In this document: positions 1 to 64,000 of the stretch, in pieces
Numbering within the stretch: the stretch's first letter is position 1
How the letters are laid out: each line of letters starts with the position of its first letter
NCBI RefSeq assembly: GCF_900109345.1
Contig: NZ_FNZN01000001.1
Span: forward strand, 193,883 to 257,882
Length of the DNA stretch: 64,000 nucleotides
Source: Maribacter orientalis
GTDB taxonomy: Bacteria > Bacteroidota > Bacteroidia > Flavobacteriales > Flavobacteriaceae
Direction of reading: 5' to 3'
The notes under the pieces: generated by a model
Database searches by the model: none
What the model was told of the DNA's origin: nothing
The model's input: only the letters and a program-made list of their open reading frames with translations
Made by a program: the position numbers and the translations under genes

Positions 1-2
1 AG

Positions 3-1001
3 GAGTTTGAAATTAAAAATGCCGACCATCCCAATATTCGATTATTTACCGTTGAGAAAAGAACAGCAGACTATCCGTTAGATAATGTAATAGGTGCTTG
101 GGAAACTTGCTCTCCTGAAACCATGCAAGATTTTAGCGCTGTTGCTTATTTCTTTGCTAGAAAAGTTCAAAAAGAACTTCATATTCCTATTGGGTTAATC
201 GATTCTTCATGGGGTGCATCATGCGCCGAAGTCTGGACGCCAGAATCTGTTTTTGAAGCATACCCAGAATTGGTTACTGCACATGAATTGATTCAACCCA
301 ATCAATGGGTGACTATAGAAAAATCTACTTTATATAACGCTATGATTGCACCGTTCACCAATTTTAATATTGCTGGTGTATTATGGTATCAAGGAGAATC
401 GAACACGGCGAATGCAGAATCTTACCAGCAGATTTTTACTGAAATGATTACTTCTTGGCGCGCTGAGTGGAATAATGATTTCCCCTTTTACTACGTTCAA
501 ATTGCCCCTTTTAACTATGGTAGGCCTTTTGAAGGAGGAGTCTTGCGTGATCAACAACGCAGAACTTTAGCGTTAAAAAATACAGGAATGGCAATGACCA
601 GCGATATTTGTACGATTGAGGATATTCATCCACAGAACAAACAGGATGTTGGTTTGCGATTAGCGAATATAGCGTTGAAACAACACTACAATCTGTTACA
701 AGATCAGGAAGTTTATGGTCCGTTGTTCGACTCTGCTGAAATAATTGGAGATCAAGTTCAAATTAAATTTAGTCACAATAAGGGATTGAAAAGTGACGGA
801 AAAAGTATTGGGTTATTTGAGATATCGAATGAAAAAGGGGATTGGTTTGCAGCTAAAGCAAAACTGAAAAATGGTGTTGTATTGGCAAACTCAAAAGATG
901 TGAAAAGCCCTAAAGCTGTTCGATACGCTTGGAAAAGCACAGATATTGGTAATTTATATAATGAGGTAGGTTTGCCTGCATCTACATTTACAAGCGAATG
1001 A
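3..1001 (+). CDS. Sialate O-acetylesterase-like SGNH esterase, 3' part (5' end outside window)
   Basis: The reading frame is open from base 3, well before the first ATG at 123, so the gene starts outside the window. The protein carries the pattern of secreted sialate O-acetylesterase/carbohydrate esterases: GLIDSSWGASCAEVW, then LWYQGESNTANAESY, then an Asp-x-His pair in EDIHPQ that would complete the Ser-His-Asp triad; the nucleophile Ser must lie upstream. Family members remove O-acetyl groups from sugars in the periplasm. Its place before a sugar dehydrogenase and sulfatases fits degradation of a decorated polysaccharide. The true substrate need not be sialic acid; that name is inherited from the family. 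Confidence 0.82.
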   Translation, partial: EFEIKNADHPNIRLFTVEKRTADYPLDNVIGAWETCSPETMQDFSAVAYFFARKVQKELHIPIGLIDSSWGASCAEVWTPESVFEAYPELVTAHELIQPNQWVTIEKSTLYNAMIAPFTNFNIAGVLWYQGESNTANAESYQQIFTEMITSWRAEWNNDFPFYYVQIAPFNYGRPFEGGVLRDQQRRTLALKNTGMAMTSDICTIEDIHPQNKQDVGLRLANIALKQHYNLLQDQEVYGPLFDSAEIIGDQVQIKFSHNKGLKSDGKSIGLFEISNEKGDWFAAKAKLKNGVVLANSKDVKSPKAVRYAWKSTDIGNLYNEVGLPASTFTSE

Positions 1002-1132
1002 AAATAGTAAGGTAAAGTGTACGAATGAACTTTAAAAGCTTACGCCCATCCAATGATCAAGGTCATTCAGCTAAAAACAAGTATTTTTTTTTATAAAATA
1101 TATAAATTGTATTCAATAACTAATTCAAAATT

Positions 1133-2854
1133 ATGCAGATAAAAGAATCCTCAGAAATATATGATGTCATCATTGTTGGTTCTGGCGCTGGTGGTGGTAT
1201 GGCCACTAAACAGTTGGCAGATGCCGGTTTAAATGTTGCCGTTGTAGAGGCTGGTCCTTATTTTGATCCCGCTGACCCTAAAACGATGACTCAATTAAAG
1301 CAGCCATATGATTCTCCTCGTAGAGGAGCAGGTACAGATCGTGCTTTTGGTGAATGGGATATGTCTTGGGGTGACTGGGAAGTTGAAGGCGAGCCATACA
1401 CACATGAAGAAGGTACAGATTTTAAATGGTGGAGAGCAAGAATGTTGGGTGGGCGAACCAACCACTGGGGTCGAATTTCTTTACGATTCGGACCAAAGGA
1501 TTTCAAAGGTAAAACTCGTGATGGTCATGGAGATGATTGGCCGATTGGATATGAGGATGTTAAACCTTACTATGATAAATTAGATAAGCTTATAGGTGTT
1601 TTTGGCACCAATGAAGGCCGTGAGAATGATCCTGATGGATTTTTTCTTCCTCCACCGAAACCGAGATTGCATGAATTATTTTATATCAATGGAGCAAAGA
1701 AATCTAATATTCCTGTAATACCGGGTAGACTTTCAATGTTAACCAAAAGGATTAATAATGATCGTGGAGTTTGTTTTTATTGTGGGCAGTGTTCTCGTTC
1801 ATGTTCTGTGTATGCCGATTTTTCTGCGGGAAGTTGTTTAATATTTCCAGCCCAAAAAAGTGGCGGAAAAGTTAAGATTTTTGTTAATTCAATGGTTCGT
1901 GAAATTACGACTAATGACGAAGGAAAAGCAACAGGCGTATCCTATATCAGTAAGGACGATAGAAAGGAATATAAGCTTAAAGCTAAAGTAGTTGTATTAG
2001 CGGCATCGGCATGTAGTTCAGCACGAATTCTACTAAATTCAAAAAGCAAGCAACATCCTAATGGATTGGGTAATAGTAGTAATATCGTTGGTAAATATCT
2101 TCATGATTCTACAGGTGCAAGCGCAGCGGGCGTAATTCCCGATTTAATGAATAGGAAAACATCATACAACGAAGATGGTGTAGGGGGTATGCATGTATAT
2201 TCACCATGGTGGGGAGATAATTCTAAGCTTAATTTCCCAAGAGGATATCACATCGAAGTTTGGGGTGGTATGGGTCAACCTAATTATGGTTTCGGCTTTG
2301 ACCCTAACGGAATGAATAAATATTTTGGTCTTAAACCTGGAGGTTATGGAGATAGTCTACGTGACGATGTTAAAAAGTACTATGGCTCTGTGATTGGTTT
2401 TGGAGGTCGTGGTGAGGCTATTGCTTTTAAAGAAAACTATTGTGAAATTGACCCTACAACAGTTGATAAATTTGGTATTCCTGTTTTAAAATTCAACTAT
2501 AAGCATTCTGAATTTGAGATAAACCAGGCTAAGCATATGCAAGATACTTTTGAAGAACTGATTCATAATATGGGCGGTATACCTTTAAATGAAAAACCTG
2601 GAAAGGACAAAGATTATGGTCTTTTAGCTCCAGGTCAAATTATTCATGAAGTTGGTACTACGCGAATGGGTAATGATCCAAAAACGTCTGTGACCAATAA
2701 GTTTCAGCAACTGCATGACGTTGATAATGTTTTTATTGTAGATGCAGGTGTTTTTGTTTCTCAGGCAGATAAGAATTGCACATGGACGATTATGGCACTT
2801 TCATGGAGAGCCTCTGATTATATTATCGAACAACTTAAGGCACAAAATATTTAA
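1133..2854 (+). CDS. GMC-family FAD sugar dehydrogenase, catalytic subunit
   Basis: The N-terminus has the dinucleotide-binding motif GSGAGGG (residues 16-22) followed by an acidic strand end (VVEAGP). The C-terminal half has the GMC signature HEVGTTRMG and a late Asn-containing NCTWT segment. Four cysteines, Cys214, 217, 220 and 224, include the spacing C-x5-C-x3-C that holds a 3Fe-4S cluster in the FAD glucose dehydrogenase family, so electron transfer to a cytochrome or quinone is likely rather than oxidase activity. There is no classical signal peptide. The next gene, 3 bp downstream, encodes the small subunit, whose Tat-like leader could carry this protein across the membrane. Likely substrate: a sugar or glycoside; specificity cannot be read. 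Confidence 0.85.
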   Translation: MQIKESSEIYDVIIVGSGAGGGMATKQLADAGLNVAVVEAGPYFDPADPKTMTQLKQPYDSPRRGAGTDRAFGEWDMSWGDWEVEGEPYTHEEGTDFKWWRARMLGGRTNHWGRISLRFGPKDFKGKTRDGHGDDWPIGYEDVKPYYDKLDKLIGVFGTNEGRENDPDGFFLPPPKPRLHELFYINGAKKSNIPVIPGRLSMLTKRINNDRGVCFYCGQCSRSCSVYADFSAGSCLIFPAQKSGGKVKIFVNSMVREITTNDEGKATGVSYISKDDRKEYKLKAKVVVLAASACSSARILLNSKSKQHPNGLGNSSNIVGKYLHDSTGASAAGVIPDLMNRKTSYNEDGVGGMHVYSPWWGDNSKLNFPRGYHIEVWGGMGQPNYGFGFDPNGMNKYFGLKPGGYGDSLRDDVKKYYGSVIGFGGRGEAIAFKENYCEIDPTTVDKFGIPVLKFNYKHSEFEINQAKHMQDTFEELIHNMGGIPLNEKPGKDKDYGLLAPGQIIHEVGTTRMGNDPKTSVTNKFQQLHDVDNVFIVDAGVFVSQADKNCTWTIMALSWRASDYIIEQLKAQNI

Positions 2855-2857
2855 AAG

Positions 2858-3580
2858 ATGGATAGAAGAAAGAGTTTACAAACTTTAATACTTGGTGGGG
2901 CTGCGGCCGGTACGGGTCTAGTATTCAACTCCTGTAGAACAGAAAATGCTGAAACTATCGATGAGGCAATTATAGCCGGAAGTGATAAATATTTTGGAAG
3001 AACGCCAGAAGAATTGGAGCGCATTGAGAAAATTAATGCAGAACAATTATTCAATGAACATGAAATGGAGACTATTGCATCATTAGCCATAGTTATTCTT
3101 CCGCCAAAAGAACCACATGGCGGACCAATTGAGGCGGGTGTTCCCGACTTAGTTGAGTTCATGGGAAAAGACATCCCAGAAATGGCACCAACGCTGTTAG
3201 GTGGCTTAATGTGGTTGGATCATAAAAGTAATACAGAATTCGGAACAGAGTTTAAATCGGCGACCTTAGAACAGAAAAAACAGATTTGTGATGAAATCTG
3301 TTGGCACGATATAGAAATTCCTTTAGAAAAGCAACCTCTAGAAATACAATTTTTCTATATGATGCGAGGTCTAACCGTGACAGGTTATTACACCTCTGAA
3401 GTAGGAATAGCAGAGTTAGGCTATAAAGGAAATTCACCTAATGTATGGGATGGTGTGCCCCAAGATGTACTAGACCAGCACGGTGTAGCATATGATCCGG
3501 CATGGATAGCGAAGTGTGTTGATCAGAGCCAAAGAAATGTCATTGCAGAATGGGATGAAAACGGCAATTTACTTACATAG
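2858..3580 (+). CDS. Gluconate 2-dehydrogenase subunit 3-like (hitch-hiker) subunit
   Basis: This 240-residue protein belongs by pattern to the gluconate 2-dehydrogenase subunit 3 family (segments FNEHEMETIASLAIVILPP and FFYMMRGLTVTGYYTSEVG). The leader DRRKSLQTLILGGAAAGTG is Tat-like (twin Arg at 3-4) and is followed by Cys26, a possible lipid-attachment site. In this family the small subunit is exported by Tat with the FAD subunit bound to it, which fits the leaderless GMC protein ending 3 bp upstream. Together with the following isomerase it forms a tight three-gene unit. Confidence 0.82.
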   Translation: MDRRKSLQTLILGGAAAGTGLVFNSCRTENAETIDEAIIAGSDKYFGRTPEELERIEKINAEQLFNEHEMETIASLAIVILPPKEPHGGPIEAGVPDLVEFMGKDIPEMAPTLLGGLMWLDHKSNTEFGTEFKSATLEQKKQICDEICWHDIEIPLEKQPLEIQFFYMMRGLTVTGYYTSEVGIAELGYKGNSPNVWDGVPQDVLDQHGVAYDPAWIAKCVDQSQRNVIAEWDENGNLLT

Positions 3581-3594
3581 ATAATAGAAAGAAA

Positions 3595-4416
3595 ATGAAA
3601 AGAGTTATCCTAGCCATTATGCTTATATGTGGTGGTTTTCTAGCACAGGCACAAGAAGTTGGTTTGCAATTATATAGTTTGCGTGATCAATTTAAAGTTG
3701 ATGTTGCAAATACATTAGGTTTAATCAATGAATGGGGAATTACAAAAATTGAAGGTGGAGGCACTTATGATTTACCACTTAATGACTTTAAGGCGCTACT
3801 AGCCAAGAATAATTTAGAAATGGTAAGTGTTGGTGCAGAATTTGGTGACTTGGAGAGTGATATCGAAAAAGTCATTAAAAACGCCAAAGATTTTGGTGCT
3901 ACATATGTAATGTGTGCTTGGGTACCTCATGATGGTAACAAATGGGATTTGGAAGAAACCCAACATGCAACCGATGTCTTCAATAAAGCAGGTAAAATTC
4001 TTAAGAAGAATGGACTTACGCTAGCTTATCATGCGCATGGATATGAATTTAGACCTTATAAGAATGGTACTTTATTCGACTATATGGCTGAAAACGCGAA
4101 GGATTTCTCTTTTGAATTAGATGTGTTTTGGGCTCATCATGGCGGTGCAGATCCGTTGGCATTAATGAAAAAATATCCAAAGAAGTTTGTCTTGCTACAT
4201 TTAAAAGATATGCAAAAGGGTATTATAGGTAATAACACAGGACATGAAGAAGACGATACCAATGTTGTACTGGGTACAGGCCAAGTTGATATATCAGGTA
4301 TTGTTGCCGAAGCTAAAAAGTTAGGTATAGAATATATGTTTATTGAAGATGAATCTTCTGATGTTGTTTCACAAGTACCTAAAAGCTTAGAATATCTAAG
4401 TCAATTAGAAAAATAA
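3595..4416 (+). CDS. Secreted sugar isomerase/epimerase-like TIM-barrel protein
   Basis: The protein is 273 residues with a clear Sec signal peptide ending near AQAQE (about residue 20). The rest matches the xylose-isomerase-like TIM-barrel family: VGLQLYSLRDQ at strand 1, YHAHGYEF, FELDVFWAHHGGAD, LLHLKD and a late IEDE, which supply the usual Glu/Asp/His metal ligands. Because it is exported, a sugar phosphate substrate is unlikely. Placed directly behind an exported sugar dehydrogenase, it more plausibly acts on an oxidised (keto) sugar or glycoside. A strong terminator follows. Confidence 0.8.
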   Translation: MKRVILAIMLICGGFLAQAQEVGLQLYSLRDQFKVDVANTLGLINEWGITKIEGGGTYDLPLNDFKALLAKNNLEMVSVGAEFGDLESDIEKVIKNAKDFGATYVMCAWVPHDGNKWDLEETQHATDVFNKAGKILKKNGLTLAYHAHGYEFRPYKNGTLFDYMAENAKDFSFELDVFWAHHGGADPLALMKKYPKKFVLLHLKDMQKGIIGNNTGHEEDDTNVVLGTGQVDISGIVAEAKKLGIEYMFIEDESSDVVSQVPKSLEYLSQLEK

Positions 4417-4434
4417 TACCAATTACCAACCATT

Positions 4435-4470
4435 AGCCCCTATTTCATGTTTGAAGTAGGGGCTTTTTTA
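4435..4470 (+). terminator. Rho-independent terminator after the dehydrogenase/isomerase operon
   Basis: A perfect 8-bp stem, AGCCCCTA (4435-4442) with TAGGGGCT (4457-4464), a 14-nt loop and a run of T residues. It lies 18 bases after the isomerase stop codon. Confidence 0.85.
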
Positions 4471-4510
4471 TTATTTGGCTAATAAGATTCTATTCTTTAA
4501 TTTATGCTTC

Positions 4511-6127
4511 ATGAAATTGATTTTACTTTCAATCCTTTTAACACTTTCTCTTTCTTGTAAGGATAAGGCGGAGAATGTTAATCACGACATGCAATCACTA
4601 CCGAACATTATTTGGTTGGTGGCCGAGGATCAATCACCAGACTGGTTCCCGATGTATGGCGATTCAATACAGTCTCTTCCTAACTTAGAGTCTCTTTCAC
4701 ATGATGGCATTGTTTTTACAAACGCTATTGCACCTGTACCAGTCTGTGCTCCGGCACGAAGTGCAATTATCACCGGCATGTATCCCACAACATTGGGCAC
4801 GCATAATATGCGTACATATAACGCGTATGCTAAAGGGCAAAATGAACCATCTATTGGTATTCCTAGTTATTCTCCATTAGTGCCAGATGACGTGAAAATG
4901 TTTACCGAGTATTTGCGAATAATTGGATATTATACGTCTAATGGACCAAAGGAGGATTACAACTTTGAAAAATTGGAAGCTGCATGGAGTGATTCAAGTA
5001 AAGAGCATCACTGGCGTAACCGAAAATCGGGACAACCATTTTTTAGTGTATTTAATTTTTCGGTTTGTCATGAATCGCAGGTTTGGGCACGAACAAATGA
5101 TACCCTATACGTAAATCCGGAAGAAATTAAAGTTCCACCTTATTTTCCAGATACTGATGTAGTAAGACATGATTTGGCTGTCAATTACAGTAATTTAAAA
5201 CGGTTGGATAGGCAAATCGGAAAAATTTTAAATCAATTGAAATCCGATGGGCTTTATGAAAATAGCTACATCTTTTTTTATGGTGATCACGGCGGACCCT
5301 TTCCAAGGTATAAAAGAGCATTGTATGATACGGGATTAAAAGTGCCAATGGTAATTAAGTTTCCCGCAAATAAAGGTGCAGGTACGGTCGATGACCGCAT
5401 GTTTAGTTTTATTGATTTAGCGCCCACAGTACTTTCATTAGCAGGCATAGAACCTACTAAAGTTATGCAAGGTGTTGCACAATTTGGTACGTTTGAGTCC
5501 AAGAGCAAACCAAAAGTAACCTTCCATTCTTCAGATAGGTTTGATGCGGTATATGACCGATTAAGAGCAGTGCGTTCTTCTCGATTTAAGTATATTAAAA
5601 ATTTTAATACGAATTTAAGTAGAGCATTACCCATTGCTTACAGAGAACAAATGGGCATAATGAAAGAATTGAGAAGGTTGGATAGTACAAATCAATTAAC
5701 CGAAATTACATCTACCTGGATGCAACCTGATAAACCAAATGAGGAATTTTATGATTTAGAAAAAGACCCTAAAGAACTACATAATCTTTCAAAGGTTCCA
5801 GAATATAAAGATTCAATTGATCACTATCGCAATATTTTGAATCAATGGATTCTTGAAACTAAAGATCTTGGAGAAATAGAAGAGAAAGTACTATTACACA
5901 ATTGGTTGGTAGATGATAAACAACCGAAATTAAATGGATTACAGTTACAGGAAAAAGATAAAACTATTAAGCTTATGCATTCAATAGTTGATGCAACCAT
6001 AGTTTGGAGAAAATTAAAAGATTCTGTTTGGAATATTTATTTAGAACCTTTGAACAAAGACATATCATTTGAGGCCAAGGCAGAACGTATTGGGTATCAA
6101 GATAGCGAAGTTTTAATTTGGCAATAA
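4511..6127 (+). CDS. Sulfatase, S1 family (formylglycine type), lipoprotein
   Basis: An alkaline-phosphatase-fold sulfatase of about 538 residues. The ATG at 4511 is preferred over the ATG at 4475 because it places a lipoprotein signal (MKLILLSILLTLSLSC) at the N-terminus. The maturation motif is CAPAR (Cys79), the site converted to formylglycine. An N-terminal metal-site segment (NIIWLVAEDQSPDW) and a C-terminal YGDHGGPFPRYK block with metal and sulfate ligands are visible. It would act at the cell surface or in the periplasm, removing sulfate esters from algal glycans. It converges on the second sulfatase, 8 bp away. Sub-family and substrate cannot be assigned by eye. Confidence 0.88.
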   Translation: MKLILLSILLTLSLSCKDKAENVNHDMQSLPNIIWLVAEDQSPDWFPMYGDSIQSLPNLESLSHDGIVFTNAIAPVPVCAPARSAIITGMYPTTLGTHNMRTYNAYAKGQNEPSIGIPSYSPLVPDDVKMFTEYLRIIGYYTSNGPKEDYNFEKLEAAWSDSSKEHHWRNRKSGQPFFSVFNFSVCHESQVWARTNDTLYVNPEEIKVPPYFPDTDVVRHDLAVNYSNLKRLDRQIGKILNQLKSDGLYENSYIFFYGDHGGPFPRYKRALYDTGLKVPMVIKFPANKGAGTVDDRMFSFIDLAPTVLSLAGIEPTKVMQGVAQFGTFESKSKPKVTFHSSDRFDAVYDRLRAVRSSRFKYIKNFNTNLSRALPIAYREQMGIMKELRRLDSTNQLTEITSTWMQPDKPNEEFYDLEKDPKELHNLSKVPEYKDSIDHYRNILNQWILETKDLGEIEEKVLLHNWLVDDKQPKLNGLQLQEKDKTIKLMHSIVDATIVWRKLKDSVWNIYLEPLNKDISFEAKAERIGYQDSEVLIWQ

Positions 6128-6134
6128 CTTCAGA

Positions 6135-7922
6135 TTAATCTAACCTCTTAAACTGTAAAAGCCTAAAATCACCTACTTGACTACCAGGTATTTCCAAGGC
6201 TTTTAGCGTAAGCGAGCCGTTACCCTTAGAAAGAACTAAAACACCTAGGTCAAGTATGTTGAATTCCTTTACGTAGGATTCCATTCTTGGTACCCTATCA
6301 TTTTCTTTTCCAGTTAAGGGAGGGTCGAACGGAACTGTAACTTTCTTGGCGATTTTGCTATTTTCATAACTTAATTCAATAATTGACCCCAAATCTATTT
6401 CAGGACATGTATAATATAATTCTACCTGAAAATGACCATCGGTAAGCACTTCAACATTCCAAGTAATAGAATCGGTAACTGATTTCCAGTTCGTAAAGAA
6501 TGAGTCATTTGGCCACTTGTTACTTCTATTTATATTTCCATGAGCTTTACCATCCCTAGCTGGTAGTTGCGTATATAATGCTTTTGGATAACCCAATGTA
6601 AAAGCACGATTATCATTTTCTTTGGTTATTTGAATCGTCTCTTTTTCCCAGTTATTCTTTGCTATAATTAGCGAATCTGTGATTTGCTGATATTTATCTG
6701 AAATATCATTTTTTTGACTACGATCAATAGTAATATCGTAAAGTCTATTTTCTTCATCTAATCTAAATTGCTGACTTCGAACGCTTGTTTTACCATTCCA
6801 GTGATTGTAAATCAATCGTTTTTTTAAATTCATAGATTCACCTAAAAGTAATGGACTTAAATCTTTTCCATCAATTGGTTTTTTTGTCGTTATCGGTAGA
6901 GATAATAATCCAAATAGAGTTGGCAAAATATCTATTCCGCTTGCAATATTTCTGATGTTCAATCCTTTTTCAATATGGTTTACCCATTGTATATAGAAAG
7001 GTGTACGAACACCCCCTTCATCAACAGAACCTTTCTTGCCGCGCATTCCTCCATTCCATCGATAGGCATTAGGCCCGTTGTCAGAAAGATAAATTATTAT
7101 GGTTTCCTCTTCCAAGCCCAAACTTTTAATTTTATCTGTAACCCTACCAACATTGTCATCTATGTTTTCAACCATTGCCAAAGCTGCTCGAGTAAATCTT
7201 AAATCTTCTTCTAAATTATCTTCGGATAGCAAGTTTAGCGGTTTGCTTTTCATTTTATCCCAGTACTTATCTGGTACTTGCATGGGACTATGCGGCGTAT
7301 TATAAGGTAGGTACAGAAAAAATGATTTTTTTACATTTTCCTCAATAAATTCAACTCCTATGTCCGTAAGGTCATCAACCAAAAAACCATTACCTTTTAC
7401 TAGTTCACCATTATCTTCTAACATTGGGCTAAAATAATTGCCCCAGTGCCCAGATGCGAATCCATAAAAATGTTCAAAGCCCCTAGAGTTTGGATGATAA
7501 GGTGGCTGCATACCATTATGCCATTTGCCAAATGCAGCGGTGCTATATCCTGCATTTTTAAGAAGATCTGCTATCGTAGTTTCATTCAAATTAATACGTT
7601 CGCCACCAGACGATGTCTCATAAACTCCCATTCTGGTAAAATACCTTCCAGTTAAAATTTCAGCTCTTGTTGGTGAGCATACCGGTTGAACATAGAAGTT
7701 TTCAAACGAAGCACCTTTGGCTTTTAAAGAATCTATATGAGGTGTATTTAAATTTGTATTACCACTACTACTTAAATCACCCCAACCTTGATCATCGGCG
7801 AGAATTAAAATTATATTTGGCTTTTTTACTGATGCTACAGCATTATCTTTTTTTCCTTTTTCAGAGCAGGAAAGTAGTAGAAGCATTAAGATAAAATTGG
7901 TTGAAATTTTTAATAATTTCAT
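6135..7922 (-). CDS. Arylsulfatase-type sulfatase with C-terminal extension, lipoprotein
   Basis: The start is placed at the ATG ending at 7922 (595 residues), with an AGGTG-like ribosome site just upstream; an in-frame GTG at 7934 is less likely. The leader MKLLKISTNFILMLLLLSC is a lipoprotein signal. The maturation motif is CSPTR (Cys82), preceded by NIILILADDQGWGDLSS, a standard metal site; YLSDNGPNAYRWNGGMRGKKGS is the second half of the active site. About 150 residues after the sulfatase core form an extra beta-rich domain of unknown role. It works with the neighbouring sulfatase and the GH130-like enzyme, probably on a sulfated glycan. Confidence 0.88.
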   Translation of the reverse strand: MKLLKISTNFILMLLLLSCSEKGKKDNAVASVKKPNIILILADDQGWGDLSSSGNTNLNTPHIDSLKAKGASFENFYVQPVCSPTRAEILTGRYFTRMGVYETSSGGERINLNETTIADLLKNAGYSTAAFGKWHNGMQPPYHPNSRGFEHFYGFASGHWGNYFSPMLEDNGELVKGNGFLVDDLTDIGVEFIEENVKKSFFLYLPYNTPHSPMQVPDKYWDKMKSKPLNLLSEDNLEEDLRFTRAALAMVENIDDNVGRVTDKIKSLGLEEETIIIYLSDNGPNAYRWNGGMRGKKGSVDEGGVRTPFYIQWVNHIEKGLNIRNIASGIDILPTLFGLLSLPITTKKPIDGKDLSPLLLGESMNLKKRLIYNHWNGKTSVRSQQFRLDEENRLYDITIDRSQKNDISDKYQQITDSLIIAKNNWEKETIQITKENDNRAFTLGYPKALYTQLPARDGKAHGNINRSNKWPNDSFFTNWKSVTDSITWNVEVLTDGHFQVELYYTCPEIDLGSIIELSYENSKIAKKVTVPFDPPLTGKENDRVPRMESYVKEFNILDLGVLVLSKGNGSLTLKALEIPGSQVGDFRLLQFKRLD

Positions 7923-7958
7923 ATCGCACCTCACTTATTTATATTTTTAAAATTAGTG

Positions 7959-9083
7959 TTATTCCTTGACCGCTAATCCAACCATTGAATCTGCTGTACC
8001 ATAATACAGGAACCATTTATCCTTAAAATACACCAACCCTTCAATGAAGGTAGTACCGGCCTTATACTGACCGCTTACTTCATGAGGTAGACTTGGGCAA
8101 ATAAAAGGAGTGTCTAGCCTTTCTATCATTTTGGTTGGATCATTTTTATCGAACAAAACTTGACCACCACAGTAGGTGCCTTCAGGAAATTTATCTGTTG
8201 CACCTTCACCACTTAAGTTTTTCCCATTGTATAATAAAAGAATACCAGCATCTGTAAATAGTGCAGGAGGCCCAGGCTCGGTAAGGTGACTATCAAAATC
8301 ATTCAATGTTGGTTTAAAACTATGCAGTAATTCTCCAGTTTCGGTCAACGTCGGTTCCCAGTCGACACCATTGCTAGAAGTAGCAAGATTTACAAAAAGC
8401 TCACCCCAATACATTAAATACTTGCCGTTTATCTTTTTCGCAATTAATCGTCCATTCACCAATTCAGTAACGATGGAACCCGATTTGCTCCATTCATTTA
8501 AAAACTTGCCGTTATTGGTATTTTCAAAAACAGGACCTTGCTTTGTCCAATTTTTTAGATCTGTAGAGGTTGCGCTAGAAAGACGGGCGATATCTTTGTT
8601 CCAACTTGTATATAACATGATGTAGGTGCCGTCTGGAGTTTCCACTATACGCGGATCTTCGATTCCGCCTGGTTGATCCCATTGTGAAAATTTATCATTA
8701 TCGGGGAACAGCACAGGCTTTGGGTATTTTGTGAAGTCAATCCCATTTGTACTATAAGCCAATCCTATACGCGAAGTTCTTCCGCCTAAAATAGCAGCAG
8801 GATTATCCTCAGCCCGAAATAATAGAAATACGGTATCATTTTTTACAATTGCCCCAGGATTAAAAACATCGGCTTTTTGCCATTGAACTTCTTTATTTGA
8901 AATAGGGTCCAGAAACGTATAAGTGGAATCTGACTGCATTATCGGATTTTTTTTGGTTTTCTCAAAACCTAATAACCATGGAGATTCAGTTGGTTCGACA
9001 GACTCAGTTGATGAGCTCTTTTCGCCTTTACATGAAATGAATAAAATTGCTAAGGTCAAGAATAACGATATTCGGTAGTTCAT
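7959..9083 (-). CDS. GH130-like glycosidase/phosphorylase, lipoprotein
   Basis: The 374-residue protein has a lipoprotein leader (LAILFISC) and the five-bladed propeller pattern of the GH130/GH32/GH43 superfamily. Blocks FNPGAIVKNDTVFLLFRAED, SRIGLAYSTNGIDF, GGIEDPRIV and YIMLYTSW follow the order expected for GH130 enzymes, which cleave or phosphorolyse beta-mannosides. A surface or periplasmic location favours hydrolysis over phosphorolysis, since cytoplasmic phosphorylases lack such leaders. It probably shares a transcript with the sulfatase downstream (36-bp gap). Exact specificity is uncertain. Confidence 0.72.
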   Translation of the reverse strand: MNYRISLFLTLAILFISCKGEKSSSTESVEPTESPWLLGFEKTKKNPIMQSDSTYTFLDPISNKEVQWQKADVFNPGAIVKNDTVFLLFRAEDNPAAILGGRTSRIGLAYSTNGIDFTKYPKPVLFPDNDKFSQWDQPGGIEDPRIVETPDGTYIMLYTSWNKDIARLSSATSTDLKNWTKQGPVFENTNNGKFLNEWSKSGSIVTELVNGRLIAKKINGKYLMYWGELFVNLATSSNGVDWEPTLTETGELLHSFKPTLNDFDSHLTEPGPPALFTDAGILLLYNGKNLSGEGATDKFPEGTYCGGQVLFDKNDPTKMIERLDTPFICPSLPHEVSGQYKAGTTFIEGLVYFKDKWFLYYGTADSMVGLAVKE

Positions 9084-9212
9084 TGTTTTTGGTTAAATTG
9101 CTAGAATGATAGTTTTAGGTAAGGTAGTAATTATTCTACTATAACTTAATTTGAATTTTGGATGATATTGAATTACAGAATGTTAGAAAAAATAAGACAG
9201 CTTACTACTTTA

Positions 9213-9962
9213 ATGACAGATTTTAAAAAATGCTTTTATTTGAAAATGGTAGTATTCTTTATTTTAATATTACATAGTTCTTGTAAAGAAAACAACAAAA
9301 AAGTTGAGGCTAAGCATCCCTTACGTGATTCTATTATTCAAATAGATTCTTTAGCCAAAGAGGATAATATTGAAATTGAATCTATAAAAGAGGTAATACC
9401 ATTAGCTTCCCTTATCGATACCACATTCATACGGCTTGCAGATTATAGTGATGATTTCGCTTATGATTTAAGGTATGCAACAGATAATAATTTTCTAAAG
9501 GAGAAGGTTTATGATTGCGCTGAATGTTATACAAGGGTGAAAACTGCAAAAGCATTAATGACTGCCAATGAGGAATTTAAAAAGGCTGGGGTTAAAATTA
9601 AGTTTTATGATTGTTATCGTCCGAATTCTGTACAGTATAAAATGTGGAAGTTAGTGCCTAACCCTCAATATGTGGCTAACCCCGTAAAGGGTTCCATCCA
9701 TAATAAGGGTGGGGCAGTAGATATTACTTTAGTTACTTTAGATGGAGAAGAGTTAGATATGGGAACCGATTTTGATTATTTTGGGAAGCGTGCTTATCAT
9801 GATAATTTAGATTTGCCACAAGAGATTTTAGATAATCGGAAGCTGCTGAAAGAGACCATGGAGAAACATGGTTTTTGGTCTACTAGAACAGAGTGGTGGC
9901 ATTATAACTTACAAGGGTCTTCAAACGACCCAATAGCGAATTTTAAATGGTCGTGTGATTAA
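9213..9962 (+). CDS. D-Ala-D-Ala dipeptidase (VanX/M15D-like) lipoprotein
   Basis: Two upstream in-frame ATGs exist, but the one at 9213 gives a more sensible N-terminus, leading into VVFFILILHSSC with its lipidated Cys. The body matches the M15D family: SIHNKGGAVDITLV carries the first zinc ligands (His and Asp) and TEWWHYN the catalytic Glu and the last His. Such enzymes cleave D-Ala-D-Ala or related cell-wall dipeptides. In a cell not producing vancomycin the role is usually wall-peptide recycling. It precedes an esterase gene by 14 bp, so the two may be co-transcribed. Confidence 0.82.
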   Translation: MTDFKKCFYLKMVVFFILILHSSCKENNKKVEAKHPLRDSIIQIDSLAKEDNIEIESIKEVIPLASLIDTTFIRLADYSDDFAYDLRYATDNNFLKEKVYDCAECYTRVKTAKALMTANEEFKKAGVKIKFYDCYRPNSVQYKMWKLVPNPQYVANPVKGSIHNKGGAVDITLVTLDGEELDMGTDFDYFGKRAYHDNLDLPQEILDNRKLLKETMEKHGFWSTRTEWWHYNLQGSSNDPIANFKWSCD

Positions 9963-9976
9963 AAAAGTTAAGAAAT

Positions 9977-10888
9977 ATGAAATACAAAATACTTCTAGTT
10001 GCATTGATTTTCATGAGTCAATTAAATGGACAAGACACAATATTGCCGCTATGGCCAAAGAATGAAATTCCAAATAGAATATCATCTAATGAATCTGAGG
10101 TCAATAAACGGGGAGATATTTTAGTAATAAGCAACGTTCAAGTACCTACCATTGAAGTTTTTTTGCCTGCGAAGCAGAATGCTACCGGAGAGGCAATGCT
10201 TATTTTTCCAGGAGGCGGTTATGGCATTCTTGCTTATGATTGGGAAGGAACGGATATCGCAAAGTTTTTAAATGGAAAGGGAATTGCAGGGATAGTAGTA
10301 AAATATAGATTACCATCTGAAGTTTCTCAAACAAATAAACATAACGTACCATTAATAGATGCGCAAAGAGCTTTAAGAATGGTAAGATATCATTCAAAAG
10401 ATTTCAATATAACTTCTGAAAAAATAGGCATTATCGGGTTTTCTGCAGGCGGACACCTAGCATCTACTTTAGGTACTCATTTTGAAGATCTGGTTTATGA
10501 CCCACTTGATGCTGCTGACAAAGAAAGTGCAAGACCAGATTTCATGGTACTTGGTTATCCTGTAATAAGCATGGGCCCTTTGACCCACGAAGGTTCAAAG
10601 CGAAATTTATTAGGAAATACTCCGACGCAAGAATTACAAGACCATTTTTCAAATGAGAAACAGGTAAAAGTAAACACACCACCCACATTTTTGTTTCATG
10701 CCACTGATGATACTGCGGTACCAGTTGAAAACAGCTTGCTTTTTTATAATGCCTTAAAGAATAAAGGAGTATCAGTTACAATGCATATATATCCGAAAGG
10801 AGGTCATGGTTTTTCTCTAGCGCTTAACGACCAGTATTTGAAAGGTTGGACAGGGCTTATGTATGATTGGATCGAAAGCCTAGATTAG
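9977..10888 (+). CDS. Secreted alpha/beta hydrolase, carbohydrate acetyl-esterase-like
   Basis: A 303-residue protein with a Sec signal peptide ending near LNGQ. HGG-like oxyanion segment: FPGGGYGILAYDWEG. The nucleophile elbow is GFSAGGHLAS; the acid lies in FHATDDTAVP and the His in GGHGFSL. This is the pattern of BD-FAE/xylan-acetyl-esterase-like hydrolases that de-esterify plant or algal polysaccharides. With the sialate-esterase-like gene at the window start, it would be the second deacetylating enzyme of the region. Confidence 0.82.
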   Translation: MKYKILLVALIFMSQLNGQDTILPLWPKNEIPNRISSNESEVNKRGDILVISNVQVPTIEVFLPAKQNATGEAMLIFPGGGYGILAYDWEGTDIAKFLNGKGIAGIVVKYRLPSEVSQTNKHNVPLIDAQRALRMVRYHSKDFNITSEKIGIIGFSAGGHLASTLGTHFEDLVYDPLDAADKESARPDFMVLGYPVISMGPLTHEGSKRNLLGNTPTQELQDHFSNEKQVKVNTPPTFLFHATDDTAVPVENSLLFYNALKNKGVSVTMHIYPKGGHGFSLALNDQYLKGWTGLMYDWIESLD

Positions 10889-10954
10889 TTTTTGCTTTTA
10901 GAGAAAAAGATAGAAGCTATTCTAGTTTACTTTTATATTTTTGCAATCCGATTT

Positions 10955-11028
10955 CGGGATGTAGCGCAGTCCGGTAGCGCACTCGGCTGGGGGTCGAGTG
11001 GTCGCAGGTTCAAATCCTGTCATCCCGA
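10955..11028 (+). tRNA. tRNA-Pro (anticodon GGG)
   Basis: A 74-base cloverleaf: acceptor arms CGGGATG and CATCCCG pair fully, the D stem is GCGC/GCGC, the anticodon loop is CTGGGGG with anticodon GGG, and the T arm is GCAGG-TTCAAAT-CCTGT. The discriminator base is A and CCA is not encoded. A hairpin terminator follows and an integrase fragment lies about 220 bp downstream, so the gene may have served as an integration site. Confidence 0.95.
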
Positions 11029-11052
11029 CGAACCACTTTTCAAGGGGTGTCA

Positions 11053-11094
11053 AAGCACTGTCAACCAGTTGGTTAGCAGTGCTTTTCGTTTTTT
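11053..11094 (+). terminator. Hairpin terminator downstream of tRNA-Pro
   Basis: AAGCACTG (11053-11060) pairs with CAGTGCTT (11077-11084); inside, AACC and GGTT pair again. The stem is followed by TTCGTTTTTT. Probable intrinsic terminator of the tRNA transcript. Confidence 0.75.
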
Positions 11095-11100
11095 CTGTAA

Positions 11101-11128
11101 TTATATGATATCATCTAATATCATATAA
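11101..11128. repeat. 11-bp perfect inverted repeat between tRNA-Pro and the integrase remnant
   Basis: TTATATGATAT (11101-11111) is the exact reverse complement of ATATCATATAA (11118-11128), separated by six bases. It may be a protein-binding site or an integration scar; no function can be assigned. Confidence 0.6.
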
Positions 11129-11245
11129 AAGGTGTAGAGTTCGGTTAATGGATTGGTACGTTTGTTGTTCATAATTTTGGTAGTGTATAAGACTATTTAG
11201 TGTCGTCTTTGCAAACAAGTTTGTTTAATTTAAAAGACACGTATC

Positions 11246-11428
11246 ATGCAGAACAACAGTACATTAACAGTACTCATTTTTACGAGGGACATTACTTACA
11301 ATCCTGAAAAACTTACGATTTATGCCCGAATAACCGTCGATGGAAAACGGGCCGAAATCAGTTTAAAACGGTACACATCGGTGAATGTTTGGGACGTTTC
11401 AAAAGGTAAGGTCATAGTTGATTCTTAA
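11246..11428 (+). pseudogene. Tyrosine recombinase (integrase) N-terminal fragment
   Basis: The 60-residue product contains LTIYARITVDGKRAEISLKR, the arm-binding N-terminal pattern of Bacteroidota phage/conjugative-element integrases, which normally run to about 400 residues. It stops right after the arm domain (KVIVDS then a stop codon). No SAM-like or catalytic Arg-His-Arg-Tyr part was seen in the following sequence. It is best read as a remnant of an element inserted by the tRNA-Pro gene. Confidence 0.72.
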
Positions 11429-11575
11429 TCATCCAATTTTTGTATAATGGTATTGAGAATATAGAAAACCTTTAAATTAGTTCATATGTAGTATTATAAA
11501 ACAAAGCCATAAGTTGAAGAAACTATTATCTAAAATTTCCTATCTTGAATTTCTTTCCTAGTTAAACGATAACCC

Positions 11576-12175
11576 TTGAAAACAAAAATCGAAACCTTAC
11601 ATCTTGAGAATCTGAAAAAAAAGATTTTGTCGTATACTCAGGTAGATGATGAGATGGTAGAAGAGCAGATGCAATTTTATCAAAGAATAGATTTGAAAAA
11701 AGGCGATACTTTGGTAACCCCAGGGCAATTGGTCGATTACTTTTATTATGTGGCAACAGGGTGTATTTACTATTATAAGTTGGACGAAGGCGAGCAAAAA
11801 GTATTGGAATTTTATACGGATGATATTTTTTTCACAGATTTACCCGCCTATGTAAAGGGCACTCCATCCAATTACTACTTAAAAGCTTCAGAGGCCACGG
11901 TAGTTTATGCCATAAAAAAATTGGATGCAGAGAACTCCTTTAGTAGGTCCCACCAATTGGAGCGTTTTGGACGATTATCGATGCAAGAAGCATTTATAAA
12001 AATTTTCACGAGAGTCGAGCGTCTTAATAGTCGCACCAACGAGGAACGTTATTTACGTTTAATAAAAAAACGACCAGACCTATTTCAACGTGTACCCCAA
12101 TATTTGATTGCTTCATATTTAGGACTAACTCCAGTGGGGCTTTCAAAACTTCGGAAACGATTGGGAAAGGGATAG
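11576..12175 (+). CDS. Crp/Fnr-type transcription regulator (TTG start)
   Basis: The 199-residue product has a cyclic-nucleotide-binding-like barrel (KKGDTLVTPGQLVDYFYYVATGCIYYY) followed by a short helical part and a C-terminal DNA-binding region (PQYLIASYLGLTPVGLSKLRKRLG). A stop codon lies just upstream of the TTG at 11576, and the next ATG (11651) would remove the usual N-terminal helix, so TTG is the best start. The barrel resembles the many small Crp-like regulators of Flavobacteria whose ligand is unknown. It lies alone in an accessory region next to the integrase fragment. Confidence 0.75.
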   Translation: MKTKIETLHLENLKKKILSYTQVDDEMVEEQMQFYQRIDLKKGDTLVTPGQLVDYFYYVATGCIYYYKLDEGEQKVLEFYTDDIFFTDLPAYVKGTPSNYYLKASEATVVYAIKKLDAENSFSRSHQLERFGRLSMQEAFIKIFTRVERLNSRTNEERYLRLIKKRPDLFQRVPQYLIASYLGLTPVGLSKLRKRLGKG

Positions 12176-12366
12176 TTTTTTAACGGTTGTTATCAGCATA
12201 TGAATTGCTTTTACAAATGGCCGATAATCTTTAAAAAAATACTAAGCTAAATGGTTTATGACAAAAAAAATATATAACCAAAGCAAATTATAAATTATAA
12301 AACGTAGTGATGCCTTTTGCTCTAGTAAAATTCTTAAAGACTTTTCGTTGCACTAATATTTAAATC

Positions 12367-13026
12367 TTAACCCTGCTTTCTTATTAACGAAAATGTGATA
12401 CTTATGTGGGCTAGATAATAGGTTGGTAAAATCAAAAAATCCAACCTATTATATCCCAAAAATTCTGTTAGTGAAATTATTGTATCGGAAAAAAGAATTA
12501 AAAAAATTCCAAAGACATAAGTCCATTTTACTATATAATCACCTTTAATTCCAACAGATGCGCCTAAGGAAAAACAAGAAATAAGTAAATAAATTAATGT
12601 TGCAAGCATAAGTATATTATCGTTAATGCTTGGGAATAACACTAGGAAATAAAACAATAAAAACAATGCTAGTAATATGCTTGTAAACCTCCACTTTATT
12701 TGTCCGTTAAGTGTGGCAAACAATAAATAGCCTAAATGTGCAAGGAAAAATAAAGCAATACCCTTACTAAACATTGTACTATCGCCATTCATATTAGACA
12801 TAAACCAATCACCTGCAATTGAAAACAAAAAAGCACCGATGATGAGCCATGTATCTTTGGAAGGTTTTTCTTTTTTGAAATTGAGAATTAGAACGATTAA
12901 AATCCCTATACCAGCTGTTCCTGATTTAAAAATAAAGTTTGAAGTTAGTAACGCAAATATGGCCGATATAACTGATAAAAATAAAACACCATAGATCCAA
13001 TTGTTTTTTATCCACATACTTTTCAT
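12367..13026 (-). CDS. YhhN/TMEM86-like membrane protein (possible lysoplasmalogenase)
   Basis: A 219-residue protein made almost entirely of hydrophobic helices (about eight). The segment GAFLFSIAGDWFMSN followed by FSKGIALFFLAHLGYL resembles the YhhN family, in which two conserved Asp residues and a buried active site hydrolyse the vinyl-ether bond of lysoplasmalogens. Overall identity is not strong by eye, so the family call is moderate and the activity is inferred. The gene stands alone. Confidence 0.6.
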   Translation of the reverse strand: MKSMWIKNNWIYGVLFLSVISAIFALLTSNFIFKSGTAGIGILIVLILNFKKEKPSKDTWLIIGAFLFSIAGDWFMSNMNGDSTMFSKGIALFFLAHLGYLLFATLNGQIKWRFTSILLALFLLFYFLVLFPSINDNILMLATLIYLLISCFSLGASVGIKGDYIVKWTYVFGIFLILFSDTIISLTEFLGYNRLDFLILPTYYLAHISITFSLIRKQG

Positions 13027-13167
13027 TTATTTTTAGTATTTATAAGTCATGCCTAAGTGATACTTATTTTTTTATTCTTTCCTTCTTGCAACCGAACACT
13101 CAATTTTTCGGATTAAAAAAGAGCAGAATTTTTATTTTTCACTAGTCTATTTGCTGTTTTAATGCCA

Positions 13168-13284
13168 ACGTTTAGCTATGATTAGTTGCGGTGTGAAATC
13201 CGACAGGATTTCGTACCGAGAACTAAACATACTGAATATGCGTGGATTTTCCGAAGGGAAAATCCGCCCACAATTAATTATAGG
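13168..13284. repeat. Composite hairpin element next to the S41 protease gene
   Basis: This stretch folds on itself at three levels. The outer arms 13176-13191 and 13268-13283 pair imperfectly (CTATGATTAGTTG against CAATTAATTATAG). Inside are two perfect hairpins: GAAATCC-GACA-GGATTTC (13195-13212) and GGATTTTCC-GAAG-GGAAAATCC (13244-13265). Such branched imperfect palindromes are typical of repeated mobile or recombination elements in Flavobacteria. No plausible coding function. Confidence 0.7.
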
Positions 13285-13286
13285 TG

Positions 13287-13300
13287 TTGTTATATAGCAT
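13287..13300. repeat. Left arm of 14-bp inverted repeat around the S41 gene
   Basis: TTGTTATATAGCAT; its exact reverse complement lies at 14254-14267. The arm contains the stop codon of the protease gene. Confidence 0.85.
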
Positions 13301-14240
13301 TTTTTATCCATTTAATTGCGAAATTTACCTCCTCTCCATCACTGCATGTCACATCAGGTATTAGTCCAGTAATTTGTTCTTTTTTGTCTCTGTCACACAT
13401 ATACGATGTGCTAAAGCCAAACTCGGCACCAGAAACAAATTGGTAGGTCATTAAATCAGTAGTAAATCCGGTCGTTTTTTGACCAAAAATCCGTGTATTT
13501 TTTTGAGACTTAAGAGTCAGGGCTAAGAATTCTGCCAAACTAGCTGTTTTTTTGTTTACAAGTATGGCAATTTTAGCCTTAGAATTGCTGAGAGTGCTTT
13601 TTTGACTAATTGAATTAATAATTGCGCTCCCAAAGTGATAACTATTCTTTGAAATTTTATGTGGTTTATATTCAAGCTTGTTTGTTTTTGAGTATCCGAT
13701 TATTGAATCAGAGTAAAGAGGTGAGATACCTAAGGCGAAAGTTCCTACTTTCCCACCTTGATTATTTCTAACATCAAGAATCCAGCCATCTAAATCAGAA
13801 GTTTGATCAATTTCAAGAAGCGCTTTTCTAATATTTGAAGAGTAAATTTTGCTTAAACTGTCATTTGCTGCAAATCCATTAATTTTTATATATCCAATGG
13901 TTTTATCAATTATTTTGTAATGAACCTTTGGGATTTCTTTATTCTTAGTTGATAAAAACCTTATAGAATCATTAGGATGTAGAAAAAATGCATGTTGATC
14001 AGGTAATTGAGATAGTACATATTCTATGGCTATATATTTATCATTAAGTGAGTTAAATGCTTTAATTGAGTCTTTAACATTTAGATAAATAGAGGTCCAG
14101 TTAACATGCTCATTATAAATGCTTTCTTCTTTGATTAAAGTATAAATATCATCAAACTGCTTTTCAATAATTTGATTATTCTCCTTTTTACATGAAAGGA
14201 TTGACATAAAGAGAAATATAGTTAGGTAAGTAAATTTCAT
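13290..14240 (-). CDS. S41-family serine peptidase-like lipoprotein
   Basis: The ATG ending at 14240 gives a lipoprotein leader (MKFTYLTIFLFMSILSC) and 316 residues; an earlier in-frame start only adds residues before the signal. The core matches tail-specific/S41 proteases: IGYIKINGF, GWILDVRNNQGG, and a nucleophile Ser234 in KKTASLAEFLAL, followed by IFGQKTTGFTT. No PDZ domain is apparent. It would cleave C-terminal tails of envelope proteins or peptides. The gene is unusual in being enclosed exactly by a 14-bp inverted repeat and flanked by hairpin DNA, as a mobile cassette would be. Confidence 0.8.
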   Translation of the reverse strand: MKFTYLTIFLFMSILSCKKENNQIIEKQFDDIYTLIKEESIYNEHVNWTSIYLNVKDSIKAFNSLNDKYIAIEYVLSQLPDQHAFFLHPNDSIRFLSTKNKEIPKVHYKIIDKTIGYIKINGFAANDSLSKIYSSNIRKALLEIDQTSDLDGWILDVRNNQGGKVGTFALGISPLYSDSIIGYSKTNKLEYKPHKISKNSYHFGSAIINSISQKSTLSNSKAKIAILVNKKTASLAEFLALTLKSQKNTRIFGQKTTGFTTDLMTYQFVSGAEFGFSTSYMCDRDKKEQITGLIPDVTCSDGEEVNFAIKWIKNAI

Positions 14241-14253
14241 TTTTTGATTAGGA

Positions 14254-14267
14254 ATGCTATATAACAA
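14254..14267. repeat. Right arm of 14-bp inverted repeat around the S41 gene
   Basis: ATGCTATATAACAA, the exact reverse complement of 13287-13300, lying 13 bp upstream of the protease start codon. Confidence 0.85.
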
Positions 14268-14270
14268 TTT

Positions 14271-14294
14271 GCTAAACGTAATAGTACGTTTAGC
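14271..14294. repeat. Perfect 10-bp hairpin GCTAAACGTA/TACGTTTAGC
   Basis: GCTAAACGTA (14271-14280), four-base loop, TACGTTTAGC (14285-14294). The motif ACGTTTAGC recurs at 13168-13176 on the far side of the S41 gene. The hairpin lies between two divergent genes, so a terminator role is unlikely. A recombination or cassette-boundary site is possible. Confidence 0.65.
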
Positions 14295-14460
14295 GCTTTT
14301 AAACTAGTACTAAACTAAGGGATTTTAATAAACGATTTATATTCAGCTACGATTTACCATAATCTTACGAGATCTACAATCATTTTATTAAACCAGTTTA
14401 ACGAGTTTCCTTTTAATAAATCCTAACTTCAATGGCACTAATTTTTTAAAAACAGATGTT

Positions 14461-16272
14461 ATGGCCAATACCTATATAGAGATGGAAACCCTTAAATTTT
14501 TATTGTTTAACGTACACGATCTTAAAACTGTACTAGAGCAAGAACAATTTGAGGAATATGATGAAGAGTCTATTGCTATGATGCTCGATTCGGTAAAGGA
14601 TTTTTCGGATAAGGAACTCTATCCTTATTATAGGGAGATGGACGAAAACCCAGCACACTTTAAGGATGGGGAAATTATTGTTCATCCACAAGTAAAAAAG
14701 TATATGAAAGCTGGGGGTGAAATGGGTTTTTTATCCGGTCCATTCTCCTATGAAGCTGGGGGTATGCAAATGCCTTCGATGGTGGTACATGCCTCTGCCT
14801 TTATTCAGGAAACGGCAAATAACCACCTCCCTGGTTACATTGGTCTTACCGTAGGTGCTGCCGAATTAATCGTGCATTTTGGAAATCAATTTCTTAAGGA
14901 TACCTACGTGCCCAAAATGATGGCCGGAGAATGGAGTGGTACCATGTGCCTCACAGAACCACAGGCAGGTAGCTCGCTCTCGGATATTGTGACTACTGCT
15001 GTACCTAATGGAGATTCTTATAAAATAAACGGACAAAAAATATTCATCTCCGGAGGGGATTATAAAGGAGCTGAAAATATCGTTCATTTGGTTTTGGCAC
15101 GTATTAAAGGAGCACCTGCCGGAACCAAAGGAATATCACTTTTTGTTGTGCCTAAAAACCGATTCGATGCAGACGGTAATTTAGAATATAATGATGTTAC
15201 TACGGTTGGTGATTTTCAAAAAATGGGTCAAAGAGGGTATTGCACCACGCACCTGTTTTTTGGAGATAAGGAAGACTGCACCGGTTGGTTGGTTGGTGAA
15301 CCTAACCAAGGTTTGAAATATATGTTTTTGATGATGAACGGCGCTAGAATCGCGGTTGGTCGGGGTGCTGCTGCAATTGCTACGGGAGCTTATCATGCGT
15401 CGGTTAGCTATGCTAAAGAAAGACCTCAAGGTCGTGAGCTGCAACGTACGGGAAAAAAAGATGCCTCTCAAGAACAAACTCTTATCATCAATCACCCCGA
15501 TGTACGTAGAATGCTACTTTTGCAAAAGGTAATTACAGAAGGATCTTTAAGCTTGGTCTTTTTGACCTCTCGATACCAAGACCTATCGCAATCGCTTCCA
15601 GATGCAGAAAGTAGGGCGAAATATAAATTATTATTAGAAATATTGACTCCGGTAGTAAAGACCTACCCTTCTGAAATGGGTATTACTTCTGTAAATAATG
15701 GGGTGCAAGTACTAGGGGGTTACGGTTTTTGTTCCGATTATATTTTACAACAGTATTTGCGAGATATCCGAATCTCGGCCATTTATGAAGGAACTACTGG
15801 CATACAGTCTCAAGATCTTTTGGGAAGAAAAATCACCATGGAAAATGGAAAAGCACTGAAATTGCTCTCTGAGGAAATTATGAATTCTATCAAAGAAAGT
15901 ATGGCGCACGAATCGTTGAAACCTTTGGCAGAAAAATTAGGTAGTAAATTGGAACTTACCCAAAAAGTACTTCAATCACTTATGGGTTATGCAATGAAGG
16001 GCGATTATCAGCGATTCTTGGCGGATGCCACACCTTTTATGGAATTTTTCAGTACAATCATCATGGCATGGCAATGGTTGGATATAGGCCGTGAAGCACA
16101 AAAAGCATTGGTCTCTGCTGATACTAGTTTTAGTACTGAATTTTATGAAAACAAAATTCACGCCATGCAGTTTTATTTTAAATACGAACTTCCTAAAACA
16201 ACAGGACTTTCTGAAATATTGATGGATAAACAGGCATTGACACTGAACACAGAAAAGCATTTATTCGCTTGA
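14461..16272 (+). CDS. Acyl-CoA dehydrogenase, long form (about 600 residues)
   Basis: First gene of a long acyl-CoA operon. At 603 residues it is longer than the usual 380-400 and has the extra C-terminal domain of the FadE5-like group. FAD and substrate-binding blocks MCLTEPQAGSSLSDI and YKINGQKIFISGGDY are intact. The signature AIYEGTTGIQSQDLLGRKI includes a Glu (IYEG) at the place of the catalytic base in this family. It oxidises an acyl-CoA to the 2,3-enoyl-CoA and passes electrons to ETF. The next gene (SDR) follows after 58 bp. Confidence 0.9.
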   Translation: MANTYIEMETLKFLLFNVHDLKTVLEQEQFEEYDEESIAMMLDSVKDFSDKELYPYYREMDENPAHFKDGEIIVHPQVKKYMKAGGEMGFLSGPFSYEAGGMQMPSMVVHASAFIQETANNHLPGYIGLTVGAAELIVHFGNQFLKDTYVPKMMAGEWSGTMCLTEPQAGSSLSDIVTTAVPNGDSYKINGQKIFISGGDYKGAENIVHLVLARIKGAPAGTKGISLFVVPKNRFDADGNLEYNDVTTVGDFQKMGQRGYCTTHLFFGDKEDCTGWLVGEPNQGLKYMFLMMNGARIAVGRGAAAIATGAYHASVSYAKERPQGRELQRTGKKDASQEQTLIINHPDVRRMLLLQKVITEGSLSLVFLTSRYQDLSQSLPDAESRAKYKLLLEILTPVVKTYPSEMGITSVNNGVQVLGGYGFCSDYILQQYLRDIRISAIYEGTTGIQSQDLLGRKITMENGKALKLLSEEIMNSIKESMAHESLKPLAEKLGSKLELTQKVLQSLMGYAMKGDYQRFLADATPFMEFFSTIIMAWQWLDIGREAQKALVSADTSFSTEFYENKIHAMQFYFKYELPKTTGLSEILMDKQALTLNTEKHLFA

Positions 16273-16330
16273 TTAAAAAGACAAAAGAGTAAAAGAAATA
16301 CTTTTAAAAACGAACAACCGACAACGAAAT

Positions 16331-17107
16331 ATGAGTAGTATAAAATCAAAATTTAATTTAACAGGAAAAGTGGCTATCGTCACGGGATCAAGCAAAGGTA
16401 TAGGACTTTCCATCGCTAAAGGGTTGGCTGAAAATGGAGCCAAAGTGATTATTAGTAGTAGAAAACAAGAGGCTGTTGATGCCGTATCGAAGGAGTTTAA
16501 TGAAGCCGGGTTGGAAGCCATAGGAATCGAATGTCATATTGGGGATACCACCCAAAGGGAACAACTGATAGCCAAAACGATGGAGACCTATGGCAGAATA
16601 GATATTTTGGTTAACAACGCTGCCATAAATCCGTTTTACGGACCATTAGAATCTGCAGGGGAAGAAGTGTTCGATAAAATCATGAACGTAAACGTTAAGG
16701 CACCTTGGTTACTTTCTAATTTAGCACAACCGCATATGAAAGCTAATGGTGGTGGTAGTATTATCAATATTGCATCGGTAGAAGGTATACATCCCGGATT
16801 TCGATTGGGACTCTATAGTATGACGAAAGCTGCTGTGATTATGCTCTCTAAGAACCAGGCAAAGGAGTGGGGCAGATACGGCATCCGTTCCAATGCGGTC
16901 TGCCCCGGATTGATAAAAACAAAATTCAGTGAAAGTCTGTGGTCGGATGAAAAATTGGCTGCACAATATACTAGTGTCGTTCCTTTGAAAAGAGTGGCTG
17001 AACCTGATGAAATGGCCGGAATAGTCATGTTATTAGCATCTGATGCAGGTTCCTATATGACAGGTGGTGTGTATACAGCAGATGGAGGTTATTTAATATC
17101 AGGTTAA
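16331..17107 (+). CDS. SDR-family oxidoreductase
   Basis: A 258-residue classical short-chain dehydrogenase: TGSSKGIG cofactor loop, NNAAIN, Ser in IINIASVEG, catalytic YSMTK and the closing DGGYLISG. Cofactor preference cannot be read reliably. In this operon it most likely oxidises or reduces a hydroxyacyl or ketoacyl intermediate. It follows the long acyl-CoA dehydrogenase and precedes the ACAD10/11-like one by 12 bp, consistent with co-transcription. Confidence 0.88.
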   Translation: MSSIKSKFNLTGKVAIVTGSSKGIGLSIAKGLAENGAKVIISSRKQEAVDAVSKEFNEAGLEAIGIECHIGDTTQREQLIAKTMETYGRIDILVNNAAINPFYGPLESAGEEVFDKIMNVNVKAPWLLSNLAQPHMKANGGGSIINIASVEGIHPGFRLGLYSMTKAAVIMLSKNQAKEWGRYGIRSNAVCPGLIKTKFSESLWSDEKLAAQYTSVVPLKRVAEPDEMAGIVMLLASDAGSYMTGGVYTADGGYLISG

Positions 17108-17119
17108 TAAAAAAGAACT

Positions 17120-18337
17120 ATGAATTTTGACTACAGTGATAAATCTATAGCACTTCAAGAAAAATTGAAGGATTTTTTGGAAACTTATGTTCACCCTATT
17201 GAAAAGGAGGTGGAGTTATTTCATCAAAATCCGGAAAATAGTTGGAAGCGTTGGCCTGGTATGGAAGCATTAAAGCAAAAGGCTAAGAACGCAGGACTTT
17301 GGAATGTTTTTCTTCCATCTGCGTATGGAGAACTTAGTCCAGGCCTTTCGAATTTGGAATATGCCCCATTGGCAGAAATTATGGGGCGAATAATCTGGTC
17401 GTCAGAAATTTTTAACTGTAGCCCTCCTGATACGGGAAACATGGAGGTGCTTGCCAAATATGGGAATCCAGATCAACAAGATAAATGGTTAAAGCCTTTA
17501 TTGAATGGTGAAATTCGTTCGGCTTTTTTAATGACGGAACCCGACGTAGCTTCATCAGATGCCACCAACATTGAAACCTCTATTATTTCTGACGGAAATG
17601 ACTATGTCATAAATGGTCGAAAATGGTGGTCCTCTGGTGCTATGGATCCCAATTGTAAAATTGCTATCGTGATGGGTAAGACCAATTTTGATGCGCCGAG
17701 ACATGTTCAACAGAGCATGGTATTAGTGCCTATGGATACCCCAGGCCTAAAGATTGAAAGAGCACTGAGTGTTTTTGGCTATACGGATTCTCCGGAGGGT
17801 CACGCTGAAATCATTTTAGATAATGTTCGGGTACCCAAATCTAATTTACTATTGGGTGAGGGTAGAGGTTTTGAAATTGCACAGGGCCGTTTAGGTCCGG
17901 GCCGTATTCATCATTGTATGCGATTGATTGGTATGGCGCAACGTTCTTTGGAAATTATGTCGAAACGTACTGTACAAAGAAAACCTTTTGGTAGAACCTT
18001 AGACACTTTTAGTAGTATACGACAAGATATCGCCCTTTCTGCCTGTGAGATAGAACAGACCCGTTTGTTGGTATTGTCCGCAGCTGATAAAATGGATAAA
18101 GTAGGAAATAAAGAAGCTAAGGATTTAATTGCCATGATAAAAATTGTCACACCTCAAATGGCTTTAAGGGTTATTGACCGAGCTATTCAGATTTTAGGTG
18201 GAAAAGGGGTTGGGAGTGACACACCATTGGCACATTTCTATGCTGCGGCACGGACATTACGTTTGGCCGATGGCCCAGATGAAGTTCATATGAGTCAATT
18301 GGGGAAAAGTACAATAAACAAGTATGTAAAAAAATAG
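17120..18337 (+). CDS. Acyl-CoA dehydrogenase, ACAD10/11-like
   Basis: A 405-residue acyl-CoA dehydrogenase with the FAD-side motif [18 protein letters not shown] and [18 protein letters not shown]. The end reads [16 protein letters not shown], the variant of the C-terminal signature seen in ACAD10/ACAD11-type proteins rather than the usual IYEGT. The next gene, starting 1 bp after its stop codon, is an APH-type kinase. In ACAD10/11 the two activities are fused in one chain, and in the levulinate pathway of Pseudomonas they are separate neighbours. This supports a role in removing a 4-phosphate group from a 4-phosphoacyl-CoA. Confidence 0.88.
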
Positions 18338-18338
18338 A

Positions 18339-19418
18339 ATGTCTAACGAAAAAAACTTAAAACCGATACGGGAAGGGGAAGAAATCAATGAGGTCAAACT
18401 CAAGGATTTTTTGTTAGAAAAAGGGTTAATAACCCGGGTGGATACCGAATTAAAAGTAAAACAATTCACTAATGGGTATTCCAACCTAACGTACCTACTT
18501 CAAATTGAGGACAAGGAATATGTCTTGCGAAGACCACCCTTTGCGGCGCCAAAACGCGGGCACGATATGGGACGTGAATTTAAGGTGTTACAGCATTTAA
18601 ACCCTGTGTATAGTAAGAGCCCTAAAGTCTACGTCTTTAATGAGGGTCCTAAAATTATCGGAGCTCCATTTTATATTATGGAGAAGGTCGACGGAGAGAT
18701 TCTATCGGCTAAGTCTGCCTTTAGTATGCAAGTTTCTCCCGAGCAATTTAAAACCATTTCAGATACATGGGTGAATGCTTTTGTAGAATTTCATAATATT
18801 GATTACAAGGCAGCAGGACTTTCAGAACTGGGAAGACCTGAAGGGTACGTAGAACGTCAAGTGCATAATTGGGGTAAGCAGTATCTGGCCGCGGTAACCG
18901 ATGAAGTGCCAGCAGCACAAAAGGTAATGACGTGGATGAGTGAAAACCAACCCAAAAAATATGATTATACTCTTATCCACAACGATTTTAAATATGACAA
19001 TGTGGTTTTTACAGATGATAGTTGGAAGAAGATTTCAGCTGTTTTAGACTGGGAAATGTGTACGCTCGGTGACCCTTTAATGGATTTGGGCACTTCATTA
19101 GGCTATTGGACAACGGCAGGTGACCCAGAGTTTATGAAACAAGGACTTCCTTCTCCAACGGTAATGAAAGGTAATCCCACACGGACGGAAATTGTACAGC
19201 AATATGCTTTGAAAAGTGGCCGAAATATAGATAATCTGACCTTCTATTTTGCTTACGGACTTTTTAAGATTGCGGTTATTGCCCAACAGATTTATTACCG
19301 ATATAACCATGGCCATACAAGTGACCCTAAGTTTGCGAATTTGAATAAGGCTTCTGCTTTATGTTGCAATACCGCATGGCAGGCCATTCAAAAAAATCAA
19401 ATAGATAATTTGTACTAA
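18339..19418 (+). CDS. APH-family phosphotransferase (putative 4-hydroxyacyl-CoA kinase)
   Basis: A 359-residue aminoglycoside-phosphotransferase-fold kinase. The catalytic loop HNDFKYDN (His214, Asp216, Asn221) and the metal-binding DWEMCTLGDPLMDLG are intact; the N-lobe has LRRPPFAAPKRGHDMGREF. This is the sub-group that accompanies or is fused to acyl-CoA dehydrogenases, not a resistance enzyme. The known role of close relatives is to phosphorylate the 4-hydroxyl of 4-hydroxyacyl-CoA so that phosphate can be eliminated. It starts 1 bp after the dehydrogenase stop codon, so the two are probably translationally coupled. The substrate here is inferred. Confidence 0.85.
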   Translation: MSNEKNLKPIREGEEINEVKLKDFLLEKGLITRVDTELKVKQFTNGYSNLTYLLQIEDKEYVLRRPPFAAPKRGHDMGREFKVLQHLNPVYSKSPKVYVFNEGPKIIGAPFYIMEKVDGEILSAKSAFSMQVSPEQFKTISDTWVNAFVEFHNIDYKAAGLSELGRPEGYVERQVHNWGKQYLAAVTDEVPAAQKVMTWMSENQPKKYDYTLIHNDFKYDNVVFTDDSWKKISAVLDWEMCTLGDPLMDLGTSLGYWTTAGDPEFMKQGLPSPTVMKGNPTRTEIVQQYALKSGRNIDNLTFYFAYGLFKIAVIAQQIYYRYNHGHTSDPKFANLNKASALCCNTAWQAIQKNQIDNLY

Positions 19419-19420
19419 CT

Positions 19421-19819
19421 ATGGGTGAGCAACATTATGTAAACATGAATACAGAGCAGGTATCAGACTTTGCAAATAACCAATCCAAGGATTCTGTGGT
19501 CATGCTAAATATGGTGAAATATAAAGCTGTTGTGCCTGAAACGGGAATGACGGGAAAGGAATCCTACAAGGAATATATGCGACAAGCGACTCCTTTTTTT
19601 TTAAAGGCAAATGCAGAAATAGTGTTTTACGGTTCGCCCAAGCATATGTTAATTGGTCCTGAAGAGGATATTTTATGGGATGATGTACTTATCGTAAAGT
19701 ATAATTCTGTAACTGATTTCATGAGCATGATAATGGATAAAGGATATCCATCAAATTTGAGAGCTCAAGCATTATTAGATTCACGATTAATTCATTGTAC
19801 ACCTAATCAAAAAAAATAA
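19421..19819 (+). CDS. DUF1330-like small protein
   Basis: A 132-residue protein with ferredoxin-like (dimeric alpha/beta barrel) features: VVMLNMVKYK, AEIVFYGSPKHMLIGPEED, WDDVLIVKYNSVTDFMSMIMD and a final ALLDSRLIHC. This is the pattern of DUF1330 and related small barrel proteins. It starts 2 bp after the APH-type kinase stop. In the levulinate operon of Pseudomonas a small protein next to the kinase is needed for its activity. Whether this protein plays that part is an inference from position only. Confidence 0.68.
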   Translation: MGEQHYVNMNTEQVSDFANNQSKDSVVMLNMVKYKAVVPETGMTGKESYKEYMRQATPFFLKANAEIVFYGSPKHMLIGPEEDILWDDVLIVKYNSVTDFMSMIMDKGYPSNLRAQALLDSRLIHCTPNQKK

Positions 19820-19838
19820 ATCAACCAAAAACAAAAAA

Positions 19839-20594
19839 ATGAATTTAAAAGACAAAGTAGTGGTAATTACCGGGGCTGGTAGCGGTATAGGGGCTGCCAC
19901 TGCAAAGCTTTTTGGCGCACATGAGGCCAATGTCATTGTTTCTGATATCAATCTGGAAAGTGCTGAGAAGGTGGCAAGTGAAATTCGAAATGATGGGGGT
20001 AGGGCCTTGGCCTTGGCAACGGATGTCACCCAGTTTGAACAGGTGAAGGAATTATTACAGAAAGTAATAGAAAAATATAGCAGTCTAGATGTTATGGTGA
20101 ACAATGCCGGAATAGGAGGCAAACACCAAGCAAAGACTGCGGAACACTCTATTGACGACTGGCATAATGTGATTGCGGTCAACCAAACTGGAGTATTCTA
20201 TTGTATGAAACTTGCCATACAACAGATGCGAAAACAAGGGTATGGTAACATTGTGAATGTTGCTTCTTTGGCGGGATTAAAGGCTTCAGGAAATAACCTT
20301 TCTTATTCAGCTAGTAAATTTGCAGTAGTAGGAATGACAAAATCTGCCGCCTTGGAGTATGGAAGAAAAAATATTCGAATCAATGCGGTTTGCCCTGGGT
20401 TTACCCATTCGGCATTGTTAGAACAATTACTTGCTGTAAGTCCCGATATGGGTGATAAGTTAAAACGATTTATACCAATGGGCAGGTTCGGGCAGGCAGA
20501 GGAAATTGCTGAAGCTATCTGCTGGCTGGCCTCTGAAAATTCAAAATTTATAACTGGACAGACCATAACCTTGGATGGCGGCACCTCATTATAA
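19839..20594 (+). CDS. SDR-family oxidoreductase
   Basis: A 251-residue classical SDR: TGAGSGIG loop, VNNAGIGG, Ser in IVNVASLAG, catalytic YSASK, and the C-terminal GQTITLDGGTSL. It follows the DUF1330-like gene by 19 bp. It is the second of three SDRs in the operon; a role on a 3-hydroxy or 4-hydroxy acyl-CoA is plausible but cannot be resolved from sequence alone. Confidence 0.88.
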   Translation: MNLKDKVVVITGAGSGIGAATAKLFGAHEANVIVSDINLESAEKVASEIRNDGGRALALATDVTQFEQVKELLQKVIEKYSSLDVMVNNAGIGGKHQAKTAEHSIDDWHNVIAVNQTGVFYCMKLAIQQMRKQGYGNIVNVASLAGLKASGNNLSYSASKFAVVGMTKSAALEYGRKNIRINAVCPGFTHSALLEQLLAVSPDMGDKLKRFIPMGRFGQAEEIAEAICWLASENSKFITGQTITLDGGTSL

Positions 20595-20603
20595 TATCAG
20601 ACT

Positions 20604-21374
20604 ATGAAAACATTAGTACTTACCAAAAAGGAGAGCTATACGATTGTTCAGATGAACCGTGGGAAGGTAAATGCCATCAATCATGAAATGGTGAACGAGC
20701 TGAGTGAGGTTTTCAACATATTGGAAAATGACCCAGAAGTAAAGGGTGTAATCTTAACAGGAAAACCACATTATTTTTCTGCGGGCTTAGATTTAATTGA
20801 ATTTTATCAATACGACGAAAAGCAAATACAGGAATTTTTTACCGCTTTTGGAGGGCTGTATCTACAATTGGTACAGTTTAAAAAACCTTTTATCTCAGCC
20901 ATAACAGGGCATTCTCCAGCTGGGGGATGTGTTTTGGCAGTTACTAGCGATAATCGTTTTATGGCGGAAGGTGATACCTATGTCATTGGCCTGAACGAGG
21001 TGGCCGTTAATATTCAAATCAGTCAAAACCTGACAGAAATTTATGCTTTCTGGATGGGTGATGGGTTAGCACATCGCTATATTTTGGAAGGGAAATTATT
21101 GAATGGAAAGGAAGCGTTGGTTGCTGGTTTGGTAGATGAACTGGTTCCCTTGGATAAAGTTTTGGAACGTTCAGAAAAACAAATGAAGCTCTATTTGAAA
21201 GCAAATCAGGAAATCCTGATAAATACCAAGAAAAAATTGAGAAAGCATCTATGGGATAAACTAGATCCAAATGCGGAGAACTCATTGAAAGAAGCAACCA
21301 TATTGTGGTGGAAACCCGAAATTAGGTCCAAGATGAAGGCTTATGTAGAAAGTTTTACCAATAAAAATAAATAA
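20604..21374 (+). CDS. Enoyl-CoA isomerase/hydratase (ECI1-like crotonase)
   Basis: A 256-residue crotonase-fold protein. The oxyanion-hole segments HYFSAGLDLIEF and GHSPAGGCVLAV are present. The region YVIGLNEVAVNI carries one Glu where mitochondrial delta3-delta2-enoyl-CoA isomerase (ECI1) has its only catalytic Glu, and the second Glu of true hydratases is not evident. Isomerisation of 3-enoyl-CoA to 2-enoyl-CoA is therefore the preferred call. That step would be needed after elimination of a 4-phosphate. The gene lies 9 bp after the preceding SDR. Confidence 0.78.
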   Translation: MKTLVLTKKESYTIVQMNRGKVNAINHEMVNELSEVFNILENDPEVKGVILTGKPHYFSAGLDLIEFYQYDEKQIQEFFTAFGGLYLQLVQFKKPFISAITGHSPAGGCVLAVTSDNRFMAEGDTYVIGLNEVAVNIQISQNLTEIYAFWMGDGLAHRYILEGKLLNGKEALVAGLVDELVPLDKVLERSEKQMKLYLKANQEILINTKKKLRKHLWDKLDPNAENSLKEATILWWKPEIRSKMKAYVESFTNKNK

Positions 21375-21391
21375 TTGTTAAATAACATAAG

Positions 21392-22396
21392 ATGAACAAA
21401 CAACTCATATTTGTAAAGAGACCGGTAGGAGCGGCAGATGCTTCCACTTGGTCCTTAGAAACGAACCCTATTCCGGAACTAGAGGAGGGGCAGGTCTTAG
21501 TAAAGAATCATTATATCTCTCTTGATCCCGCCATGCGTGGATGGATGAATGAGGGAAAATCGTATATCGCACCGGTAGAAATTGGCGCTGTTATGCGCGC
21601 AGGTTCGGTGGGTGAGGTCATAAAAGTAAAAAATCATCCAACATTCAAGGTAGGTGATTTTATTTCAGGTCATGGAGGCGTACAGCAATATGTTGCGACG
21701 GATGGAAAGGGATATTATAAAGTAGACCCAAAGTTAGCGCCACTACCTACCTATATCGGCACCTTGGGAATGCCAGGAATGACCGCTTATTTCGGAATTT
21801 TGGAAGTAGGCAAAATTAAGGAAGGAGATGTTGTCGTGGTTTCTGGTGCAGCTGGTGCAGTGGGCAGTATTGTTGGACAAATAGCAAAGATAAAGGGATG
21901 TACCGTAATTGGCATTGCCGGTGGCGCGGATAAGTGTAAATATGTAGTTGATAATTTAGGATTTGATGCTTGTATCGATTATAAAAATGAAGATGTAAAG
22001 GAGCGATTAAAGCAAGAATGTCCAAAGGGATTGGATGTTTATTTTGATAATGTTGGAGGTGAGATTTTGGACGCAGCTTTGGGAAGATTACGAATGCACG
22101 CAAGAGTGGTTATTTGCGGTGCAATTTCCCAGTATAATAACAAGCAACATATGAGAGGGCCAGCCAATTATCTTTCTTTATTGGTCAACAGGGCTAGTAT
22201 GCAAGGGATGGTTGTATTTGATTGGGCCGAAAGATATGGGGAAGCCGGTCAACAAATGGGTAAATGGATGGCAGAAGGGAAGTTGAAAACCCGTGAGGAT
22301 GTTTATGAGGGAATAGAGAACTTCCCAGAGACTTATAATCGACTTTTCTCTGGTGATAAATTGGGTAAATTAGTGTTAAAGGTTATTGAGGATTGA
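21392..22396 (+). CDS. NADPH-dependent MDR reductase (CurA/prostaglandin-reductase-like)
   Basis: A 334-residue zinc-free medium-chain reductase. SLDPAMRGWMNEGKSY near the N-terminus and the Rossmann segment VVSGAAGAVGSIVGQIAK followed by AGGADKCKY are characteristic of the leukotriene B4 12-hydroxydehydrogenase/CurA group, which reduces 2-enones, 2-enals or related acyl compounds with NADPH. No zinc-ligand cluster is visible. It sits inside the acyl-CoA operon, 17 bp after the isomerase gene. Confidence 0.85.
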   Translation: MNKQLIFVKRPVGAADASTWSLETNPIPELEEGQVLVKNHYISLDPAMRGWMNEGKSYIAPVEIGAVMRAGSVGEVIKVKNHPTFKVGDFISGHGGVQQYVATDGKGYYKVDPKLAPLPTYIGTLGMPGMTAYFGILEVGKIKEGDVVVVSGAAGAVGSIVGQIAKIKGCTVIGIAGGADKCKYVVDNLGFDACIDYKNEDVKERLKQECPKGLDVYFDNVGGEILDAALGRLRMHARVVICGAISQYNNKQHMRGPANYLSLLVNRASMQGMVVFDWAERYGEAGQQMGKWMAEGKLKTREDVYEGIENFPETYNRLFSGDKLGKLVLKVIED

Positions 22397-22436
22397 TGCA
22401 ATTCGAGATTCATCTCATAAAATGAAAATATAGAAA

Positions 22437-23411
22437 ATGAAAGCAATACGATGTAAAACTTACGGTCCTCCATCTAATTTGAAGTTAGAGGAAATAGATT
22501 CCTTACATGCAGGTCCAAAGGAAGTAGTCGTACAGGTAAAGGCCTGTGGATTAAATTTTCCGGATACGCTAATCATTCAAGGCTTGTATCAATTTAAACC
22601 AGAGCTACCATTTACTCCGGGAAGCGATATTGCGGGCGTCGTCAAAGAAATTGGTAAAGAGGTGAAACACTTGAAAATTGGAGATGAAGTTTTTGGTTTT
22701 GTAACGCATGGAGGCTTAGCGGAAGAAGTTATCGTACCAGGAAATGCATGTTTTCCAAAACCAACACAAATGGTCTTTCCGGTGGCAGCATCTTTTATGA
22801 TGGCCTATGGTACGTCTTATTATGCATTAAAAGATAGGGCAAAATTAATGGAAGGGGAGACTTTATTGGTTATGGGAGCCTCGGGAGGGGTTGGCTTGGC
22901 TGCTGTTGAACTAGGAAAATTAATGGGAGCCAATGTAATTGCGGCAGCGTCCACTCAAGAAAAATTAGAACTATGTAAAGCTTATGGTGCCGATGAACTT
23001 ATTAATTACACTAACCAAGATTTGAAATCCACCCTAAAAAAAATAACGGATGGTAAAGGGGTAGATGTGATATATGATCCAGTAGGGGGTGATTTTTCTG
23101 AACAAGCGCTTAGGGCTATCGCATGGAACGGACGATTTTTGGTTGTAGGGTTTGCGGCCGGTACGATACCTAAGATTCCGTTAAATCTGCCCTTGCTAAA
23201 AGGAGCATCCATTGTTGGTGTTTTTTGGGGCGGTTTCGCGATGAAATACCCTAAGGAAAATATGGACAACACCATGACTTTAATGAAATGGCATGCGGAA
23301 GGCAAGCTTAAACCTCATATTCATAAAATAGTCCCCTTAGAAGATGCTAAAGAGGCTTTAGAAGAAATGATGAACCGAAAGGTGAAAGGGAAAATGGTTG
23401 TGGAAATCTGA
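22437..23411 (+). CDS. NADPH:quinone reductase/enoyl-CoA reductase-like MDR protein
   Basis: A 324-residue MDR protein with ACGLNFPDTLIIQGLY, FTPGSDIAGVV and a Rossmann loop VMGASGGVGLAAVELGK. This is the quinone oxidoreductase/trans-2-enoyl reductase group, without structural zinc ligands. It differs clearly from the preceding MDR gene, so the two are not a recent duplication. It may reduce an unsaturated acyl-CoA; the substrate is unknown. Confidence 0.85.
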   Translation: MKAIRCKTYGPPSNLKLEEIDSLHAGPKEVVVQVKACGLNFPDTLIIQGLYQFKPELPFTPGSDIAGVVKEIGKEVKHLKIGDEVFGFVTHGGLAEEVIVPGNACFPKPTQMVFPVAASFMMAYGTSYYALKDRAKLMEGETLLVMGASGGVGLAAVELGKLMGANVIAAASTQEKLELCKAYGADELINYTNQDLKSTLKKITDGKGVDVIYDPVGGDFSEQALRAIAWNGRFLVVGFAAGTIPKIPLNLPLLKGASIVGVFWGGFAMKYPKENMDNTMTLMKWHAEGKLKPHIHKIVPLEDAKEALEEMMNRKVKGKMVVEI

Positions 23412-23446
23412 TAAAATAACGATAACAATTATTGAAACATAACGAT

Positions 23447-24184
23447 ATGAGATTAAAGGATAAAATAGCGATTGTAACAGGAGGTTCACAGGGAATTGGA
23501 AAGGCAATTTCTGAGCTGTTCGCAAAGGAGGGTGCTACGGTGATTATTATGGATTTATTGCCCAAAGGTCAAGAAGTAGCCAACAGTATAGGTGCATCAG
23601 GTGGCAAGGCAGAATTCCATACCGTTTCGGTAACCGACAAACCGTCCGTAGAAAAACTTTTTGAACAGGTAAATTCAAAATATGGCAAAATTGATATCCT
23701 AATTAATAATGCTGGCATAACTCGGGATCGCACCTTAGAGAAAATGACTGAAGATGAATTTGACGCTGTGATTGAAGTGAATCTGAAGGGGGTATTTATT
23801 TGTACGCAAGCAGTTGCACCTTACATGAAGGCAAATAAATATGGAAGAATAGTTAGTGCCGCATCCAATGTAGGGTTACGAGGTAATTTTGGACAGACTA
23901 ATTATGCGGCTACCAAAGCAGGTGTCATTGCGATGTCCAAGACCTGGACAATGGAACTTGGTAAATATGGTATAACAGCAAATGCCATAGCTCCTGGCTT
24001 TACTATGACCGATATGGTCGACAAAATTCCGCAAGAACATTTTGAAGCGATTAAGGCAAGCATACCTTTAAATACGGTTGCACAGCCCATCGATATAGCA
24101 TACGGGTATTTATACTTAGCCTCAGATGAGGCACGTTTTGTTTCTGGAATTTGCTTGACCATTGATGGTGGAACTTCAAGATAA
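23447..24184 (+). CDS. SDR, 3-ketoacyl reductase (FabG)-like
   Basis: The ATG at 23447 is preferred over an in-frame TTG 15 bases upstream because it begins the usual MRLKDKIAIVTGG strand. TGGSQGIG, NNAGITRDRTLEKM, catalytic YAATK, and the closing CLTIDGGTSR all match FabG-type enzymes (245 residues). The NNAGITRD segment is strongly FabG/PhaB-like, so NAD(P)-linked interconversion of 3-hydroxyacyl and 3-ketoacyl-CoA is the likely reaction. Confidence 0.88.
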   Translation: MRLKDKIAIVTGGSQGIGKAISELFAKEGATVIIMDLLPKGQEVANSIGASGGKAEFHTVSVTDKPSVEKLFEQVNSKYGKIDILINNAGITRDRTLEKMTEDEFDAVIEVNLKGVFICTQAVAPYMKANKYGRIVSAASNVGLRGNFGQTNYAATKAGVIAMSKTWTMELGKYGITANAIAPGFTMTDMVDKIPQEHFEAIKASIPLNTVAQPIDIAYGYLYLASDEARFVSGICLTIDGGTSR

Positions 24185-24195
24185 ACGATAGAAAA

Positions 24196-24660
24196 ATGAC
24201 TAAACTAGTTTTAGATGATTTAAAGGAATTTAAAACCTACGAAGGAATAGCACTTCCGTCAGGTGAATGGATTACCATTACTCAAGAAATGATAAATGAT
24301 TTTGCAAAGGCTACCTTAGATTTTCAATGGATACATGTAGATGTAGAAAAGGCGACCCAATATTCTCCGTTTAAAAAGCCAGTTGCACACGGCTTTATGT
24401 CGGTTTCCCTACTATCTAAAATGCTTGGAGACCTTATACAGATTAAATCGGTTAAAATGGGGGTTAACTATGGCTTGAATAAAGTTCGTTTTCCAAATGC
24501 GGTTTTGGTGGATAGTAAGTTACGATTGAATGGTATAGTTGCTGCTATTGAGGAGTATCAAGAAAACGGTGTCAAAGTCACATGGCACTGTTCGGTAGAA
24601 ATTGAGGGTGCCGACAAACCGGCCTGCGTGGCTGAATTTATGAGTATCATGTTTGAATAA
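24196..24660 (+). CDS. MaoC-family enoyl-CoA hydratase
   Basis: A 154-residue hot-dog-fold protein. FAKATLDFQWIHVDVEKA followed by PVAHGFMSVSLLSKM is the R-specific enoyl-CoA hydratase (MaoC/PhaJ) signature: the Asp/His pair in the hydratase motif is replaced in part by the sequence FQWIHVD, with the conserved His and Asp still present. It would add water to 2-enoyl-CoA. It starts 11 bp after the FabG-like gene, with which it forms a natural pair. Confidence 0.88.
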   Translation: MTKLVLDDLKEFKTYEGIALPSGEWITITQEMINDFAKATLDFQWIHVDVEKATQYSPFKKPVAHGFMSVSLLSKMLGDLIQIKSVKMGVNYGLNKVRFPNAVLVDSKLRLNGIVAAIEEYQENGVKVTWHCSVEIEGADKPACVAEFMSIMFE

Positions 24661-24742
24661 TACTTAATTAATACCTTAACCGCCTTTGTGAATTAGCGAG
24701 TTTTATTTTGTATTTTCAAGGTTATCATAATAAACCATACCA

Positions 24743-26566
24743 ATGACCAGACTCTTCGATTTAATCGACTACCAATTAAAAAATAATCCGTTAGAAGCTT
24801 CCATCAGCGGAAGGAATAAAGATGGGAAATGGGAATCGTACAGTACTCAGAAATTAAAGGATACTGCAGAAAAAGCAGCAGCAGGATTGTTGAAATTAGG
24901 GCTTGTACCCGGCGATAAGGTCGCAATTGTTGCCTATGAAAATAGGCCAGAATGGATTGTTATGGATTATGCCGTGCAAATGGCTGGTATGATTAGTATT
25001 CCCTTATATCCTACCATCAGCGTATCGGAATATGAATACATTTTAAATGAGGCCGAAGTGAAGGCAGCCTTCTGTGGGGCATTGGATTTATATGATAAGC
25101 TATCTGAAACTCAAAAAGCCGTAGCAACCTTAAAACATATTTACACTTTTGATGGATTGAATGGTAATCCTTTTTGGGAAACTATTTTTGATTCTAAAGG
25201 TATTTCAAGCGTAAAAAGCATTCAATCCAATATAAAAGGAGATGATTTAGTAACGATTATCTATACCTCTGGAACTACGGGAAAACCGAAAGGAGTGATG
25301 CTGAGCCATGCCAATATTATGCATGTTGTTACAGCCACCTCAGAATTAATAGATGCTAAACCCCAAGAAAACGTATTAAGTTTTCTTCCACTATGCCATA
25401 TCTATGAAAGAGCCGTTTCTTTTTGTTATTGCTTTAAGGGAGTTTCGGTATTTTTTTGCGGGACAAACAACCTAAGTGGACCGAATGGGGATTTGGCAGC
25501 GGTTCGTCCAGTTGCTTTTACAACAGTTCCACGATTATTGGAAAAAATTTATGAAGCCATTTATAATAAAGGTTTGGCATTGGAAGGTGTTAAAAGAAAA
25601 CTATTTTTTTGGGCTTTGGAACTAACCGATGATTACGAGATAGACCAGCAGCTTTCTATGCTGGCAAGTTTGAAATGGAAAGTGGCCGATACATTGATTT
25701 TTAGTAAATGGAGGGCAGCTTTAGGCGGTAATGTAAGGCAGGTCATTACTGGTGCCGCACCCTGTCCCGTTAAAATATTACGGGTTTTTTGTGCAGCGGG
25801 CATTCCTATTCGAGAAGCATACGGATTAACGGAGACCTCACCGACCCTAACAGGCAATAGCTTGGTTCCAAATGGAGCCATGATTGGAACCGTTGGGTAT
25901 GCTATTGATGGTGTTGAGTTATATATTGATAAAACTTCTGGAGAATATAAGGAAGACGAGGGAGAAATTTTGGCCCACGGACCCAACGTAATGTTAGGAT
26001 ACTATAAAAAACCGGAGATAAATGCACAGGTATTCCAAACAATCCATGGTAAAAAATGGTTTTGCACTGGTGATATCGGAAAACTGATTAAAGGACCTAA
26101 TGGAAGAGAGTTTCTTAAAATTACGGATAGAAAGAAGGAATTATTAAAAACATCTGGAGGAAAGTATGTAGCCCCAGCGCCCATTGAAAACCGTATAAAG
26201 GAAGATTTTTTAATTGAACAGATGATGGTTATAGGTGATAAACAAAAGTTTGTTTCGGCTTTGATTATACCTTCAGAAGAAGCATTGAAAAATTGGTGCC
26301 TCCATAAAAGAATGGAGTGGACCACTTTAGAGGAAATGATACGAAATGAAAAAGTGATTCGTAAATATCAGAAAGTGATTGATAGTTATAATCCGGAATT
26401 TGGTCATATAGAACAGATAAAGAAATTTAGGCTAATAGCTAAACCTTGGCTGCCTATTCATGAAGATGGCTCTTTGGCCGAACTAACGCCAACATTAAAA
26501 CTTAAAAGAAGGGTAATAAGAGAAAAATACAGTGAGGAAATTACCGCAATTTATAAGGAGTTATAA
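24743..26566 (+). CDS. Long-chain acyl-CoA synthetase (AMP-forming)
   Basis: A 607-residue ANL enzyme. The P-loop TIIYTSGTTGKPKGVMLSH, the YGLTETSP adenylate motif, the GDIGK Asp and the hinge DRKKELLKTSGGKYV are all intact. It activates a fatty or related acid to the CoA ester, the entry step for the operon upstream. The 82-bp gap before it contains a TATTTTG promoter-like stretch, so it may also be transcribed on its own. Chain-length preference is not readable. Confidence 0.9.
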   Translation: MTRLFDLIDYQLKNNPLEASISGRNKDGKWESYSTQKLKDTAEKAAAGLLKLGLVPGDKVAIVAYENRPEWIVMDYAVQMAGMISIPLYPTISVSEYEYILNEAEVKAAFCGALDLYDKLSETQKAVATLKHIYTFDGLNGNPFWETIFDSKGISSVKSIQSNIKGDDLVTIIYTSGTTGKPKGVMLSHANIMHVVTATSELIDAKPQENVLSFLPLCHIYERAVSFCYCFKGVSVFFCGTNNLSGPNGDLAAVRPVAFTTVPRLLEKIYEAIYNKGLALEGVKRKLFFWALELTDDYEIDQQLSMLASLKWKVADTLIFSKWRAALGGNVRQVITGAAPCPVKILRVFCAAGIPIREAYGLTETSPTLTGNSLVPNGAMIGTVGYAIDGVELYIDKTSGEYKEDEGEILAHGPNVMLGYYKKPEINAQVFQTIHGKKWFCTGDIGKLIKGPNGREFLKITDRKKELLKTSGGKYVAPAPIENRIKEDFLIEQMMVIGDKQKFVSALIIPSEEALKNWCLHKRMEWTTLEEMIRNEKVIRKYQKVIDSYNPEFGHIEQIKKFRLIAKPWLPIHEDGSLAELTPTLKLKRRVIREKYSEEITAIYKEL

Positions 26567-26774
26567 AAGTTCTACTTAATAAGCATTTGAATTTTTAAGG
26601 AGACCAAGTATTAAGATTAGCAATGATTTAACGTAGCAAACGTCTTATTTTGGAGCCTATACTAACTATTTTACTTTTGAGTAAATCTTCCGAATTTTTC
26701 ATTTCAAGTTGTTTGTATAAGATTTGTTGAATTATGGCATTCCGAGCGAATTAAAATAATCATAAAGGCTTCAA

Positions 26775-26800
26775 ATTTTACGTATGTTAGACCGTAAAAT
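26775..26800. other. Weak hairpin in the convergent gap 26567-26840
   Basis: ATTTTACG pairs with CGTAAAAT across a 10-base loop, without a clear T run. It may help terminate the acyl-CoA operon or the MgtC-like gene. The rest of the gap holds nothing I can name. Confidence 0.3.
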
Positions 26801-26840
26801 GTTGTATTTATATATAAGCTTTGATAATGGATAAATTTAA

Positions 26841-28115
26841 TTATCTGTTCGTAATTATAGAGTATAAAATTCCGATTGCGATAATACTTCCAAAAGTATA
26901 GCCAACCAATTTTCTGGTAATTTTAGAACCTTTAAATACGGTAATTCCTAATTTAACCAGCATATTACTCATGGTTGCTGCTACAATAACAGATGAAGCT
27001 AGTTTTAGCTTTTCTCCATCTAAAGCAAATTTGGCCAAACTTATAGTGATGGCATCTGTATCTGCTAACCCGGCTATTATAGCAGAATAATACAAACCAC
27101 TTTCTCCAAAAAAATTATTACTATAAAAAACAGCCAATAGAATTATAACATAAATAAACCCAAATCCTATAGCGTTAAGAAGGTTCATAGGGTTTCCTAA
27201 TTTAATCTCTGTGTCGAGCTTATGGGTATCTTCTTTTATTAAAAACAATGCTACTATTAGACATATCAAGGTGAAAATTCCAAAAGGTACTATCAAATAG
27301 TTGAGAAGTGAACTATTGAAGATATATGTTAATAGGGCAAGTCTTGGAAACATAATGGCCGAGGCGATGATAATACCTGCAGCGTATTTTCGTGACAGTT
27401 CTGGAGATTCAATACTTCTAGAAGCATAACTCCATGCAACGGCAGTACTAGATATCAATCCGCCAAGTATTGCTGTCAGTAAAATCCCTTTTTTTGAACC
27501 TACAAATTTGACTAAAAAATAGCCTATGAAATTCAGGAAAGAGACAATAGCAATGATAGATCCAATCTCAAACGGATTTATCAAATCATTTGGTCCGTAG
27601 GTGTTATTTGGTAAAAAAGGCAATATTAAAAGAGCTATGATAGAAAACTTTACAAAAGCAAAAAGTTCTTCAGATGTAATGTTACTAATGACTGAATGAA
27701 ATCGTGTCTTAAGCGATAGTAATGTGACAATTATAACTGCCGTTGCCACTGCATTACGGTAGTATTCCGCAGAAACCATAAGGCCAAGCATAAATGTGGC
27801 AATAAGGGCTAAATTGGTCGTGAAACTTCGTTCAAAGCTATTTTCTTCTTTATAAAAGTGATTGAACCCTAGAAAAAGAATAAAAGTACCCAAACTTATA
27901 ATTGACAACCAAAAAGAAAATAGTTCAGTAAGACTACCTAATGAAAATGCCAAAATAGTAACTATCGGGAATGCACGTATACCAGCAAAGCCATAATCGC
28001 CCTTAATATTGTTGTATTCTCGTTCCAATCCTAAAATAAGACCAATACCTAAGCTAATGAACACTCCTAAAATGTATGGGTCTAGTGTTGTTAATATGCT
28101 CTCAAATTCATCCAT
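26841..28115 (-). CDS. MgtC/SapB-family membrane protein with DUF4010
   Basis: A 424-residue, very hydrophobic protein. The first third has the MgtC/SapB signature (SLGIGLILGLEREYNN and FAGIRAFPIVTI); the rest is a DUF4010-type membrane region with GGLISSTAVAWSYASRS and AGLADTDAITISLAK. MgtC-type domains affect magnesium stress survival and ATP-synthase activity in other bacteria; the function of the longer form is unknown. It is the second gene after the UbiB-like kinase (18-bp gap) and so is probably under the FNR-like box at 29967-29978. Confidence 0.82.
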   Translation of the reverse strand: MDEFESILTTLDPYILGVFISLGIGLILGLEREYNNIKGDYGFAGIRAFPIVTILAFSLGSLTELFSFWLSIISLGTFILFLGFNHFYKEENSFERSFTTNLALIATFMLGLMVSAEYYRNAVATAVIIVTLLSLKTRFHSVISNITSEELFAFVKFSIIALLILPFLPNNTYGPNDLINPFEIGSIIAIVSFLNFIGYFLVKFVGSKKGILLTAILGGLISSTAVAWSYASRSIESPELSRKYAAGIIIASAIMFPRLALLTYIFNSSLLNYLIVPFGIFTLICLIVALFLIKEDTHKLDTEIKLGNPMNLLNAIGFGFIYVIILLAVFYSNNFFGESGLYYSAIIAGLADTDAITISLAKFALDGEKLKLASSVIVAATMSNMLVKLGITVFKGSKITRKLVGYTFGSIIAIGILYSIITNR

Positions 28116-28133
28116 TTTTTCTTACCATTAAAA

Positions 28134-29810
28134 TCAATCGTTTCTAAATATGGAAATGACAATATAAAACCCTAATAGAGCAGACAATACAAAACCTATG
28201 GCACCTAATAGGGGTACCCCGTTCACTAAGGGAGGCATTTTGGCCATGACCAAAAGAGATGACCCAATTGATAAAGCTGCAATGATAACTGCAAATACCA
28301 AACGGTTAACGGCTTTACTTGTAGCAAGTTGAAATTCTTTAAATCCTTTGTGTTCATGTATTACTTCTAGTTTTCCTTCCTTTATTTTTTTAAGGATGAT
28401 ATTGATATCATCTGGTAGGGTGTCAACTAAATTATTGATGTCTTTAATACGGTTTAGACTCTTTTTGAAAAGGTATTTTAAGCTGAATCGACTGCGTACT
28501 ATCTTTTCTGTGTAAGGCTTTAAATTATCTGTTATATTAAATTCAGGGTCTAGTTTAAGACCTACGCCCTCTATAATAATAATACCACGAATCAGCATAT
28601 AGAGATAGTGTGGCATAATTATTCTATTTTCATATAAAATGGTCTTAAACTGTGTCAAGGTAGGACCTAGTTTAATGTTTTGAATTGCCGTATTACTAAC
28701 TCCCTCGACTAGAACGTATAAATCTTGTTCTAGTTTTAGGTAATCTGGTATATTAGTTTTTATGGCAATCTTTTCAAGTATAGAAATTATTTTCTTGATG
28801 TCTTTACTTAAAAAGTAGAGTAGTAGGTCACTTAAGACTTCTTTCTCGTTTGGCATAATAGTGCCCATCATACCAAAATCTAAAAAACAGATTTCCCCTA
28901 ATTCTGGTAGTACAAAAATATTACCAGGATGAGGATCGGCATGAAAGAAACCATGTTCCAAAATTTGTTCTAAATATAGGTCAACCCCTATTTTTGCTAC
29001 CGCTCTAGGGTCAATATTAGCAGCTTTGAGTGTCGCGATTTCAGATACTTTAATACCGTCGATAAATTCCATACAAATAATCTTATCATTAGATAAGTCC
29101 TCATAAATATCTGGTACGTGTATATGCTTATTGCCTTCAAAGTTTTCAGTGAATTGTACAGTGTTTTTCAATTCTCTCGAAAATTGAAGTTCTTCTTTTA
29201 TACTGCGTTCAAAAGATTCTATAATCCGTAGCGGTTGCAACGCTTCTGCTTGACTACTATATTTTTCAAGACTGTTGGCAAGTTGTTTCATCACCAGCAG
29301 GTCTGACTCTATAATCTCTTCAATATTGGGTCGTTGAATCTTTAGAATAACTTCATCACCATTTATTAGCTGTGCACGGTGTACCTGTGCAAGAGAAGCT
29401 GCTGCTAATGGTTCTATGTTGATAGTTGCGAAATACCGAAAGTTTTCTGTGCCGAGTTCTGCTTCAATAGTTTTTAGTACATCGAAGTTTTTTAGCATAG
29501 GCACGTGATCCTGCAATTTTTCGAGTTCTGTAATTAATTCAGCGGGAAGCATATCTTCTCTAGTACTGAATATCTGTCCTAATTTTACGTAGGTTGGCCC
29601 TAACTCTTCCAACACCATTCGAATACGTTCGTATTTTGAAAAAGATAAGTTTTGTTCTATATCAGGATGGTTTTCTAAATACTTCTTTGGTATTATTTTG
29701 CTAAATGCACTATTCGACAAAACATCTTCAAAACCATATTTAACCAGTACGTTTAATAACGTAGCATACCTTTTAATTTCTTTTTGTGTTGGAAGTTTTA
29801 AAATGGCCAT
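28134..29810 (-). CDS. UbiB/AarF/ABC1-family atypical kinase
   Basis: A 558-residue protein of the ABC1 kinase-like family: KLGQIFSTREDMLP (the KxGQ motif), AAASLAQVHRA (the Ala-rich loop), EFIDGIKVSE, and HADPHPGNIFVL with DFGMMG. Two C-terminal transmembrane helices are present. Family members support quinone biosynthesis or lipid homeostasis and bind ATP in an unusual inhibited way. In Flavobacteria the quinone is menaquinone. The leader of about 125 bases between the predicted -7 element and the ATG is unusually long for this region. Confidence 0.88.
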   Translation of the reverse strand: MAILKLPTQKEIKRYATLLNVLVKYGFEDVLSNSAFSKIIPKKYLENHPDIEQNLSFSKYERIRMVLEELGPTYVKLGQIFSTREDMLPAELITELEKLQDHVPMLKNFDVLKTIEAELGTENFRYFATINIEPLAAASLAQVHRAQLINGDEVILKIQRPNIEEIIESDLLVMKQLANSLEKYSSQAEALQPLRIIESFERSIKEELQFSRELKNTVQFTENFEGNKHIHVPDIYEDLSNDKIICMEFIDGIKVSEIATLKAANIDPRAVAKIGVDLYLEQILEHGFFHADPHPGNIFVLPELGEICFLDFGMMGTIMPNEKEVLSDLLLYFLSKDIKKIISILEKIAIKTNIPDYLKLEQDLYVLVEGVSNTAIQNIKLGPTLTQFKTILYENRIIMPHYLYMLIRGIIIIEGVGLKLDPEFNITDNLKPYTEKIVRSRFSLKYLFKKSLNRIKDINNLVDTLPDDINIILKKIKEGKLEVIHEHKGFKEFQLATSKAVNRLVFAVIIAALSIGSSLLVMAKMPPLVNGVPLLGAIGFVLSALLGFYIVISIFRND

Positions 29811-29966
29811 TTATGATTTGAATGTTTTTGCATTTAGAATGAAACGATGAAAATTGTTTTAAAATTTACTATCAGATTCTTTATGGATAGGTGCATCCCT
29901 TCACGATTTCTTACCTTGAAAATAACTTATTACTTCAAAGCTATTTGAAATAATGAACGTGATTTA

Positions 29967-29978
29967 TGATAATAGTCA
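29967..29978 (-). promoter_or_regulatory. FNR-like box upstream of UbiB/MgtC genes
   Basis: TGATAATAGTCA as written on the plus strand. On the minus strand, exactly 23 bp later, comes TAGCTTTG (29936-29943), a perfect TANNTTTG -7 element. Confidence 0.72.
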
Positions 29979-30308
29979 TATTTCATAGTTTGTAACTGAA
30001 TTTGCGAATTTTAGGTTAATTTGTAATGATGTCTTTTAATTGTTATCACATTTTTTATGAATTGTCACAGCATCTGAAAAGCCGAATGGCATCTTTTAAA
30101 AGCATAAGAAAACTAAAGTGATGAATGATATCTTTCTAATTGAAACCCTGATCGCTACCCTAACTTAGTACACGCATCACTTCAATAAAATAAAGCTAAA
30201 AGGGGTGGGTGATTATAGATAAGTAGATTCAAAGATTGGCTAGTCTTAATCAAATTTTAAATCTGTAATATATGTACTATTACTTCTTTGGTTAAAATTT
30301 AGTAGATA

Positions 30309-30320
30309 TGATTTTACTCA
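30309..30320 (+). promoter_or_regulatory. Weaker FNR-like box upstream of the ABC export operon
   Basis: TGATTTTACTCA matches TGA-N6-TCA but not the ATCA/GTCA form of the other boxes. After exactly 23 bp comes TTATTTTG (30344-30351), 7/8 to TANNTTTG. The start codon is 52 bp beyond the box. Confidence 0.4.
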
Positions 30321-30372
30321 TAGTATTACTTGAGATTTTAAATTTATTTTGAAGGTTCACAATCTATATTTT

Positions 30373-31455
30373 ATGCAAAATTTGAAAATTAGTATTCTTT
30401 TCTTGCTTTGCCTTTCTTGTAACCAAGAACGGGAAAAAATTTTCCCTCAAAGAACGAAGTTAACATCCTCGGTATATGCATCTGCAACGATACAGCCAGA
30501 TAGTTTGTATCAAGTTTTTGCTGTTGTTGCTGGTATTCTTGATGATAATTTAGTGGAAGAAGGAGATCTGGTAGAAAAAGGAGATGCCATTCTACAGATT
30601 AATAATCGTGCACCTAAATTAAATGCTGAAAATGCCTATTTATCATTGCAACAATCTAAGGAAAATGTGCAAGGCAATGCCGCCATACTAAAGGATATTG
30701 AAGATGAAATTTATGCAACAAGGTTAAGATTCAAGAATGATTCTATCAATTTTAGTAGACAAAAGCGGCTTTGGGAACAAAATATAGGATCTAAGGCAGA
30801 ATTTGATGCTAGAAAGTTGGCGTATGAGCTTTCAGAAAATCAGCTAAAACAACAGAATGCAAAATATGTTCGAACCAAATACGATTTGGAAACAAAAATG
30901 GCCCAAGCTAAAAACAGCTATTCTTCCTCAAAAATAATCACTGATGATTACACGGTAAACAGCAAAATTAAAGGAAGGGTATATGCCCTATTTAAAGAGC
31001 CTGGTGAACTTGTAAATACCTTAGAACCATTAGGTACAATAGGTAGTGCCACTAACTTTAAAATAGTAATGCTAATAGATGAGGTAGATATCATTAAGAT
31101 AAAAATAGACCAGCTTACACTTATAACTTTAGATGCTTACCCTAAAGAAGTATTTACCGCAAAGGTGAGCAAAATATACCCTCAAAAAGATGAACGTTCA
31201 CAGACTTTTACAATTGAAGCACGCTTTACAGAATCCCCTGCTATATTATACCCCGGGTTAGCTGGTGAGGGTAATATTGTAATTGCGGAAAAAGAAGATG
31301 CACTTACCATTCCCATAGAATATTTAATAGAGGGCGATAAAGTAGAAACAGAAGAAGGTTTAGTAAATGTTGAGGTAGGCTTTCAAAATTTAGAAAGGGT
31401 AGAGATTGTTTCAGGTATAACAGAGAATACATTGCTATTAAAGCCAAAAGAATGA
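30373..31455 (+). CDS. HlyD/MFP-type periplasmic adaptor lipoprotein of an ABC exporter
   Basis: The ATG at 30373 is chosen because it starts a lipoprotein signal (MQNLKISILFLLCLSC); the earlier in-frame TTG at 30349 would only add residues before it. The 360-residue protein shows the split lipoyl/hairpin plan of membrane-fusion proteins: VEEGDLVEKGDAILQIN, a long Gln/Lys-rich coiled coil (about residues 70-185), and KIKGRVYALFKEPGELV. It would bridge the ABC permease to an outer-membrane channel. The next gene overlaps it by 4 bp (ATGA). Confidence 0.82.
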   Translation: MQNLKISILFLLCLSCNQEREKIFPQRTKLTSSVYASATIQPDSLYQVFAVVAGILDDNLVEEGDLVEKGDAILQINNRAPKLNAENAYLSLQQSKENVQGNAAILKDIEDEIYATRLRFKNDSINFSRQKRLWEQNIGSKAEFDARKLAYELSENQLKQQNAKYVRTKYDLETKMAQAKNSYSSSKIITDDYTVNSKIKGRVYALFKEPGELVNTLEPLGTIGSATNFKIVMLIDEVDIIKIKIDQLTLITLDAYPKEVFTAKVSKIYPQKDERSQTFTIEARFTESPAILYPGLAGEGNIVIAEKEDALTIPIEYLIEGDKVETEEGLVNVEVGFQNLERVEIVSGITENTLLLKPKE

Positions 31456-32714
31456 TAAACTGGAGGGTCATACTGAATATAGCAAAAACACATCTTCTTA
31501 CTAAGATGAAATCTACTGCTACCGCATCTTTAGGTGTCACTTTTGGTATAGGTGCCTACATAACCATGGTTAGTTTTATGACAGGTTTAAATAATATGTT
31601 AGATAGTCTTATTTTAAACCAAACTCCCCATATTCATCTATATAATGAAATAGAGCCAACCGTTAATCAACCAATTTCGTTATTTGAAGGTTTCGAGAAT
31701 TCAGTATATATGATAAGCTCTATAAAACCTAAGCAAGGGCAAAAGAAAATTCATAATGCCCTACCTATTCTCAACTATTTAAAAAAAAAGGATAATGTAA
31801 AGGGGGCGACACCACAAGTACGGGCACAAATATTTTACCTATCTGGTGCCATTGACTTAGGTGGTACATTGATTGGGGTAGATATTATGGAAGAGACCAG
31901 ATTATCGAATATGCGAGACTATATTGTCGATGGTACCCCTGAAGCATTGAAAAGTACCGATAATGGTATTTTATTAGGGTCTGGGCTAGCAAGTAAAATG
32001 TCATTATCTGTAGGTGAGAGAGTCCAAATAAGCACCGTGAAAGGCGGTATTTTTCCTTTGAAAATCGTCGGTATTTATCAAAGCGGAATTGCAGATATTG
32101 ATAATGTACAAAGCTTCTGTAATTTAAAAACAGTACAACAAATATTAGGAGAGGCACAAAATTACGTCACCGATATCAATATTAAACTTAATGCAATAGA
32201 AGATGCCCCTGCCATGGCTAAAATATTAGAAAAACAATTTGATGTAACCGCTACGGATATTAATGAAGCGAATGCCCAATTCGAAACAGGTACAAATATT
32301 CGAAATTTAATAACATACGCAGTTTCCATAACATTGCTAATTGTTGCAGGATTTGGAATTTATAATATTCTAAATATGCTCATTTATGAAAAAATGAAAG
32401 ATATCGCTATTTTGAAAGCAACCGGATTTTCAGGCCGAGATGTGCAGTTCATTTTTATGAGTCAAGCCATGATAATTGGTATTGTGGGTGGAATCTTAGG
32501 ATTGATTTTAGGATTTGTACTTTCTGTAATTATTGATGGAGTTCCTTTTGAGACAGAAGCACTACCAACAATTACAACGTATCCCGTTAATTTCAGTGTA
32601 GGCTATTATGTAATAGGAATTGTCTTTGCCTTACTGTCAACCTTTATTGCTGGATGGCTACCCTCTAATAAAGCTAGGCGTATAGATCCGGTAAAAATTA
32701 TTAGAGGTACTTAA
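31452..32714 (+). CDS. MacB/LolC-type ABC transporter permease
   Basis: A 420-residue protein with one N-terminal helix, a large extracytoplasmic domain (about residues 45-275) and three helices near the C-terminus, the FtsX/MacB topology. IYEKMKDIAILKATGFSGRDVQFIFMSQ is the coupling segment seen in this family. The final segment PSNKARRIDPVKIIRGT is typical. It partners with the adaptor (4-bp overlap) and the ATPase (5-bp gap) in a tripartite efflux or lipoprotein-handling system; substrate unknown. Confidence 0.85.
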   Translation: MINWRVILNIAKTHLLTKMKSTATASLGVTFGIGAYITMVSFMTGLNNMLDSLILNQTPHIHLYNEIEPTVNQPISLFEGFENSVYMISSIKPKQGQKKIHNALPILNYLKKKDNVKGATPQVRAQIFYLSGAIDLGGTLIGVDIMEETRLSNMRDYIVDGTPEALKSTDNGILLGSGLASKMSLSVGERVQISTVKGGIFPLKIVGIYQSGIADIDNVQSFCNLKTVQQILGEAQNYVTDINIKLNAIEDAPAMAKILEKQFDVTATDINEANAQFETGTNIRNLITYAVSITLLIVAGFGIYNILNMLIYEKMKDIAILKATGFSGRDVQFIFMSQAMIIGIVGGILGLILGFVLSVIIDGVPFETEALPTITTYPVNFSVGYYVIGIVFALLSTFIAGWLPSNKARRIDPVKIIRGT

Positions 32715-32725
32715 GAGAATTGAAA

Positions 32726-33400
32726 ATGGATAAAGTATTAGAAGCCAAAAACATAAATAAGCACTTTCTGAAACCTAAGGACTTTCATGTCTTGAAAAAT
32801 ATTTCTTTTGCAATAAAAAAGGGAGAATTTGCCTCTATTATGGGAAAATCAGGTTCGGGTAAATCTACATTGCTTTATATACTTTCGACTATGGATACTG
32901 AGTATACCGGCGAGTTATATTTAAATGAAAAATTGGTCACCGGTAGATTGCCAAGTGAATTATCACGAATTAGAAATGAGCATATTGGTTTTGTATTTCA
33001 GTTCCATTATTTATTATCTGAATTCAGTGTTCTAGAGAATGTAATGTTACCTGCAAAAAAGTTGGCTCGAAAAACGAATCAAGAGATTGAGTTTGATGCA
33101 ATTCAAAAATTAAAAATGTTGGGTATCGAAAATCTGGCAAAACAGAAAGCTTCCCGTATCTCTGGTGGCGAAAAACAACGAGTTGCCATTGCAAGAGCAT
33201 TAATAAATAATCCTTCTATACTTATGGGAGATGAACCAACAGGGAATTTGGATAGCTATAACTCTGATAATGTTTTTAACATATTTAAACGATTGAAAGA
33301 GGAAGAAGGGCTTTCACTTTTAGTTGTTACCCATGATGAAGATTTTGCGAAGCGAACCGATTATATTATTGAAATGGAGGACGGTCGAATTATTAGTTAA
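32726..33400 (+). CDS. ABC transporter ATP-binding protein (MacB/LolD type)
   Basis: The ATG at 32726 is preferred over an in-frame TTG 6 bases earlier. Walker A GKSGSGKS, Q-loop FQFHYLLSEF, signature RISGGEKQRVAIARAL, Walker B ILMGDEPTGNLD and the switch His in VVTHD are all present (224 residues). The SGGEKQR form and the size fit LolD/MacB-type ATPases. Last gene of the exporter operon. Confidence 0.9.
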   Translation: MDKVLEAKNINKHFLKPKDFHVLKNISFAIKKGEFASIMGKSGSGKSTLLYILSTMDTEYTGELYLNEKLVTGRLPSELSRIRNEHIGFVFQFHYLLSEFSVLENVMLPAKKLARKTNQEIEFDAIQKLKMLGIENLAKQKASRISGGEKQRVAIARALINNPSILMGDEPTGNLDSYNSDNVFNIFKRLKEEEGLSLLVVTHDEDFAKRTDYIIEMEDGRIIS

Positions 33401-33584
33401 AATTAAATATTTTAAGGCTATCTAATTTTAGTGGTTAACTAGTGATTAATGTATATAGTTTCATTGATTATTATAAATTGTTTTGATTATAGTCAGCTCT
33501 TGGTAGGTTTTTATTCGAAAATAAATTTGGTTTTGAAATTATCAACACTAAATTTATTTTCTTTCATTTTCATAATTTAACAGG

Positions 33585-35849
33585 ATGACTAAAAAAGCTT
33601 CAAAAAGCTACAGCTATTTTCTACGTATTTCAGTTTTGTGTTTGCTATTTGCTTCGTGTGCAAATGAGGCTAAACAGAGTTTAGTGATGCATACAGAAAA
33701 TACGATTGCGCTCGATGCAGATGATACCCAAGATTCCATTAAACTTAAGGCATCTCATGTTGTTCCTACCATAAACCAGTACGATGCTTTAAAAGACGAG
33801 TTTATAGCCTTTGTTCATTTTGGCCCAAATACATTCAGCAGAATGGAATGGGGTAGCGGTATGGAAGACCCTGCTATTTTCAACCTTCAAAATCTCGATA
33901 CGGATCAGTGGTGTAAGGCCATGAAAGATGCTGGTATGAAAAAAGTCATCATTACAGCCAAGCATCACGATGGTTTTGTATTATGGCAAAGTAGGTATAC
34001 AAAGCATGGAGTAATGTCCTCGCCATACAAAAATGGAGAAGGTGATGTATTGAAAGAATTATCAGAGTCATGTAATGAATATGGAATTAAATTGGGAGTT
34101 TATCTTTCCCCAGCAGATTTATTTCAAATTGAAAATGCAGATGGGCTCTATGGCAATCTAAGCGAATACACCAAACGTACCATACCTAGAGAAATAGAAG
34201 GTAGACCCTTTGAGAATAATACAACCTTTGAGTTTGAAGTGGATGATTACAATGAATATTTTTTAAATCAATTATTTGAATTGCTAACTGAGTATGGCCC
34301 TATAGATGAGGTTTGGTTTGATGGTGCCCATCCTAAGCGTAAGGGAAATCAGCAATATAAATATAGAGATTGGAAAAGACTGATTACAAAGTTGGCACCC
34401 AATGCTGTCGTATTTGGCAAGGAGGGCACACGTTGGTGCGGTAATGAAGCTGGGGCCACAAGAGATACCGAGTGGAACGTGGTACCTTATGAGGACGACC
34501 CTAGAACAATGAACTTGTTCGCAGATATTACGGATGAAGATGTTGGAAGTTTGGAGAAATTGGCAGCCGGTAAGTTTTTACATTATCAGCCTGCCGAGAC
34601 CAACACATCAATACGCGAAGGATGGTTTTATAGAGATGACACTGATCAAAAAGTAAGAACTACAGATGATGTTTTTGATATCTATGAAAGATCTGTTGGT
34701 GGAAATTCTATTTTTCTATTAAATATTCCTCCTAATCGTGAAGGTAAATTTTCAGATCAAGATGTTCAGGTATTAAAAGAAACTGGTCAAAGAATTAAGG
34801 AAACATACGGAGTTAACTTATTGGAAGGTGCAAAGGGTCCAAAAGAACTTTTAGATAATGATGAAGAAACCAATTTGGTTCTGCAGGGGCAACAACCGAT
34901 GGTTGAGCTAACGTTACCTAAAGCAACGAAGATCAACAGATTTCTTATTCAAGAGAACGTAAAAATATCTGGTGAACGTGTGTCTAAACACGCATTAGAT
35001 GCTTGGATAGATGGTACTTGGAAAGAAGTAGCTATTGCTACTAATATAGGGTATAAGCGAATATTACGTTTTCCAGAAGTAACGACAACTAAACTTCGCT
35101 TACGCATTCTTGAAATAAGATATATTCCTGTGCTACAAAATGTTTCAGCACATTATTTTGAAAGTAGGCCACCACAATTACAATTTACTAGAAATAGCAT
35201 CGGAGAAGTTTCTATCGTACCTAAGATGTCTGATTTTGGATGGAATCCTAATGGTGAAAATGCAGGTGCTAATCTAAATAAGGGAATGCAGATATTTTAT
35301 ACTACAGATGGTCAAGAACCTACTGCTGAATCTAGTTTGTTTATAGAACCATTTTTATTTGGTGAAGGAGAGTTAAAAGCTATCGCTATCAAAAATGAAG
35401 AAAAAGGAAGTGTGGCGAGTGCTAAATTTGGAATTTCTAAAATATCATGGGAATTGGTTTCAACGAGTAGTGCACAGGAAAAGCATGCTGCCAATTTACT
35501 TTTTGATGAAGACCCAAAAACCTACTGGAAGTCACAATTGAAGAGCAAGAACCAATTTGTAATTCTTGACTTGGTCAAGAGAATAGTAATCAAATCATTC
35601 GCGTATACACCACCAAATTCAACTGCTGACGGAATGATTCAAAAAGGAACTATTTTCTCAAGTAATGACGGTGAAAATTGGACCATACAAGACACCTTTA
35701 TCTTTGGAAACCTGATCAATGACCCAACACAACGCATGCATAAGTTTAAGCAAAGTTTTTCTACCCGCTTCGTTAAATTACAGGCTGATGAGATTGCAGG
35801 TAATGGTAATTCAGCTGCCATAGCAGAGCTAGATTTTTATATGCAATAA
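33585..35849 (+). CDS. Alpha-L-fucosidase (GH29), lipoprotein, with accessory domains
   Basis: A 754-residue protein with a lipoprotein leader (LLFASC). The GH29 core covers roughly residues 60-420: FIAFVHFGPNTFSRMEWG, KHHDGFVLWQS, and the nucleophile Asp246 in EVWFDGAHP. Behind it lie a chitobiase-like C-terminal segment (IFYTTDGQEPTAES) and a discoidin-like (F5/8 type C) carbohydrate-binding domain (about 615-750). It would release alpha-fucose from algal or host glycans at the cell surface. It stands alone here, without SusC/D neighbours. Confidence 0.88.
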   Translation: MTKKASKSYSYFLRISVLCLLFASCANEAKQSLVMHTENTIALDADDTQDSIKLKASHVVPTINQYDALKDEFIAFVHFGPNTFSRMEWGSGMEDPAIFNLQNLDTDQWCKAMKDAGMKKVIITAKHHDGFVLWQSRYTKHGVMSSPYKNGEGDVLKELSESCNEYGIKLGVYLSPADLFQIENADGLYGNLSEYTKRTIPREIEGRPFENNTTFEFEVDDYNEYFLNQLFELLTEYGPIDEVWFDGAHPKRKGNQQYKYRDWKRLITKLAPNAVVFGKEGTRWCGNEAGATRDTEWNVVPYEDDPRTMNLFADITDEDVGSLEKLAAGKFLHYQPAETNTSIREGWFYRDDTDQKVRTTDDVFDIYERSVGGNSIFLLNIPPNREGKFSDQDVQVLKETGQRIKETYGVNLLEGAKGPKELLDNDEETNLVLQGQQPMVELTLPKATKINRFLIQENVKISGERVSKHALDAWIDGTWKEVAIATNIGYKRILRFPEVTTTKLRLRILEIRYIPVLQNVSAHYFESRPPQLQFTRNSIGEVSIVPKMSDFGWNPNGENAGANLNKGMQIFYTTDGQEPTAESSLFIEPFLFGEGELKAIAIKNEEKGSVASAKFGISKISWELVSTSSAQEKHAANLLFDEDPKTYWKSQLKSKNQFVILDLVKRIVIKSFAYTPPNSTADGMIQKGTIFSSNDGENWTIQDTFIFGNLINDPTQRMHKFKQSFSTRFVKLQADEIAGNGNSAAIAELDFYMQ

Positions 35850-35907
35850 GCTTTTTAATGGTTTAGTTAATGACATTTCCATAAACATCAAAATAGTTTA
35901 AGTAATT

Positions 35908-35935
35908 AAGGCTTCAATTTAATTGCAGCCTTCTA
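35908..35935 (+). terminator. Hairpin after the fucosidase gene
   Basis: AAGGCT (35908-35913) with AGCCTT (35927-35932), and an inner CAATT/AATTG stem. The T run is weak (TTCTATT), so this is a probable rather than certain terminator. Confidence 0.45.
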
Positions 35936-36057
35936 TTATGGTTCGTTAATTGAATTTACCGTAGTGTTGGTTTTTTGACTAATTGTAGTTATTTTATGTT
36001 GAACAATTTAGTGTATCTTAAAGTTTTATAAAGAGTTCTTTTCGAATCAATAAGCCT

Positions 36058-37464
36058 ATGTGGACCACAATTTTTGTTGGTATATATGTTCTATTAACTT
36101 TATTTATAGTGCTATCTATTATTCTTTATGGTGCCAAACCAACTAAGAGTTTAGCATGGCTTTTAGCGATTTTCGCATTACCTGTTGGTGGTATGATATT
36201 TTATCTTTTGTTAGGTCGAAATAGAAGAAAGCGTAAGCTAATTCGCCTTAAGAAAAACATGTTCTCCAGGCTACCATGGCCTAATACAGCACAAAAAAAT
36301 GTGTTCAATGGCAGGTATAGCAAATTGATGACGCTTTGCTATAAGAGCTCACATTTTCCACCTACATCCAACAATGAACTACTTTTATTGAAAGATGGTA
36401 GAACTACTTTTGAAGCTATATTTTATGCTTTGGAAAATGCAACGATTCAAATTCATATTCAATATTATATTTTTGAAGATGGTGAGTTGGCCATTAAGTT
36501 GTTTGAATTATTCAAGAGAAAAATAGAGGAAGGCGTTGTTATTAGATTAATTTATGATGGTATTGGTAGTTTTTCTTTAAGCAAAAAATACTTAAATCAA
36601 TTAGTTGATATTGGTGTTGAAGTTTATTCATTTCTTCCTTTTAAATTTGGGCGATATTTCTCTTCACTTAATTATCGAAACCACAGAAAAATAATAGTTG
36701 TCGATGGTGCAATAGCTTTCACTGGAGGAATTAATATTTCTGATAAATACCTTAAAGGCCAAGTTGGCCTTGGTAAATGGCACGACATGCATTTAAGGTT
36801 AGAGGGGCCTTCGGCCAAACAACTCGATCAAGTTTTTATGACAGACTGGTATTTAGTGAGTACAAAACTATTACAGCCATTAGAACTCTCGCCGCGCAAT
36901 TTAGATTCTGTTTCGAATGAATTGGTACAAATAGTGGCAGGAGGTCCTGATGATGATTTTCCAGTTCTAGAACAGACCTATTTTTCTTTGATAAACATGG
37001 CGAAAAAGTATATTTATATAACCAACCCTTATATAATACCTGGTCAATCTCTTATACGTGCATTGCAGACAGCTGCACTAAGCGGTATTGATGTACGTTT
37101 ACTGGTGTCTGAAAATGCTGATAACAGAGTGGTTAGCTGGGCTGTTCATTCTTATTTTGAGTTGTTTTTAAAATCGGGCATTAAAATATATCTTTTCCCT
37201 GACGGATTTTTACACAGTAAAATTATGGTGAGTGATGATGCCATTTCTTCAATTGGTACGGCAAATTTAGATGACCGTAGTTTTGAACAGAATTATGAGG
37301 TAAATGCCATTATGTATCATAAGGAGTTTGCCAAGCTTTTAAAAGAAGACTTTCTAAACGATTGTAAGGTAAGTAATGAACTACGTTATAATGAATTTAT
37401 TAAAAGGTCTTGGGGCAAAAAGTTAAAAGAAGGTTTTGGTAAAGTTTTGAGTCCCCTGTTTTAA
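36058..37464 (+). CDS. cls: Cardiolipin synthase (PLD family)
   Basis: A 468-residue protein with two N-terminal helices and two HxKxxxxD phospholipase D motifs: HRKIIVVDGAIAFTGG and HSKIMVSDDAISSIGTANLD. This is the ClsA-type arrangement that joins two phosphatidylglycerol molecules to form cardiolipin in the inner membrane. It faces the lipoprotein gene 37474-38112 tail to tail with a 9-bp gap. Confidence 0.9.
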   Translation: MWTTIFVGIYVLLTLFIVLSIILYGAKPTKSLAWLLAIFALPVGGMIFYLLLGRNRRKRKLIRLKKNMFSRLPWPNTAQKNVFNGRYSKLMTLCYKSSHFPPTSNNELLLLKDGRTTFEAIFYALENATIQIHIQYYIFEDGELAIKLFELFKRKIEEGVVIRLIYDGIGSFSLSKKYLNQLVDIGVEVYSFLPFKFGRYFSSLNYRNHRKIIVVDGAIAFTGGINISDKYLKGQVGLGKWHDMHLRLEGPSAKQLDQVFMTDWYLVSTKLLQPLELSPRNLDSVSNELVQIVAGGPDDDFPVLEQTYFSLINMAKKYIYITNPYIIPGQSLIRALQTAALSGIDVRLLVSENADNRVVSWAVHSYFELFLKSGIKIYLFPDGFLHSKIMVSDDAISSIGTANLDDRSFEQNYEVNAIMYHKEFAKLLKEDFLNDCKVSNELRYNEFIKRSWGKKLKEGFGKVLSPLF

Positions 37465-37473
37465 TTGAGCTAA

Positions 37474-38112
37474 TTAATCAACTTGTGAGGTGAAAATTAA
37501 ATCTTGCTCTTCCAAAGTTGAAATGATTAATTTTATATAGTCTTTAATGGCTTTTTCAACATTATTTGGGTCAGCGATATCAATAACTCCTCTCCATATC
37601 ATAGCTCTTTCTTTACCCTCGCAAATGCAGTATAAAGTAGTTTCAGCATGATATACGGTAAATTTTTCATAATACTCATCATCATAGTAAATACCTTGAT
37701 GTTCTAAATAGTCGTCATTAAAACGAGATTGATGATCATCCCAGCGAGAAATAGATTTCATGAAGTTTTCACGATTTTCAGAACCTGTAACTTTAGTCAA
37801 TAAAATTGCATCAAAATCTTTGTCCAAAAGACTTTGTTCAACTTCATCTAATTCTTTCTCGGTTTTTCTTGAATCAGTTAGTGATAAATCGAAAACATCA
37901 ATACTACGCCATGCCTCGACATTTCGATTTGTGAATTCTTTTTTCAGTTGACTTTCAAAATCTTCTCTAGTTTCTTCACTTTGCGTCATACCCACCAATA
38001 AAACCTTGTTGGCATTGAATATAACTATATCTGGGTTCTTCCAATTTTCTACTAAACTTATAGAAGAGCAACCCATTAATAAAAATGAGAATACTATGAA
38101 TATCTTTTTCAT
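37474..38112 (-). CDS. Uncharacterised lipoprotein in the FNR-like regulon
   Basis: The ATG ending at 38112 gives a lipoprotein signal (MKKIFIVFSFLLMGCSS) and 212 residues; an earlier in-frame start adds ten residues. The mature part is mixed alpha/beta, with KVLLVGMTQSEETREDFESQ and DFDAILLTKVTGSENR, somewhat like the DUF4136-type lipoproteins, but I do not recognise it firmly. It has the best promoter of the set: box TGATAATGGTCA with TAACTTTG 23 bp away, so it is probably induced with the stress proteins. Confidence 0.6.
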   Translation of the reverse strand: MKKIFIVFSFLLMGCSSISLVENWKNPDIVIFNANKVLLVGMTQSEETREDFESQLKKEFTNRNVEAWRSIDVFDLSLTDSRKTEKELDEVEQSLLDKDFDAILLTKVTGSENRENFMKSISRWDDHQSRFNDDYLEHQGIYYDDEYYEKFTVYHAETTLYCICEGKERAMIWRGVIDIADPNNVEKAIKDYIKLIISTLEEQDLIFTSQVD

Positions 38113-38170
38113 GCTACTGGTATTTTTAATAATATAAAACAAAGTTATGATTTAGAAAATATCATGCATA

Positions 38171-38182
38171 TGATAATGGTCA
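38171..38182 (-). promoter_or_regulatory. FNR-like box upstream of the lipoprotein gene
   Basis: TGATAATGGTCA on the plus strand (TGACCATTATCA in gene direction). Exactly 23 bp on, TAACTTTG (38140-38147) is a perfect TANNTTTG element; the start codon is 28 bp beyond it. Confidence 0.75.
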
Positions 38183-38211
38183 GTTGTTCATTATTACTTA
38201 ATCTGAATAAG

Positions 38212-39582
38212 TTATAACCATAAATCTACAATTTCATTCAATTTAGGAATGTGGCACTCCCAACCCTTAGTGTCTCTAATTTTTACTTTGAAAGCATCTA
38301 AGGCACCTGGTTCACCATGAATTAAAAAAACATTTTCAGGTATGTTTTTAATATTATCTATCCAGTGTAAAAGTTCAGCTTGATCTGCATGCGCAGATAA
38401 ACTCTCTATAAAATGTATACTGGCCTTTACAGGATAAAATTTTCCAAACATCTTAAGTTCATGTGTACCTTCTAATAATTGTCTACCTCTTGTGCCTTCA
38501 GATTGATAACCAACGAGTAACACATTGGTTTTTGGCTCATCAATTAATTGTTTAAGATAGGTGAGTACCCTACCGCCAGTAACCATACCACTGCCTGCAA
38601 TGACGATTTTAGGTCTCGGGTCATCTATTGTTTTCCATGTATCTGCATAAGATGTAATAATAGTAAAATGATTGCACATAGCTTCATATGCATTCATCGA
38701 TAACTTATGCCAATCTGGATATTTTTGAAATACGTTAAGCACATTATTACCCATGGGACTATCAATGAAAATTGGGATATTGGGTATTTTGTTCTTCTTA
38801 TACATTTGCCATAATAAATACATTAGCAATTGTAGACGTTCAACCGCAAATGAAGGTATAATCAATGTACCTCTATCATTTATAGTTTTTTGAATAAGAT
38901 TACTTAGAATCTCTGTTATGTTTTCTTCAGGGTGTAGTTTATTTCCATAAGTGCTCTCTAAGAAAAGGTAGTCTGCCCATTTTGGCCTTTCAGGTGGGTC
39001 TAATAGTTCATCATTTAATCTGCCAACATCTCCTGAGAAGATAAAAATCTTTTCAAATATCTCTAGATGAATAAATGTTGAGCCGATAATATGACCATTG
39101 AATTGAAACTTAAACTTAATGTTTTTAGAAAGTTCGATCCATTCATCTTTCTTAACACCAGAGAAAAGCTTTATAGTATTTTCGGCTTCCTCTAAATTAT
39201 AGAAGGGTAGTGCAACAGGATGTTTAGAATATCCTTCTTCATTAGCTTTGTTGGCCTGTTCTTCTTGAATTTTGGCACTGTCTAACAGAATAATACGTGC
39301 AATTGATAATGTTGGTTCCGTGGCGATAATTTGTCCTTTAAAACCTTCTTTTACTAATCTAGGCAGATAACCAGTATGGTCTAAATGACCATGTGTTAAT
39401 AGAACAACATCCACTTTACTAACATCGATAGGTAAGGGTTGCCAATTTTTTTCACGTAACTCTTTTAGTCCTTGAAACATCCCACAATCTACAAGTATAT
39501 TTATTTCAGGAGTTTCTATATAGAATTTAGAGCCAGTTACGGTACCTGATGCACCTAAAAATTTTATGCTAACTTTTCTCAT
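38212..39582 (-). CDS. Beta-CASP metallo-beta-lactamase RNase-like protein
   Basis: A 456-residue protein with the metallo-beta-lactamase motif THGHLDHTGYLP near residue 65, followed by a beta-CASP domain (FLESTYGNK, then a final IHGEPGALDAF). The plan is that of CPSF/YSH1-like ribonucleases found in many bacteria; DNA-processing members also exist. It ends the transcript that begins with the ATP-cone nuclease gene (4-bp gap), suggesting a common role in nucleic-acid turnover. Confidence 0.85.
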   Translation of the reverse strand: MRKVSIKFLGASGTVTGSKFYIETPEINILVDCGMFQGLKELREKNWQPLPIDVSKVDVVLLTHGHLDHTGYLPRLVKEGFKGQIIATEPTLSIARIILLDSAKIQEEQANKANEEGYSKHPVALPFYNLEEAENTIKLFSGVKKDEWIELSKNIKFKFQFNGHIIGSTFIHLEIFEKIFIFSGDVGRLNDELLDPPERPKWADYLFLESTYGNKLHPEENITEILSNLIQKTINDRGTLIIPSFAVERLQLLMYLLWQMYKKNKIPNIPIFIDSPMGNNVLNVFQKYPDWHKLSMNAYEAMCNHFTIITSYADTWKTIDDPRPKIVIAGSGMVTGGRVLTYLKQLIDEPKTNVLLVGYQSEGTRGRQLLEGTHELKMFGKFYPVKASIHFIESLSAHADQAELLHWIDNIKNIPENVFLIHGEPGALDAFKVKIRDTKGWECHIPKLNEIVDLWL

Positions 39583-39586
39583 AGTA

Positions 39587-40432
39587 TTAAGCTTTACAGA
39601 GTTGTTCTATTTCATCTAAAATTTTAGTTTTTCTTGAGTTAGAAATACCCAAATGATCCAGAAAGAATTTATCTTTTATAAGTTGTCGACATAGAACAAC
39701 ATTTCTACTCAATAAAAATTGCTTTTCTCTATTAGTTAAAAGGCCAGAGACCGTAATAGGGTAAAGACCAAGCCTATCAATTCTATCTTTAAGTCCATCT
39801 TTGGTAGGGTAATCCCAGCTTAAAAGGTAGAGGTCAGCACATTTTCCATACGTAATCGCATCTTCTGTAAATCGAGTATTTGTTACTACCCAGCCTTTAT
39901 TGAGAGGTTTTGTATTATTACTATTAGTTACCCAATGTGCTTTTACATCGTTATATCTAGAATGAATGTAAAGTGGAACTTTTACATTACAATTTCGACC
40001 TTCTTCATTATGAAATTTGCATTCTACTATGGTGACCGTATCATTTTTTTCTGCTACAACATCAATTTCATGAGTAACACAAACGCCGTTCAAAACAATA
40101 TCAACCTTGACCGTGTAGCCCGAATATTGTAAAATTGCACCCACAAAACGTTCGAAGGGAAAACCTGTAGGTCCTAGTTCATAAATAGCCTTCTTGAGCT
40201 TATATTTTGATGCAAAAACAGATTTAGTTTTTTTAAGTAGTGAGTAAGCTCTATTGTAAATTTCATTAGTTGTTATACCTTCATAAAGTTCATCATTTAC
40301 TCTACTGACAATTTCCTCAACCTGCTCATGATTTGCACCGCTATGTTTTAAAGAATTACGAAGCTTATCTAACGAAAATTTTACTTTTTGTCCTGAAGAT
40401 TTTATGATATCGATAGTATTGTGGGTATCCAT
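39587..40432 (-). CDS. ATP-cone domain fused to an Mrr-like nuclease domain
   Basis: A 281-residue protein. The first 90 residues are an ATP-cone (VKFSLDKLRNSLKHSGANHEQVEEIV, then GITTNEIYNRAYSLLKK). Residues about 105-210 form a restriction-endonuclease-like fold with THEIDVVAEKND followed by VTIVECKFHN, the D...ExK metal site of the Mrr/PD-(D/E)xK superfamily. A nucleotide-sensing domain on a nuclease suggests activity controlled by ATP or dATP level. The ATG ends at 40432. No FNR-like box is present upstream. Confidence 0.8.
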   Translation of the reverse strand: MDTHNTIDIIKSSGQKVKFSLDKLRNSLKHSGANHEQVEEIVSRVNDELYEGITTNEIYNRAYSLLKKTKSVFASKYKLKKAIYELGPTGFPFERFVGAILQYSGYTVKVDIVLNGVCVTHEIDVVAEKNDTVTIVECKFHNEEGRNCNVKVPLYIHSRYNDVKAHWVTNSNNTKPLNKGWVVTNTRFTEDAITYGKCADLYLLSWDYPTKDGLKDRIDRLGLYPITVSGLLTNREKQFLLSRNVVLCRQLIKDKFFLDHLGISNSRKTKILDEIEQLCKA

Positions 40433-40621
40433 ATTACTTTTTTAAATTAATATCTATAGGTGGTATTTGATGTAATTGTAATGTAGTAGAAGCCAAGTTT
40501 ACTTTGTCATTCGTTTTTAATATTGCCTTTTCAATATGTTGCAAAAGGGTATATTTTGTATTTCTTCTATGTTTATAATCTGTAATGTATCTTATATTTA
40601 ATTGAACCCATACTTAAATTT

Positions 40622-40660
40622 TAAAAAACCGCCAATGAAATAACTTCTTTGACGGTTTCG
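40622..40660 (-). terminator. Terminator after the USP/release-factor-like operon
   Basis: The stem AAACCG...CGGTTT (40627-40632 with 40653-40658, plus inner CAA/TTG and GAA/TTC pairs) is followed on the minus strand by a T-rich run. The operon 41955-40683 ends just before it. Confidence 0.65.
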
Positions 40661-40682
40661 TTTTTAGACATTAACCAACCAA

Positions 40683-41093
40683 CTATTTATGTCTAAAAAA
40701 ATTTCTAACATAGGCCTTCGTTTGGTTTTCGGTCATGCTATCTGCTTTTTCTACTGCTTTTAGCTTACCAAATAACGATTTGTGATTTTGTGATAATTCT
40801 TTTTTAAATTTTTCATTAATATCTGCGGGTCCAAAAATCATTAATTCATCACAATCGGCAACGGCTTTAGCTATAGAATTAAAGTAGTTTTTAAACTGGG
40901 CTTTTTCTTTTTCTAAATATGTTCTTTCATGGGTTACATCTTGTGTAACGCCAGATTTTATACGAGAACCACCTGTACTTGTTCTATTGAAGAATTCAAT
41001 TTCAGAATTTATGGTTTCCAATGTTTCTTCTTCTTTCGCCAGATGAATAATCTGTGCATGTTTACTATCCATCCAAATACCTATTTTTTTCAT
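40683..41093 (-). CDS. Small protein resembling bacterial release-factor-like (baeRF) domains
   Basis: A 136-residue protein: IGIWMDSKHAQIIHL, a long linker with ERTYLEKEKAQFKNYF, then CDELMIFGPADINEKFKKEL and FRHK at the end. The first and last parts resemble the eRF1 domain-3-like fold of bacterial archaeo-eukaryotic release factor (baeRF) proteins, but the match is weak. It begins 22 bp after the universal stress protein gene upstream and should be co-transcribed with it under the box at 42011. Confidence 0.5.
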   Translation of the reverse strand: MKKIGIWMDSKHAQIIHLAKEEETLETINSEIEFFNRTSTGGSRIKSGVTQDVTHERTYLEKEKAQFKNYFNSIAKAVADCDELMIFGPADINEKFKKELSQNHKSLFGKLKAVEKADSMTENQTKAYVRNFFRHK

Positions 41094-41115
41094 GTTTTAA
41101 GTTTTAAGATTAATA

Positions 41116-41955
41116 TTAGTGAAGTGCCAATATGGGCACTTTACTATCATAGCCAATTTCTTTTACAAGTGGTCTTGAAAATACACTACCAAAAAATAGA
41201 TGTTTACGATTAATAAAAGCGACCATATCACTATTTCTACTTTCAACAAAAGTTTGTATTCCTTTTCCCAAGTGACTTTCAGAAAGTGTATGGAAACTAT
41301 AATTAACCTCGGTTAAAATGGTTTTAAGCAACTGCTGATTCTTTAGCTGATTTTCAGAAAGTTCTTTCTTTTTATTTAGGTATAAGATGGCGATTTCAGC
41401 GTTGTGCATCTTTGCTATTTCTAAAAGATAATTTAGTTCTGCTCTTTTAAAGGTGTCCTTATAATCTGTTGGAAAAACTATTTCTTTAGGAGCTTTAAAT
41501 GAAATATTTTCTGGTATTGCTAAAACAGGACACTCTCTTATTTTTTCCATAGCCAATACCGTGTTGCTGCCAAAAAGCACACCTTTTGACCCTGTAGCTC
41601 CTTTTGTACCCATGGCAACTAATTCAATATCTTTTTCCGCTATCAATTTTTTGATGGCTTCAGATAAGAAATTGTATGTAGATTTAGTATAATAATTGTG
41701 TTTAGGGTTTTCGTTATGCAATGCAATGCTATCTAATAATTTCACAAAATTCTTTTCAGAAGCTGCTTTTGCCAGTTCAAATTCAGCGCTTCCTTTTTCA
41801 GGAATGTTTAAACTATTGGTTGTATATTTTTCAAAATTAAATACATTCAAAAAATAGAAATCACAATTTAATTTAGCATACAAATCAATGGTATAACGAA
41901 TGGCATTCAAAGCATTCTTGGAAAAATCTGTTGGTATAAGAATACGCTTATTCAT
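41116..41955 (-). CDS. Universal stress protein, tandem-domain (copy 1)
   Basis: Two UspA-like domains in one chain, about 279 residues from the ATG ending at 41955. The first domain carries the nucleotide-binding motif GTKGATGSKGVLFGSNT. The second (from about residue 150: KEIVFPTDYKDTFKRAEL) lacks it, so only the first half is expected to bind ATP. The box TGATAAATATCA lies upstream. It is the first gene of an operon with the release-factor-like gene. Confidence 0.9.
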   Translation of the reverse strand: MNKRILIPTDFSKNALNAIRYTIDLYAKLNCDFYFLNVFNFEKYTTNSLNIPEKGSAEFELAKAASEKNFVKLLDSIALHNENPKHNYYTKSTYNFLSEAIKKLIAEKDIELVAMGTKGATGSKGVLFGSNTVLAMEKIRECPVLAIPENISFKAPKEIVFPTDYKDTFKRAELNYLLEIAKMHNAEIAILYLNKKKELSENQLKNQQLLKTILTEVNYSFHTLSESHLGKGIQTFVESRNSDMVAFINRKHLFFGSVFSRPLVKEIGYDSKVPILALH

Positions 41956-41964
41956 AGTTAACAT

Positions 41965-42310
41965 AATTAGATTGTTGGTTAAATATATATTTCAATCAAA
42001 TAAATAACTATGATAAATATCAGTCATGAATAAGCACAATTTAATAGGGTATGGTAATCCATAAATACTTAACCATATCAATCGGTCCGTGCAATGGCCT
42101 ATCAAAAAAGTTTTTTTGTGATAATAGGCCATTGCAAACATTTTTTATCTTATTGAATTAAAAAATCTTGAATAACATGGACCTTATTGGCATAATTCCG
42201 TAAATCATGAAAACTGTGTTGCGTTTTTACTGATATTTTTTCAATAATTTATTATTTGAAATCTTAATTGAGTCCATTATTTCTTCTTCGGTGATAAAGG
42301 TAATTTTGTC
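41965..42310. other. Gene-free stretch with the promoter of USP copy 1
   Basis: Contains the FNR-like box 42011-42022 and -7 element TATATTTA (41980-41987). Beyond it, up to the decayed USP fragment, nothing coding was recognised. Confidence 0.5.
42011..42022 (-). promoter_or_regulatory. FNR-like box upstream of USP copy 1
   Basis: TGATAAATATCA, a perfect TGATA-N2-TATCA palindrome. TATATTTA follows on the minus strand after exactly 23 bp. Confidence 0.82.
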
Positions 42311-42600
42311 ATTTGGTAGGGTTGGCTATCTCTCTTGGTATTGCTAGCATAGAACAGGGCGTAATAGTTTTAAATATTCTTATTTTATTACACCAGTTTT
42401 ACCTTTGGCACCCATAATTATAAGGTCTGTTTGAATACTGTCAATAGTTTGAAAAGTTATACTAGATATGATTTCTTTGCTTAATATGGTATTAAACTTG
42501 TGTTTTTTATGCCTGTGTCAAGAACAATTTTGTGAACTGTTTCTTTTAGATTTTCTCTGTATATGTTTAGCAATCTTAATAATTCTTTTTTACCTAAAAA
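42311..42600 (-). pseudogene. Decayed universal stress protein gene
   Basis: Minus-strand translation shows scattered pieces of a USP in the right order: GKKELLRLLNIYRENL, then (after a frame change) KHKFNTILSKEIISS and DLIIMGAKGKTGVIK followed by a stop, then (another frame) IFKTITPCSMLAIP. These match the middle of the intact neighbours, for example DLIIMGTKGSTG and CPVLAIP. Start and second domain are gone. It is a relic of a sixth copy of the array. Confidence 0.8.
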
Positions 42601-42760
42601 AAATACTTTTCTAGTGCCTTACAATGACCTAAGGTTATCATAAATAGGGATGATGTGAAAAGAGCATGGTTACTACTCAAAAATTTGTGTAGCGTAAAAG
42701 CGTGCATTTTGTGTTTCATTAAAAAGTCTGGTTAAAGTGAAATGTTTTTAATTTCCATAA

Positions 42761-43597
42761 TTATAATTGTGGTATTACCATTAAAGGAATGGTAACATGA
42801 AAACTAATTTTCTTTATAATTGGTTCAATGAATAAACGCTCAAGAAAAGTATGTTTGTTTTGAACCATGACTAACATATTTATCTTTTGCTTTACTTGAA
42901 ACTCATTTATTGCGGCAATAATTTCATTGCTGGAAACTTCATGAAACAAGGCATTTTTCGTCAAAATCTTTGCTAGTTTTTCTTTATTTTTTTGTTGTAC
43001 AGGGTTAAGTTCTTCACCCGTAAAAACATGCATAACATTTACTTGAGATACATGTGTATTCACAATCTTCAATAGCTGTGATAAACTGTTTTTGTCTAAC
43101 TCGATTTCAAAGTCGTTTGGAAAAAGTATCTGTTCTGGCACTTCATAATCAAAGCCAGAAGGAACAACTAAAACAGGACATTTAGCATTTTTGATTACGT
43201 GTACAGTATTGGTGCCAAATAATATTTCTTTTGCCCCAGTTGCGCCTTGTGTACCCATAATTACTATATCGATATCTTCAGCTTCAACAGTTCTGGTAAC
43301 TTCACTAGAAAGTACGTTTAATGCAGAGTGAGTTATAAAAGTGTGTAAAGGATTTTCAAAATCCTTTAGCAGTTTTTTCTTTAAATCTTTAAGATCATTC
43401 ATAGAATTCTCTTTAACGATGTCTCCTAGACCAATTTGAGCAGGACTACCCATTAGGTATTCTGTATAGTAAACAGGTGGCATGTAGCAATTCAAAAGAT
43501 AGAAAGTGCATTTTATATCCTGATACAACGTTAGTCCGTAACGAATTGCAGTTAAGGAGTTTTCAGAAAAATCTGTAGGTAATAAAATACGTGTCAT
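42761..43597 (-). CDS. Universal stress protein, tandem-domain (copy 2)
   Basis: A 278-residue two-domain USP. First-domain ATP motif GTQGATGAKEILFGTNT; second domain begins near PEQILFPNDFEIELD. It diverges from the thioredoxin gene, and the 112 bp between their start codons hold one FNR-like box. The second half ends with the conserved segment LERLFIEPIIKKISFH also seen in the other copies. Confidence 0.9.
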   Translation of the reverse strand: MTRILLPTDFSENSLTAIRYGLTLYQDIKCTFYLLNCYMPPVYYTEYLMGSPAQIGLGDIVKENSMNDLKDLKKKLLKDFENPLHTFITHSALNVLSSEVTRTVEAEDIDIVIMGTQGATGAKEILFGTNTVHVIKNAKCPVLVVPSGFDYEVPEQILFPNDFEIELDKNSLSQLLKIVNTHVSQVNVMHVFTGEELNPVQQKNKEKLAKILTKNALFHEVSSNEIIAAINEFQVKQKINMLVMVQNKHTFLERLFIEPIIKKISFHVTIPLMVIPQL

Positions 43598-43648
43598 AGT
43601 CTTATTATTTTATGAATTGAAATTAAGTACTGTTGATGAATTATTGTA

Positions 43649-43660
43649 TGATATTCGTCA
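43649..43660. promoter_or_regulatory. FNR-like box shared by USP copy 2 and thioredoxin
   Basis: TGATATTCGTCA. Toward thioredoxin TATTATTA (43684-43691) lies 23 bp away; toward USP copy 2 TAATTTCA (43618-43625) lies 23 bp away. The -7 matches are weaker than elsewhere. About 50 bp to each start codon. Confidence 0.65.
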
Positions 43661-43709
43661 GGTTCATTGCTTAAGAAATTACTTATTATTAATCATCAAA
43701 AAGTGCCCT

Positions 43710-44009
43710 ATGAAAAAGAGTTTCAAAAAAAATATAGGTTCAGATATTCCTTCGTTAGTCCATTTTTATGCAAATTGGTGCACCCCATGCAAATTAATGA
43801 CACCAATTCTTGAACAAATTGAAGAGGAAATGGGAGAAAGTCTAAACGTGGTAGAAATAGATGTTGAAGCCAAAAAAAAGCTTGCTCGCAGATATAAAAT
43901 CAAAAGTTTGCCTACACTATTGATATTTAAAAATGGGGAGCCACTATGGCGACAATCTGGCATGATACAAAAAGACGATATCAAAAAAGCCATAATTGAA
44001 TTTACCTAA
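43710..44009 (+). CDS. Thioredoxin (WCTPC type)
   Basis: Start set at the ATG at 43710 (99 residues); an earlier ATG at 43617 would put the FNR-like box inside the coding region. The active site is WCTPCK (Cys24, Cys27), a variant of the usual WCGPC. The cis-Pro segment IKSLPTLLIFKNGE is normal. No signal peptide, so cytoplasmic disulfide reduction. Surrounded by universal stress protein genes, it fits redox defence of the same regulon. Confidence 0.88.
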   Translation: MKKSFKKNIGSDIPSLVHFYANWCTPCKLMTPILEQIEEEMGESLNVVEIDVEAKKKLARRYKIKSLPTLLIFKNGEPLWRQSGMIQKDDIKKAIIEFT

Positions 44010-44052
44010 TTCAACATATGTTTTTAATATACTTTTTTAGGATTAATTAAAT

Positions 44053-44895
44053 TTATGATTCGTGAATAACGAGAAATGGTACTTTAGTGTGATAACTTAT
44101 TTTTTCTACTGTAGGTCTAAAGAGAATACGTTCTAAGAAATTAAGGTTTTTAGCAACCATAACCAACATATCTAGATTTCTACTCTCTGTAAAACACTGA
44201 ATTGATTCATCGATTTTCTTACCGGTAACCACATGAAATGAACATTCAATATCTTTATAATGTTCCATTAAAATTCTTTTGTTGTTTTCTTGAATAGGGC
44301 TCAATTTTTCATTGTTAAGCGACACATAAAGTAAACGTAAGGTAGATTTTTTAAGCAATAAAATATCTTTTAGAGTTTCTAAAATTTTATGGTCATACGT
44401 TAATTGAAAATCTGATGGGAAGCCTATTTCCTTAATGCCAGAATAAACGGCGTGTTCAGGTACAGCTAAAATAGTGCAAGGTACTTTTGTGATTACATCA
44501 CCGGTATTGCTACCAATAGACACCGATTTTAGACCAGTAGAACCTTTGGTACCCATAATAATTAGGTCAATTTTTTTTTCTTTGACTTGTGTTTTTATAT
44601 GGTCGGTTAAAAAACCATAGAGTGCAATAGGTTTAAACTCATGTTTTACATTTAAGGGTAAATGTTCTATTTTACTCATTAGCTTGTTAAGCTTCTCTTT
44701 ACTTTCTACCAATATACTTTCTTCTAAAATATCTGGTGATAGAAACATAGCGGTTTCTCCACTTGTATTGGTGTTAACAGAATTTACATGAACAATATAA
44801 AAGGCACAGTGTGTTTTTTTGAAAAACGAAATTCCATAAAGTAAAGCATTCCATGCGTTTTCTGAAAAATCAGTAGGGATTAGTATGTTTTTCAT
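44053..44895 (-). CDS. Universal stress protein, tandem-domain (copy 3)
   Basis: A 280-residue two-domain USP with GTKGSTGLKSVSIGSNT in the first domain and a second domain from about KEIGFPSDFQLTYDH. It is the last gene of a three-gene USP operon (copies 5, 4, 3 in transcription order), 37 bp after copy 4. Confidence 0.9.
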   Translation of the reverse strand: MKNILIPTDFSENAWNALLYGISFFKKTHCAFYIVHVNSVNTNTSGETAMFLSPDILEESILVESKEKLNKLMSKIEHLPLNVKHEFKPIALYGFLTDHIKTQVKEKKIDLIIMGTKGSTGLKSVSIGSNTGDVITKVPCTILAVPEHAVYSGIKEIGFPSDFQLTYDHKILETLKDILLLKKSTLRLLYVSLNNEKLSPIQENNKRILMEHYKDIECSFHVVTGKKIDESIQCFTESRNLDMLVMVAKNLNFLERILFRPTVEKISYHTKVPFLVIHES

Positions 44896-44932
44896 TATAA
44901 TGATTATTAGAAATAAAAAAATATTTTAAAAT

Positions 44933-45775
44933 TTATTGAGGTAAAAAGATTACGGGAATACTAGAATGAAAGGCTATTTTTTTAATTACGGCTTCTCCTA
45001 TAATTTTTTCCCAGAAGGTATGTTGATGACGAATAATACTTAGAATAGAAGAATCTATATTCCCAGCATATGCATCTATACTATGAGATATATTTATTTC
45101 AAATGGTACATTTTTAAATTGATAATCTAATCCTGCAAATCTTTCCTTTAATGTGGTCTTGTTAGTATTTTGGGTATCGTTCAAATTAAATTCTATGGCC
45201 ACATGAACAATTTCAATTTGAGCTTTCCAAAGTTTGGCAAGTTCTATGATTGTGTTTAATTCGTTTTTTTTGAAGGGTTTAGTGAAATCTGTAGCGAAAA
45301 TTATAGTTTGTAGTTTTTGAAAATTGAAACCACCCGGTATGGCAAAAATTGGAATGTTTTTTACAGTTTTTAATACTTTAACTGTATTACTTCCTAAGAA
45401 AACCTCTTTAGCACCTGTAGCCCCTTGTGTACCCATCATTAATACATCAATATCATTCTGGCGAACTATATTCTTGACAGCTTCTTCTAAAGTCTCTGAT
45501 TTGGATACCGTGGTAAATTTATGCTTAGGGTTTTTATGGTTAATCTCAAAATACCTGAGCATTTCTTCTAATTCTTGTTCAGAATGCTTTGAAAGTGAAT
45601 CATAAATTACACCTAACCGTTGTTGGCTTTTAGTTCCTAATAGGTTTAATGTTGAAGGCTCATAAGCATGCAATAGGTAAAAATGGCAATCTACATCTGC
45701 ATATATTTTTAAAGCTGTAAAAATTGCATTCCAGGCATTTTCTGAAAAATCTGTTGTTAATACTATCTTCTTCAT
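44933..45775 (-). CDS. Universal stress protein, tandem-domain (copy 4)
   Basis: A 280-residue two-domain USP with GTQGATGAKEVFLGSNT in the first domain; the second domain begins near LQTIIFATDFTKPFKK. Middle gene of the operon, 17 bp after copy 5, with no promoter of its own visible. The copies differ greatly outside the motifs, so the array is old. Confidence 0.9.
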   Translation of the reverse strand: MKKIVLTTDFSENAWNAIFTALKIYADVDCHFYLLHAYEPSTLNLLGTKSQQRLGVIYDSLSKHSEQELEEMLRYFEINHKNPKHKFTTVSKSETLEEAVKNIVRQNDIDVLMMGTQGATGAKEVFLGSNTVKVLKTVKNIPIFAIPGGFNFQKLQTIIFATDFTKPFKKNELNTIIELAKLWKAQIEIVHVAIEFNLNDTQNTNKTTLKERFAGLDYQFKNVPFEINISHSIDAYAGNIDSSILSIIRHQHTFWEKIIGEAVIKKIAFHSSIPVIFLPQ

Positions 45776-45792
45776 TTGATTTTTTTTTAAGA

Positions 45793-46638
45793 TTACCTTG
45801 GTAAATTTTGCATTACTAAAAATGGAACAGTAGGTGTTAGTCCGATTTCATCAATCGTAGAACGGTATAGCATATCTTCTAAAAATGAATGTCTAGAATT
45901 AACCATAACCAAAAGATCTATATCATTATCTTTAATATAGGTCATAATAGCTTTTGCTCTATTCTCTACAGGCTTTATAACAAACGATAGTTTAGCGTTA
46001 GGTAGTGATTCTTTTAAAAACTTCTTATTATCTGATTGTCTTAAACTTAAATCTTCAAAATCAGATATATACAAGCTGAATATTTGTGCTTTAAATTGTG
46101 CTGCCAACGTATCTAAAAGTTGAAGTTCTCTTCTTTTATAAGGTAACATATAGTCGCTAGGAAAAAGAATCTTTTTTGGTTGACTGTATTCGTACCCGTC
46201 TGGAATTGCTAAAACCGGACACTTCACATATTTAAATACTTGAATTGTATTACTACCGAACGTTATTTTAGAGTTTGCGGTTTTACCTTTTGTGCCCATA
46301 ATCATGAGGTCAATATTTTTGATGTTCACAAAATTATTGACAGCATCTACCAATGATTCAAAAGATGTGATCGCCTCGTAATGATGTTTAGGATTTTGGG
46401 TTCGCTCTTTAATTTCCTTTACAAGCTTGCTTAATTCATTTTCAGAACTTTTTTCAATGGCTTGTTTTTCGTCCTCAAAAGCGTCATTATTTTCATTATG
46501 AAAAGGGCCATATACTTCATCTGCATAAGCATGAATAAAATAAAAATTCGTACGCTCATATTTAAAAAGTTGTAAAGCATACGAAATAGCATGATTTGCA
46601 TTACTTGAAAAATCGGTAGGAATTAAAATATGTTTCAT
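45793..46638 (-). CDS. Universal stress protein, tandem-domain (copy 5)
   Basis: A 281-residue two-domain USP. Its first-domain motif is altered (GTKGKTANSKITFGSNT), so nucleotide binding is less certain than in the other copies. Second domain from about KKILFPSDYMLPYKR. First gene of the three-gene operon, 49 bp downstream of the box TGATATTTATCA. Confidence 0.9.
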   Translation of the reverse strand: MKHILIPTDFSSNANHAISYALQLFKYERTNFYFIHAYADEVYGPFHNENNDAFEDEKQAIEKSSENELSKLVKEIKERTQNPKHHYEAITSFESLVDAVNNFVNIKNIDLMIMGTKGKTANSKITFGSNTIQVFKYVKCPVLAIPDGYEYSQPKKILFPSDYMLPYKRRELQLLDTLAAQFKAQIFSLYISDFEDLSLRQSDNKKFLKESLPNAKLSFVIKPVENRAKAIMTYIKDNDIDLLVMVNSRHSFLEDMLYRSTIDEIGLTPTVPFLVMQNLPR

Positions 46639-46686
46639 AGTTTATTTTTGCTCTCTAAAAGTATTTGAGTGCAAAAAGAAAACCTA

Positions 46687-46698
46687 TGATATTTATCA
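46687..46698 (-). promoter_or_regulatory. FNR-like box upstream of the USP 5-4-3 operon
   Basis: TGATATTTATCA, a perfect TGATA-N2-TATCA palindrome. In gene direction, 23 bp later comes TACTTTTA (46656-46663). Confidence 0.82.
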
Positions 46699-46733
46699 TG
46701 CAGTCTATTTAAAATAAGAAAAACTAGAACAGA

Positions 46734-47783
46734 TTAGGTAACATATTTAAGAACCTTAAGTTCTTTTATACGTATGTTTCTACCTTCAATTTCAATAAGC
46801 CCTTCCTTTTTAAAGCCAGAAAGTGTTCTAATTAAACTTTCGGTAGCGATACCTGCAACACTGGCTAGATCGGCACGAGATATTCTAATAGGCTCAGAGG
46901 CATCATTATTCATGATTTCGGCAAATTGCAATAAGGTTTGCGCTGTTTTTTTGCGAACCGAACTATATGCCATTTGTAAAAGTTGATGTTTAATGTCTGA
47001 AATATTATCAGATAAAAGAGCCATTAACTCTAAGGGAATAGTATGGTTTTCAGAAACAATTTGTAGTAATTGCTCTTTAGAAATAGAAGCTAGTTCTACT
47101 GGTTCTAAGGCTGTAGCGGTTTCTTGATTTACAACATTATTCATCAATGAGGTAAAACCTAAAAAATCATCGGCATGATATAAAGAGGTGATAAGTTCTT
47201 TACCATCTTGATCCATGGTATGGCATTTTACGACACCTTTTAAAATAAGATATACATTGGTAGAACGTATACCTTCTTGGTAAATGGTATTTCCTTCATT
47301 TATTTTAATTACTTCGCCATTATCGTCAAAGTAATTTTTAAGTTGATTAAGGTTCCCGATTTCATCAGGGTCGTCAACTTGTTCTTTTTTATTGACGTTA
47401 ATATCGTGAAGTAATTTAGCTTTAGCCATTCGGCTTTCAATGGCACTTATTAATTCTTCTTCTTCAAAAGGTTTGGTTAGATAATCATCGGCACCAAGGT
47501 CCATTCCTTTTCGAATAGATTTATGTTCTGTAATCGCTGAAAGAAAAATAAATGGAATATGTAAGGTACTTTCTTCGCTCGATAGTGCCTCTAAAACACC
47601 ATAGCCATCAACTTCGGGCATCATAATATCACAAACAATTAAATCGGGTAGTTTTTCTATTGCACTTGCTATTCCAATTTTACCATTTGCTGCAGTAAAA
47701 ACTTGATAACCAGAAATTTCTAAAAGTTCTTCTGTGTTCTCTCGTAAAATTTTATCATCTTCAATTAATAAAATAGTCTTCAT
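46734..47783 (-). CDS. Response regulator fused to a Crp/Fnr domain
   Basis: A 349-residue protein with three parts: a receiver domain (Asp9, Asp10, phospho-acceptor Asp52 in VCDIMMPEVDG, Lys104), a cyclic-nucleotide-binding-like barrel (about 150-265), and a Crp-type helix-turn-helix (about 290-345). The recognition helix carries Glu315 and Arg319 at the places used by Crp and Fnr to read the TGA half-site. No cysteine set for an iron-sulfur cluster is present, so control is expected through phosphorylation. Its ATG overlaps the stop of the kinase gene by one base. It is the prime candidate to bind the TGAT-N4-ATCA boxes of the region. Confidence 0.9.
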   Translation of the reverse strand: MKTILLIEDDKILRENTEELLEISGYQVFTAANGKIGIASAIEKLPDLIVCDIMMPEVDGYGVLEALSSEESTLHIPFIFLSAITEHKSIRKGMDLGADDYLTKPFEEEELISAIESRMAKAKLLHDINVNKKEQVDDPDEIGNLNQLKNYFDDNGEVIKINEGNTIYQEGIRSTNVYLILKGVVKCHTMDQDGKELITSLYHADDFLGFTSLMNNVVNQETATALEPVELASISKEQLLQIVSENHTIPLELMALLSDNISDIKHQLLQMAYSSVRKKTAQTLLQFAEIMNNDASEPIRISRADLASVAGIATESLIRTLSGFKKEGLIEIEGRNIRIKELKVLKYVT

Positions 47784-48934
47784 TAATAATTGGTTTTTAT
47801 ATTTTTTGGAATATGAATTATAAACGTAGAGCCTATATTTTCTTTACTTTCAAATGTGAGTGTTGCACCCAAATTTTCAAGGTGTTGCTTGGCTATATTT
47901 AAACCTATGCCTGTACCTTGGTTCAATAATGCATTTTCAGCCCTAAAATAACGATCAAAAATATACTTCTGCTGTTCTTCGGGTATACCTAATCCTTGAT
48001 CTATAACTTCTAAGATCAAAAATTCTTTTTCAATTGTGAAAAGTATTTTAATGGTAGAATCTTCTGGAGAATATTTAATGGCATTTTGGAGTAAATTAGA
48101 CAATGCCAAGGCTAAGGTTTTCTCATCAAATTTTATCACTACTTCATCTATATTGTCCGGGTAACGAATTTGCTGTGCGGTTTTAAGAAGCATGTTAGCA
48201 TCGTAAACTACCTCGTTAATTACTCTACTTAGGGGAAAATCTTCAACTGCATAATTTACTTTACCCAATTCTAAACGTTCTACAGATAGAAAATCGTTAA
48301 GAATTGTATCTAACTGTCGAACCTTAGATTTTATAGTTTCTACGTGTTGGTCACGTTTTTCTTGTTGATCGGTTTCTTTATATTTTGAGAGCAAGGTTGC
48401 AGAGGTGAGTATACTACTAAGAGGAGTTTTAAACTCATGGGAAACCAAAGACAAAAACCGCGTTTTAAGCTCATTGAGCTCTTTTTCCTTTTCTAGTGCA
48501 TCTGTCAATTGTTTGGTACGTTCTTGAACAGTTTGTTCGAGATTTTGTGTGTAATTTTTACGATCTGTAATGTCGGTAACCAATGCCATTACATACCTAT
48601 TACCATATAATACGAAAGGGTTTAAACCAGCCTCAACAGGAAATTCTACCCCATTTTTTCTAAGGCCACTTAAATCGAGACCATTACCCATTTTTCTTTT
48701 TTCACTTTTCTCCATAAAACTAGAAAAATGATCTGAATGTTTATTGTGGAATCTTTTAGGTATTATGCAGTCTAATGATTTACCAATGAGTCCGTCTTTA
48801 TCATAACCAAACATTTCTTCGGCAGAAGAATTGGTAGCTACAATTTCTTGTTTCGTATTTACGAGAATTATACCCTCAGAAATTCCTTCTGATAATAGAT
48901 TGAAAATATTACTATTTTTTTCAAAAACATTCAT
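47783..48934 (-). CDS. PAS-domain histidine kinase
   Basis: A 383-residue cytoplasmic-looking kinase with no membrane helix: a PAS domain (about 10-125), coiled coil, HisKA with His166 in SLVSHEFKTPLSS, and an HATPase domain with NLLQNAIKYSP, DQGLGIPE and GTGIGLNIAKQ. In the PAS domain His66 (PKRFHNKHSDHF) aligns with the haem-binding His of FixL, but that His is common in PAS domains and the distal Arg is not evident. The signal is therefore open: oxygen, redox or a small molecule. It is coupled with the fused Crp regulator. Confidence 0.9.
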   Translation of the reverse strand: MNVFEKNSNIFNLLSEGISEGIILVNTKQEIVATNSSAEEMFGYDKDGLIGKSLDCIIPKRFHNKHSDHFSSFMEKSEKRKMGNGLDLSGLRKNGVEFPVEAGLNPFVLYGNRYVMALVTDITDRKNYTQNLEQTVQERTKQLTDALEKEKELNELKTRFLSLVSHEFKTPLSSILTSATLLSKYKETDQQEKRDQHVETIKSKVRQLDTILNDFLSVERLELGKVNYAVEDFPLSRVINEVVYDANMLLKTAQQIRYPDNIDEVVIKFDEKTLALALSNLLQNAIKYSPEDSTIKILFTIEKEFLILEVIDQGLGIPEEQQKYIFDRYFRAENALLNQGTGIGLNIAKQHLENLGATLTFESKENIGSTFIIHIPKNIKTNY

Positions 48935-48954
48935 TTTTAAATATAATCCTTAAC

Positions 48955-48966
48955 TGATAATTATCA
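48955..48966 (+). promoter_or_regulatory. FNR-like box upstream of the TerB-like gene
   Basis: TGATAATTATCA, a perfect palindrome. 23 bp later TAATTTTT (48990-48997) precedes the TerB-like gene. The box is only 20 bp before the kinase start codon on the other strand, where it could act as a repressor site. Confidence 0.78.
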
Positions 48967-49024
48967 TAGTAAAGTTGGTGTTATAAAAGTAATTTTTCTA
49001 AATATTAATTTCAATTTTAAAGAT

Positions 49025-49426
49025 ATGTTAAACTCACAAAAATTTGGTATCGAGCTTTATGAGAATTTAGGAAAGTTATTCTATGCCATGGCTAGTACAG
49101 ATGGCACTGTACATACAAAAGAAGTTGATCATTTACGATCCTACATTCGTAGTTATTGGTTAGATATTGATGCTATTGAAGATGAATATGGTTCAGATGC
49201 CGCATTTAGAATCGAAACTACATTTGACTGGTGTTTGGAGTATGAGAAAGAAGCTAAGGATTGTTTTAAACAATTTAAGGAGTTTTATAAGGAACATGTA
49301 AAGATGTTTACACCTGATATAAAAAGGTTGACTTTAGATACAGCCACAGCAATGGCAAACGCCTTTGCAGGTAAAAATAAGGCCGAGTTGATACTTCTTT
49401 CAAAAATTGAAATTTTATTCAGATAA
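49025..49426 (+). CDS. TerB-like small protein
   Basis: A 133-residue all-helical protein. GKLFYAMASTDGTVHTKEVDHLRSYI resembles the acidic metal-binding helix-loop of TerB/DjlA-like domains, in which an xADGxxxxxE loop is typical. No membrane segment. It diverges from the kinase gene and has the best palindromic box of the region upstream, so it is likely activated by the fused Crp regulator. Cellular role unknown. Confidence 0.55.
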   Translation: MLNSQKFGIELYENLGKLFYAMASTDGTVHTKEVDHLRSYIRSYWLDIDAIEDEYGSDAAFRIETTFDWCLEYEKEAKDCFKQFKEFYKEHVKMFTPDIKRLTLDTATAMANAFAGKNKAELILLSKIEILFR

Positions 49427-49461
49427 ACCAAAACAATCACTACTTATTCAATCTTGAAGAC

Positions 49462-49473
49462 TGATTTGGGTCA
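49462..49473 (+). promoter_or_regulatory. FNR-like box upstream of the WG-repeat gene
   Basis: TGATTTGGGTCA; 23 bp later TACTTTGG (49497-49504), a slightly displaced TANNTTTG. About 55 bp to the start codon. Confidence 0.6.
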
Positions 49474-49528
49474 TAGTAATTTGATAATGAACAGCCTACT
49501 TTGGTGAAACAATTAAAATATAAAAATT

Positions 49529-50155
49529 ATGAAAAAAAGAATATTTCTATGGGTATTCACCATATTGGTGGCATTACCCATATCGGCACAAGTATTACAA
49601 AATATTGATGAAATAGCTCCTTTTAGTGAAGGCTTGGCAGCGGTACGTAAAGGTCAACAATGGGGTTTCATTAACGAAGAGGGCAAACTGGTCATTGAAT
49701 TTAGAGATGACATTTATACAAGCCCAAAAGTTGACGTAACTAAAACAGACGTGTTAAGTGTAAAATACCCAATGTTTAATGAAGGTTTGTGCCTTATTAA
49801 GAATACCGTAGAGGATGGGGTGCCTGTATTTGGTTTCATTGATAAAACTGGAGCTGTGGTTATAAAACCTCAGTTTTTAAATGTTTTCCCCTTTAAAAAT
49901 GGGTTTACTACCGCCGTGCTTTTCGATAAAACTTTTAAGGGGGAAAATGAATTTAAGTTAAAGATTTATGAGTACAAATTTTTTGATGTCCGTTTAAATA
50001 CGGCGGGTGAGATAACAGATTATTTTGAAAAAAGAGACCATATACAAATGACGATTAAGCGTTATGAAATGCCTGAAATCGGAGCTAAAATTATAAGTGA
50101 AAATTTGGTAGCCACTCAAAAGGCAGGAAAAGGTTGGTCAATTAACAAATTGTAA
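49529..50155 (+). CDS. Secreted WG-repeat protein
   Basis: A 208-residue protein with a Sec signal peptide (cleavage near PISAQ). Two WG-type repeats are visible: FSEGLAAVRKGQQWGFINEEGKLVIEF and FNEGLCLIKN...FGFIDKTGAVVIKPQF. These form beta-rich folds of unknown function, often in envelope proteins. It is followed after 17 bp by an SDR gene and probably shares its FNR-like promoter. Confidence 0.82.
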   Translation: MKKRIFLWVFTILVALPISAQVLQNIDEIAPFSEGLAAVRKGQQWGFINEEGKLVIEFRDDIYTSPKVDVTKTDVLSVKYPMFNEGLCLIKNTVEDGVPVFGFIDKTGAVVIKPQFLNVFPFKNGFTTAVLFDKTFKGENEFKLKIYEYKFFDVRLNTAGEITDYFEKRDHIQMTIKRYEMPEIGAKIISENLVATQKAGKGWSINKL

Positions 50156-50172
50156 GTAAAAAATTAATACAC

Positions 50173-50934
50173 ATGGAAAGATTAAAAGATAAGGTTGCTG
50201 TTATTACCGGAGGTACAGGAGGTATAGGTTTAGCTACAGCAAACCTATTTTTAGAGCAAGGTGCCAAGGTAGTTTTAGTTGATAAAAATTCTGAAGCTAT
50301 TGAAAAAGCACGTGCAAAGTTAAATAACAAGAACATCTCCTATTTTCAGGCAGATGTTTCTAAAAAGGAGGATACAATTAAGTTTTTAAACCATTCTTTA
50401 AAAACCTTTGGTAAAATAGATATTTTCTTTGCCAATGCAGGTATTGAAGGAGTTTCACGTCCTATTTCAGAATACCCTGAAGATGTATTCGATAAAGTAA
50501 TTGCTGTAAATTTAAAAGGAGTTTGGTTGGGTTGTCAATATATTATCCCAAAGATGGAAAATGGGGGTAGTGTCATTATCACATCTTCAGTCGCAGGTTT
50601 AAAAGGTTTTGCAGGTTTAGGTGCATATGTAGCTACTAAACACGCAGTTGTGGGTATTATGAGAGTTGCTGCTGTTGAGAATGCTTCAAGAAAAATACGG
50701 CTGAATACAATACACCCTGGTCCGGTTGATAATGATATGATGCGTAGAATAGAAAGCGATATGTCTCCTGATAGTCCAAAGGTTGTTAAAGATGGTTTTA
50801 TCGCAGCCGTCCCTTTTGGTCGTTATGCTACTTCAAAAGAGATTGGTGAATGTGCATTGTTTTTGGCGTCTGATGAAAGTAAATTCATTACCGGCTGTAC
50901 ACATATAATTGATGGTGGTATGCTGAATGCCTAA
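50173..50934 (+). CDS. SDR-family oxidoreductase
   Basis: A 253-residue classical SDR: TGGTGGIG, FANAGIEG (in place of NNAG), Ser in VIITSSVAG, YVATK, and the ending GCTHIIDGGMLNA. Phe-Ala instead of Asn-Asn before the AG of the NNAG motif is a mild departure. Second gene of the unit with the WG-repeat protein; substrate unknown. Confidence 0.88.
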   Translation: MERLKDKVAVITGGTGGIGLATANLFLEQGAKVVLVDKNSEAIEKARAKLNNKNISYFQADVSKKEDTIKFLNHSLKTFGKIDIFFANAGIEGVSRPISEYPEDVFDKVIAVNLKGVWLGCQYIIPKMENGGSVIITSSVAGLKGFAGLGAYVATKHAVVGIMRVAAVENASRKIRLNTIHPGPVDNDMMRRIESDMSPDSPKVVKDGFIAAVPFGRYATSKEIGECALFLASDESKFITGCTHIIDGGMLNA

Positions 50935-50958
50935 ACAGTAATGCTACAAAAGCAAAAT

Positions 50959-51012
50959 AATACAAGACTTGAATATATGAATGATATCATTCATATATTC
51001 AAGTCTTGTATT
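50959..51012. repeat. 54-bp perfect palindrome between SDR and UPRT genes
   Basis: Bases 50959-50985 are the exact reverse complement of 50986-51012. The centre reads GAATGATATCATTC and the outer part TACAAGACTTG. There is no loop base. It could act as a two-way terminator hairpin, or as a strong protein-binding or cruciform site. It starts 25 bases after the SDR stop codon and ends 34 bases before the UPRT start. Confidence 0.95.
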
Positions 51013-51046
51013 TAAAAATAGTACTTTAGAAATAAAATCAGCCTTC

Positions 51047-51700
51047 ATGATAGTTCATAATTTAGGAGAGAAAAATTCAATTCTTAATCAGTTTATTTCA
51101 GAAATACGTGATTCAAAAGTTCAAAAAGATGCTATGCGTTTTCGACTAAATATTGAACGAATAGGGGAGGTTCTTGGTTATGAATTCAGTAAAGAATTAG
51201 GGTATAGTCCGGCAAGGGTGAAAACACCCTTAGGTGTTAAAGAAATGAATCTTAATCAGGATCATTTGGTAATATGTTCTATTCTAAGGGCTGGTTTACC
51301 ACTTCATCAAGGACTTCTTAATTATTTTGATACCGCCGAGAATGGCTTTATTTCTGCTTTTCGAAAGCATGACGGCAATAGCGATAATTTTGAGGTAATT
51401 GTAAAATATTTTGCTGCTCCATCTTTAGTAGGTAAAATATTAGTACTCACAGATCCTATGTTAGCAACCGGTAGAACTTTAGAAAATGTACTATTGGCAT
51501 TGAAACAACATGGCACTCCATCGGCTATTCATATCATCTCAGTGATAGGGTCTCAGCAGGGTATTGAGTATATAAATGAAATTTTTCCAGAGCATACCCA
51601 TTTATGGATTGCCGCCATTGATCCAGAATTAAATTCACGGGGTTATATAGTACCAGGTATTGGCGATGCTGGTGATTTAGCTTTTGGTGAAAAATTATAA
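51047..51700 (+). CDS. upp: Uracil phosphoribosyltransferase
   Basis: Start set at the ATG at 51047 (217 residues); an upstream ATG (50981) lies inside the palindrome and would add an odd leader. The PRPP-binding motif VLTDPMLATGRTLENVL and the uracil-side ending SRGYIVPGIGDAGDLAFGEK are intact. It converts uracil and PRPP to UMP in pyrimidine salvage. It is convergent with the P-type ATPase gene (12 bp apart). Confidence 0.9.
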   Translation: MIVHNLGEKNSILNQFISEIRDSKVQKDAMRFRLNIERIGEVLGYEFSKELGYSPARVKTPLGVKEMNLNQDHLVICSILRAGLPLHQGLLNYFDTAENGFISAFRKHDGNSDNFEVIVKYFAAPSLVGKILVLTDPMLATGRTLENVLLALKQHGTPSAIHIISVIGSQQGIEYINEIFPEHTHLWIAAIDPELNSRGYIVPGIGDAGDLAFGEKL

Positions 51701-51712
51701 TAAACCCTAACT

Positions 51713-54214
51713 CTAATTTTTAGAGCGTTTTACCAATTTTACAAATTCATACCATAGTACCGAGGCACCACCCGCTAATAAAGATATACCCAATTGATTA
51801 ATGGATAAACTTTCAAATTCAAGAAAGTGTGTAAAAGCCGGAATATATAGTAAAAGTAGTGAAAGTGTTAGGGTGATTCCAATGATTAAAGGAACCAAGG
51901 GATTCTTGTAATTTAGGGTGGTGAAAATGGAATAATAAAAAGAACGATTGACTAAGGTTAGAAAGATATTTGCAAATATCAAAACCATAAATACCATTGT
52001 TCTAGTGATACTTTCTGAAAAACCGACAGCAACCGAATATTGATATACAAATAGAGCCCCTAATGTTATAAATATACCTTGTATAATACTAGTAGCCAAT
52101 TCTTTGTAGTTAAAAAAAGTTGTAGAAAATGGTCTGGGTTTTTTGAACATCAAATTCCTTTCTAAAGGTTCATTTTCAAATATGATAGAACATGTTGGTC
52201 CCATAATCAATTCGAGTATGATGACATGAGAGGGCGAGAATATATTCGGATAGATCCATCGTAAGGCTAACGGTATAAACACGGTAAGAATTATTGGAAT
52301 GTGAATAGAAATAATATACTGAATAGCCTTTTTTAAATTGGTGTAAATTTTTCTACCCATAGCAATAGCATCTACCATTTTAGAGAGATCATCATCTACT
52401 AAAATTAGAGATGCTGCCTGTTTCGCTATCTCGGTTCCTTTTTTTCCCATGGCAATGCCAATATGAGAAGCTTTTAATGCGGGTCCGTCATTGACACCAT
52501 CGCCGGTCATGGCAACTACTTCGTTATTTTTCTTAAGCGCATTTACAATTCGCAATTTTGCATCGGGGAACATCCTGGAGAAAACATTAATATTTTTTAC
52601 TTTCTCTTGTAATTCTACATCTGTTAGTTGCATTAATTCATCGCCCGAAATACATTTTTCATAACCTTTAAAATTGATTTGTTTAGCAATGGCCATAGCT
52701 GTACTGGCATTGTCTCCTGTAACCAGTTTTACCTGAATACCCGCACTTTCAAATTCTTTAAGTACTTGAGAAATGTTTTCTTTTGGCGGGTCGTAAAATG
52801 CAACGATACCTTTAAAATCAAATTTTAAATCTTGTTGTTGTTTGGGGTATTCTTTTCCCGTAAAATTGCCTTTGCCCACCGCTAATAATCTATAACCTTC
52901 TTTTCCTAAATTTAAAATAGTTTCTTGCAGTATCTCTATTTCCGAAGGAGTCAGGTCAGATACTGCAATTATAGCTTCAGGAGCACCCTTGGCGGCTACG
53001 ATTAGTTCGCCAGTTGAATTTTCAAAGAGATGGGTCATCATGGGCGGTTTACCACCTAATGGGTATTCATGAACCATCTTATAGTTTGGACGCTCATCGT
53101 TAAGTGATATTTTGCCATAGGCATTATGGAGGGCAATTTCCATTGGGTCAAAAGGTATAGGTTCACTGGACCACATAGCCATAGTAACTAAATCCTTTTC
53201 TTTGGTTTCTAAATTTTCATCGGCATTTATTACTTGTCCCGTTTCTAAGGTGAAAAGTTTGGCCAAGGCCATTTTGTTTTGGGTAATGGTACCGGTTTTA
53301 TCAGTACAGATAACTGTTGCGCTACCTAATGTTTCTACCGTTTTTATTTGCTTTACAACTATTCCCATTTTCATAAGTCGCCAAGCACCTAAAGCCATAA
53401 AAGTGGTAAATGCAACAGGAATTTCTTCAGGAAGAATACTCATAGCTAAGGTAAGGGCCTGTAATAGACTGTCTAGTATTACTCCTGAACGCAGATAGTT
53501 AATAGTCCATACCAACAAAAATATAGCGCCTCCCCAAAAAGACATCAATTTTACGAAGTTGAAAATTTTTAGTTCTAATGGAGTTTTTTCTTCGGTAATT
53601 CCCTCAAGGCTTTTTCCTATTTTTCCAAGTTTCGTTAAATTTCCAATAGCGGTAATTTGTGCGATGGCTAATCCGCTAGCGACCGTACTTCCTGTAAAAA
53701 TTGAATTATCTGAACTAGAAAAGTCTTTATAAATGGAAAGCGATTCTCCTGTTAAAACGGATTCATTAACCGAAAAATCATTTGAGTGTACAATGGTTCC
53801 ATCGGCAGAGATGGTGGTACCTTCTTCTACCATAAGATAATCACCAACAACTATGTCTTGACTATTAATTTCAACAATCGCACCATTACGGATCACCTTA
53901 CTTTTTGGATGTGTTAGATTTTTAAGGTTTTCTAACGCTTTTCTACTTCTAGAATCTTGATATAGTGATATAGATCCTACAAGAATAATGGCAGAAGCTA
54001 AAAAAATACCATCTCCCCAATTACCGGTTATGAAATATATAGAGGAGGCAACTAGTAATAATAGAACCATGGGTTCTTTAGCGATGCTTTTAAGGGCATC
54101 TAAAAAGCTATTTTCTTTTTTATAATTGAAGGTGTTTGAGCCATATTTTTCTCGTGAAATACTAACTTCTTTATCCGTAAGACCAGTTATTCCGAAATCT
54201 TTTGGGCTATTCAT
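51713..54214 (-). CDS. Cation-transporting P-type ATPase (P2-like)
   Basis: An 833-residue P-type ATPase: actuator motif LTGES, phosphorylation site CTDKTGT, TGDGVNDGPALK, and membrane helix 4 with ILPEEIPVA. PEEIP differs from the PEGLP of classical calcium pumps, but overall size and helix count (about ten) match P2-type pumps. Transported ion uncertain (Ca2+, Mn2+ or other). A TGATATGAACCA sequence upstream lacks the standard -7 spacing, so regulation by the box system is doubtful. Confidence 0.88.
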   Translation of the reverse strand: MNSPKDFGITGLTDKEVSISREKYGSNTFNYKKENSFLDALKSIAKEPMVLLLLVASSIYFITGNWGDGIFLASAIILVGSISLYQDSRSRKALENLKNLTHPKSKVIRNGAIVEINSQDIVVGDYLMVEEGTTISADGTIVHSNDFSVNESVLTGESLSIYKDFSSSDNSIFTGSTVASGLAIAQITAIGNLTKLGKIGKSLEGITEEKTPLELKIFNFVKLMSFWGGAIFLLVWTINYLRSGVILDSLLQALTLAMSILPEEIPVAFTTFMALGAWRLMKMGIVVKQIKTVETLGSATVICTDKTGTITQNKMALAKLFTLETGQVINADENLETKEKDLVTMAMWSSEPIPFDPMEIALHNAYGKISLNDERPNYKMVHEYPLGGKPPMMTHLFENSTGELIVAAKGAPEAIIAVSDLTPSEIEILQETILNLGKEGYRLLAVGKGNFTGKEYPKQQQDLKFDFKGIVAFYDPPKENISQVLKEFESAGIQVKLVTGDNASTAMAIAKQINFKGYEKCISGDELMQLTDVELQEKVKNINVFSRMFPDAKLRIVNALKKNNEVVAMTGDGVNDGPALKASHIGIAMGKKGTEIAKQAASLILVDDDLSKMVDAIAMGRKIYTNLKKAIQYIISIHIPIILTVFIPLALRWIYPNIFSPSHVIILELIMGPTCSIIFENEPLERNLMFKKPRPFSTTFFNYKELATSIIQGIFITLGALFVYQYSVAVGFSESITRTMVFMVLIFANIFLTLVNRSFYYSIFTTLNYKNPLVPLIIGITLTLSLLLLYIPAFTHFLEFESLSINQLGISLLAGGASVLWYEFVKLVKRSKN

Positions 54215-54296
54215 AAACTGTTATTAATGTAGTATATATGGGGCTGATATGAACCATAGTTAAGACTAAATTAGATTAAAGCCTACTTGAATATAC

Positions 54297-54308
54297 TGAT
54301 ATTTATCA
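54297..54308 (+). promoter_or_regulatory. FNR-like box upstream of the sigma-like gene
   Basis: TGATATTTATCA, a perfect palindrome identical to 46687-46698. 23 bp later CACTTTTA (54332-54339); 61 bp to the start codon. Confidence 0.78.
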
Positions 54309-54369
54309 TATTAATTACACGAATAAGGTTGCACTTTTATACTGGTATTAATCCTTTAAGTTTAGAATT

Positions 54370-55128
54370 ATGAATATAGAAATAAATGATATGCGAGTTA
54401 TAATGAAAGAAACGTATTCTAGATTAGTCTCATATAAAAGTGAGAATAATCAAGAGTCGTTTAATAAAGAGCTTTTAAAAATTCTTCCAAAAATATATCG
54501 GTATGTAGCTAAACGATTAAATAGCGCAGTATCTAAGGGAAAATTGAATAAAGGCATGTTTAAGCCGAATGATTTCACGGATCAATTATTTATTGAGGTC
54601 TATGACAATTTAGGGGAAATAAAAAATGAAAATGAACTACATACTTTTCTCTATAAAAAAGTAGATCAGTTATTGGAAGACAGTTTGGTAGAAGAGGAGT
54701 TTGATCATGCGTTCTTTGATAATATAGACACTTATTCAAAACCAGAGTGGGAAGCAATGGAAGAAAAATATAGCAGAGACGGTGATGGTGATTTTGTAAT
54801 GTTAGAAGAAATGGATGATAAATCCTTAAATAAGCATGATTATACCCTTGACCATGTTTTTATTACGGATGAAGAAAAAGAACTTGCAGAAAAATTAGAT
54901 GCTTCTTTGAATAAAGATCGCGTTGCACGCCATGTGCAGTTGGTGCTTGATAAGATGGATACGCGTATGAGAACAATTTTTCAGCTTTTTACAAATGAGG
55001 GCTTTACTTTAAATGAGATTGCAAATATTAGAGATGCCAAGCTCAGTGAAGTGGAGAAAGATTTGATGGAGGCACGTAAAATACTTAGAAACAGTATTGA
55101 AAAGCGATTCTTAATTGATAGTAATTAG
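54370..55128 (+). CDS. Sigma-70-like protein (divergent)
   Basis: A 252-residue protein. The last 60 residues (RMRTIFQLFTNEGFTLNEIANIRDAKLSEVEKDLMEARKIL) look like sigma region 4, with its helix-turn-helix and paired acid residues. The first 110 residues (ILPKIYRYVAKRLNSAV, FTDQLFIEVYDN) may be a diverged region 2, separated by an acidic linker (about 125-165). It could be a sigma factor or an adaptor. It has a strong FNR-like promoter, so it would form a second regulatory tier. Confidence 0.6.
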   Translation: MNIEINDMRVIMKETYSRLVSYKSENNQESFNKELLKILPKIYRYVAKRLNSAVSKGKLNKGMFKPNDFTDQLFIEVYDNLGEIKNENELHTFLYKKVDQLLEDSLVEEEFDHAFFDNIDTYSKPEWEAMEEKYSRDGDGDFVMLEEMDDKSLNKHDYTLDHVFITDEEKELAEKLDASLNKDRVARHVQLVLDKMDTRMRTIFQLFTNEGFTLNEIANIRDAKLSEVEKDLMEARKILRNSIEKRFLIDSN

Positions 55129-55140
55129 ATTATAATAAAA

Positions 55141-55171
55141 ATGCTTTCATTAAACAATGAGAGCATTTTTA
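55141..55171 (+). terminator. Terminator after the sigma-like gene
   Basis: ATGCTTTCATT (55141-55151), AAAC loop, AATGAGAGCAT (55156-55166), one G-T pair, then TTTTT. Confidence 0.8.
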
Positions 55172-55205
55172 TAGTTTAAGTTGTTTTTATTTTTAGGACT
55201 AAATC

Positions 55206-55667
55206 CTAATAATCGTTTTTTCGAAACTTTCCGGTTATTTCAGAGATATTGATACGAAATACAATGGGTATATCTTCAGCATCAATTTTAGCGGAAAACT
55301 CGCTTATGTATTTTGGATGCTCACCGTAGTTGTTTTTAATAACTTTCTTTACTCCCTCAGAAAACTCATGAAGCATATATTTTGCATCAATGCGTGAGAG
55401 TTCTTCAAAAGTACCTTGTACGAGTACCGACTTCCAATTCGAGATAGAAGCTATCTCGTCAATGGCTAAACAAACGGCAGTATTTTTTCTCATCTCCCGA
55501 ATTTTATGACCTTCAGAAGAATAACTAGTAATACTATTGGTCTCAGAATCATAGAAATAAGTAATGGGAACAATATGTGGACATCCTCCTGAAATATAAG
55601 CTAGTCGCCCTATGTAGTTATGTTCAAGGAGTGCTGTACATTCCTTTTCATCCAAATTTCTTCTCAT
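55206..55667 (-). CDS. Pyridoxamine 5'-phosphate oxidase-like flavin protein
   Basis: Start set at the ATG ending at 55667 (153 residues; MRRNLDEKECTALLEHNYIGRLAYISG). The split-barrel fold with CPHIVPITYFYD, HKIREMRKNTAVCLAID and SWKSVLVQGTFEEL fits the FMN-binding pyridoxamine-phosphate oxidase-like family, as in many DosR/stress regulons. Its box TGATATTGGTCA with TATATTTA 23 bp on shows that it belongs to the regulon. Confidence 0.85.
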   Translation of the reverse strand: MRRNLDEKECTALLEHNYIGRLAYISGGCPHIVPITYFYDSETNSITSYSSEGHKIREMRKNTAVCLAIDEIASISNWKSVLVQGTFEELSRIDAKYMLHEFSEGVKKVIKNNYGEHPKYISEFSAKIDAEDIPIVFRINISEITGKFRKNDY

Positions 55668-55724
55668 GACTTTTTTTATGTTTAATAATTCGATAAATAT
55701 ATAAATCATTGAAGTAGTGGCATA

Positions 55725-55736
55725 TGATATTGGTCA
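55725..55736 (-). promoter_or_regulatory. FNR-like box upstream of the flavin-protein gene
   Basis: TGATATTGGTCA on the plus strand (TGACCAATATCA in gene direction), 23 bp before TATATTTA (55694-55701). Confidence 0.75.
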
Positions 55737-55760
55737 GTAGTAGCCAAGATATAGTAATCA

Positions 55761-55830
55761 ACGAATTCTAGCTCATAGCCGACGAATACTAAAAGACCTT
55801 GTAATTACTGATTATTCACATTTAGATTTG
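55761..55830 (+). promoter_or_regulatory. Paired direct-repeat operator and promoter of the VIT-VWA gene
   Basis: ACGAATTCTA (55761-55770) and ACGAATACTA (55782-55791), 21 bp from start to start, then 31 bp to TAGATTTG (55823-55830), a perfect TANNTTTG. The second repeat ends 73 bp before the ATG at 55864. The layout, two repeats two helical turns apart, is that expected for LytTR-type regulators. Confidence 0.72.
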
Positions 55831-55863
55831 ACTTTAAATAATACTAATCTAAAAACAACGATC

Positions 55864-58020
55864 ATGAAATTACTTTACTCCATTTTACTATGCTTAACCT
55901 TCTTCACAGGTTTTGCTCAAGATGATAATAGTCCGTATTTATTGGTGTCTACCGAAAATGCGTTAATTCCATTAAAATCTTCAAAAACGGCTGTGAATAT
56001 ATCGGGCACTATTGCTCATGTTCAAGTTACACAAGTGTATCAGAATAAAGGAGCTCAGCCTCTAGAAGCTAGATATGTATTTCCACTCTCTACACAAGCT
56101 GCAGTACATAAAATGCAAATGACCATTGGCAATAGAATTGTAAATGCTAAAATATTTGAAAAACAAGAAGCCCAAAAGGTATATGAAACTGCGCTGAACG
56201 AAGGCAAACGTGCAGCAAAATTAGACCAAGATAGACCCAATGTGTTTAAAATGAACGTTGGTAATATTATGCCTGGCGATGAGATTGCAATAGATATCTA
56301 TTACACAGAAACATTGATACCTGTAAATGGCGAATATCAATTTGTAGCACCGGCAGTAGTGGGTCCACGATTTAAGGGCGAAAGTTCTAATAATGAAGAC
56401 AGTTTTAAAATGCCCTATACGGTTAAGGGAATTGCGGACAGTTTTGATTTTGATATCACCGTTACTTTAAATGCGGGTATGATTATTCAGAATATCAATA
56501 GCAAAACACATCAGGTCAATGTCAATTATCCAAATGCAAAAACCGTTGAGGTATTTTTATCTGAGGAAAATGAAAATCCTTCTAATAGAGATTTTATCTT
56601 GGATTATAACCTTCGTGGAAATCAAATAAATACAGGGATGTTACTATATGAAGGTAAGGATGAAAATTTCTTTACTTATCAAATGGAACCCAACAACAAT
56701 GTGGTTTTAGATGATATCCCAGCACGTGAGTATTTGTTTATTGTAGATGTATCAGGATCTATGAACGGCTATCCCTTAGAAGTGTCCAGAGAATTGATGC
56801 GAAATCTGTTGTGTGGATTACGAATGACAGATACGTTCAACGTTCAATTATTTGCATCTAGCTCCACAGTATTTAGTCCGGTATCGGTAGAAATCAATGA
56901 GCAGAACATTGAAGCAGCCATACGCTTTCTGTCCGATGGTCAAGGAGGTGGAGGTACCCGATTACTAAGCGCATTGAATTTTGCTTACAAACTACCAAGA
57001 AAGGATATGGGTGTTTCCCGCTCCATGGTCATTATAACCGATGGATATGTTAGTGTTGAAAAAGAAGCTTTCGAGCTTATAGGCAATAACCTTGACCAGG
57101 CAAATGTCTTCACTTTTGGAATAGGCTCTAGCGTAAACAGATATTTAATTGAAGGTATGGCTAAAGTATCTAATAGCGAATCATTTATTGCCACTACTTC
57201 TGAAGAAGCCCAAGAAGTAGCCAAGGATTTTGAGGTATATATTGCCAAACCTTTAGTAACGCGAATTAAAATTGAATCCAAAGGGTTTGATATGTATGAT
57301 CTAGCCCAGAAAAGTATACCAGATGTATTTGCGGCAAGACCCGTGTTAATATACGGTAAATACCGTGGAAAAGCCGAAGGGAGAATTATTGTAACCGGCT
57401 ATCAAGGTAAAAAGCGATTTAGAGAAGTATATAATGTATCTGATGGGCATTTAAGCAAATCGAACAAAGCATTAGGTTACTTGTGGGCAAGAAAAAGAAT
57501 AGGGGAGTTAGATGATTACAACCAACTATTTAATGAAGATGTAAAAGCTCAGGTAATAGCGTTAGGAGTAAAGTACAATTTACTCACCAATTACACCTCT
57601 TTTGTAGCTGTAGATGAAGCAATAGTGAATAAAGACGGAACATTGACCAAAGTAAGACAGCCGTTGCCTATGCCCAATACTGTAAATAATTCGGCAGTAG
57701 GTGCAGAAGCTGCGATAAAAGAAAGTAGCAAATTCAATCACACTTTCATCATGAATTTTGAAGAAGATATAGAGAAAAATATAAAAAGAAAATTGACGAT
57801 GGATTTTAAGGTGATGTATACCCAATTAGTAACCGAATACTTGAAAAAGTATGAAAGCCTACGCTTAAAATTCAATGCGCAAGGTAAAGTTATTAGCGTT
57901 GAAAAATTAGAAAATGCTACCTGGACCGTAGATAAGAACATGCAATCGGAATTTGAGAAAATCGAATTAAAGTCTGTCAAAAAAGAATTGACCTTGACTT
58001 TAAAAAAAATAGTTAGTTAG
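55864..58020 (+). CDS. Secreted VIT-VWA domain protein
   Basis: The ATG at 55864 gives a Sec signal peptide (cleavage near TGFAQD) and 718 residues. A VIT (inter-alpha-trypsin) domain spans about 20-150 (VTQVYQNKGAQPLEARYVFPL), followed by a VWA domain (about 285-450) with the metal site DVSGSM, GGGTRLLSAL and ITDGYVS. VIT-VWA proteins bind partner proteins through the metal ion site. First gene of the cluster read under the LytTR-like operator. The role is unknown; it probably acts in the periplasm or at the surface. Confidence 0.85.
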   Translation: MKLLYSILLCLTFFTGFAQDDNSPYLLVSTENALIPLKSSKTAVNISGTIAHVQVTQVYQNKGAQPLEARYVFPLSTQAAVHKMQMTIGNRIVNAKIFEKQEAQKVYETALNEGKRAAKLDQDRPNVFKMNVGNIMPGDEIAIDIYYTETLIPVNGEYQFVAPAVVGPRFKGESSNNEDSFKMPYTVKGIADSFDFDITVTLNAGMIIQNINSKTHQVNVNYPNAKTVEVFLSEENENPSNRDFILDYNLRGNQINTGMLLYEGKDENFFTYQMEPNNNVVLDDIPAREYLFIVDVSGSMNGYPLEVSRELMRNLLCGLRMTDTFNVQLFASSSTVFSPVSVEINEQNIEAAIRFLSDGQGGGGTRLLSALNFAYKLPRKDMGVSRSMVIITDGYVSVEKEAFELIGNNLDQANVFTFGIGSSVNRYLIEGMAKVSNSESFIATTSEEAQEVAKDFEVYIAKPLVTRIKIESKGFDMYDLAQKSIPDVFAARPVLIYGKYRGKAEGRIIVTGYQGKKRFREVYNVSDGHLSKSNKALGYLWARKRIGELDDYNQLFNEDVKAQVIALGVKYNLLTNYTSFVAVDEAIVNKDGTLTKVRQPLPMPNTVNNSAVGAEAAIKESSKFNHTFIMNFEEDIEKNIKRKLTMDFKVMYTQLVTEYLKKYESLRLKFNAQGKVISVEKLENATWTVDKNMQSEFEKIELKSVKKELTLTLKKIVS

Positions 58021-58044
58021 TTGGTGTCTCCATTAGGAGAAAAA

Positions 58045-58080
58045 GACCTGTGAGATTTTTAAAATCTTGCAGGTTTTTCT
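58045..58080 (+). terminator. Terminator after the VIT-VWA gene
   Basis: ACCTGTGAGATTTT pairs with AAAATCTTGCAGGT (58046-58059 with 58061-58074, two G-T pairs), then a T run. Confidence 0.75.
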
Positions 58081-58135
58081 TTTGCAATAATTCCTAGATA
58101 GAACATGTGAAAGTTGAATAATTACGAGTGCTTCA

Positions 58136-58205
58136 ACGAATTCTAGATGAGATGCTACGAATACTAGAATACCACCTAAAACCCTGTATGTCTATAGTAA
58201 TTTAG
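58136..58205 (+). promoter_or_regulatory. Second paired direct-repeat operator and promoter
   Basis: ACGAATTCTA (58136-58145) and ACGAATACTA (58157-58166), 21 bp start to start, then 31 bp to TAATTTAG (58198-58205, 7/8 to TANNTTTG). The second repeat ends 73 bp before the start codon at 58239, the same distance as at the VIT-VWA promoter. Confidence 0.75.
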
Positions 58206-58238
58206 AGGTATAGAAACAAAATCACTAAAATAAATATC

Positions 58239-58802
58239 ATGAAAAATTTAATCCTTTTTGCCTTTATACTAGGTGTTTGCGTGACTAACGCACAAGAATT
58301 TCAATTAACTGATAAATATAATGTAACTAATCAAAGAAGCATTGGTCAAGAGGAAGAAGACACATGGGCAATAGATGTAGTTGTTACCAATAATCCGGAA
58401 CATCATTTGGCAACATTAAATATCCAAGATTATGGCTTATTAGATGAAATACGCATCTCGGTTTTATCGAATCCTGGTCTAGAGGACATAACCGAAATAT
58501 TGAAGATTACCATAGAATACAATACTTGTTGTGCAAGTATAGAAGAGTTTTATTATATGGTAACCAATGATAGCAGTTTCATTGCATTGCTAAGTGTCAA
58601 AAATGAGTATGCCTACGAACCTATTTCAGACATCCACTACATTTTTCCAAATCAGCCATTTGGTAAGGAAGGAACCATTCTAAGAGCTGCATTACAATAC
58701 ACAGAAACATATACCATCAAAGACATTAAAGTGCTTCGCAGCATTGCTTGGAACGATGATGATTTTGATGCTGAAGATGCTATAACAGCAATTAATTATT
58801 AA
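58239..58802 (+). CDS. Secreted protein of unknown function
   Basis: A 187-residue protein with a Sec signal peptide (MKNLILFAFILGVCVTNAQ). The mature part is predicted beta-rich, with WAIDVVVTNNPEHHLATLNI, two adjacent Cys in EYNTCCASIEEF and an acidic end (DDDFDAEDA). I do not recognise the family. It has its own LytTR-like operator and promoter, and 21 bp later comes the SH3b gene. Confidence 0.6.
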   Translation: MKNLILFAFILGVCVTNAQEFQLTDKYNVTNQRSIGQEEEDTWAIDVVVTNNPEHHLATLNIQDYGLLDEIRISVLSNPGLEDITEILKITIEYNTCCASIEEFYYMVTNDSSFIALLSVKNEYAYEPISDIHYIFPNQPFGKEGTILRAALQYTETYTIKDIKVLRSIAWNDDDFDAEDAITAINY

Positions 58803-58823
58803 TAATCCATAAAATTTAGAATT

Positions 58824-59714
58824 ATGAGAAATGTAAAGAAAAGTGCCTTATTCCTATGCTTATTCGCATTGGTAAATGTAATCGCTCAAACAGAGCAAGT
58901 TGAGTTTGAAATAATGGACAAAGAAATACCAGTTGAAGAGCTAACATATGAGTATCTACTCGCCCACAAAGTATTTCTTAGAGAAAAGCCATCTGTAAGA
59001 AGTAAAAAAGTAACACTTCTAGATATTGGAACCAAAATGGTATTGTGGGAAAAGAGCCTGTACGCCAAAGAAATAGATGGCATAAGTAGTCACTGGTATC
59101 GCGTAACAACAGAAAATGAAACCGGTTGGGTTTGGGGAGGAATGATCGCACAAAAATCCTTCGGTAGTATAGCCGACAACCAAGTGAAGTTTGTGTATGG
59201 TTATGAAAGTAGTGGCAAAAATGCATCAGGTATTAAAGAAGTAAAATACCAGTTACGTGCCTTTAAAAACGGACAACAATTAGACAAGATGGTTTTGGAT
59301 AGTCTTTCCGCAATTCCTATACATATAGAAAACCATGGCAGCTTAGGTCTTTTTAATGTAGAAGATGTAATCACGGTAGATTTAGCCGATGCTGACTCTG
59401 GCTATCAAGTTGGTAAGAGTTATATATTTTGGAATAATGGAAGATTTAAGAAAGTTGCCAATTTAATTGACTATGCTGACACATCCTATTTAAAGACCGA
59501 GTCTTTTGTTTTTCCATCGGATATGCAAGGAGTTAAGAGTACAATTTTATTGAAAACAACCATTACCAAGAATATCAAAACCCTTGATGATGCCTTGGGA
59601 CAGAACAATGTAGAATTCATTACTACGCCGTATGTATGGAATGGGTCTAAGTTGATAAAAAAGGAAGGGGCTCCCGCAATTTCAAAAGATGCCGTTGTTA
59701 CTGCTGACTTTTAA
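58824..59714 (+). CDS. Secreted SH3b-domain protein
   Basis: A 296-residue protein with a signal peptide ending near VNVIAQ. Residues about 48-110 form a bacterial SH3 (SH3b) domain: VFLREKPSVRSKKVTLLDIGTKM then HWYRVTTENETGWVWGGMI. The rest is unassigned beta-rich sequence. SH3b domains in such proteins bind cell-wall peptides or glycans. It sits between the unknown secreted gene and the His/Cys protein gene with gaps of 21 and 9 bp. Confidence 0.72.
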   Translation: MRNVKKSALFLCLFALVNVIAQTEQVEFEIMDKEIPVEELTYEYLLAHKVFLREKPSVRSKKVTLLDIGTKMVLWEKSLYAKEIDGISSHWYRVTTENETGWVWGGMIAQKSFGSIADNQVKFVYGYESSGKNASGIKEVKYQLRAFKNGQQLDKMVLDSLSAIPIHIENHGSLGLFNVEDVITVDLADADSGYQVGKSYIFWNNGRFKKVANLIDYADTSYLKTESFVFPSDMQGVKSTILLKTTITKNIKTLDDALGQNNVEFITTPYVWNGSKLIKKEGAPAISKDAVVTADF

Positions 59715-59723
59715 AAAAATAAA

Positions 59724-60755
59724 ATGAGCAAGTATAATATCATAGTATTGGTTTGTGTTCTAATGCTAGTCAGTAAGAAGCCGTTTTCGAAAATATTAGA
59801 AACGGCTCTTGCTACGCCTTTAAAAATAGAGAACGTAGAAGAATCTATAGTATTTATTGCTGGTTTTGATGAAGGTGATAATACCTACTATACGAATGCT
59901 AAAAACTATTTCACAAAAAAGGAAATGAAAATAGTTGAAGGATTATATTCTATTGATGAGATACTGAATTATATAAATAGGGCAGGTGATAGGCAAGTTC
60001 GTTTTAAAGAAATTCATGTGGTTAATCATAGTAATGCTTGGTTAGGTATGTCCTTAAAGACAACAAATTCTGGTGAGCGAATAACTGTCAAGACCTTACA
60101 AATTGCTATTCAGGAAAATAGGATTCAGGCAATTAAGAACGGTGCGACTTCAGATTCAAAAATTATATTTCATTCCTGTGGTTTAGGAGAAAATCAAGAT
60201 TTGTTGCAAGAACTAAAAATCACTTTTGGTGCAAAACAAGTGTATGCATCTGCTTATTTTAATGTATTCGGGGGTAAATATGCAGACCATTATTTAGCGA
60301 AACCGTATTACGGATATTACCCTACCGCAGAATCTCAAGGACCTGATTATCTTGCGAAAGGTTTTGAATTTGATTACCCAGATGTAAATATCGATTGGTT
60401 TACTGCGTTAAAAACGAGACAAGAATCTTCCTTCGGTAAAGCCTATAGTTTCAAATTTAATATACCGATAGATTGGGAGTTTACTTTTGATTCTGTTAAT
60501 GATATGCCTAATTTGAAAGATAAAGATGCAATTATGGATTGGATATCAGAATCTCCAGAAATGGCTGAGGTGCTGTTTAAATTGAACATTCCCATTGAGA
60601 AATTCCGTTGGAGGAGCTCTATTCTAGGCAATAAATTAATAATAAAAGGAAAAACAACGGTACTCTGTGTATTGGCACCTATTTTGCAGTCTAATGGTGG
60701 CAGTGAGTATCAAAATATAACCATACAAGACAGCTCTTTATATCAAATATTATAG
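59724..60755 (+). CDS. Unknown protein with possible caspase-like His/Cys dyad
   Basis: A 343-residue protein with a hydrophobic N-terminus that may be a signal anchor. EIHVVNHSNAWLG (His102, also His98) and KIIFHSCGLGEN (Cys152) lie 50 residues apart at the ends of hydrophobic strands, the arrangement of caspase/gingipain-fold peptidases and DUF4347-like proteins. The surrounding sequence has no other clear family match. A peptidase role is a hypothesis. It lies 9 bp after the SH3b gene. Confidence 0.45.
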   Translation: MSKYNIIVLVCVLMLVSKKPFSKILETALATPLKIENVEESIVFIAGFDEGDNTYYTNAKNYFTKKEMKIVEGLYSIDEILNYINRAGDRQVRFKEIHVVNHSNAWLGMSLKTTNSGERITVKTLQIAIQENRIQAIKNGATSDSKIIFHSCGLGENQDLLQELKITFGAKQVYASAYFNVFGGKYADHYLAKPYYGYYPTAESQGPDYLAKGFEFDYPDVNIDWFTALKTRQESSFGKAYSFKFNIPIDWEFTFDSVNDMPNLKDKDAIMDWISESPEMAEVLFKLNIPIEKFRWRSSILGNKLIIKGKTTVLCVLAPILQSNGGSEYQNITIQDSSLYQIL

Positions 60756-60796
60756 TCATTATAGCGTTAACTAATTACTTAAAATAGTATCCATAT

Positions 60797-63700
60797 TTGA
60801 ATGTACTTTTTAAATACTTTTTATGCTTCTGTTGTTTCTTAGGAACAATGCAATTGATTGCGCAAAACAGTCAGTTAAGGGCATACACTATTGAAGATGG
60901 TTTGCCCCAGTCTAAAGTATATGATATTGTACAAGATGAAATGGGCTACTTGTGGTTAGGAACTCAAGGTGGCGGATTGGCAAATTTTGACGGAAATACA
61001 TTTGAAGTATGGAATGAAAATAATGGTTTACTATCCAACTACATTGATGCCTTATACACATCTAACGATTCGCTTTTTGTTGGGAGTAGAAAAGGACTTT
61101 CTATAAAAGTCAAGAACCGTTTTGTCAATTTGGAATCTCCTCAAATACTTCAATTCTATTCCGTAGAAAACGTTCTATTCATAGGAACCAAAAACGGAGT
61201 ATATAGCTATTCTAAAAATAAAGAACTTCAGAAAATCACCATCAACCCAGCGATAGATGGGAGTGAAATCAATTCCATACTTTTTGATGGTAATTATTAT
61301 TGGTTGGCAACCAATAACGCCTTATGGAAACTTAATGAATTAAGTGGATCTGCCACTGAAAAAACTAAGGTTGAGGTTAATAATTTTAAGTCCGTCTTAG
61401 CACATAACAACAAGATACTTGCAGCAACTTTTGATGACGGGGTTTTTATAATGGACCAAGAAAACATTGATGATCAGTTTTTAATGCCAGAACCGTCACG
61501 TATAAATTCGATGTCAATTCAAAATGAAAATGAGTTATGGATAGCTACTGATAACGAAGGAATTACGATTGTAGAGACCAATAAATTTTCCGAGATAAAA
61601 CGTTTGAATACCTCTAGTGGATTAGCAACTCCGCATATAAGAAAGGTTATAAATGATGACAATGGCAACCTTTGGATTGCAACTTCTGGTGGCGGATTCT
61701 ATAAATATTTTCAGAATAATTTTAAGCATTATGACCAACGAACAGGTTTAAAAGGCAATCGTATTTATGCGGTTCATAATGCCCCAGACGGACTATGGTT
61801 TTCTAGTTCAGAAGCTGGTTTATCAAAAATTGATTCTGCGGGTATTCATCCCTTACCAAACGACGGTTCCTTTTTCGATGTAAAAATTAAGACGATTACC
61901 AGTGACACCAATGGCAATATTTGGGCTGGTTCAGATAATAGAGGCATGCTTTTTAGAGAGACTAAGATGGTCGATAGCTTAGTGTTCTCATCTAGCGAAA
62001 CCTATTTAATACAAATTGATACCGTTTCGGTAGAAAAGACTAGCAATCATATTATTGATGAAAGCAAAGGCTTTCCTTCAGATTGGGTTCGTTCTGTAAT
62101 TGCCGAAGATGATTACACTTGGGCAGCAACATATGCTCAAGGTATCGTAAAATTTAATTACTATTCAGATAACGATAGTTTAGTAGTTAGAAAGGCATTT
62201 ACAAAGCGAGATGGTATTTCAGACATGCTGATGAGAGTCTTTGTAAAAGACAATAATGGTAGGTTTTGGTACGCAACTCAAAACGGATATCTAGGTTATA
62301 TTGAGAATAATAAAGTTACAGCTGTTGAAACAGGTCTGGAACAGCAAACTTCTATTGGAACTATTCTTTTTGACAAACAGAACATCTATCTAGGTACTTC
62401 AGGTAAAGGTATTTGGTTTGAAAATAGTAGTAATCCGACAAATTTCCAACAACTTAAGGGAGCTAAAAACTTATCATCAAATAACATTTACCAACTCATT
62501 TTTGATGACCAAGGATATTTGTGGGCAGGTTCTGAGCGAGGAGTCGATAAAATAGAATTAAATCCTACTAACGAGATTGTAGACGTTGATCACTTTGGCA
62601 GAAATGACGGTTTTTTAGGAATAGAAACGTGCTTAAATGCCGTAGATAAGGATGACCAAGGTAACCTTTGGTTCGGGGCTATTTATGGTTTGACCAAGCA
62701 TATACCAACTGAAAGCAAGAAAGCGTCATTGCCTCCAACAGTTTATTTTACAGGAGTAGAGGAACGTTATAAAAAAATAGATTCCTTAGTTTTAAAAGAC
62801 TGGACAAATAGTAATAAAATACTTCAGCTTACTCCAGAACAAACGCAATTAGGTTTTTCATTTAGAACGGTAGATCTAGACCACCCAAATGAAATTGGAT
62901 ATAGAACAAGATTGGATGAAACGGAGTGGAGCCCGTGGGTAAAAGAGAACAAGCAAAATTACGCAGGTCTGGCGTATGGTCCACATAATTTTTCGGTGCA
63001 ATCTAGAAACTTCAGATGGCAAGAAAGTAAACCGATAAAATTCAGTTTTTTTATTGATAGTCCGCTGTATCAGAAAGATTGGTTTCAATGGTCGGTTTTA
63101 GCATTGGCGATTTTGATATTGTTAGGTTTTGGTCTGTTTTATATCCGTAAAATAAAAGCAAAAAATAAAGTGGAACAAGAGCGATTGAAAACGCAGCATT
63201 ACCTGCTTACCTTAGAACAGAAAGCACTTCAGTTACAAATGAATCCGCATTTTATATTTAATGTTTTGAATGGCGTTAAAGCTATGGCAGGTAACAAGCC
63301 AGAAAAGATGGATGCTACTATCAATAGTTTTGCTATTCTATTAAGGGAAACGCTTCAGAATTCAAGAAAGGGACATATCAGTTTAGCCCAAGAAATTAAA
63401 GCGTTACGGCATTATGTAGAAGTGGAGCAGTTAATGGCGCAGAAACCTTTTGAATACAATTTTAATATACAAACAACCCCTGATGCAGAAGAGATTTTGA
63501 TACCGCCTATGTTAATTCAACCATTTGTAGAAAATGCCATACGACATGGAATTTTAAAAGGCGATAAACCGGGCAAGCTTGAAATAGGTTTCAGCACTGA
63601 CGAAACGCATTTGCATTGTAATATAATTGATAACGGATTAGGTATTTTTAAATCTCAAGATGAAAAGCCAAAAACAGACCATCAATCTATGGCATTGACA

Positions 63701-63829
63701 GTGACCAAAGAACGTTTAGAATCTATTGCAGGTAAAAATATCTTGTATATCGGTGAAATCAAAAATGAAAACGGTAGTATTGCTGGTACCAAGATTACCT
63801 TTAAAATACCTTTACTAACAGATTATTAA
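60797..63829 (+). CDS. Two-component regulator propeller/LytS-like histidine kinase (TTG start)
   Basis: A 1010-residue protein. The TTG at 60797 gives a signal peptide (MNVLFKYFLCFCCFLGTMQLIAQ); no ATG gives one. Many two-component regulator propeller repeats (SKVYDIVQDEMGYLWLGTQGGG style) fill residues 30-650, then a Y_Y_Y-like domain, one membrane helix (about 770-785), and a LytS-type kinase with phospho-His in MNPHFIFNVLNG and VENAIRHGI. It is expected to sense a ligand, often a polysaccharide, in the periplasm and to signal through the response regulator 6 bp downstream. Confidence 0.88.
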   Translation: MNVLFKYFLCFCCFLGTMQLIAQNSQLRAYTIEDGLPQSKVYDIVQDEMGYLWLGTQGGGLANFDGNTFEVWNENNGLLSNYIDALYTSNDSLFVGSRKGLSIKVKNRFVNLESPQILQFYSVENVLFIGTKNGVYSYSKNKELQKITINPAIDGSEINSILFDGNYYWLATNNALWKLNELSGSATEKTKVEVNNFKSVLAHNNKILAATFDDGVFIMDQENIDDQFLMPEPSRINSMSIQNENELWIATDNEGITIVETNKFSEIKRLNTSSGLATPHIRKVINDDNGNLWIATSGGGFYKYFQNNFKHYDQRTGLKGNRIYAVHNAPDGLWFSSSEAGLSKIDSAGIHPLPNDGSFFDVKIKTITSDTNGNIWAGSDNRGMLFRETKMVDSLVFSSSETYLIQIDTVSVEKTSNHIIDESKGFPSDWVRSVIAEDDYTWAATYAQGIVKFNYYSDNDSLVVRKAFTKRDGISDMLMRVFVKDNNGRFWYATQNGYLGYIENNKVTAVETGLEQQTSIGTILFDKQNIYLGTSGKGIWFENSSNPTNFQQLKGAKNLSSNNIYQLIFDDQGYLWAGSERGVDKIELNPTNEIVDVDHFGRNDGFLGIETCLNAVDKDDQGNLWFGAIYGLTKHIPTESKKASLPPTVYFTGVEERYKKIDSLVLKDWTNSNKILQLTPEQTQLGFSFRTVDLDHPNEIGYRTRLDETEWSPWVKENKQNYAGLAYGPHNFSVQSRNFRWQESKPIKFSFFIDSPLYQKDWFQWSVLALAILILLGFGLFYIRKIKAKNKVEQERLKTQHYLLTLEQKALQLQMNPHFIFNVLNGVKAMAGNKPEKMDATINSFAILLRETLQNSRKGHISLAQEIKALRHYVEVEQLMAQKPFEYNFNIQTTPDAEEILIPPMLIQPFVENAIRHGILKGDKPGKLEIGFSTDETHLHCNIIDNGLGIFKSQDEKPKTDHQSMALTVTKERLESIAGKNILYIGEIKNENGSIAGTKITFKIPLLTDY

Positions 63830-63835
63830 AGACCT

Positions 63836-64000
63836 ATGCCCACAGCGATAATAGTAGAAGATATGATTGATGCATTAACCCTTTTAAAGAAGGATATAGA
63901 GACGCAGCATACAGATATTGAAATTATCGCAACGGCGCAGAGTGTAGTGGAAGCTGCCAAGGTGCTTCGTAAAAATCAACCGGACATCTTGTTCTTGGAT
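63836..64000 (+). CDS. Response regulator, N-terminal part (cut by window end), probably LytTR type
   Basis: The frame opens with ATG at 63836 and is open to the window end (55 residues). MPTAIIVEDMIDALTLLKKDIE and NQPDILFLD are receiver-domain features with Asp in LFLD as phospho-acceptor. LytS-like kinases usually pair with LytTR-domain regulators, so a LytTR output domain is expected beyond the window. Confidence 0.7.
   Translation, partial: MPTAIIVEDMIDALTLLKKDIETQHTDIEIIATAQSVVEAAKVLRKNQPDILFLD

Follow-up and report, generated by a model that had tools for sequence, protein, structure and literature searches.

Genes and boxes of the window

The 64-kb window, i.e., the whole stretch of Maribacter orientalis DNA that was analysed, contains universal stress protein (USP), thioredoxin and cation ATPase genes around an operon of a PAS histidine kinase and a regulator termed REC-Crp, in which a signal receiver is, unusually, fused to a DNA-binding activator (Table 1). 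Nine boxes of the form TGAT-N4-RTCA and a weaker site at 30309 had been predicted in promoter regions, and all were located. At nine of the ten the -7 element said to begin exactly 23 bp after the box differs from TANNTTTG in one position or none (single strand; two perfect, seven with one mismatch); the exception is box 43649 with two mismatches on either strand. Boxes 43649 and 30309 are weak sites.

Table 1. Genes and sites of the window; mismatches are relative to TANNTTTG
Feature	Position	Strand	Remarks
MgtC/DUF4010 gene	26841-28115	-	PF02308; after UbiB gene
UbiB/ABC1 kinase-like gene	28134-29810	-	PF03109
-7 element TAGCTTTG	29936-29943	-	23 bp from box 29967
Box TGACTATTATCA	29967-29978	-	promoter of UbiB/MgtC genes; exact match to genome-wide pattern
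Weak box TGATTTTACTCA	30309-30320	+	upstream of HlyD/FtsX/ABC genes; TTATTTTG at 23 bp, one mismatch
Lipoprotein-like gene	37474-38142	-	no Pfam match
Box TGACCATTATCA	38171-38182	-	promoter of lipoprotein gene; TAACTTTG at 23 bp
USP gene	41116-41964	-	PF00582
Box TGATATTTATCA	42011-42022	-	promoter of USP 41116-41964; TATATTTA at 23 bp
USP gene	42761-43597	-	PF00582
Box	43649-43660	.	common to USP 42761-43597 (TAATTTCA, -) and thioredoxin (TATTATTA, +), two mismatches each
Thioredoxin gene	43710-44009	+	PF00085
Three USP genes	44053-44895, 44933-45775, 45793-46638	-	PF00582
Box TGATAAATATCA	46687-46698	-	promoter of USP 45793-46638, USPs 44933 and 44053 behind; TACTTTTA at 23 bp
REC-Crp gene	46734-47783	-	Response_reg, cNMP_binding, HTH_Crp_2 (Pfam)
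PAS histidine kinase gene	47783-48934	-	gene end is REC-Crp gene start
Box TGATAATTATCA	48955-48966	+	promoter of TerB-like gene; TAATTTTT at 23 bp
TerB-like gene	49025-49426	+	divergent from kinase gene; no Pfam match; name from original prediction
Box TGATTTGGGTCA	49462-49473	+	promoter of WG-repeat gene; TACTTTGG at 23 bp
WG-repeat gene	49529-50155	+	PF14903
P-type cation ATPase gene	51713-54214	-	PF00122, PF00689
Box	54297-54308	-	ATPase side: TAATTTAG, one mismatch; sigma-like side (+): CACTTTTA, two mismatches
PNPOx-like flavin protein gene	55206-55709	-	PF12900
Box TGACCAATATCA	55725-55736	-	promoter of PNPOx-like gene; TATATTTA at 23 bp

Strand matches to TGAT-N4-RTCA, with palindromic boxes counted twice, number 18 in the window vs 5.3 expected, and none of 100 shuffles reaches 18. 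TGAYN4RTCA followed by TANNTTT occurs six times at gap 23 and not more than once at any other gap from 8 to 38; in 200 simulated windows the gap-23 pattern has a mean of 0.03 and a maximum of 1. Five other window boxes (1054, 6715, 20170, 33484, 34637) have 2-6 mismatches to the octamer at 23 bp, the single value of 2 belonging to box 34637 on the minus strand. Boxes 33484 and 34637 are located inside the 29.9-55.7 kb interval and are without a -7 octamer of at most one mismatch at this distance.

As a target of box 54297 the sigma-like gene is unsupported; the minus-strand P-type ATPase gene fits better. Three of the five USP genes have a box of their own; the two others follow a USP gene at 17 and 37 bp and would be co-transcribed with it. 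At the UbiB/MgtC site 126 bp separate the end of the octamer from the UbiB start, more than at most other sites. The -7 element of the PNPOx-like gene overlaps the 5' end of the ORF, and therefore the true start is probably inside it. Box 48955 also adjoins the start of the divergent kinase gene (48934). A similar lipoprotein-like gene on contig C10 (36% identity) likewise carries the box.

The 23-bp spacing in the genome and among relatives

A scan of the whole genome with TGAY-N4-RTCA, 23 bp and TANNTTT yields 76 sites vs 2 for the reversed control; the original prediction had named a scan without excess over its control as a refutation, and it survives this test. Its further statement that the layout is absent outside 29.9-55.7 kb is right for the window but fails genome-wide, where 70 more exact sites exist. 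Five clusters, in all 5% of the genome, hold 65 of the 76, and one island would be a paralogous duplicate of the cluster in the window. With the full TANNTTTG and gaps of 8-38, 7 of 17 matches are at gap 23. One gap histogram, drawn from stretches around earlier matches, is biased toward 23; the full-TANNTTTG, window, genome-wide, 120-genome and 148-genome scans are free of this selection bias. In the fetched stretches 60 of 68 exact sites lie no more than 150 bp upstream of an ORF and one within an ORF, vs 24/35 and 3/35 for the same pattern at other gaps (ORFs called by a simple script). Chance or base composition as a cause of the layout is rejected by the window shuffles, the simulations and the genome control.

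Candidate targets outside the window are genes for Hsp20, PfkB, ferritin, a ribosome hibernation factor and cbb3 oxidase, and HemN-like genes, with a Pfam search covering a selected part of the target genes. The same box is present at fnr itself, at a HemN-like gene and in the cbb3 region.

In the class II promoters of E. coli FNR and CRP the box is centred at -41.5. At mapped start sites of Flavobacterium psychrophilum TAnnTTTG occupies -12 to -5 (PMC9723704). With the fixed spacing and these -7 coordinates, borrowed from F. psychrophilum, the box would span -47 to -36 with its centre at -41.5; the predicted class II position is thus supported. As in class II Crp/Fnr promoters, the centre of an inverted TGA-N6-TCA repeat lies 29.5 bp upstream of the point where the -10/-7 element begins, with one activator dimer per promoter. 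Unlike in E. coli, the promoter is of the Bacteroidota sigma-A type (TANNTTTG), and the box reads TGAY-N4-RTCA, preceded in REC-Crp loci mostly by C or A rather than T.

The family, represented by 120 genomes with this one included, has the pattern at 23 bp 1,892 times vs 140 for the control. Eighty REC-Crp loci from other genomes, chosen by the regulator gene and not by the box, contain 391 sites at 23 bp vs 2-20 at each other gap (8 to 38), and all 80 have at least one. Among 148 genomes scanned across the phylum, those of the family have high counts and the order's two other genomes have 12 and 13. Elsewhere in the class each genome has 1-20 (control 0-2). Outside the class most have 0-3 and none more than 7, near the control (0-4), and a phylum-wide use of the layout is rejected.

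The promoters of orthologous-like places were compared at 23 bp with a looser -7 (TA...T). Conservation is strong for the TerB-like gene (61/63), USP3-like (83/92) and USP5-like genes (USP 45793-46638; 37/43), and the layout is kept before the WG-repeat gene in 12/16 and before the PNPOx-like gene in 8/13 places. It is weaker for USP1-like (41116-41964; 28/59), USP2-like (42761-43597; 22/50) and USP4-like genes (14/60), thioredoxin (9/44) and lipoprotein (6/24). At box 54297 it is kept in 2/5 places on the ATPase and 1/5 on the sigma-like side, at 30309 in 2/10; the UbiB/MgtC box has one such place only, without a box. TerB-like places also match at gap 29 in 21/63 with the looser -7. No 23-bp layout was found before the beta-CASP gene (0/26) or the REC-Crp gene (0/81), and the kinase/REC-Crp operon itself is nearly devoid of it (2/80).

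Regulators and kinase

The genome has four HTH_Crp_2 matches. The recognition helix ATE[S/T]xIR is common to three of these, REC-Crp 46734-47783, its paralogue with an open frame (C11:298478-299551) and Fnr (C17:315182-315877). PF00027 and PF13545, both above cut-off, place REC-Crp in the Crp/Fnr family. Residues D52, K104, A313, E315 and R319 are invariant in 80 orthologues, and the 100% conserved D52 and K104 together with an adjacent kinase in 78 of 80 loci characterize it as a response regulator. Aligned with E72, R82 and S83, the cAMP contacts of CRP, are F, Q and E; cAMP as a ligand of REC-Crp is rejected. In Fnr, C7, C10, C56 and C109 are invariant in 26/26 sequences (30 of 71 Fnr genomes used, the script having missed 4 of these 30 loci) and probably hold an oxygen-labile iron-sulfur cluster. 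Fnr resembles FNR in four invariant cysteines, Crp/Fnr domains, an ExxxR recognition helix and cbb3/HemN-like targets; its cysteine spacing, C-x2-C-x45-C-x52-C, differs from that of E. coli FNR. In the accessible parts of the open-licence literature no description of the 23-bp layout or of a REC-Crp regulator in flavobacteria was found, and the main text of PMC9723704 contains no 'crp'.

Regulators were called in the 120 genomes at E 1e-70 (REC-Crp, either paralogue) and 1e-40 (Fnr). Both are found in 27 genomes (median 27 sites), REC-Crp only in 27 (16), Fnr only in 44 (12) and neither in 22 (1.5). Compared with the last group, and with genomes treated as independent, p is 1.3e-7 for REC-Crp only and 7.5e-7 for Fnr only; this co-occurrence makes a regulator-free promoter feature unlikely. 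Against our main reading stand an 82% complete MAG (G048) with neither regulator and 31 sites, three more genomes with neither and 5-7 sites, and two Fnr genomes without excess over the control (G002, 6 vs 7; G100, 3 vs 3). The claim that a single activator, 46734-47783, drives all sites is not supported: the helix is common to three proteins, and Fnr-only and REC-Crp-only genomes both carry the layout. The other part of this claim, Crp/Fnr-type class II sites that define a stress regulon, is supported. Box differences are of no use to sort Fnr from REC-Crp targets: the TGAC share is 32% among the matches listed for five Fnr-only genomes (24/74) and 30% of the 391 boxes beside REC-Crp.

Among solved structures the kinase PAS domain matches FixL (7.5e-12) and DosP, and 13 of the 14 matched sequences are named FixL, DosP, YddU or heme PAS sensor. 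The best match, 10jx (8.5e-13), is also a histidine kinase, but no ligand appears in the name of the entry. In 78 orthologues the phosphorelay residue H166 is invariant and H66 present in 99%. H66 aligns with the FixL and DosP histidine that binds heme iron and is a candidate proximal ligand; many PAS domains with such a histidine may not bind heme. The position of the oxygen-contact arginine of FixL is Leu in the window's kinase and Arg in 86% of orthologues.

Two proposed routes to one box

We propose, with a probability of roughly two in three, that a FixL-like kinase acting through REC-Crp and, separately, Fnr converge on one class II box and so control stress genes of a dormancy type; the signal, the binding and the activation are deduced from sequence. 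The boxes would be operators for Crp/Fnr-type activators at sigma-A promoters, and both REC-Crp (46734-47783 and the C11 paralogue) and Fnr would bind them. The kinase would phosphorylate the receiver, thereby turning on the fused Crp DNA-binding part, and one box would respond by two routes to low oxygen or to a related redox signal. The survival set switched on would comprise USPs, thioredoxin, the TerB-like protein, flavin proteins and the cation ATPase, together with the candidate targets outside the window named above. For the window genes REC-Crp is most likely the main activator and Fnr a probable second one. Apparently, dozens of stress genes here and in many relatives have the same site at the same promoter distance, read by two oxygen-type regulator kinds. 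That a heme-PAS kinase directly phosphorylates a Crp/Fnr-type activator, which has its box in common with an iron-sulfur Fnr and serves a dormancy-like regulon in a few islands recurring across the family, is advanced tentatively, as slightly short of an even bet.

Could the local REC-Crp drive the window genes alone, the Fnr regulon being separate? Its gene sits mid-cluster, and of 39 family genomes with the TerB-like gene 37 are REC-Crp genomes (lists matched by eye). Further, in 45 of the 80 named loci, hand-picked, 19 genomes are without an Fnr orthologue; their REC-Crp loci still have 90 sites with the 23-bp spacing, all 19 being positive, with at most 8 sites at other gaps (19 to 27). 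Because of these retained sites the local REC-Crp is the best single candidate activator. Yet Fnr has the same recognition helix, Fnr-only genomes show the same layout and box, and a second intact REC-Crp frame exists on C11; we consider sole control by the local protein unlikely. The converse, Fnr as the real activator and REC-Crp with another task, would agree with the median of 12 sites in Fnr-only genomes and with the layout at fnr and the cbb3 region. It is made highly improbable by the 90 sites in Fnr-less genomes and by more sites per Mb in REC-Crp-only than in Fnr-only genomes (p 0.004, genomes treated as independent). Other Crp proteins, about 30% identical, occur in some of the Fnr-less genomes and could also bind the box.

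The same architecture may serve a general stress regulon in which the kinase signal is not oxygen but redox state, a nutrient or envelope stress. The Leu at the FixL arginine position points this way, this PAS type is widespread, and USP genes respond to many stresses. The names of the matched PAS structures and the box upstream of fnr and of a HemN-like gene and close to cbb3 genes speak for oxygen, and the alternative is a real possibility with the odds against it. An AT-rich genome and a T-rich stretch after the box, like a weak -33 element, could suggest that the layout arose by chance or is a form of the -33/-7 promoter that needs no regulator; given the family-wide excess over the control, near-control counts in most genomes with neither regulator found and no comparable peak at other gaps, this can be practically dismissed.

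The PAS kinase and REC-Crp have a parallel in the FixL-FixJ-FixK2 cascade of rhizobia, with its Crp/Fnr output on a TTGA/C-N6-T/GCAA-type box (PMC9104804). Common to both are a heme-PAS-like kinase (by sequence likeness), a receiver domain and a Crp/Fnr output. Here, however, receiver and output are fused in one protein, and the FixJ-to-FixK transcription step, in which a separate receiver activator switches on a Crp/Fnr gene, is missing. If a heme-PAS kinase does phosphorylate this activator, FixL-FixJ-FixK would be condensed into two proteins. Low-oxygen and stress-survival regulators and their targets are, in our judgement, poorly mapped in flavobacteria. Box, 23 bp and -7 element with their low background would make much of the family's regulon readable from sequence; two regulator types are named, and the receiver-Crp fusion is open to direct test.

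DosR of M. tuberculosis belongs to a different response regulator family and has a different box. Two-component control and the gene types are alike: the mycobacterial hypoxia/dormancy genes (DosR regulon and others) include USP, small heat-shock protein, PfkB, cation ATPase and bacterioferritin, as described in parts of PMC8044303, where a quoted study lists the pfkB-acr cluster as DosR-independent. The likeness is one of gene content only and would therefore be a case of convergence.

Boxes at a fixed 23-bp spacing

The observation of fixed-spacing boxes is confirmed: all ten boxes named in the original prediction are present in the window. The octamer exactly 23 bp past each box was compared with TANNTTTG on both strands. 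At the claimed spacing nine boxes have a -7 element with at most one mismatch, and the box at 43649 has two on either strand (table). The remaining five boxes of the same form in the window show 2-6 mismatches at this distance. The full layout, TGAYN4RTCA-N23-TANNTTT, occurs six times in the window, each other gap from 8 to 38 giving 0 or 1, and 200 simulated windows contained a mean of 0.03 exact layouts.

The class II activator position in E. coli is centred at -41.5. TAnnTTTG, the sigma-A element, is mapped to -12 to -5 in F. psychrophilum (PMC9723704). With 23 bp between it and the 12-bp box, the box would cover -47 to -36, and its centre, -41.5, would fall at the class II position as predicted.

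The proposed scan of the 4.16-Mb genome, in which the window is C17:193883-257882, yields 76 sites vs. 2 for the backwards pattern. Five clusters, with limits set after the sites were known, hold 65 of the 76 sites in a combined span of 210 kb (5.0% of the genome). Among the exact sites in fetched stretches, 60/68 lie at most 150 bp upstream of a same-strand ORF start, a single one lies inside an ORF, and the -7 element precedes the start codon by a median of 26.5 bp. Placement by itself carries less weight than spacing, since 24 of 35 other-gap controls also lie within 150 bp before an ORF start (3/35 inside an ORF). In the fetched stretches, which were selected partly by prior matches, the broader pattern TGAN6TCA plus TANNTTT occurs 70 times with gap 23, while no other gap between 5 and 41 exceeds 5 occurrences. 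With the full TANNTTTG, gap 23 accounts for 7 of the 17 whole-genome matches among gaps 8 to 38.

Positions of boxes, site clusters and regulator genes (bare coordinates, window; C10, C11 and C17, contigs of the same genome)
Feature	Position	Strand	Mismatches to TANNTTTG at 23 bp	Remark
Box	29967		0
Box	30309		1
Box	38171		0
Box	42011		1
Box	43649	either	2
Box	46687		1
Box	48955		1
Box	49462		1
Box	54297	minus	1
Box	55725		1
REC-Crp	46734-47783	minus		receiver-Crp fusion
PAS histidine kinase	47783-48934	minus		gene end = REC-Crp gene start
Palindrome	~50968-51003			perfect, around TGAATGATATCATTCA, seen by eye between SDR and UPRTase genes; possibly a terminator
Site cluster	C10 414-438 kb
Site cluster	C11 270-326 kb
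Site cluster	C17 104-169 kb
Site cluster	C17 224-250 kb			inside window
Site cluster	C17 278-316 kb
Cluster copy	C11:270-282 kb			USP1', USP2', Trx', USP3', USP5', REC-Crp', kinase', TerB'
Nine exact sites	C11:269661-281552
REC-Crp'	C11:278938-279969			broken by frameshifts in this assembly
Layout, second kinase/REC-Crp pair	C11:294991			336 bp from kinase start
Second REC-Crp	C11:298478-299551			41% identical to window REC-Crp
Four exact sites	C17:300906-312239			all TGAC-N4-GTCA
Fourth HTH_Crp_2 protein	C17:301830-302462			Crp/Fnr protein; adjoins rhodanese/metallo-beta-lactamase genes
Layout upstream of fnr	C17:315119
Fnr	C17:315182-315877			four-cysteine Crp/Fnr protein

Conservation in family and phylum

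In 120 genomes of the family, the window's own included, the layout was found 1,892 times vs. 140 for the control. Named loci around REC-Crp orthologues (80 loci, 1.59 Mb, from Maribacter, Arenibacter, Aquimarina, Winogradskyella and others) contain 391 sites at 23 bp and 2-20 at other gaps, and every one of the 80 has at least one site at 23 bp. Across 148 genomes of the phylum, counts of the layout are high for the family and for the order's only two other genomes, drop in the rest of the class, and are mostly 0-3 beyond it.

When orthologous-like promoters are compared with the -7 element relaxed to TA...T, the degree of retention varies: TerB-like 61/63, USP3-like (USP, universal stress protein) 83/92, USP5-like 37/43, WG 12/16, PNPOx 8/13, USP1-like 28/59, USP2-like 22/50, lipoprotein 6/24, USP4-like 14/60 and thioredoxin 9/44. 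Promoters of window genes that have no box gave 0/26 (beta-CASP), 0/10 (SDR) and 1/30 (ATP-cone).

Candidate regulators

The genome has four HTH_Crp_2 matches. The helix ATE[S/T]xIR is common to REC-Crp, the second REC-Crp and Fnr; the fourth protein has a different recognition helix. A single activator had been predicted. Grouping the 120 genomes by regulator gives median site numbers of 27 with both types (n=27), 16 with REC-Crp only (n=27), 12 with Fnr only (n=44) and 1.5 with neither (n=22). An exception, G048, has 31 sites and neither regulator was found; as this MAG is only 82% complete, a gene is probably missing or another regulator operates. G002 and G100 have Fnr and no excess of sites. 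An Fnr orthologue is absent in 19 of 45 named REC-Crp genomes tested, and the layout does not require Fnr, since the REC-Crp loci of these 19 keep 90 sites at 23 bp, whereas none of the other gaps between 19 and 27 has more than 8. Fnr-only genomes also carry the layout, and a comparison of box sequences between regulator types revealed no feature separating Fnr from REC-Crp. A TerB-like gene is present in 39/120 genomes, 37 of them REC-Crp genomes. The original prediction is thus partly supported: the class II regulon of Crp/Fnr type is real and far wider than the window, and at least two candidate regulator types take the place of its one activator.

The kinase adjoins REC-Crp in 78/80 loci; D52 and K104 of REC-Crp and H166 of the kinase are invariant. 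cAMP contacts were sought in the Crp part of REC-Crp and are absent. Against solved structures the kinase PAS domain matches best histidine kinase 10jx (8.5e-13; entry name without ligand), next FixL (7.5e-12), then DosP. Kinase H66 aligns with the histidine of FixL and DosP and is conserved in 99% of orthologues. Where FixL has its arginine, the window's kinase has Leu and 86% of orthologues have Arg. Fnr has four invariant cysteines. Because of the PAS resemblance to FixL/DosP and the Fnr cysteines we infer, from sequence, that two oxygen-type inputs converge on one predicted box: a putative heme-PAS kinase would phosphorylate REC-Crp, the candidate activator, and a putative iron-sulfur Fnr would be the second input. 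Open frames of kinase orthologues range from ~350 to >600 residues, as if PAS domain number differed.

Layouts upstream of fnr and of the second kinase/REC-Crp pair suggest positive autoregulation of both. For the window's kinase/REC-Crp operon, facing the TerB box (48934-48966), the 23-bp layout was found in only 2 of 80 loci. Matches occur here at 24 bp in 14 loci and at 25 bp in 7, and in the REC-Crp loci TANNTTTG is slightly over-represented at 24-25 bp.

Predicted target genes and the duplicated cluster

Pfam, run on a selected part of the genes behind boxes, identifies among these candidate targets universal stress proteins, thioredoxin, Hsp20, an S30AE ribosome hibernation protein, PfkB, BON proteins, ferritin, ATP synthase alpha/beta subunit, a dehydrogenase E1 component, alcohol dehydrogenase, DnaJ and a radical-SAM protein, by our own reading a putative HemN; several targets have no Pfam match. 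fnr itself lies behind a box, and a COX1/FixO fusion of cbb3 oxidase has one 231 bp away. Similar gene types appear among the M. tuberculosis hypoxia/dormancy genes (PMC8044303), a likeness that would be convergence.

At C11:270-282 kb the window's cluster recurs as a paralogous set of genes in identical order (51-70% identity), with additional USP copies and without a close USP4. The kinase' frame is open and the boxes around REC-Crp' are intact. If the damage to REC-Crp' is real and no assembly error, these boxes must have another regulator. The C11 kinase copy gives two matches to the N-terminal PAS part.
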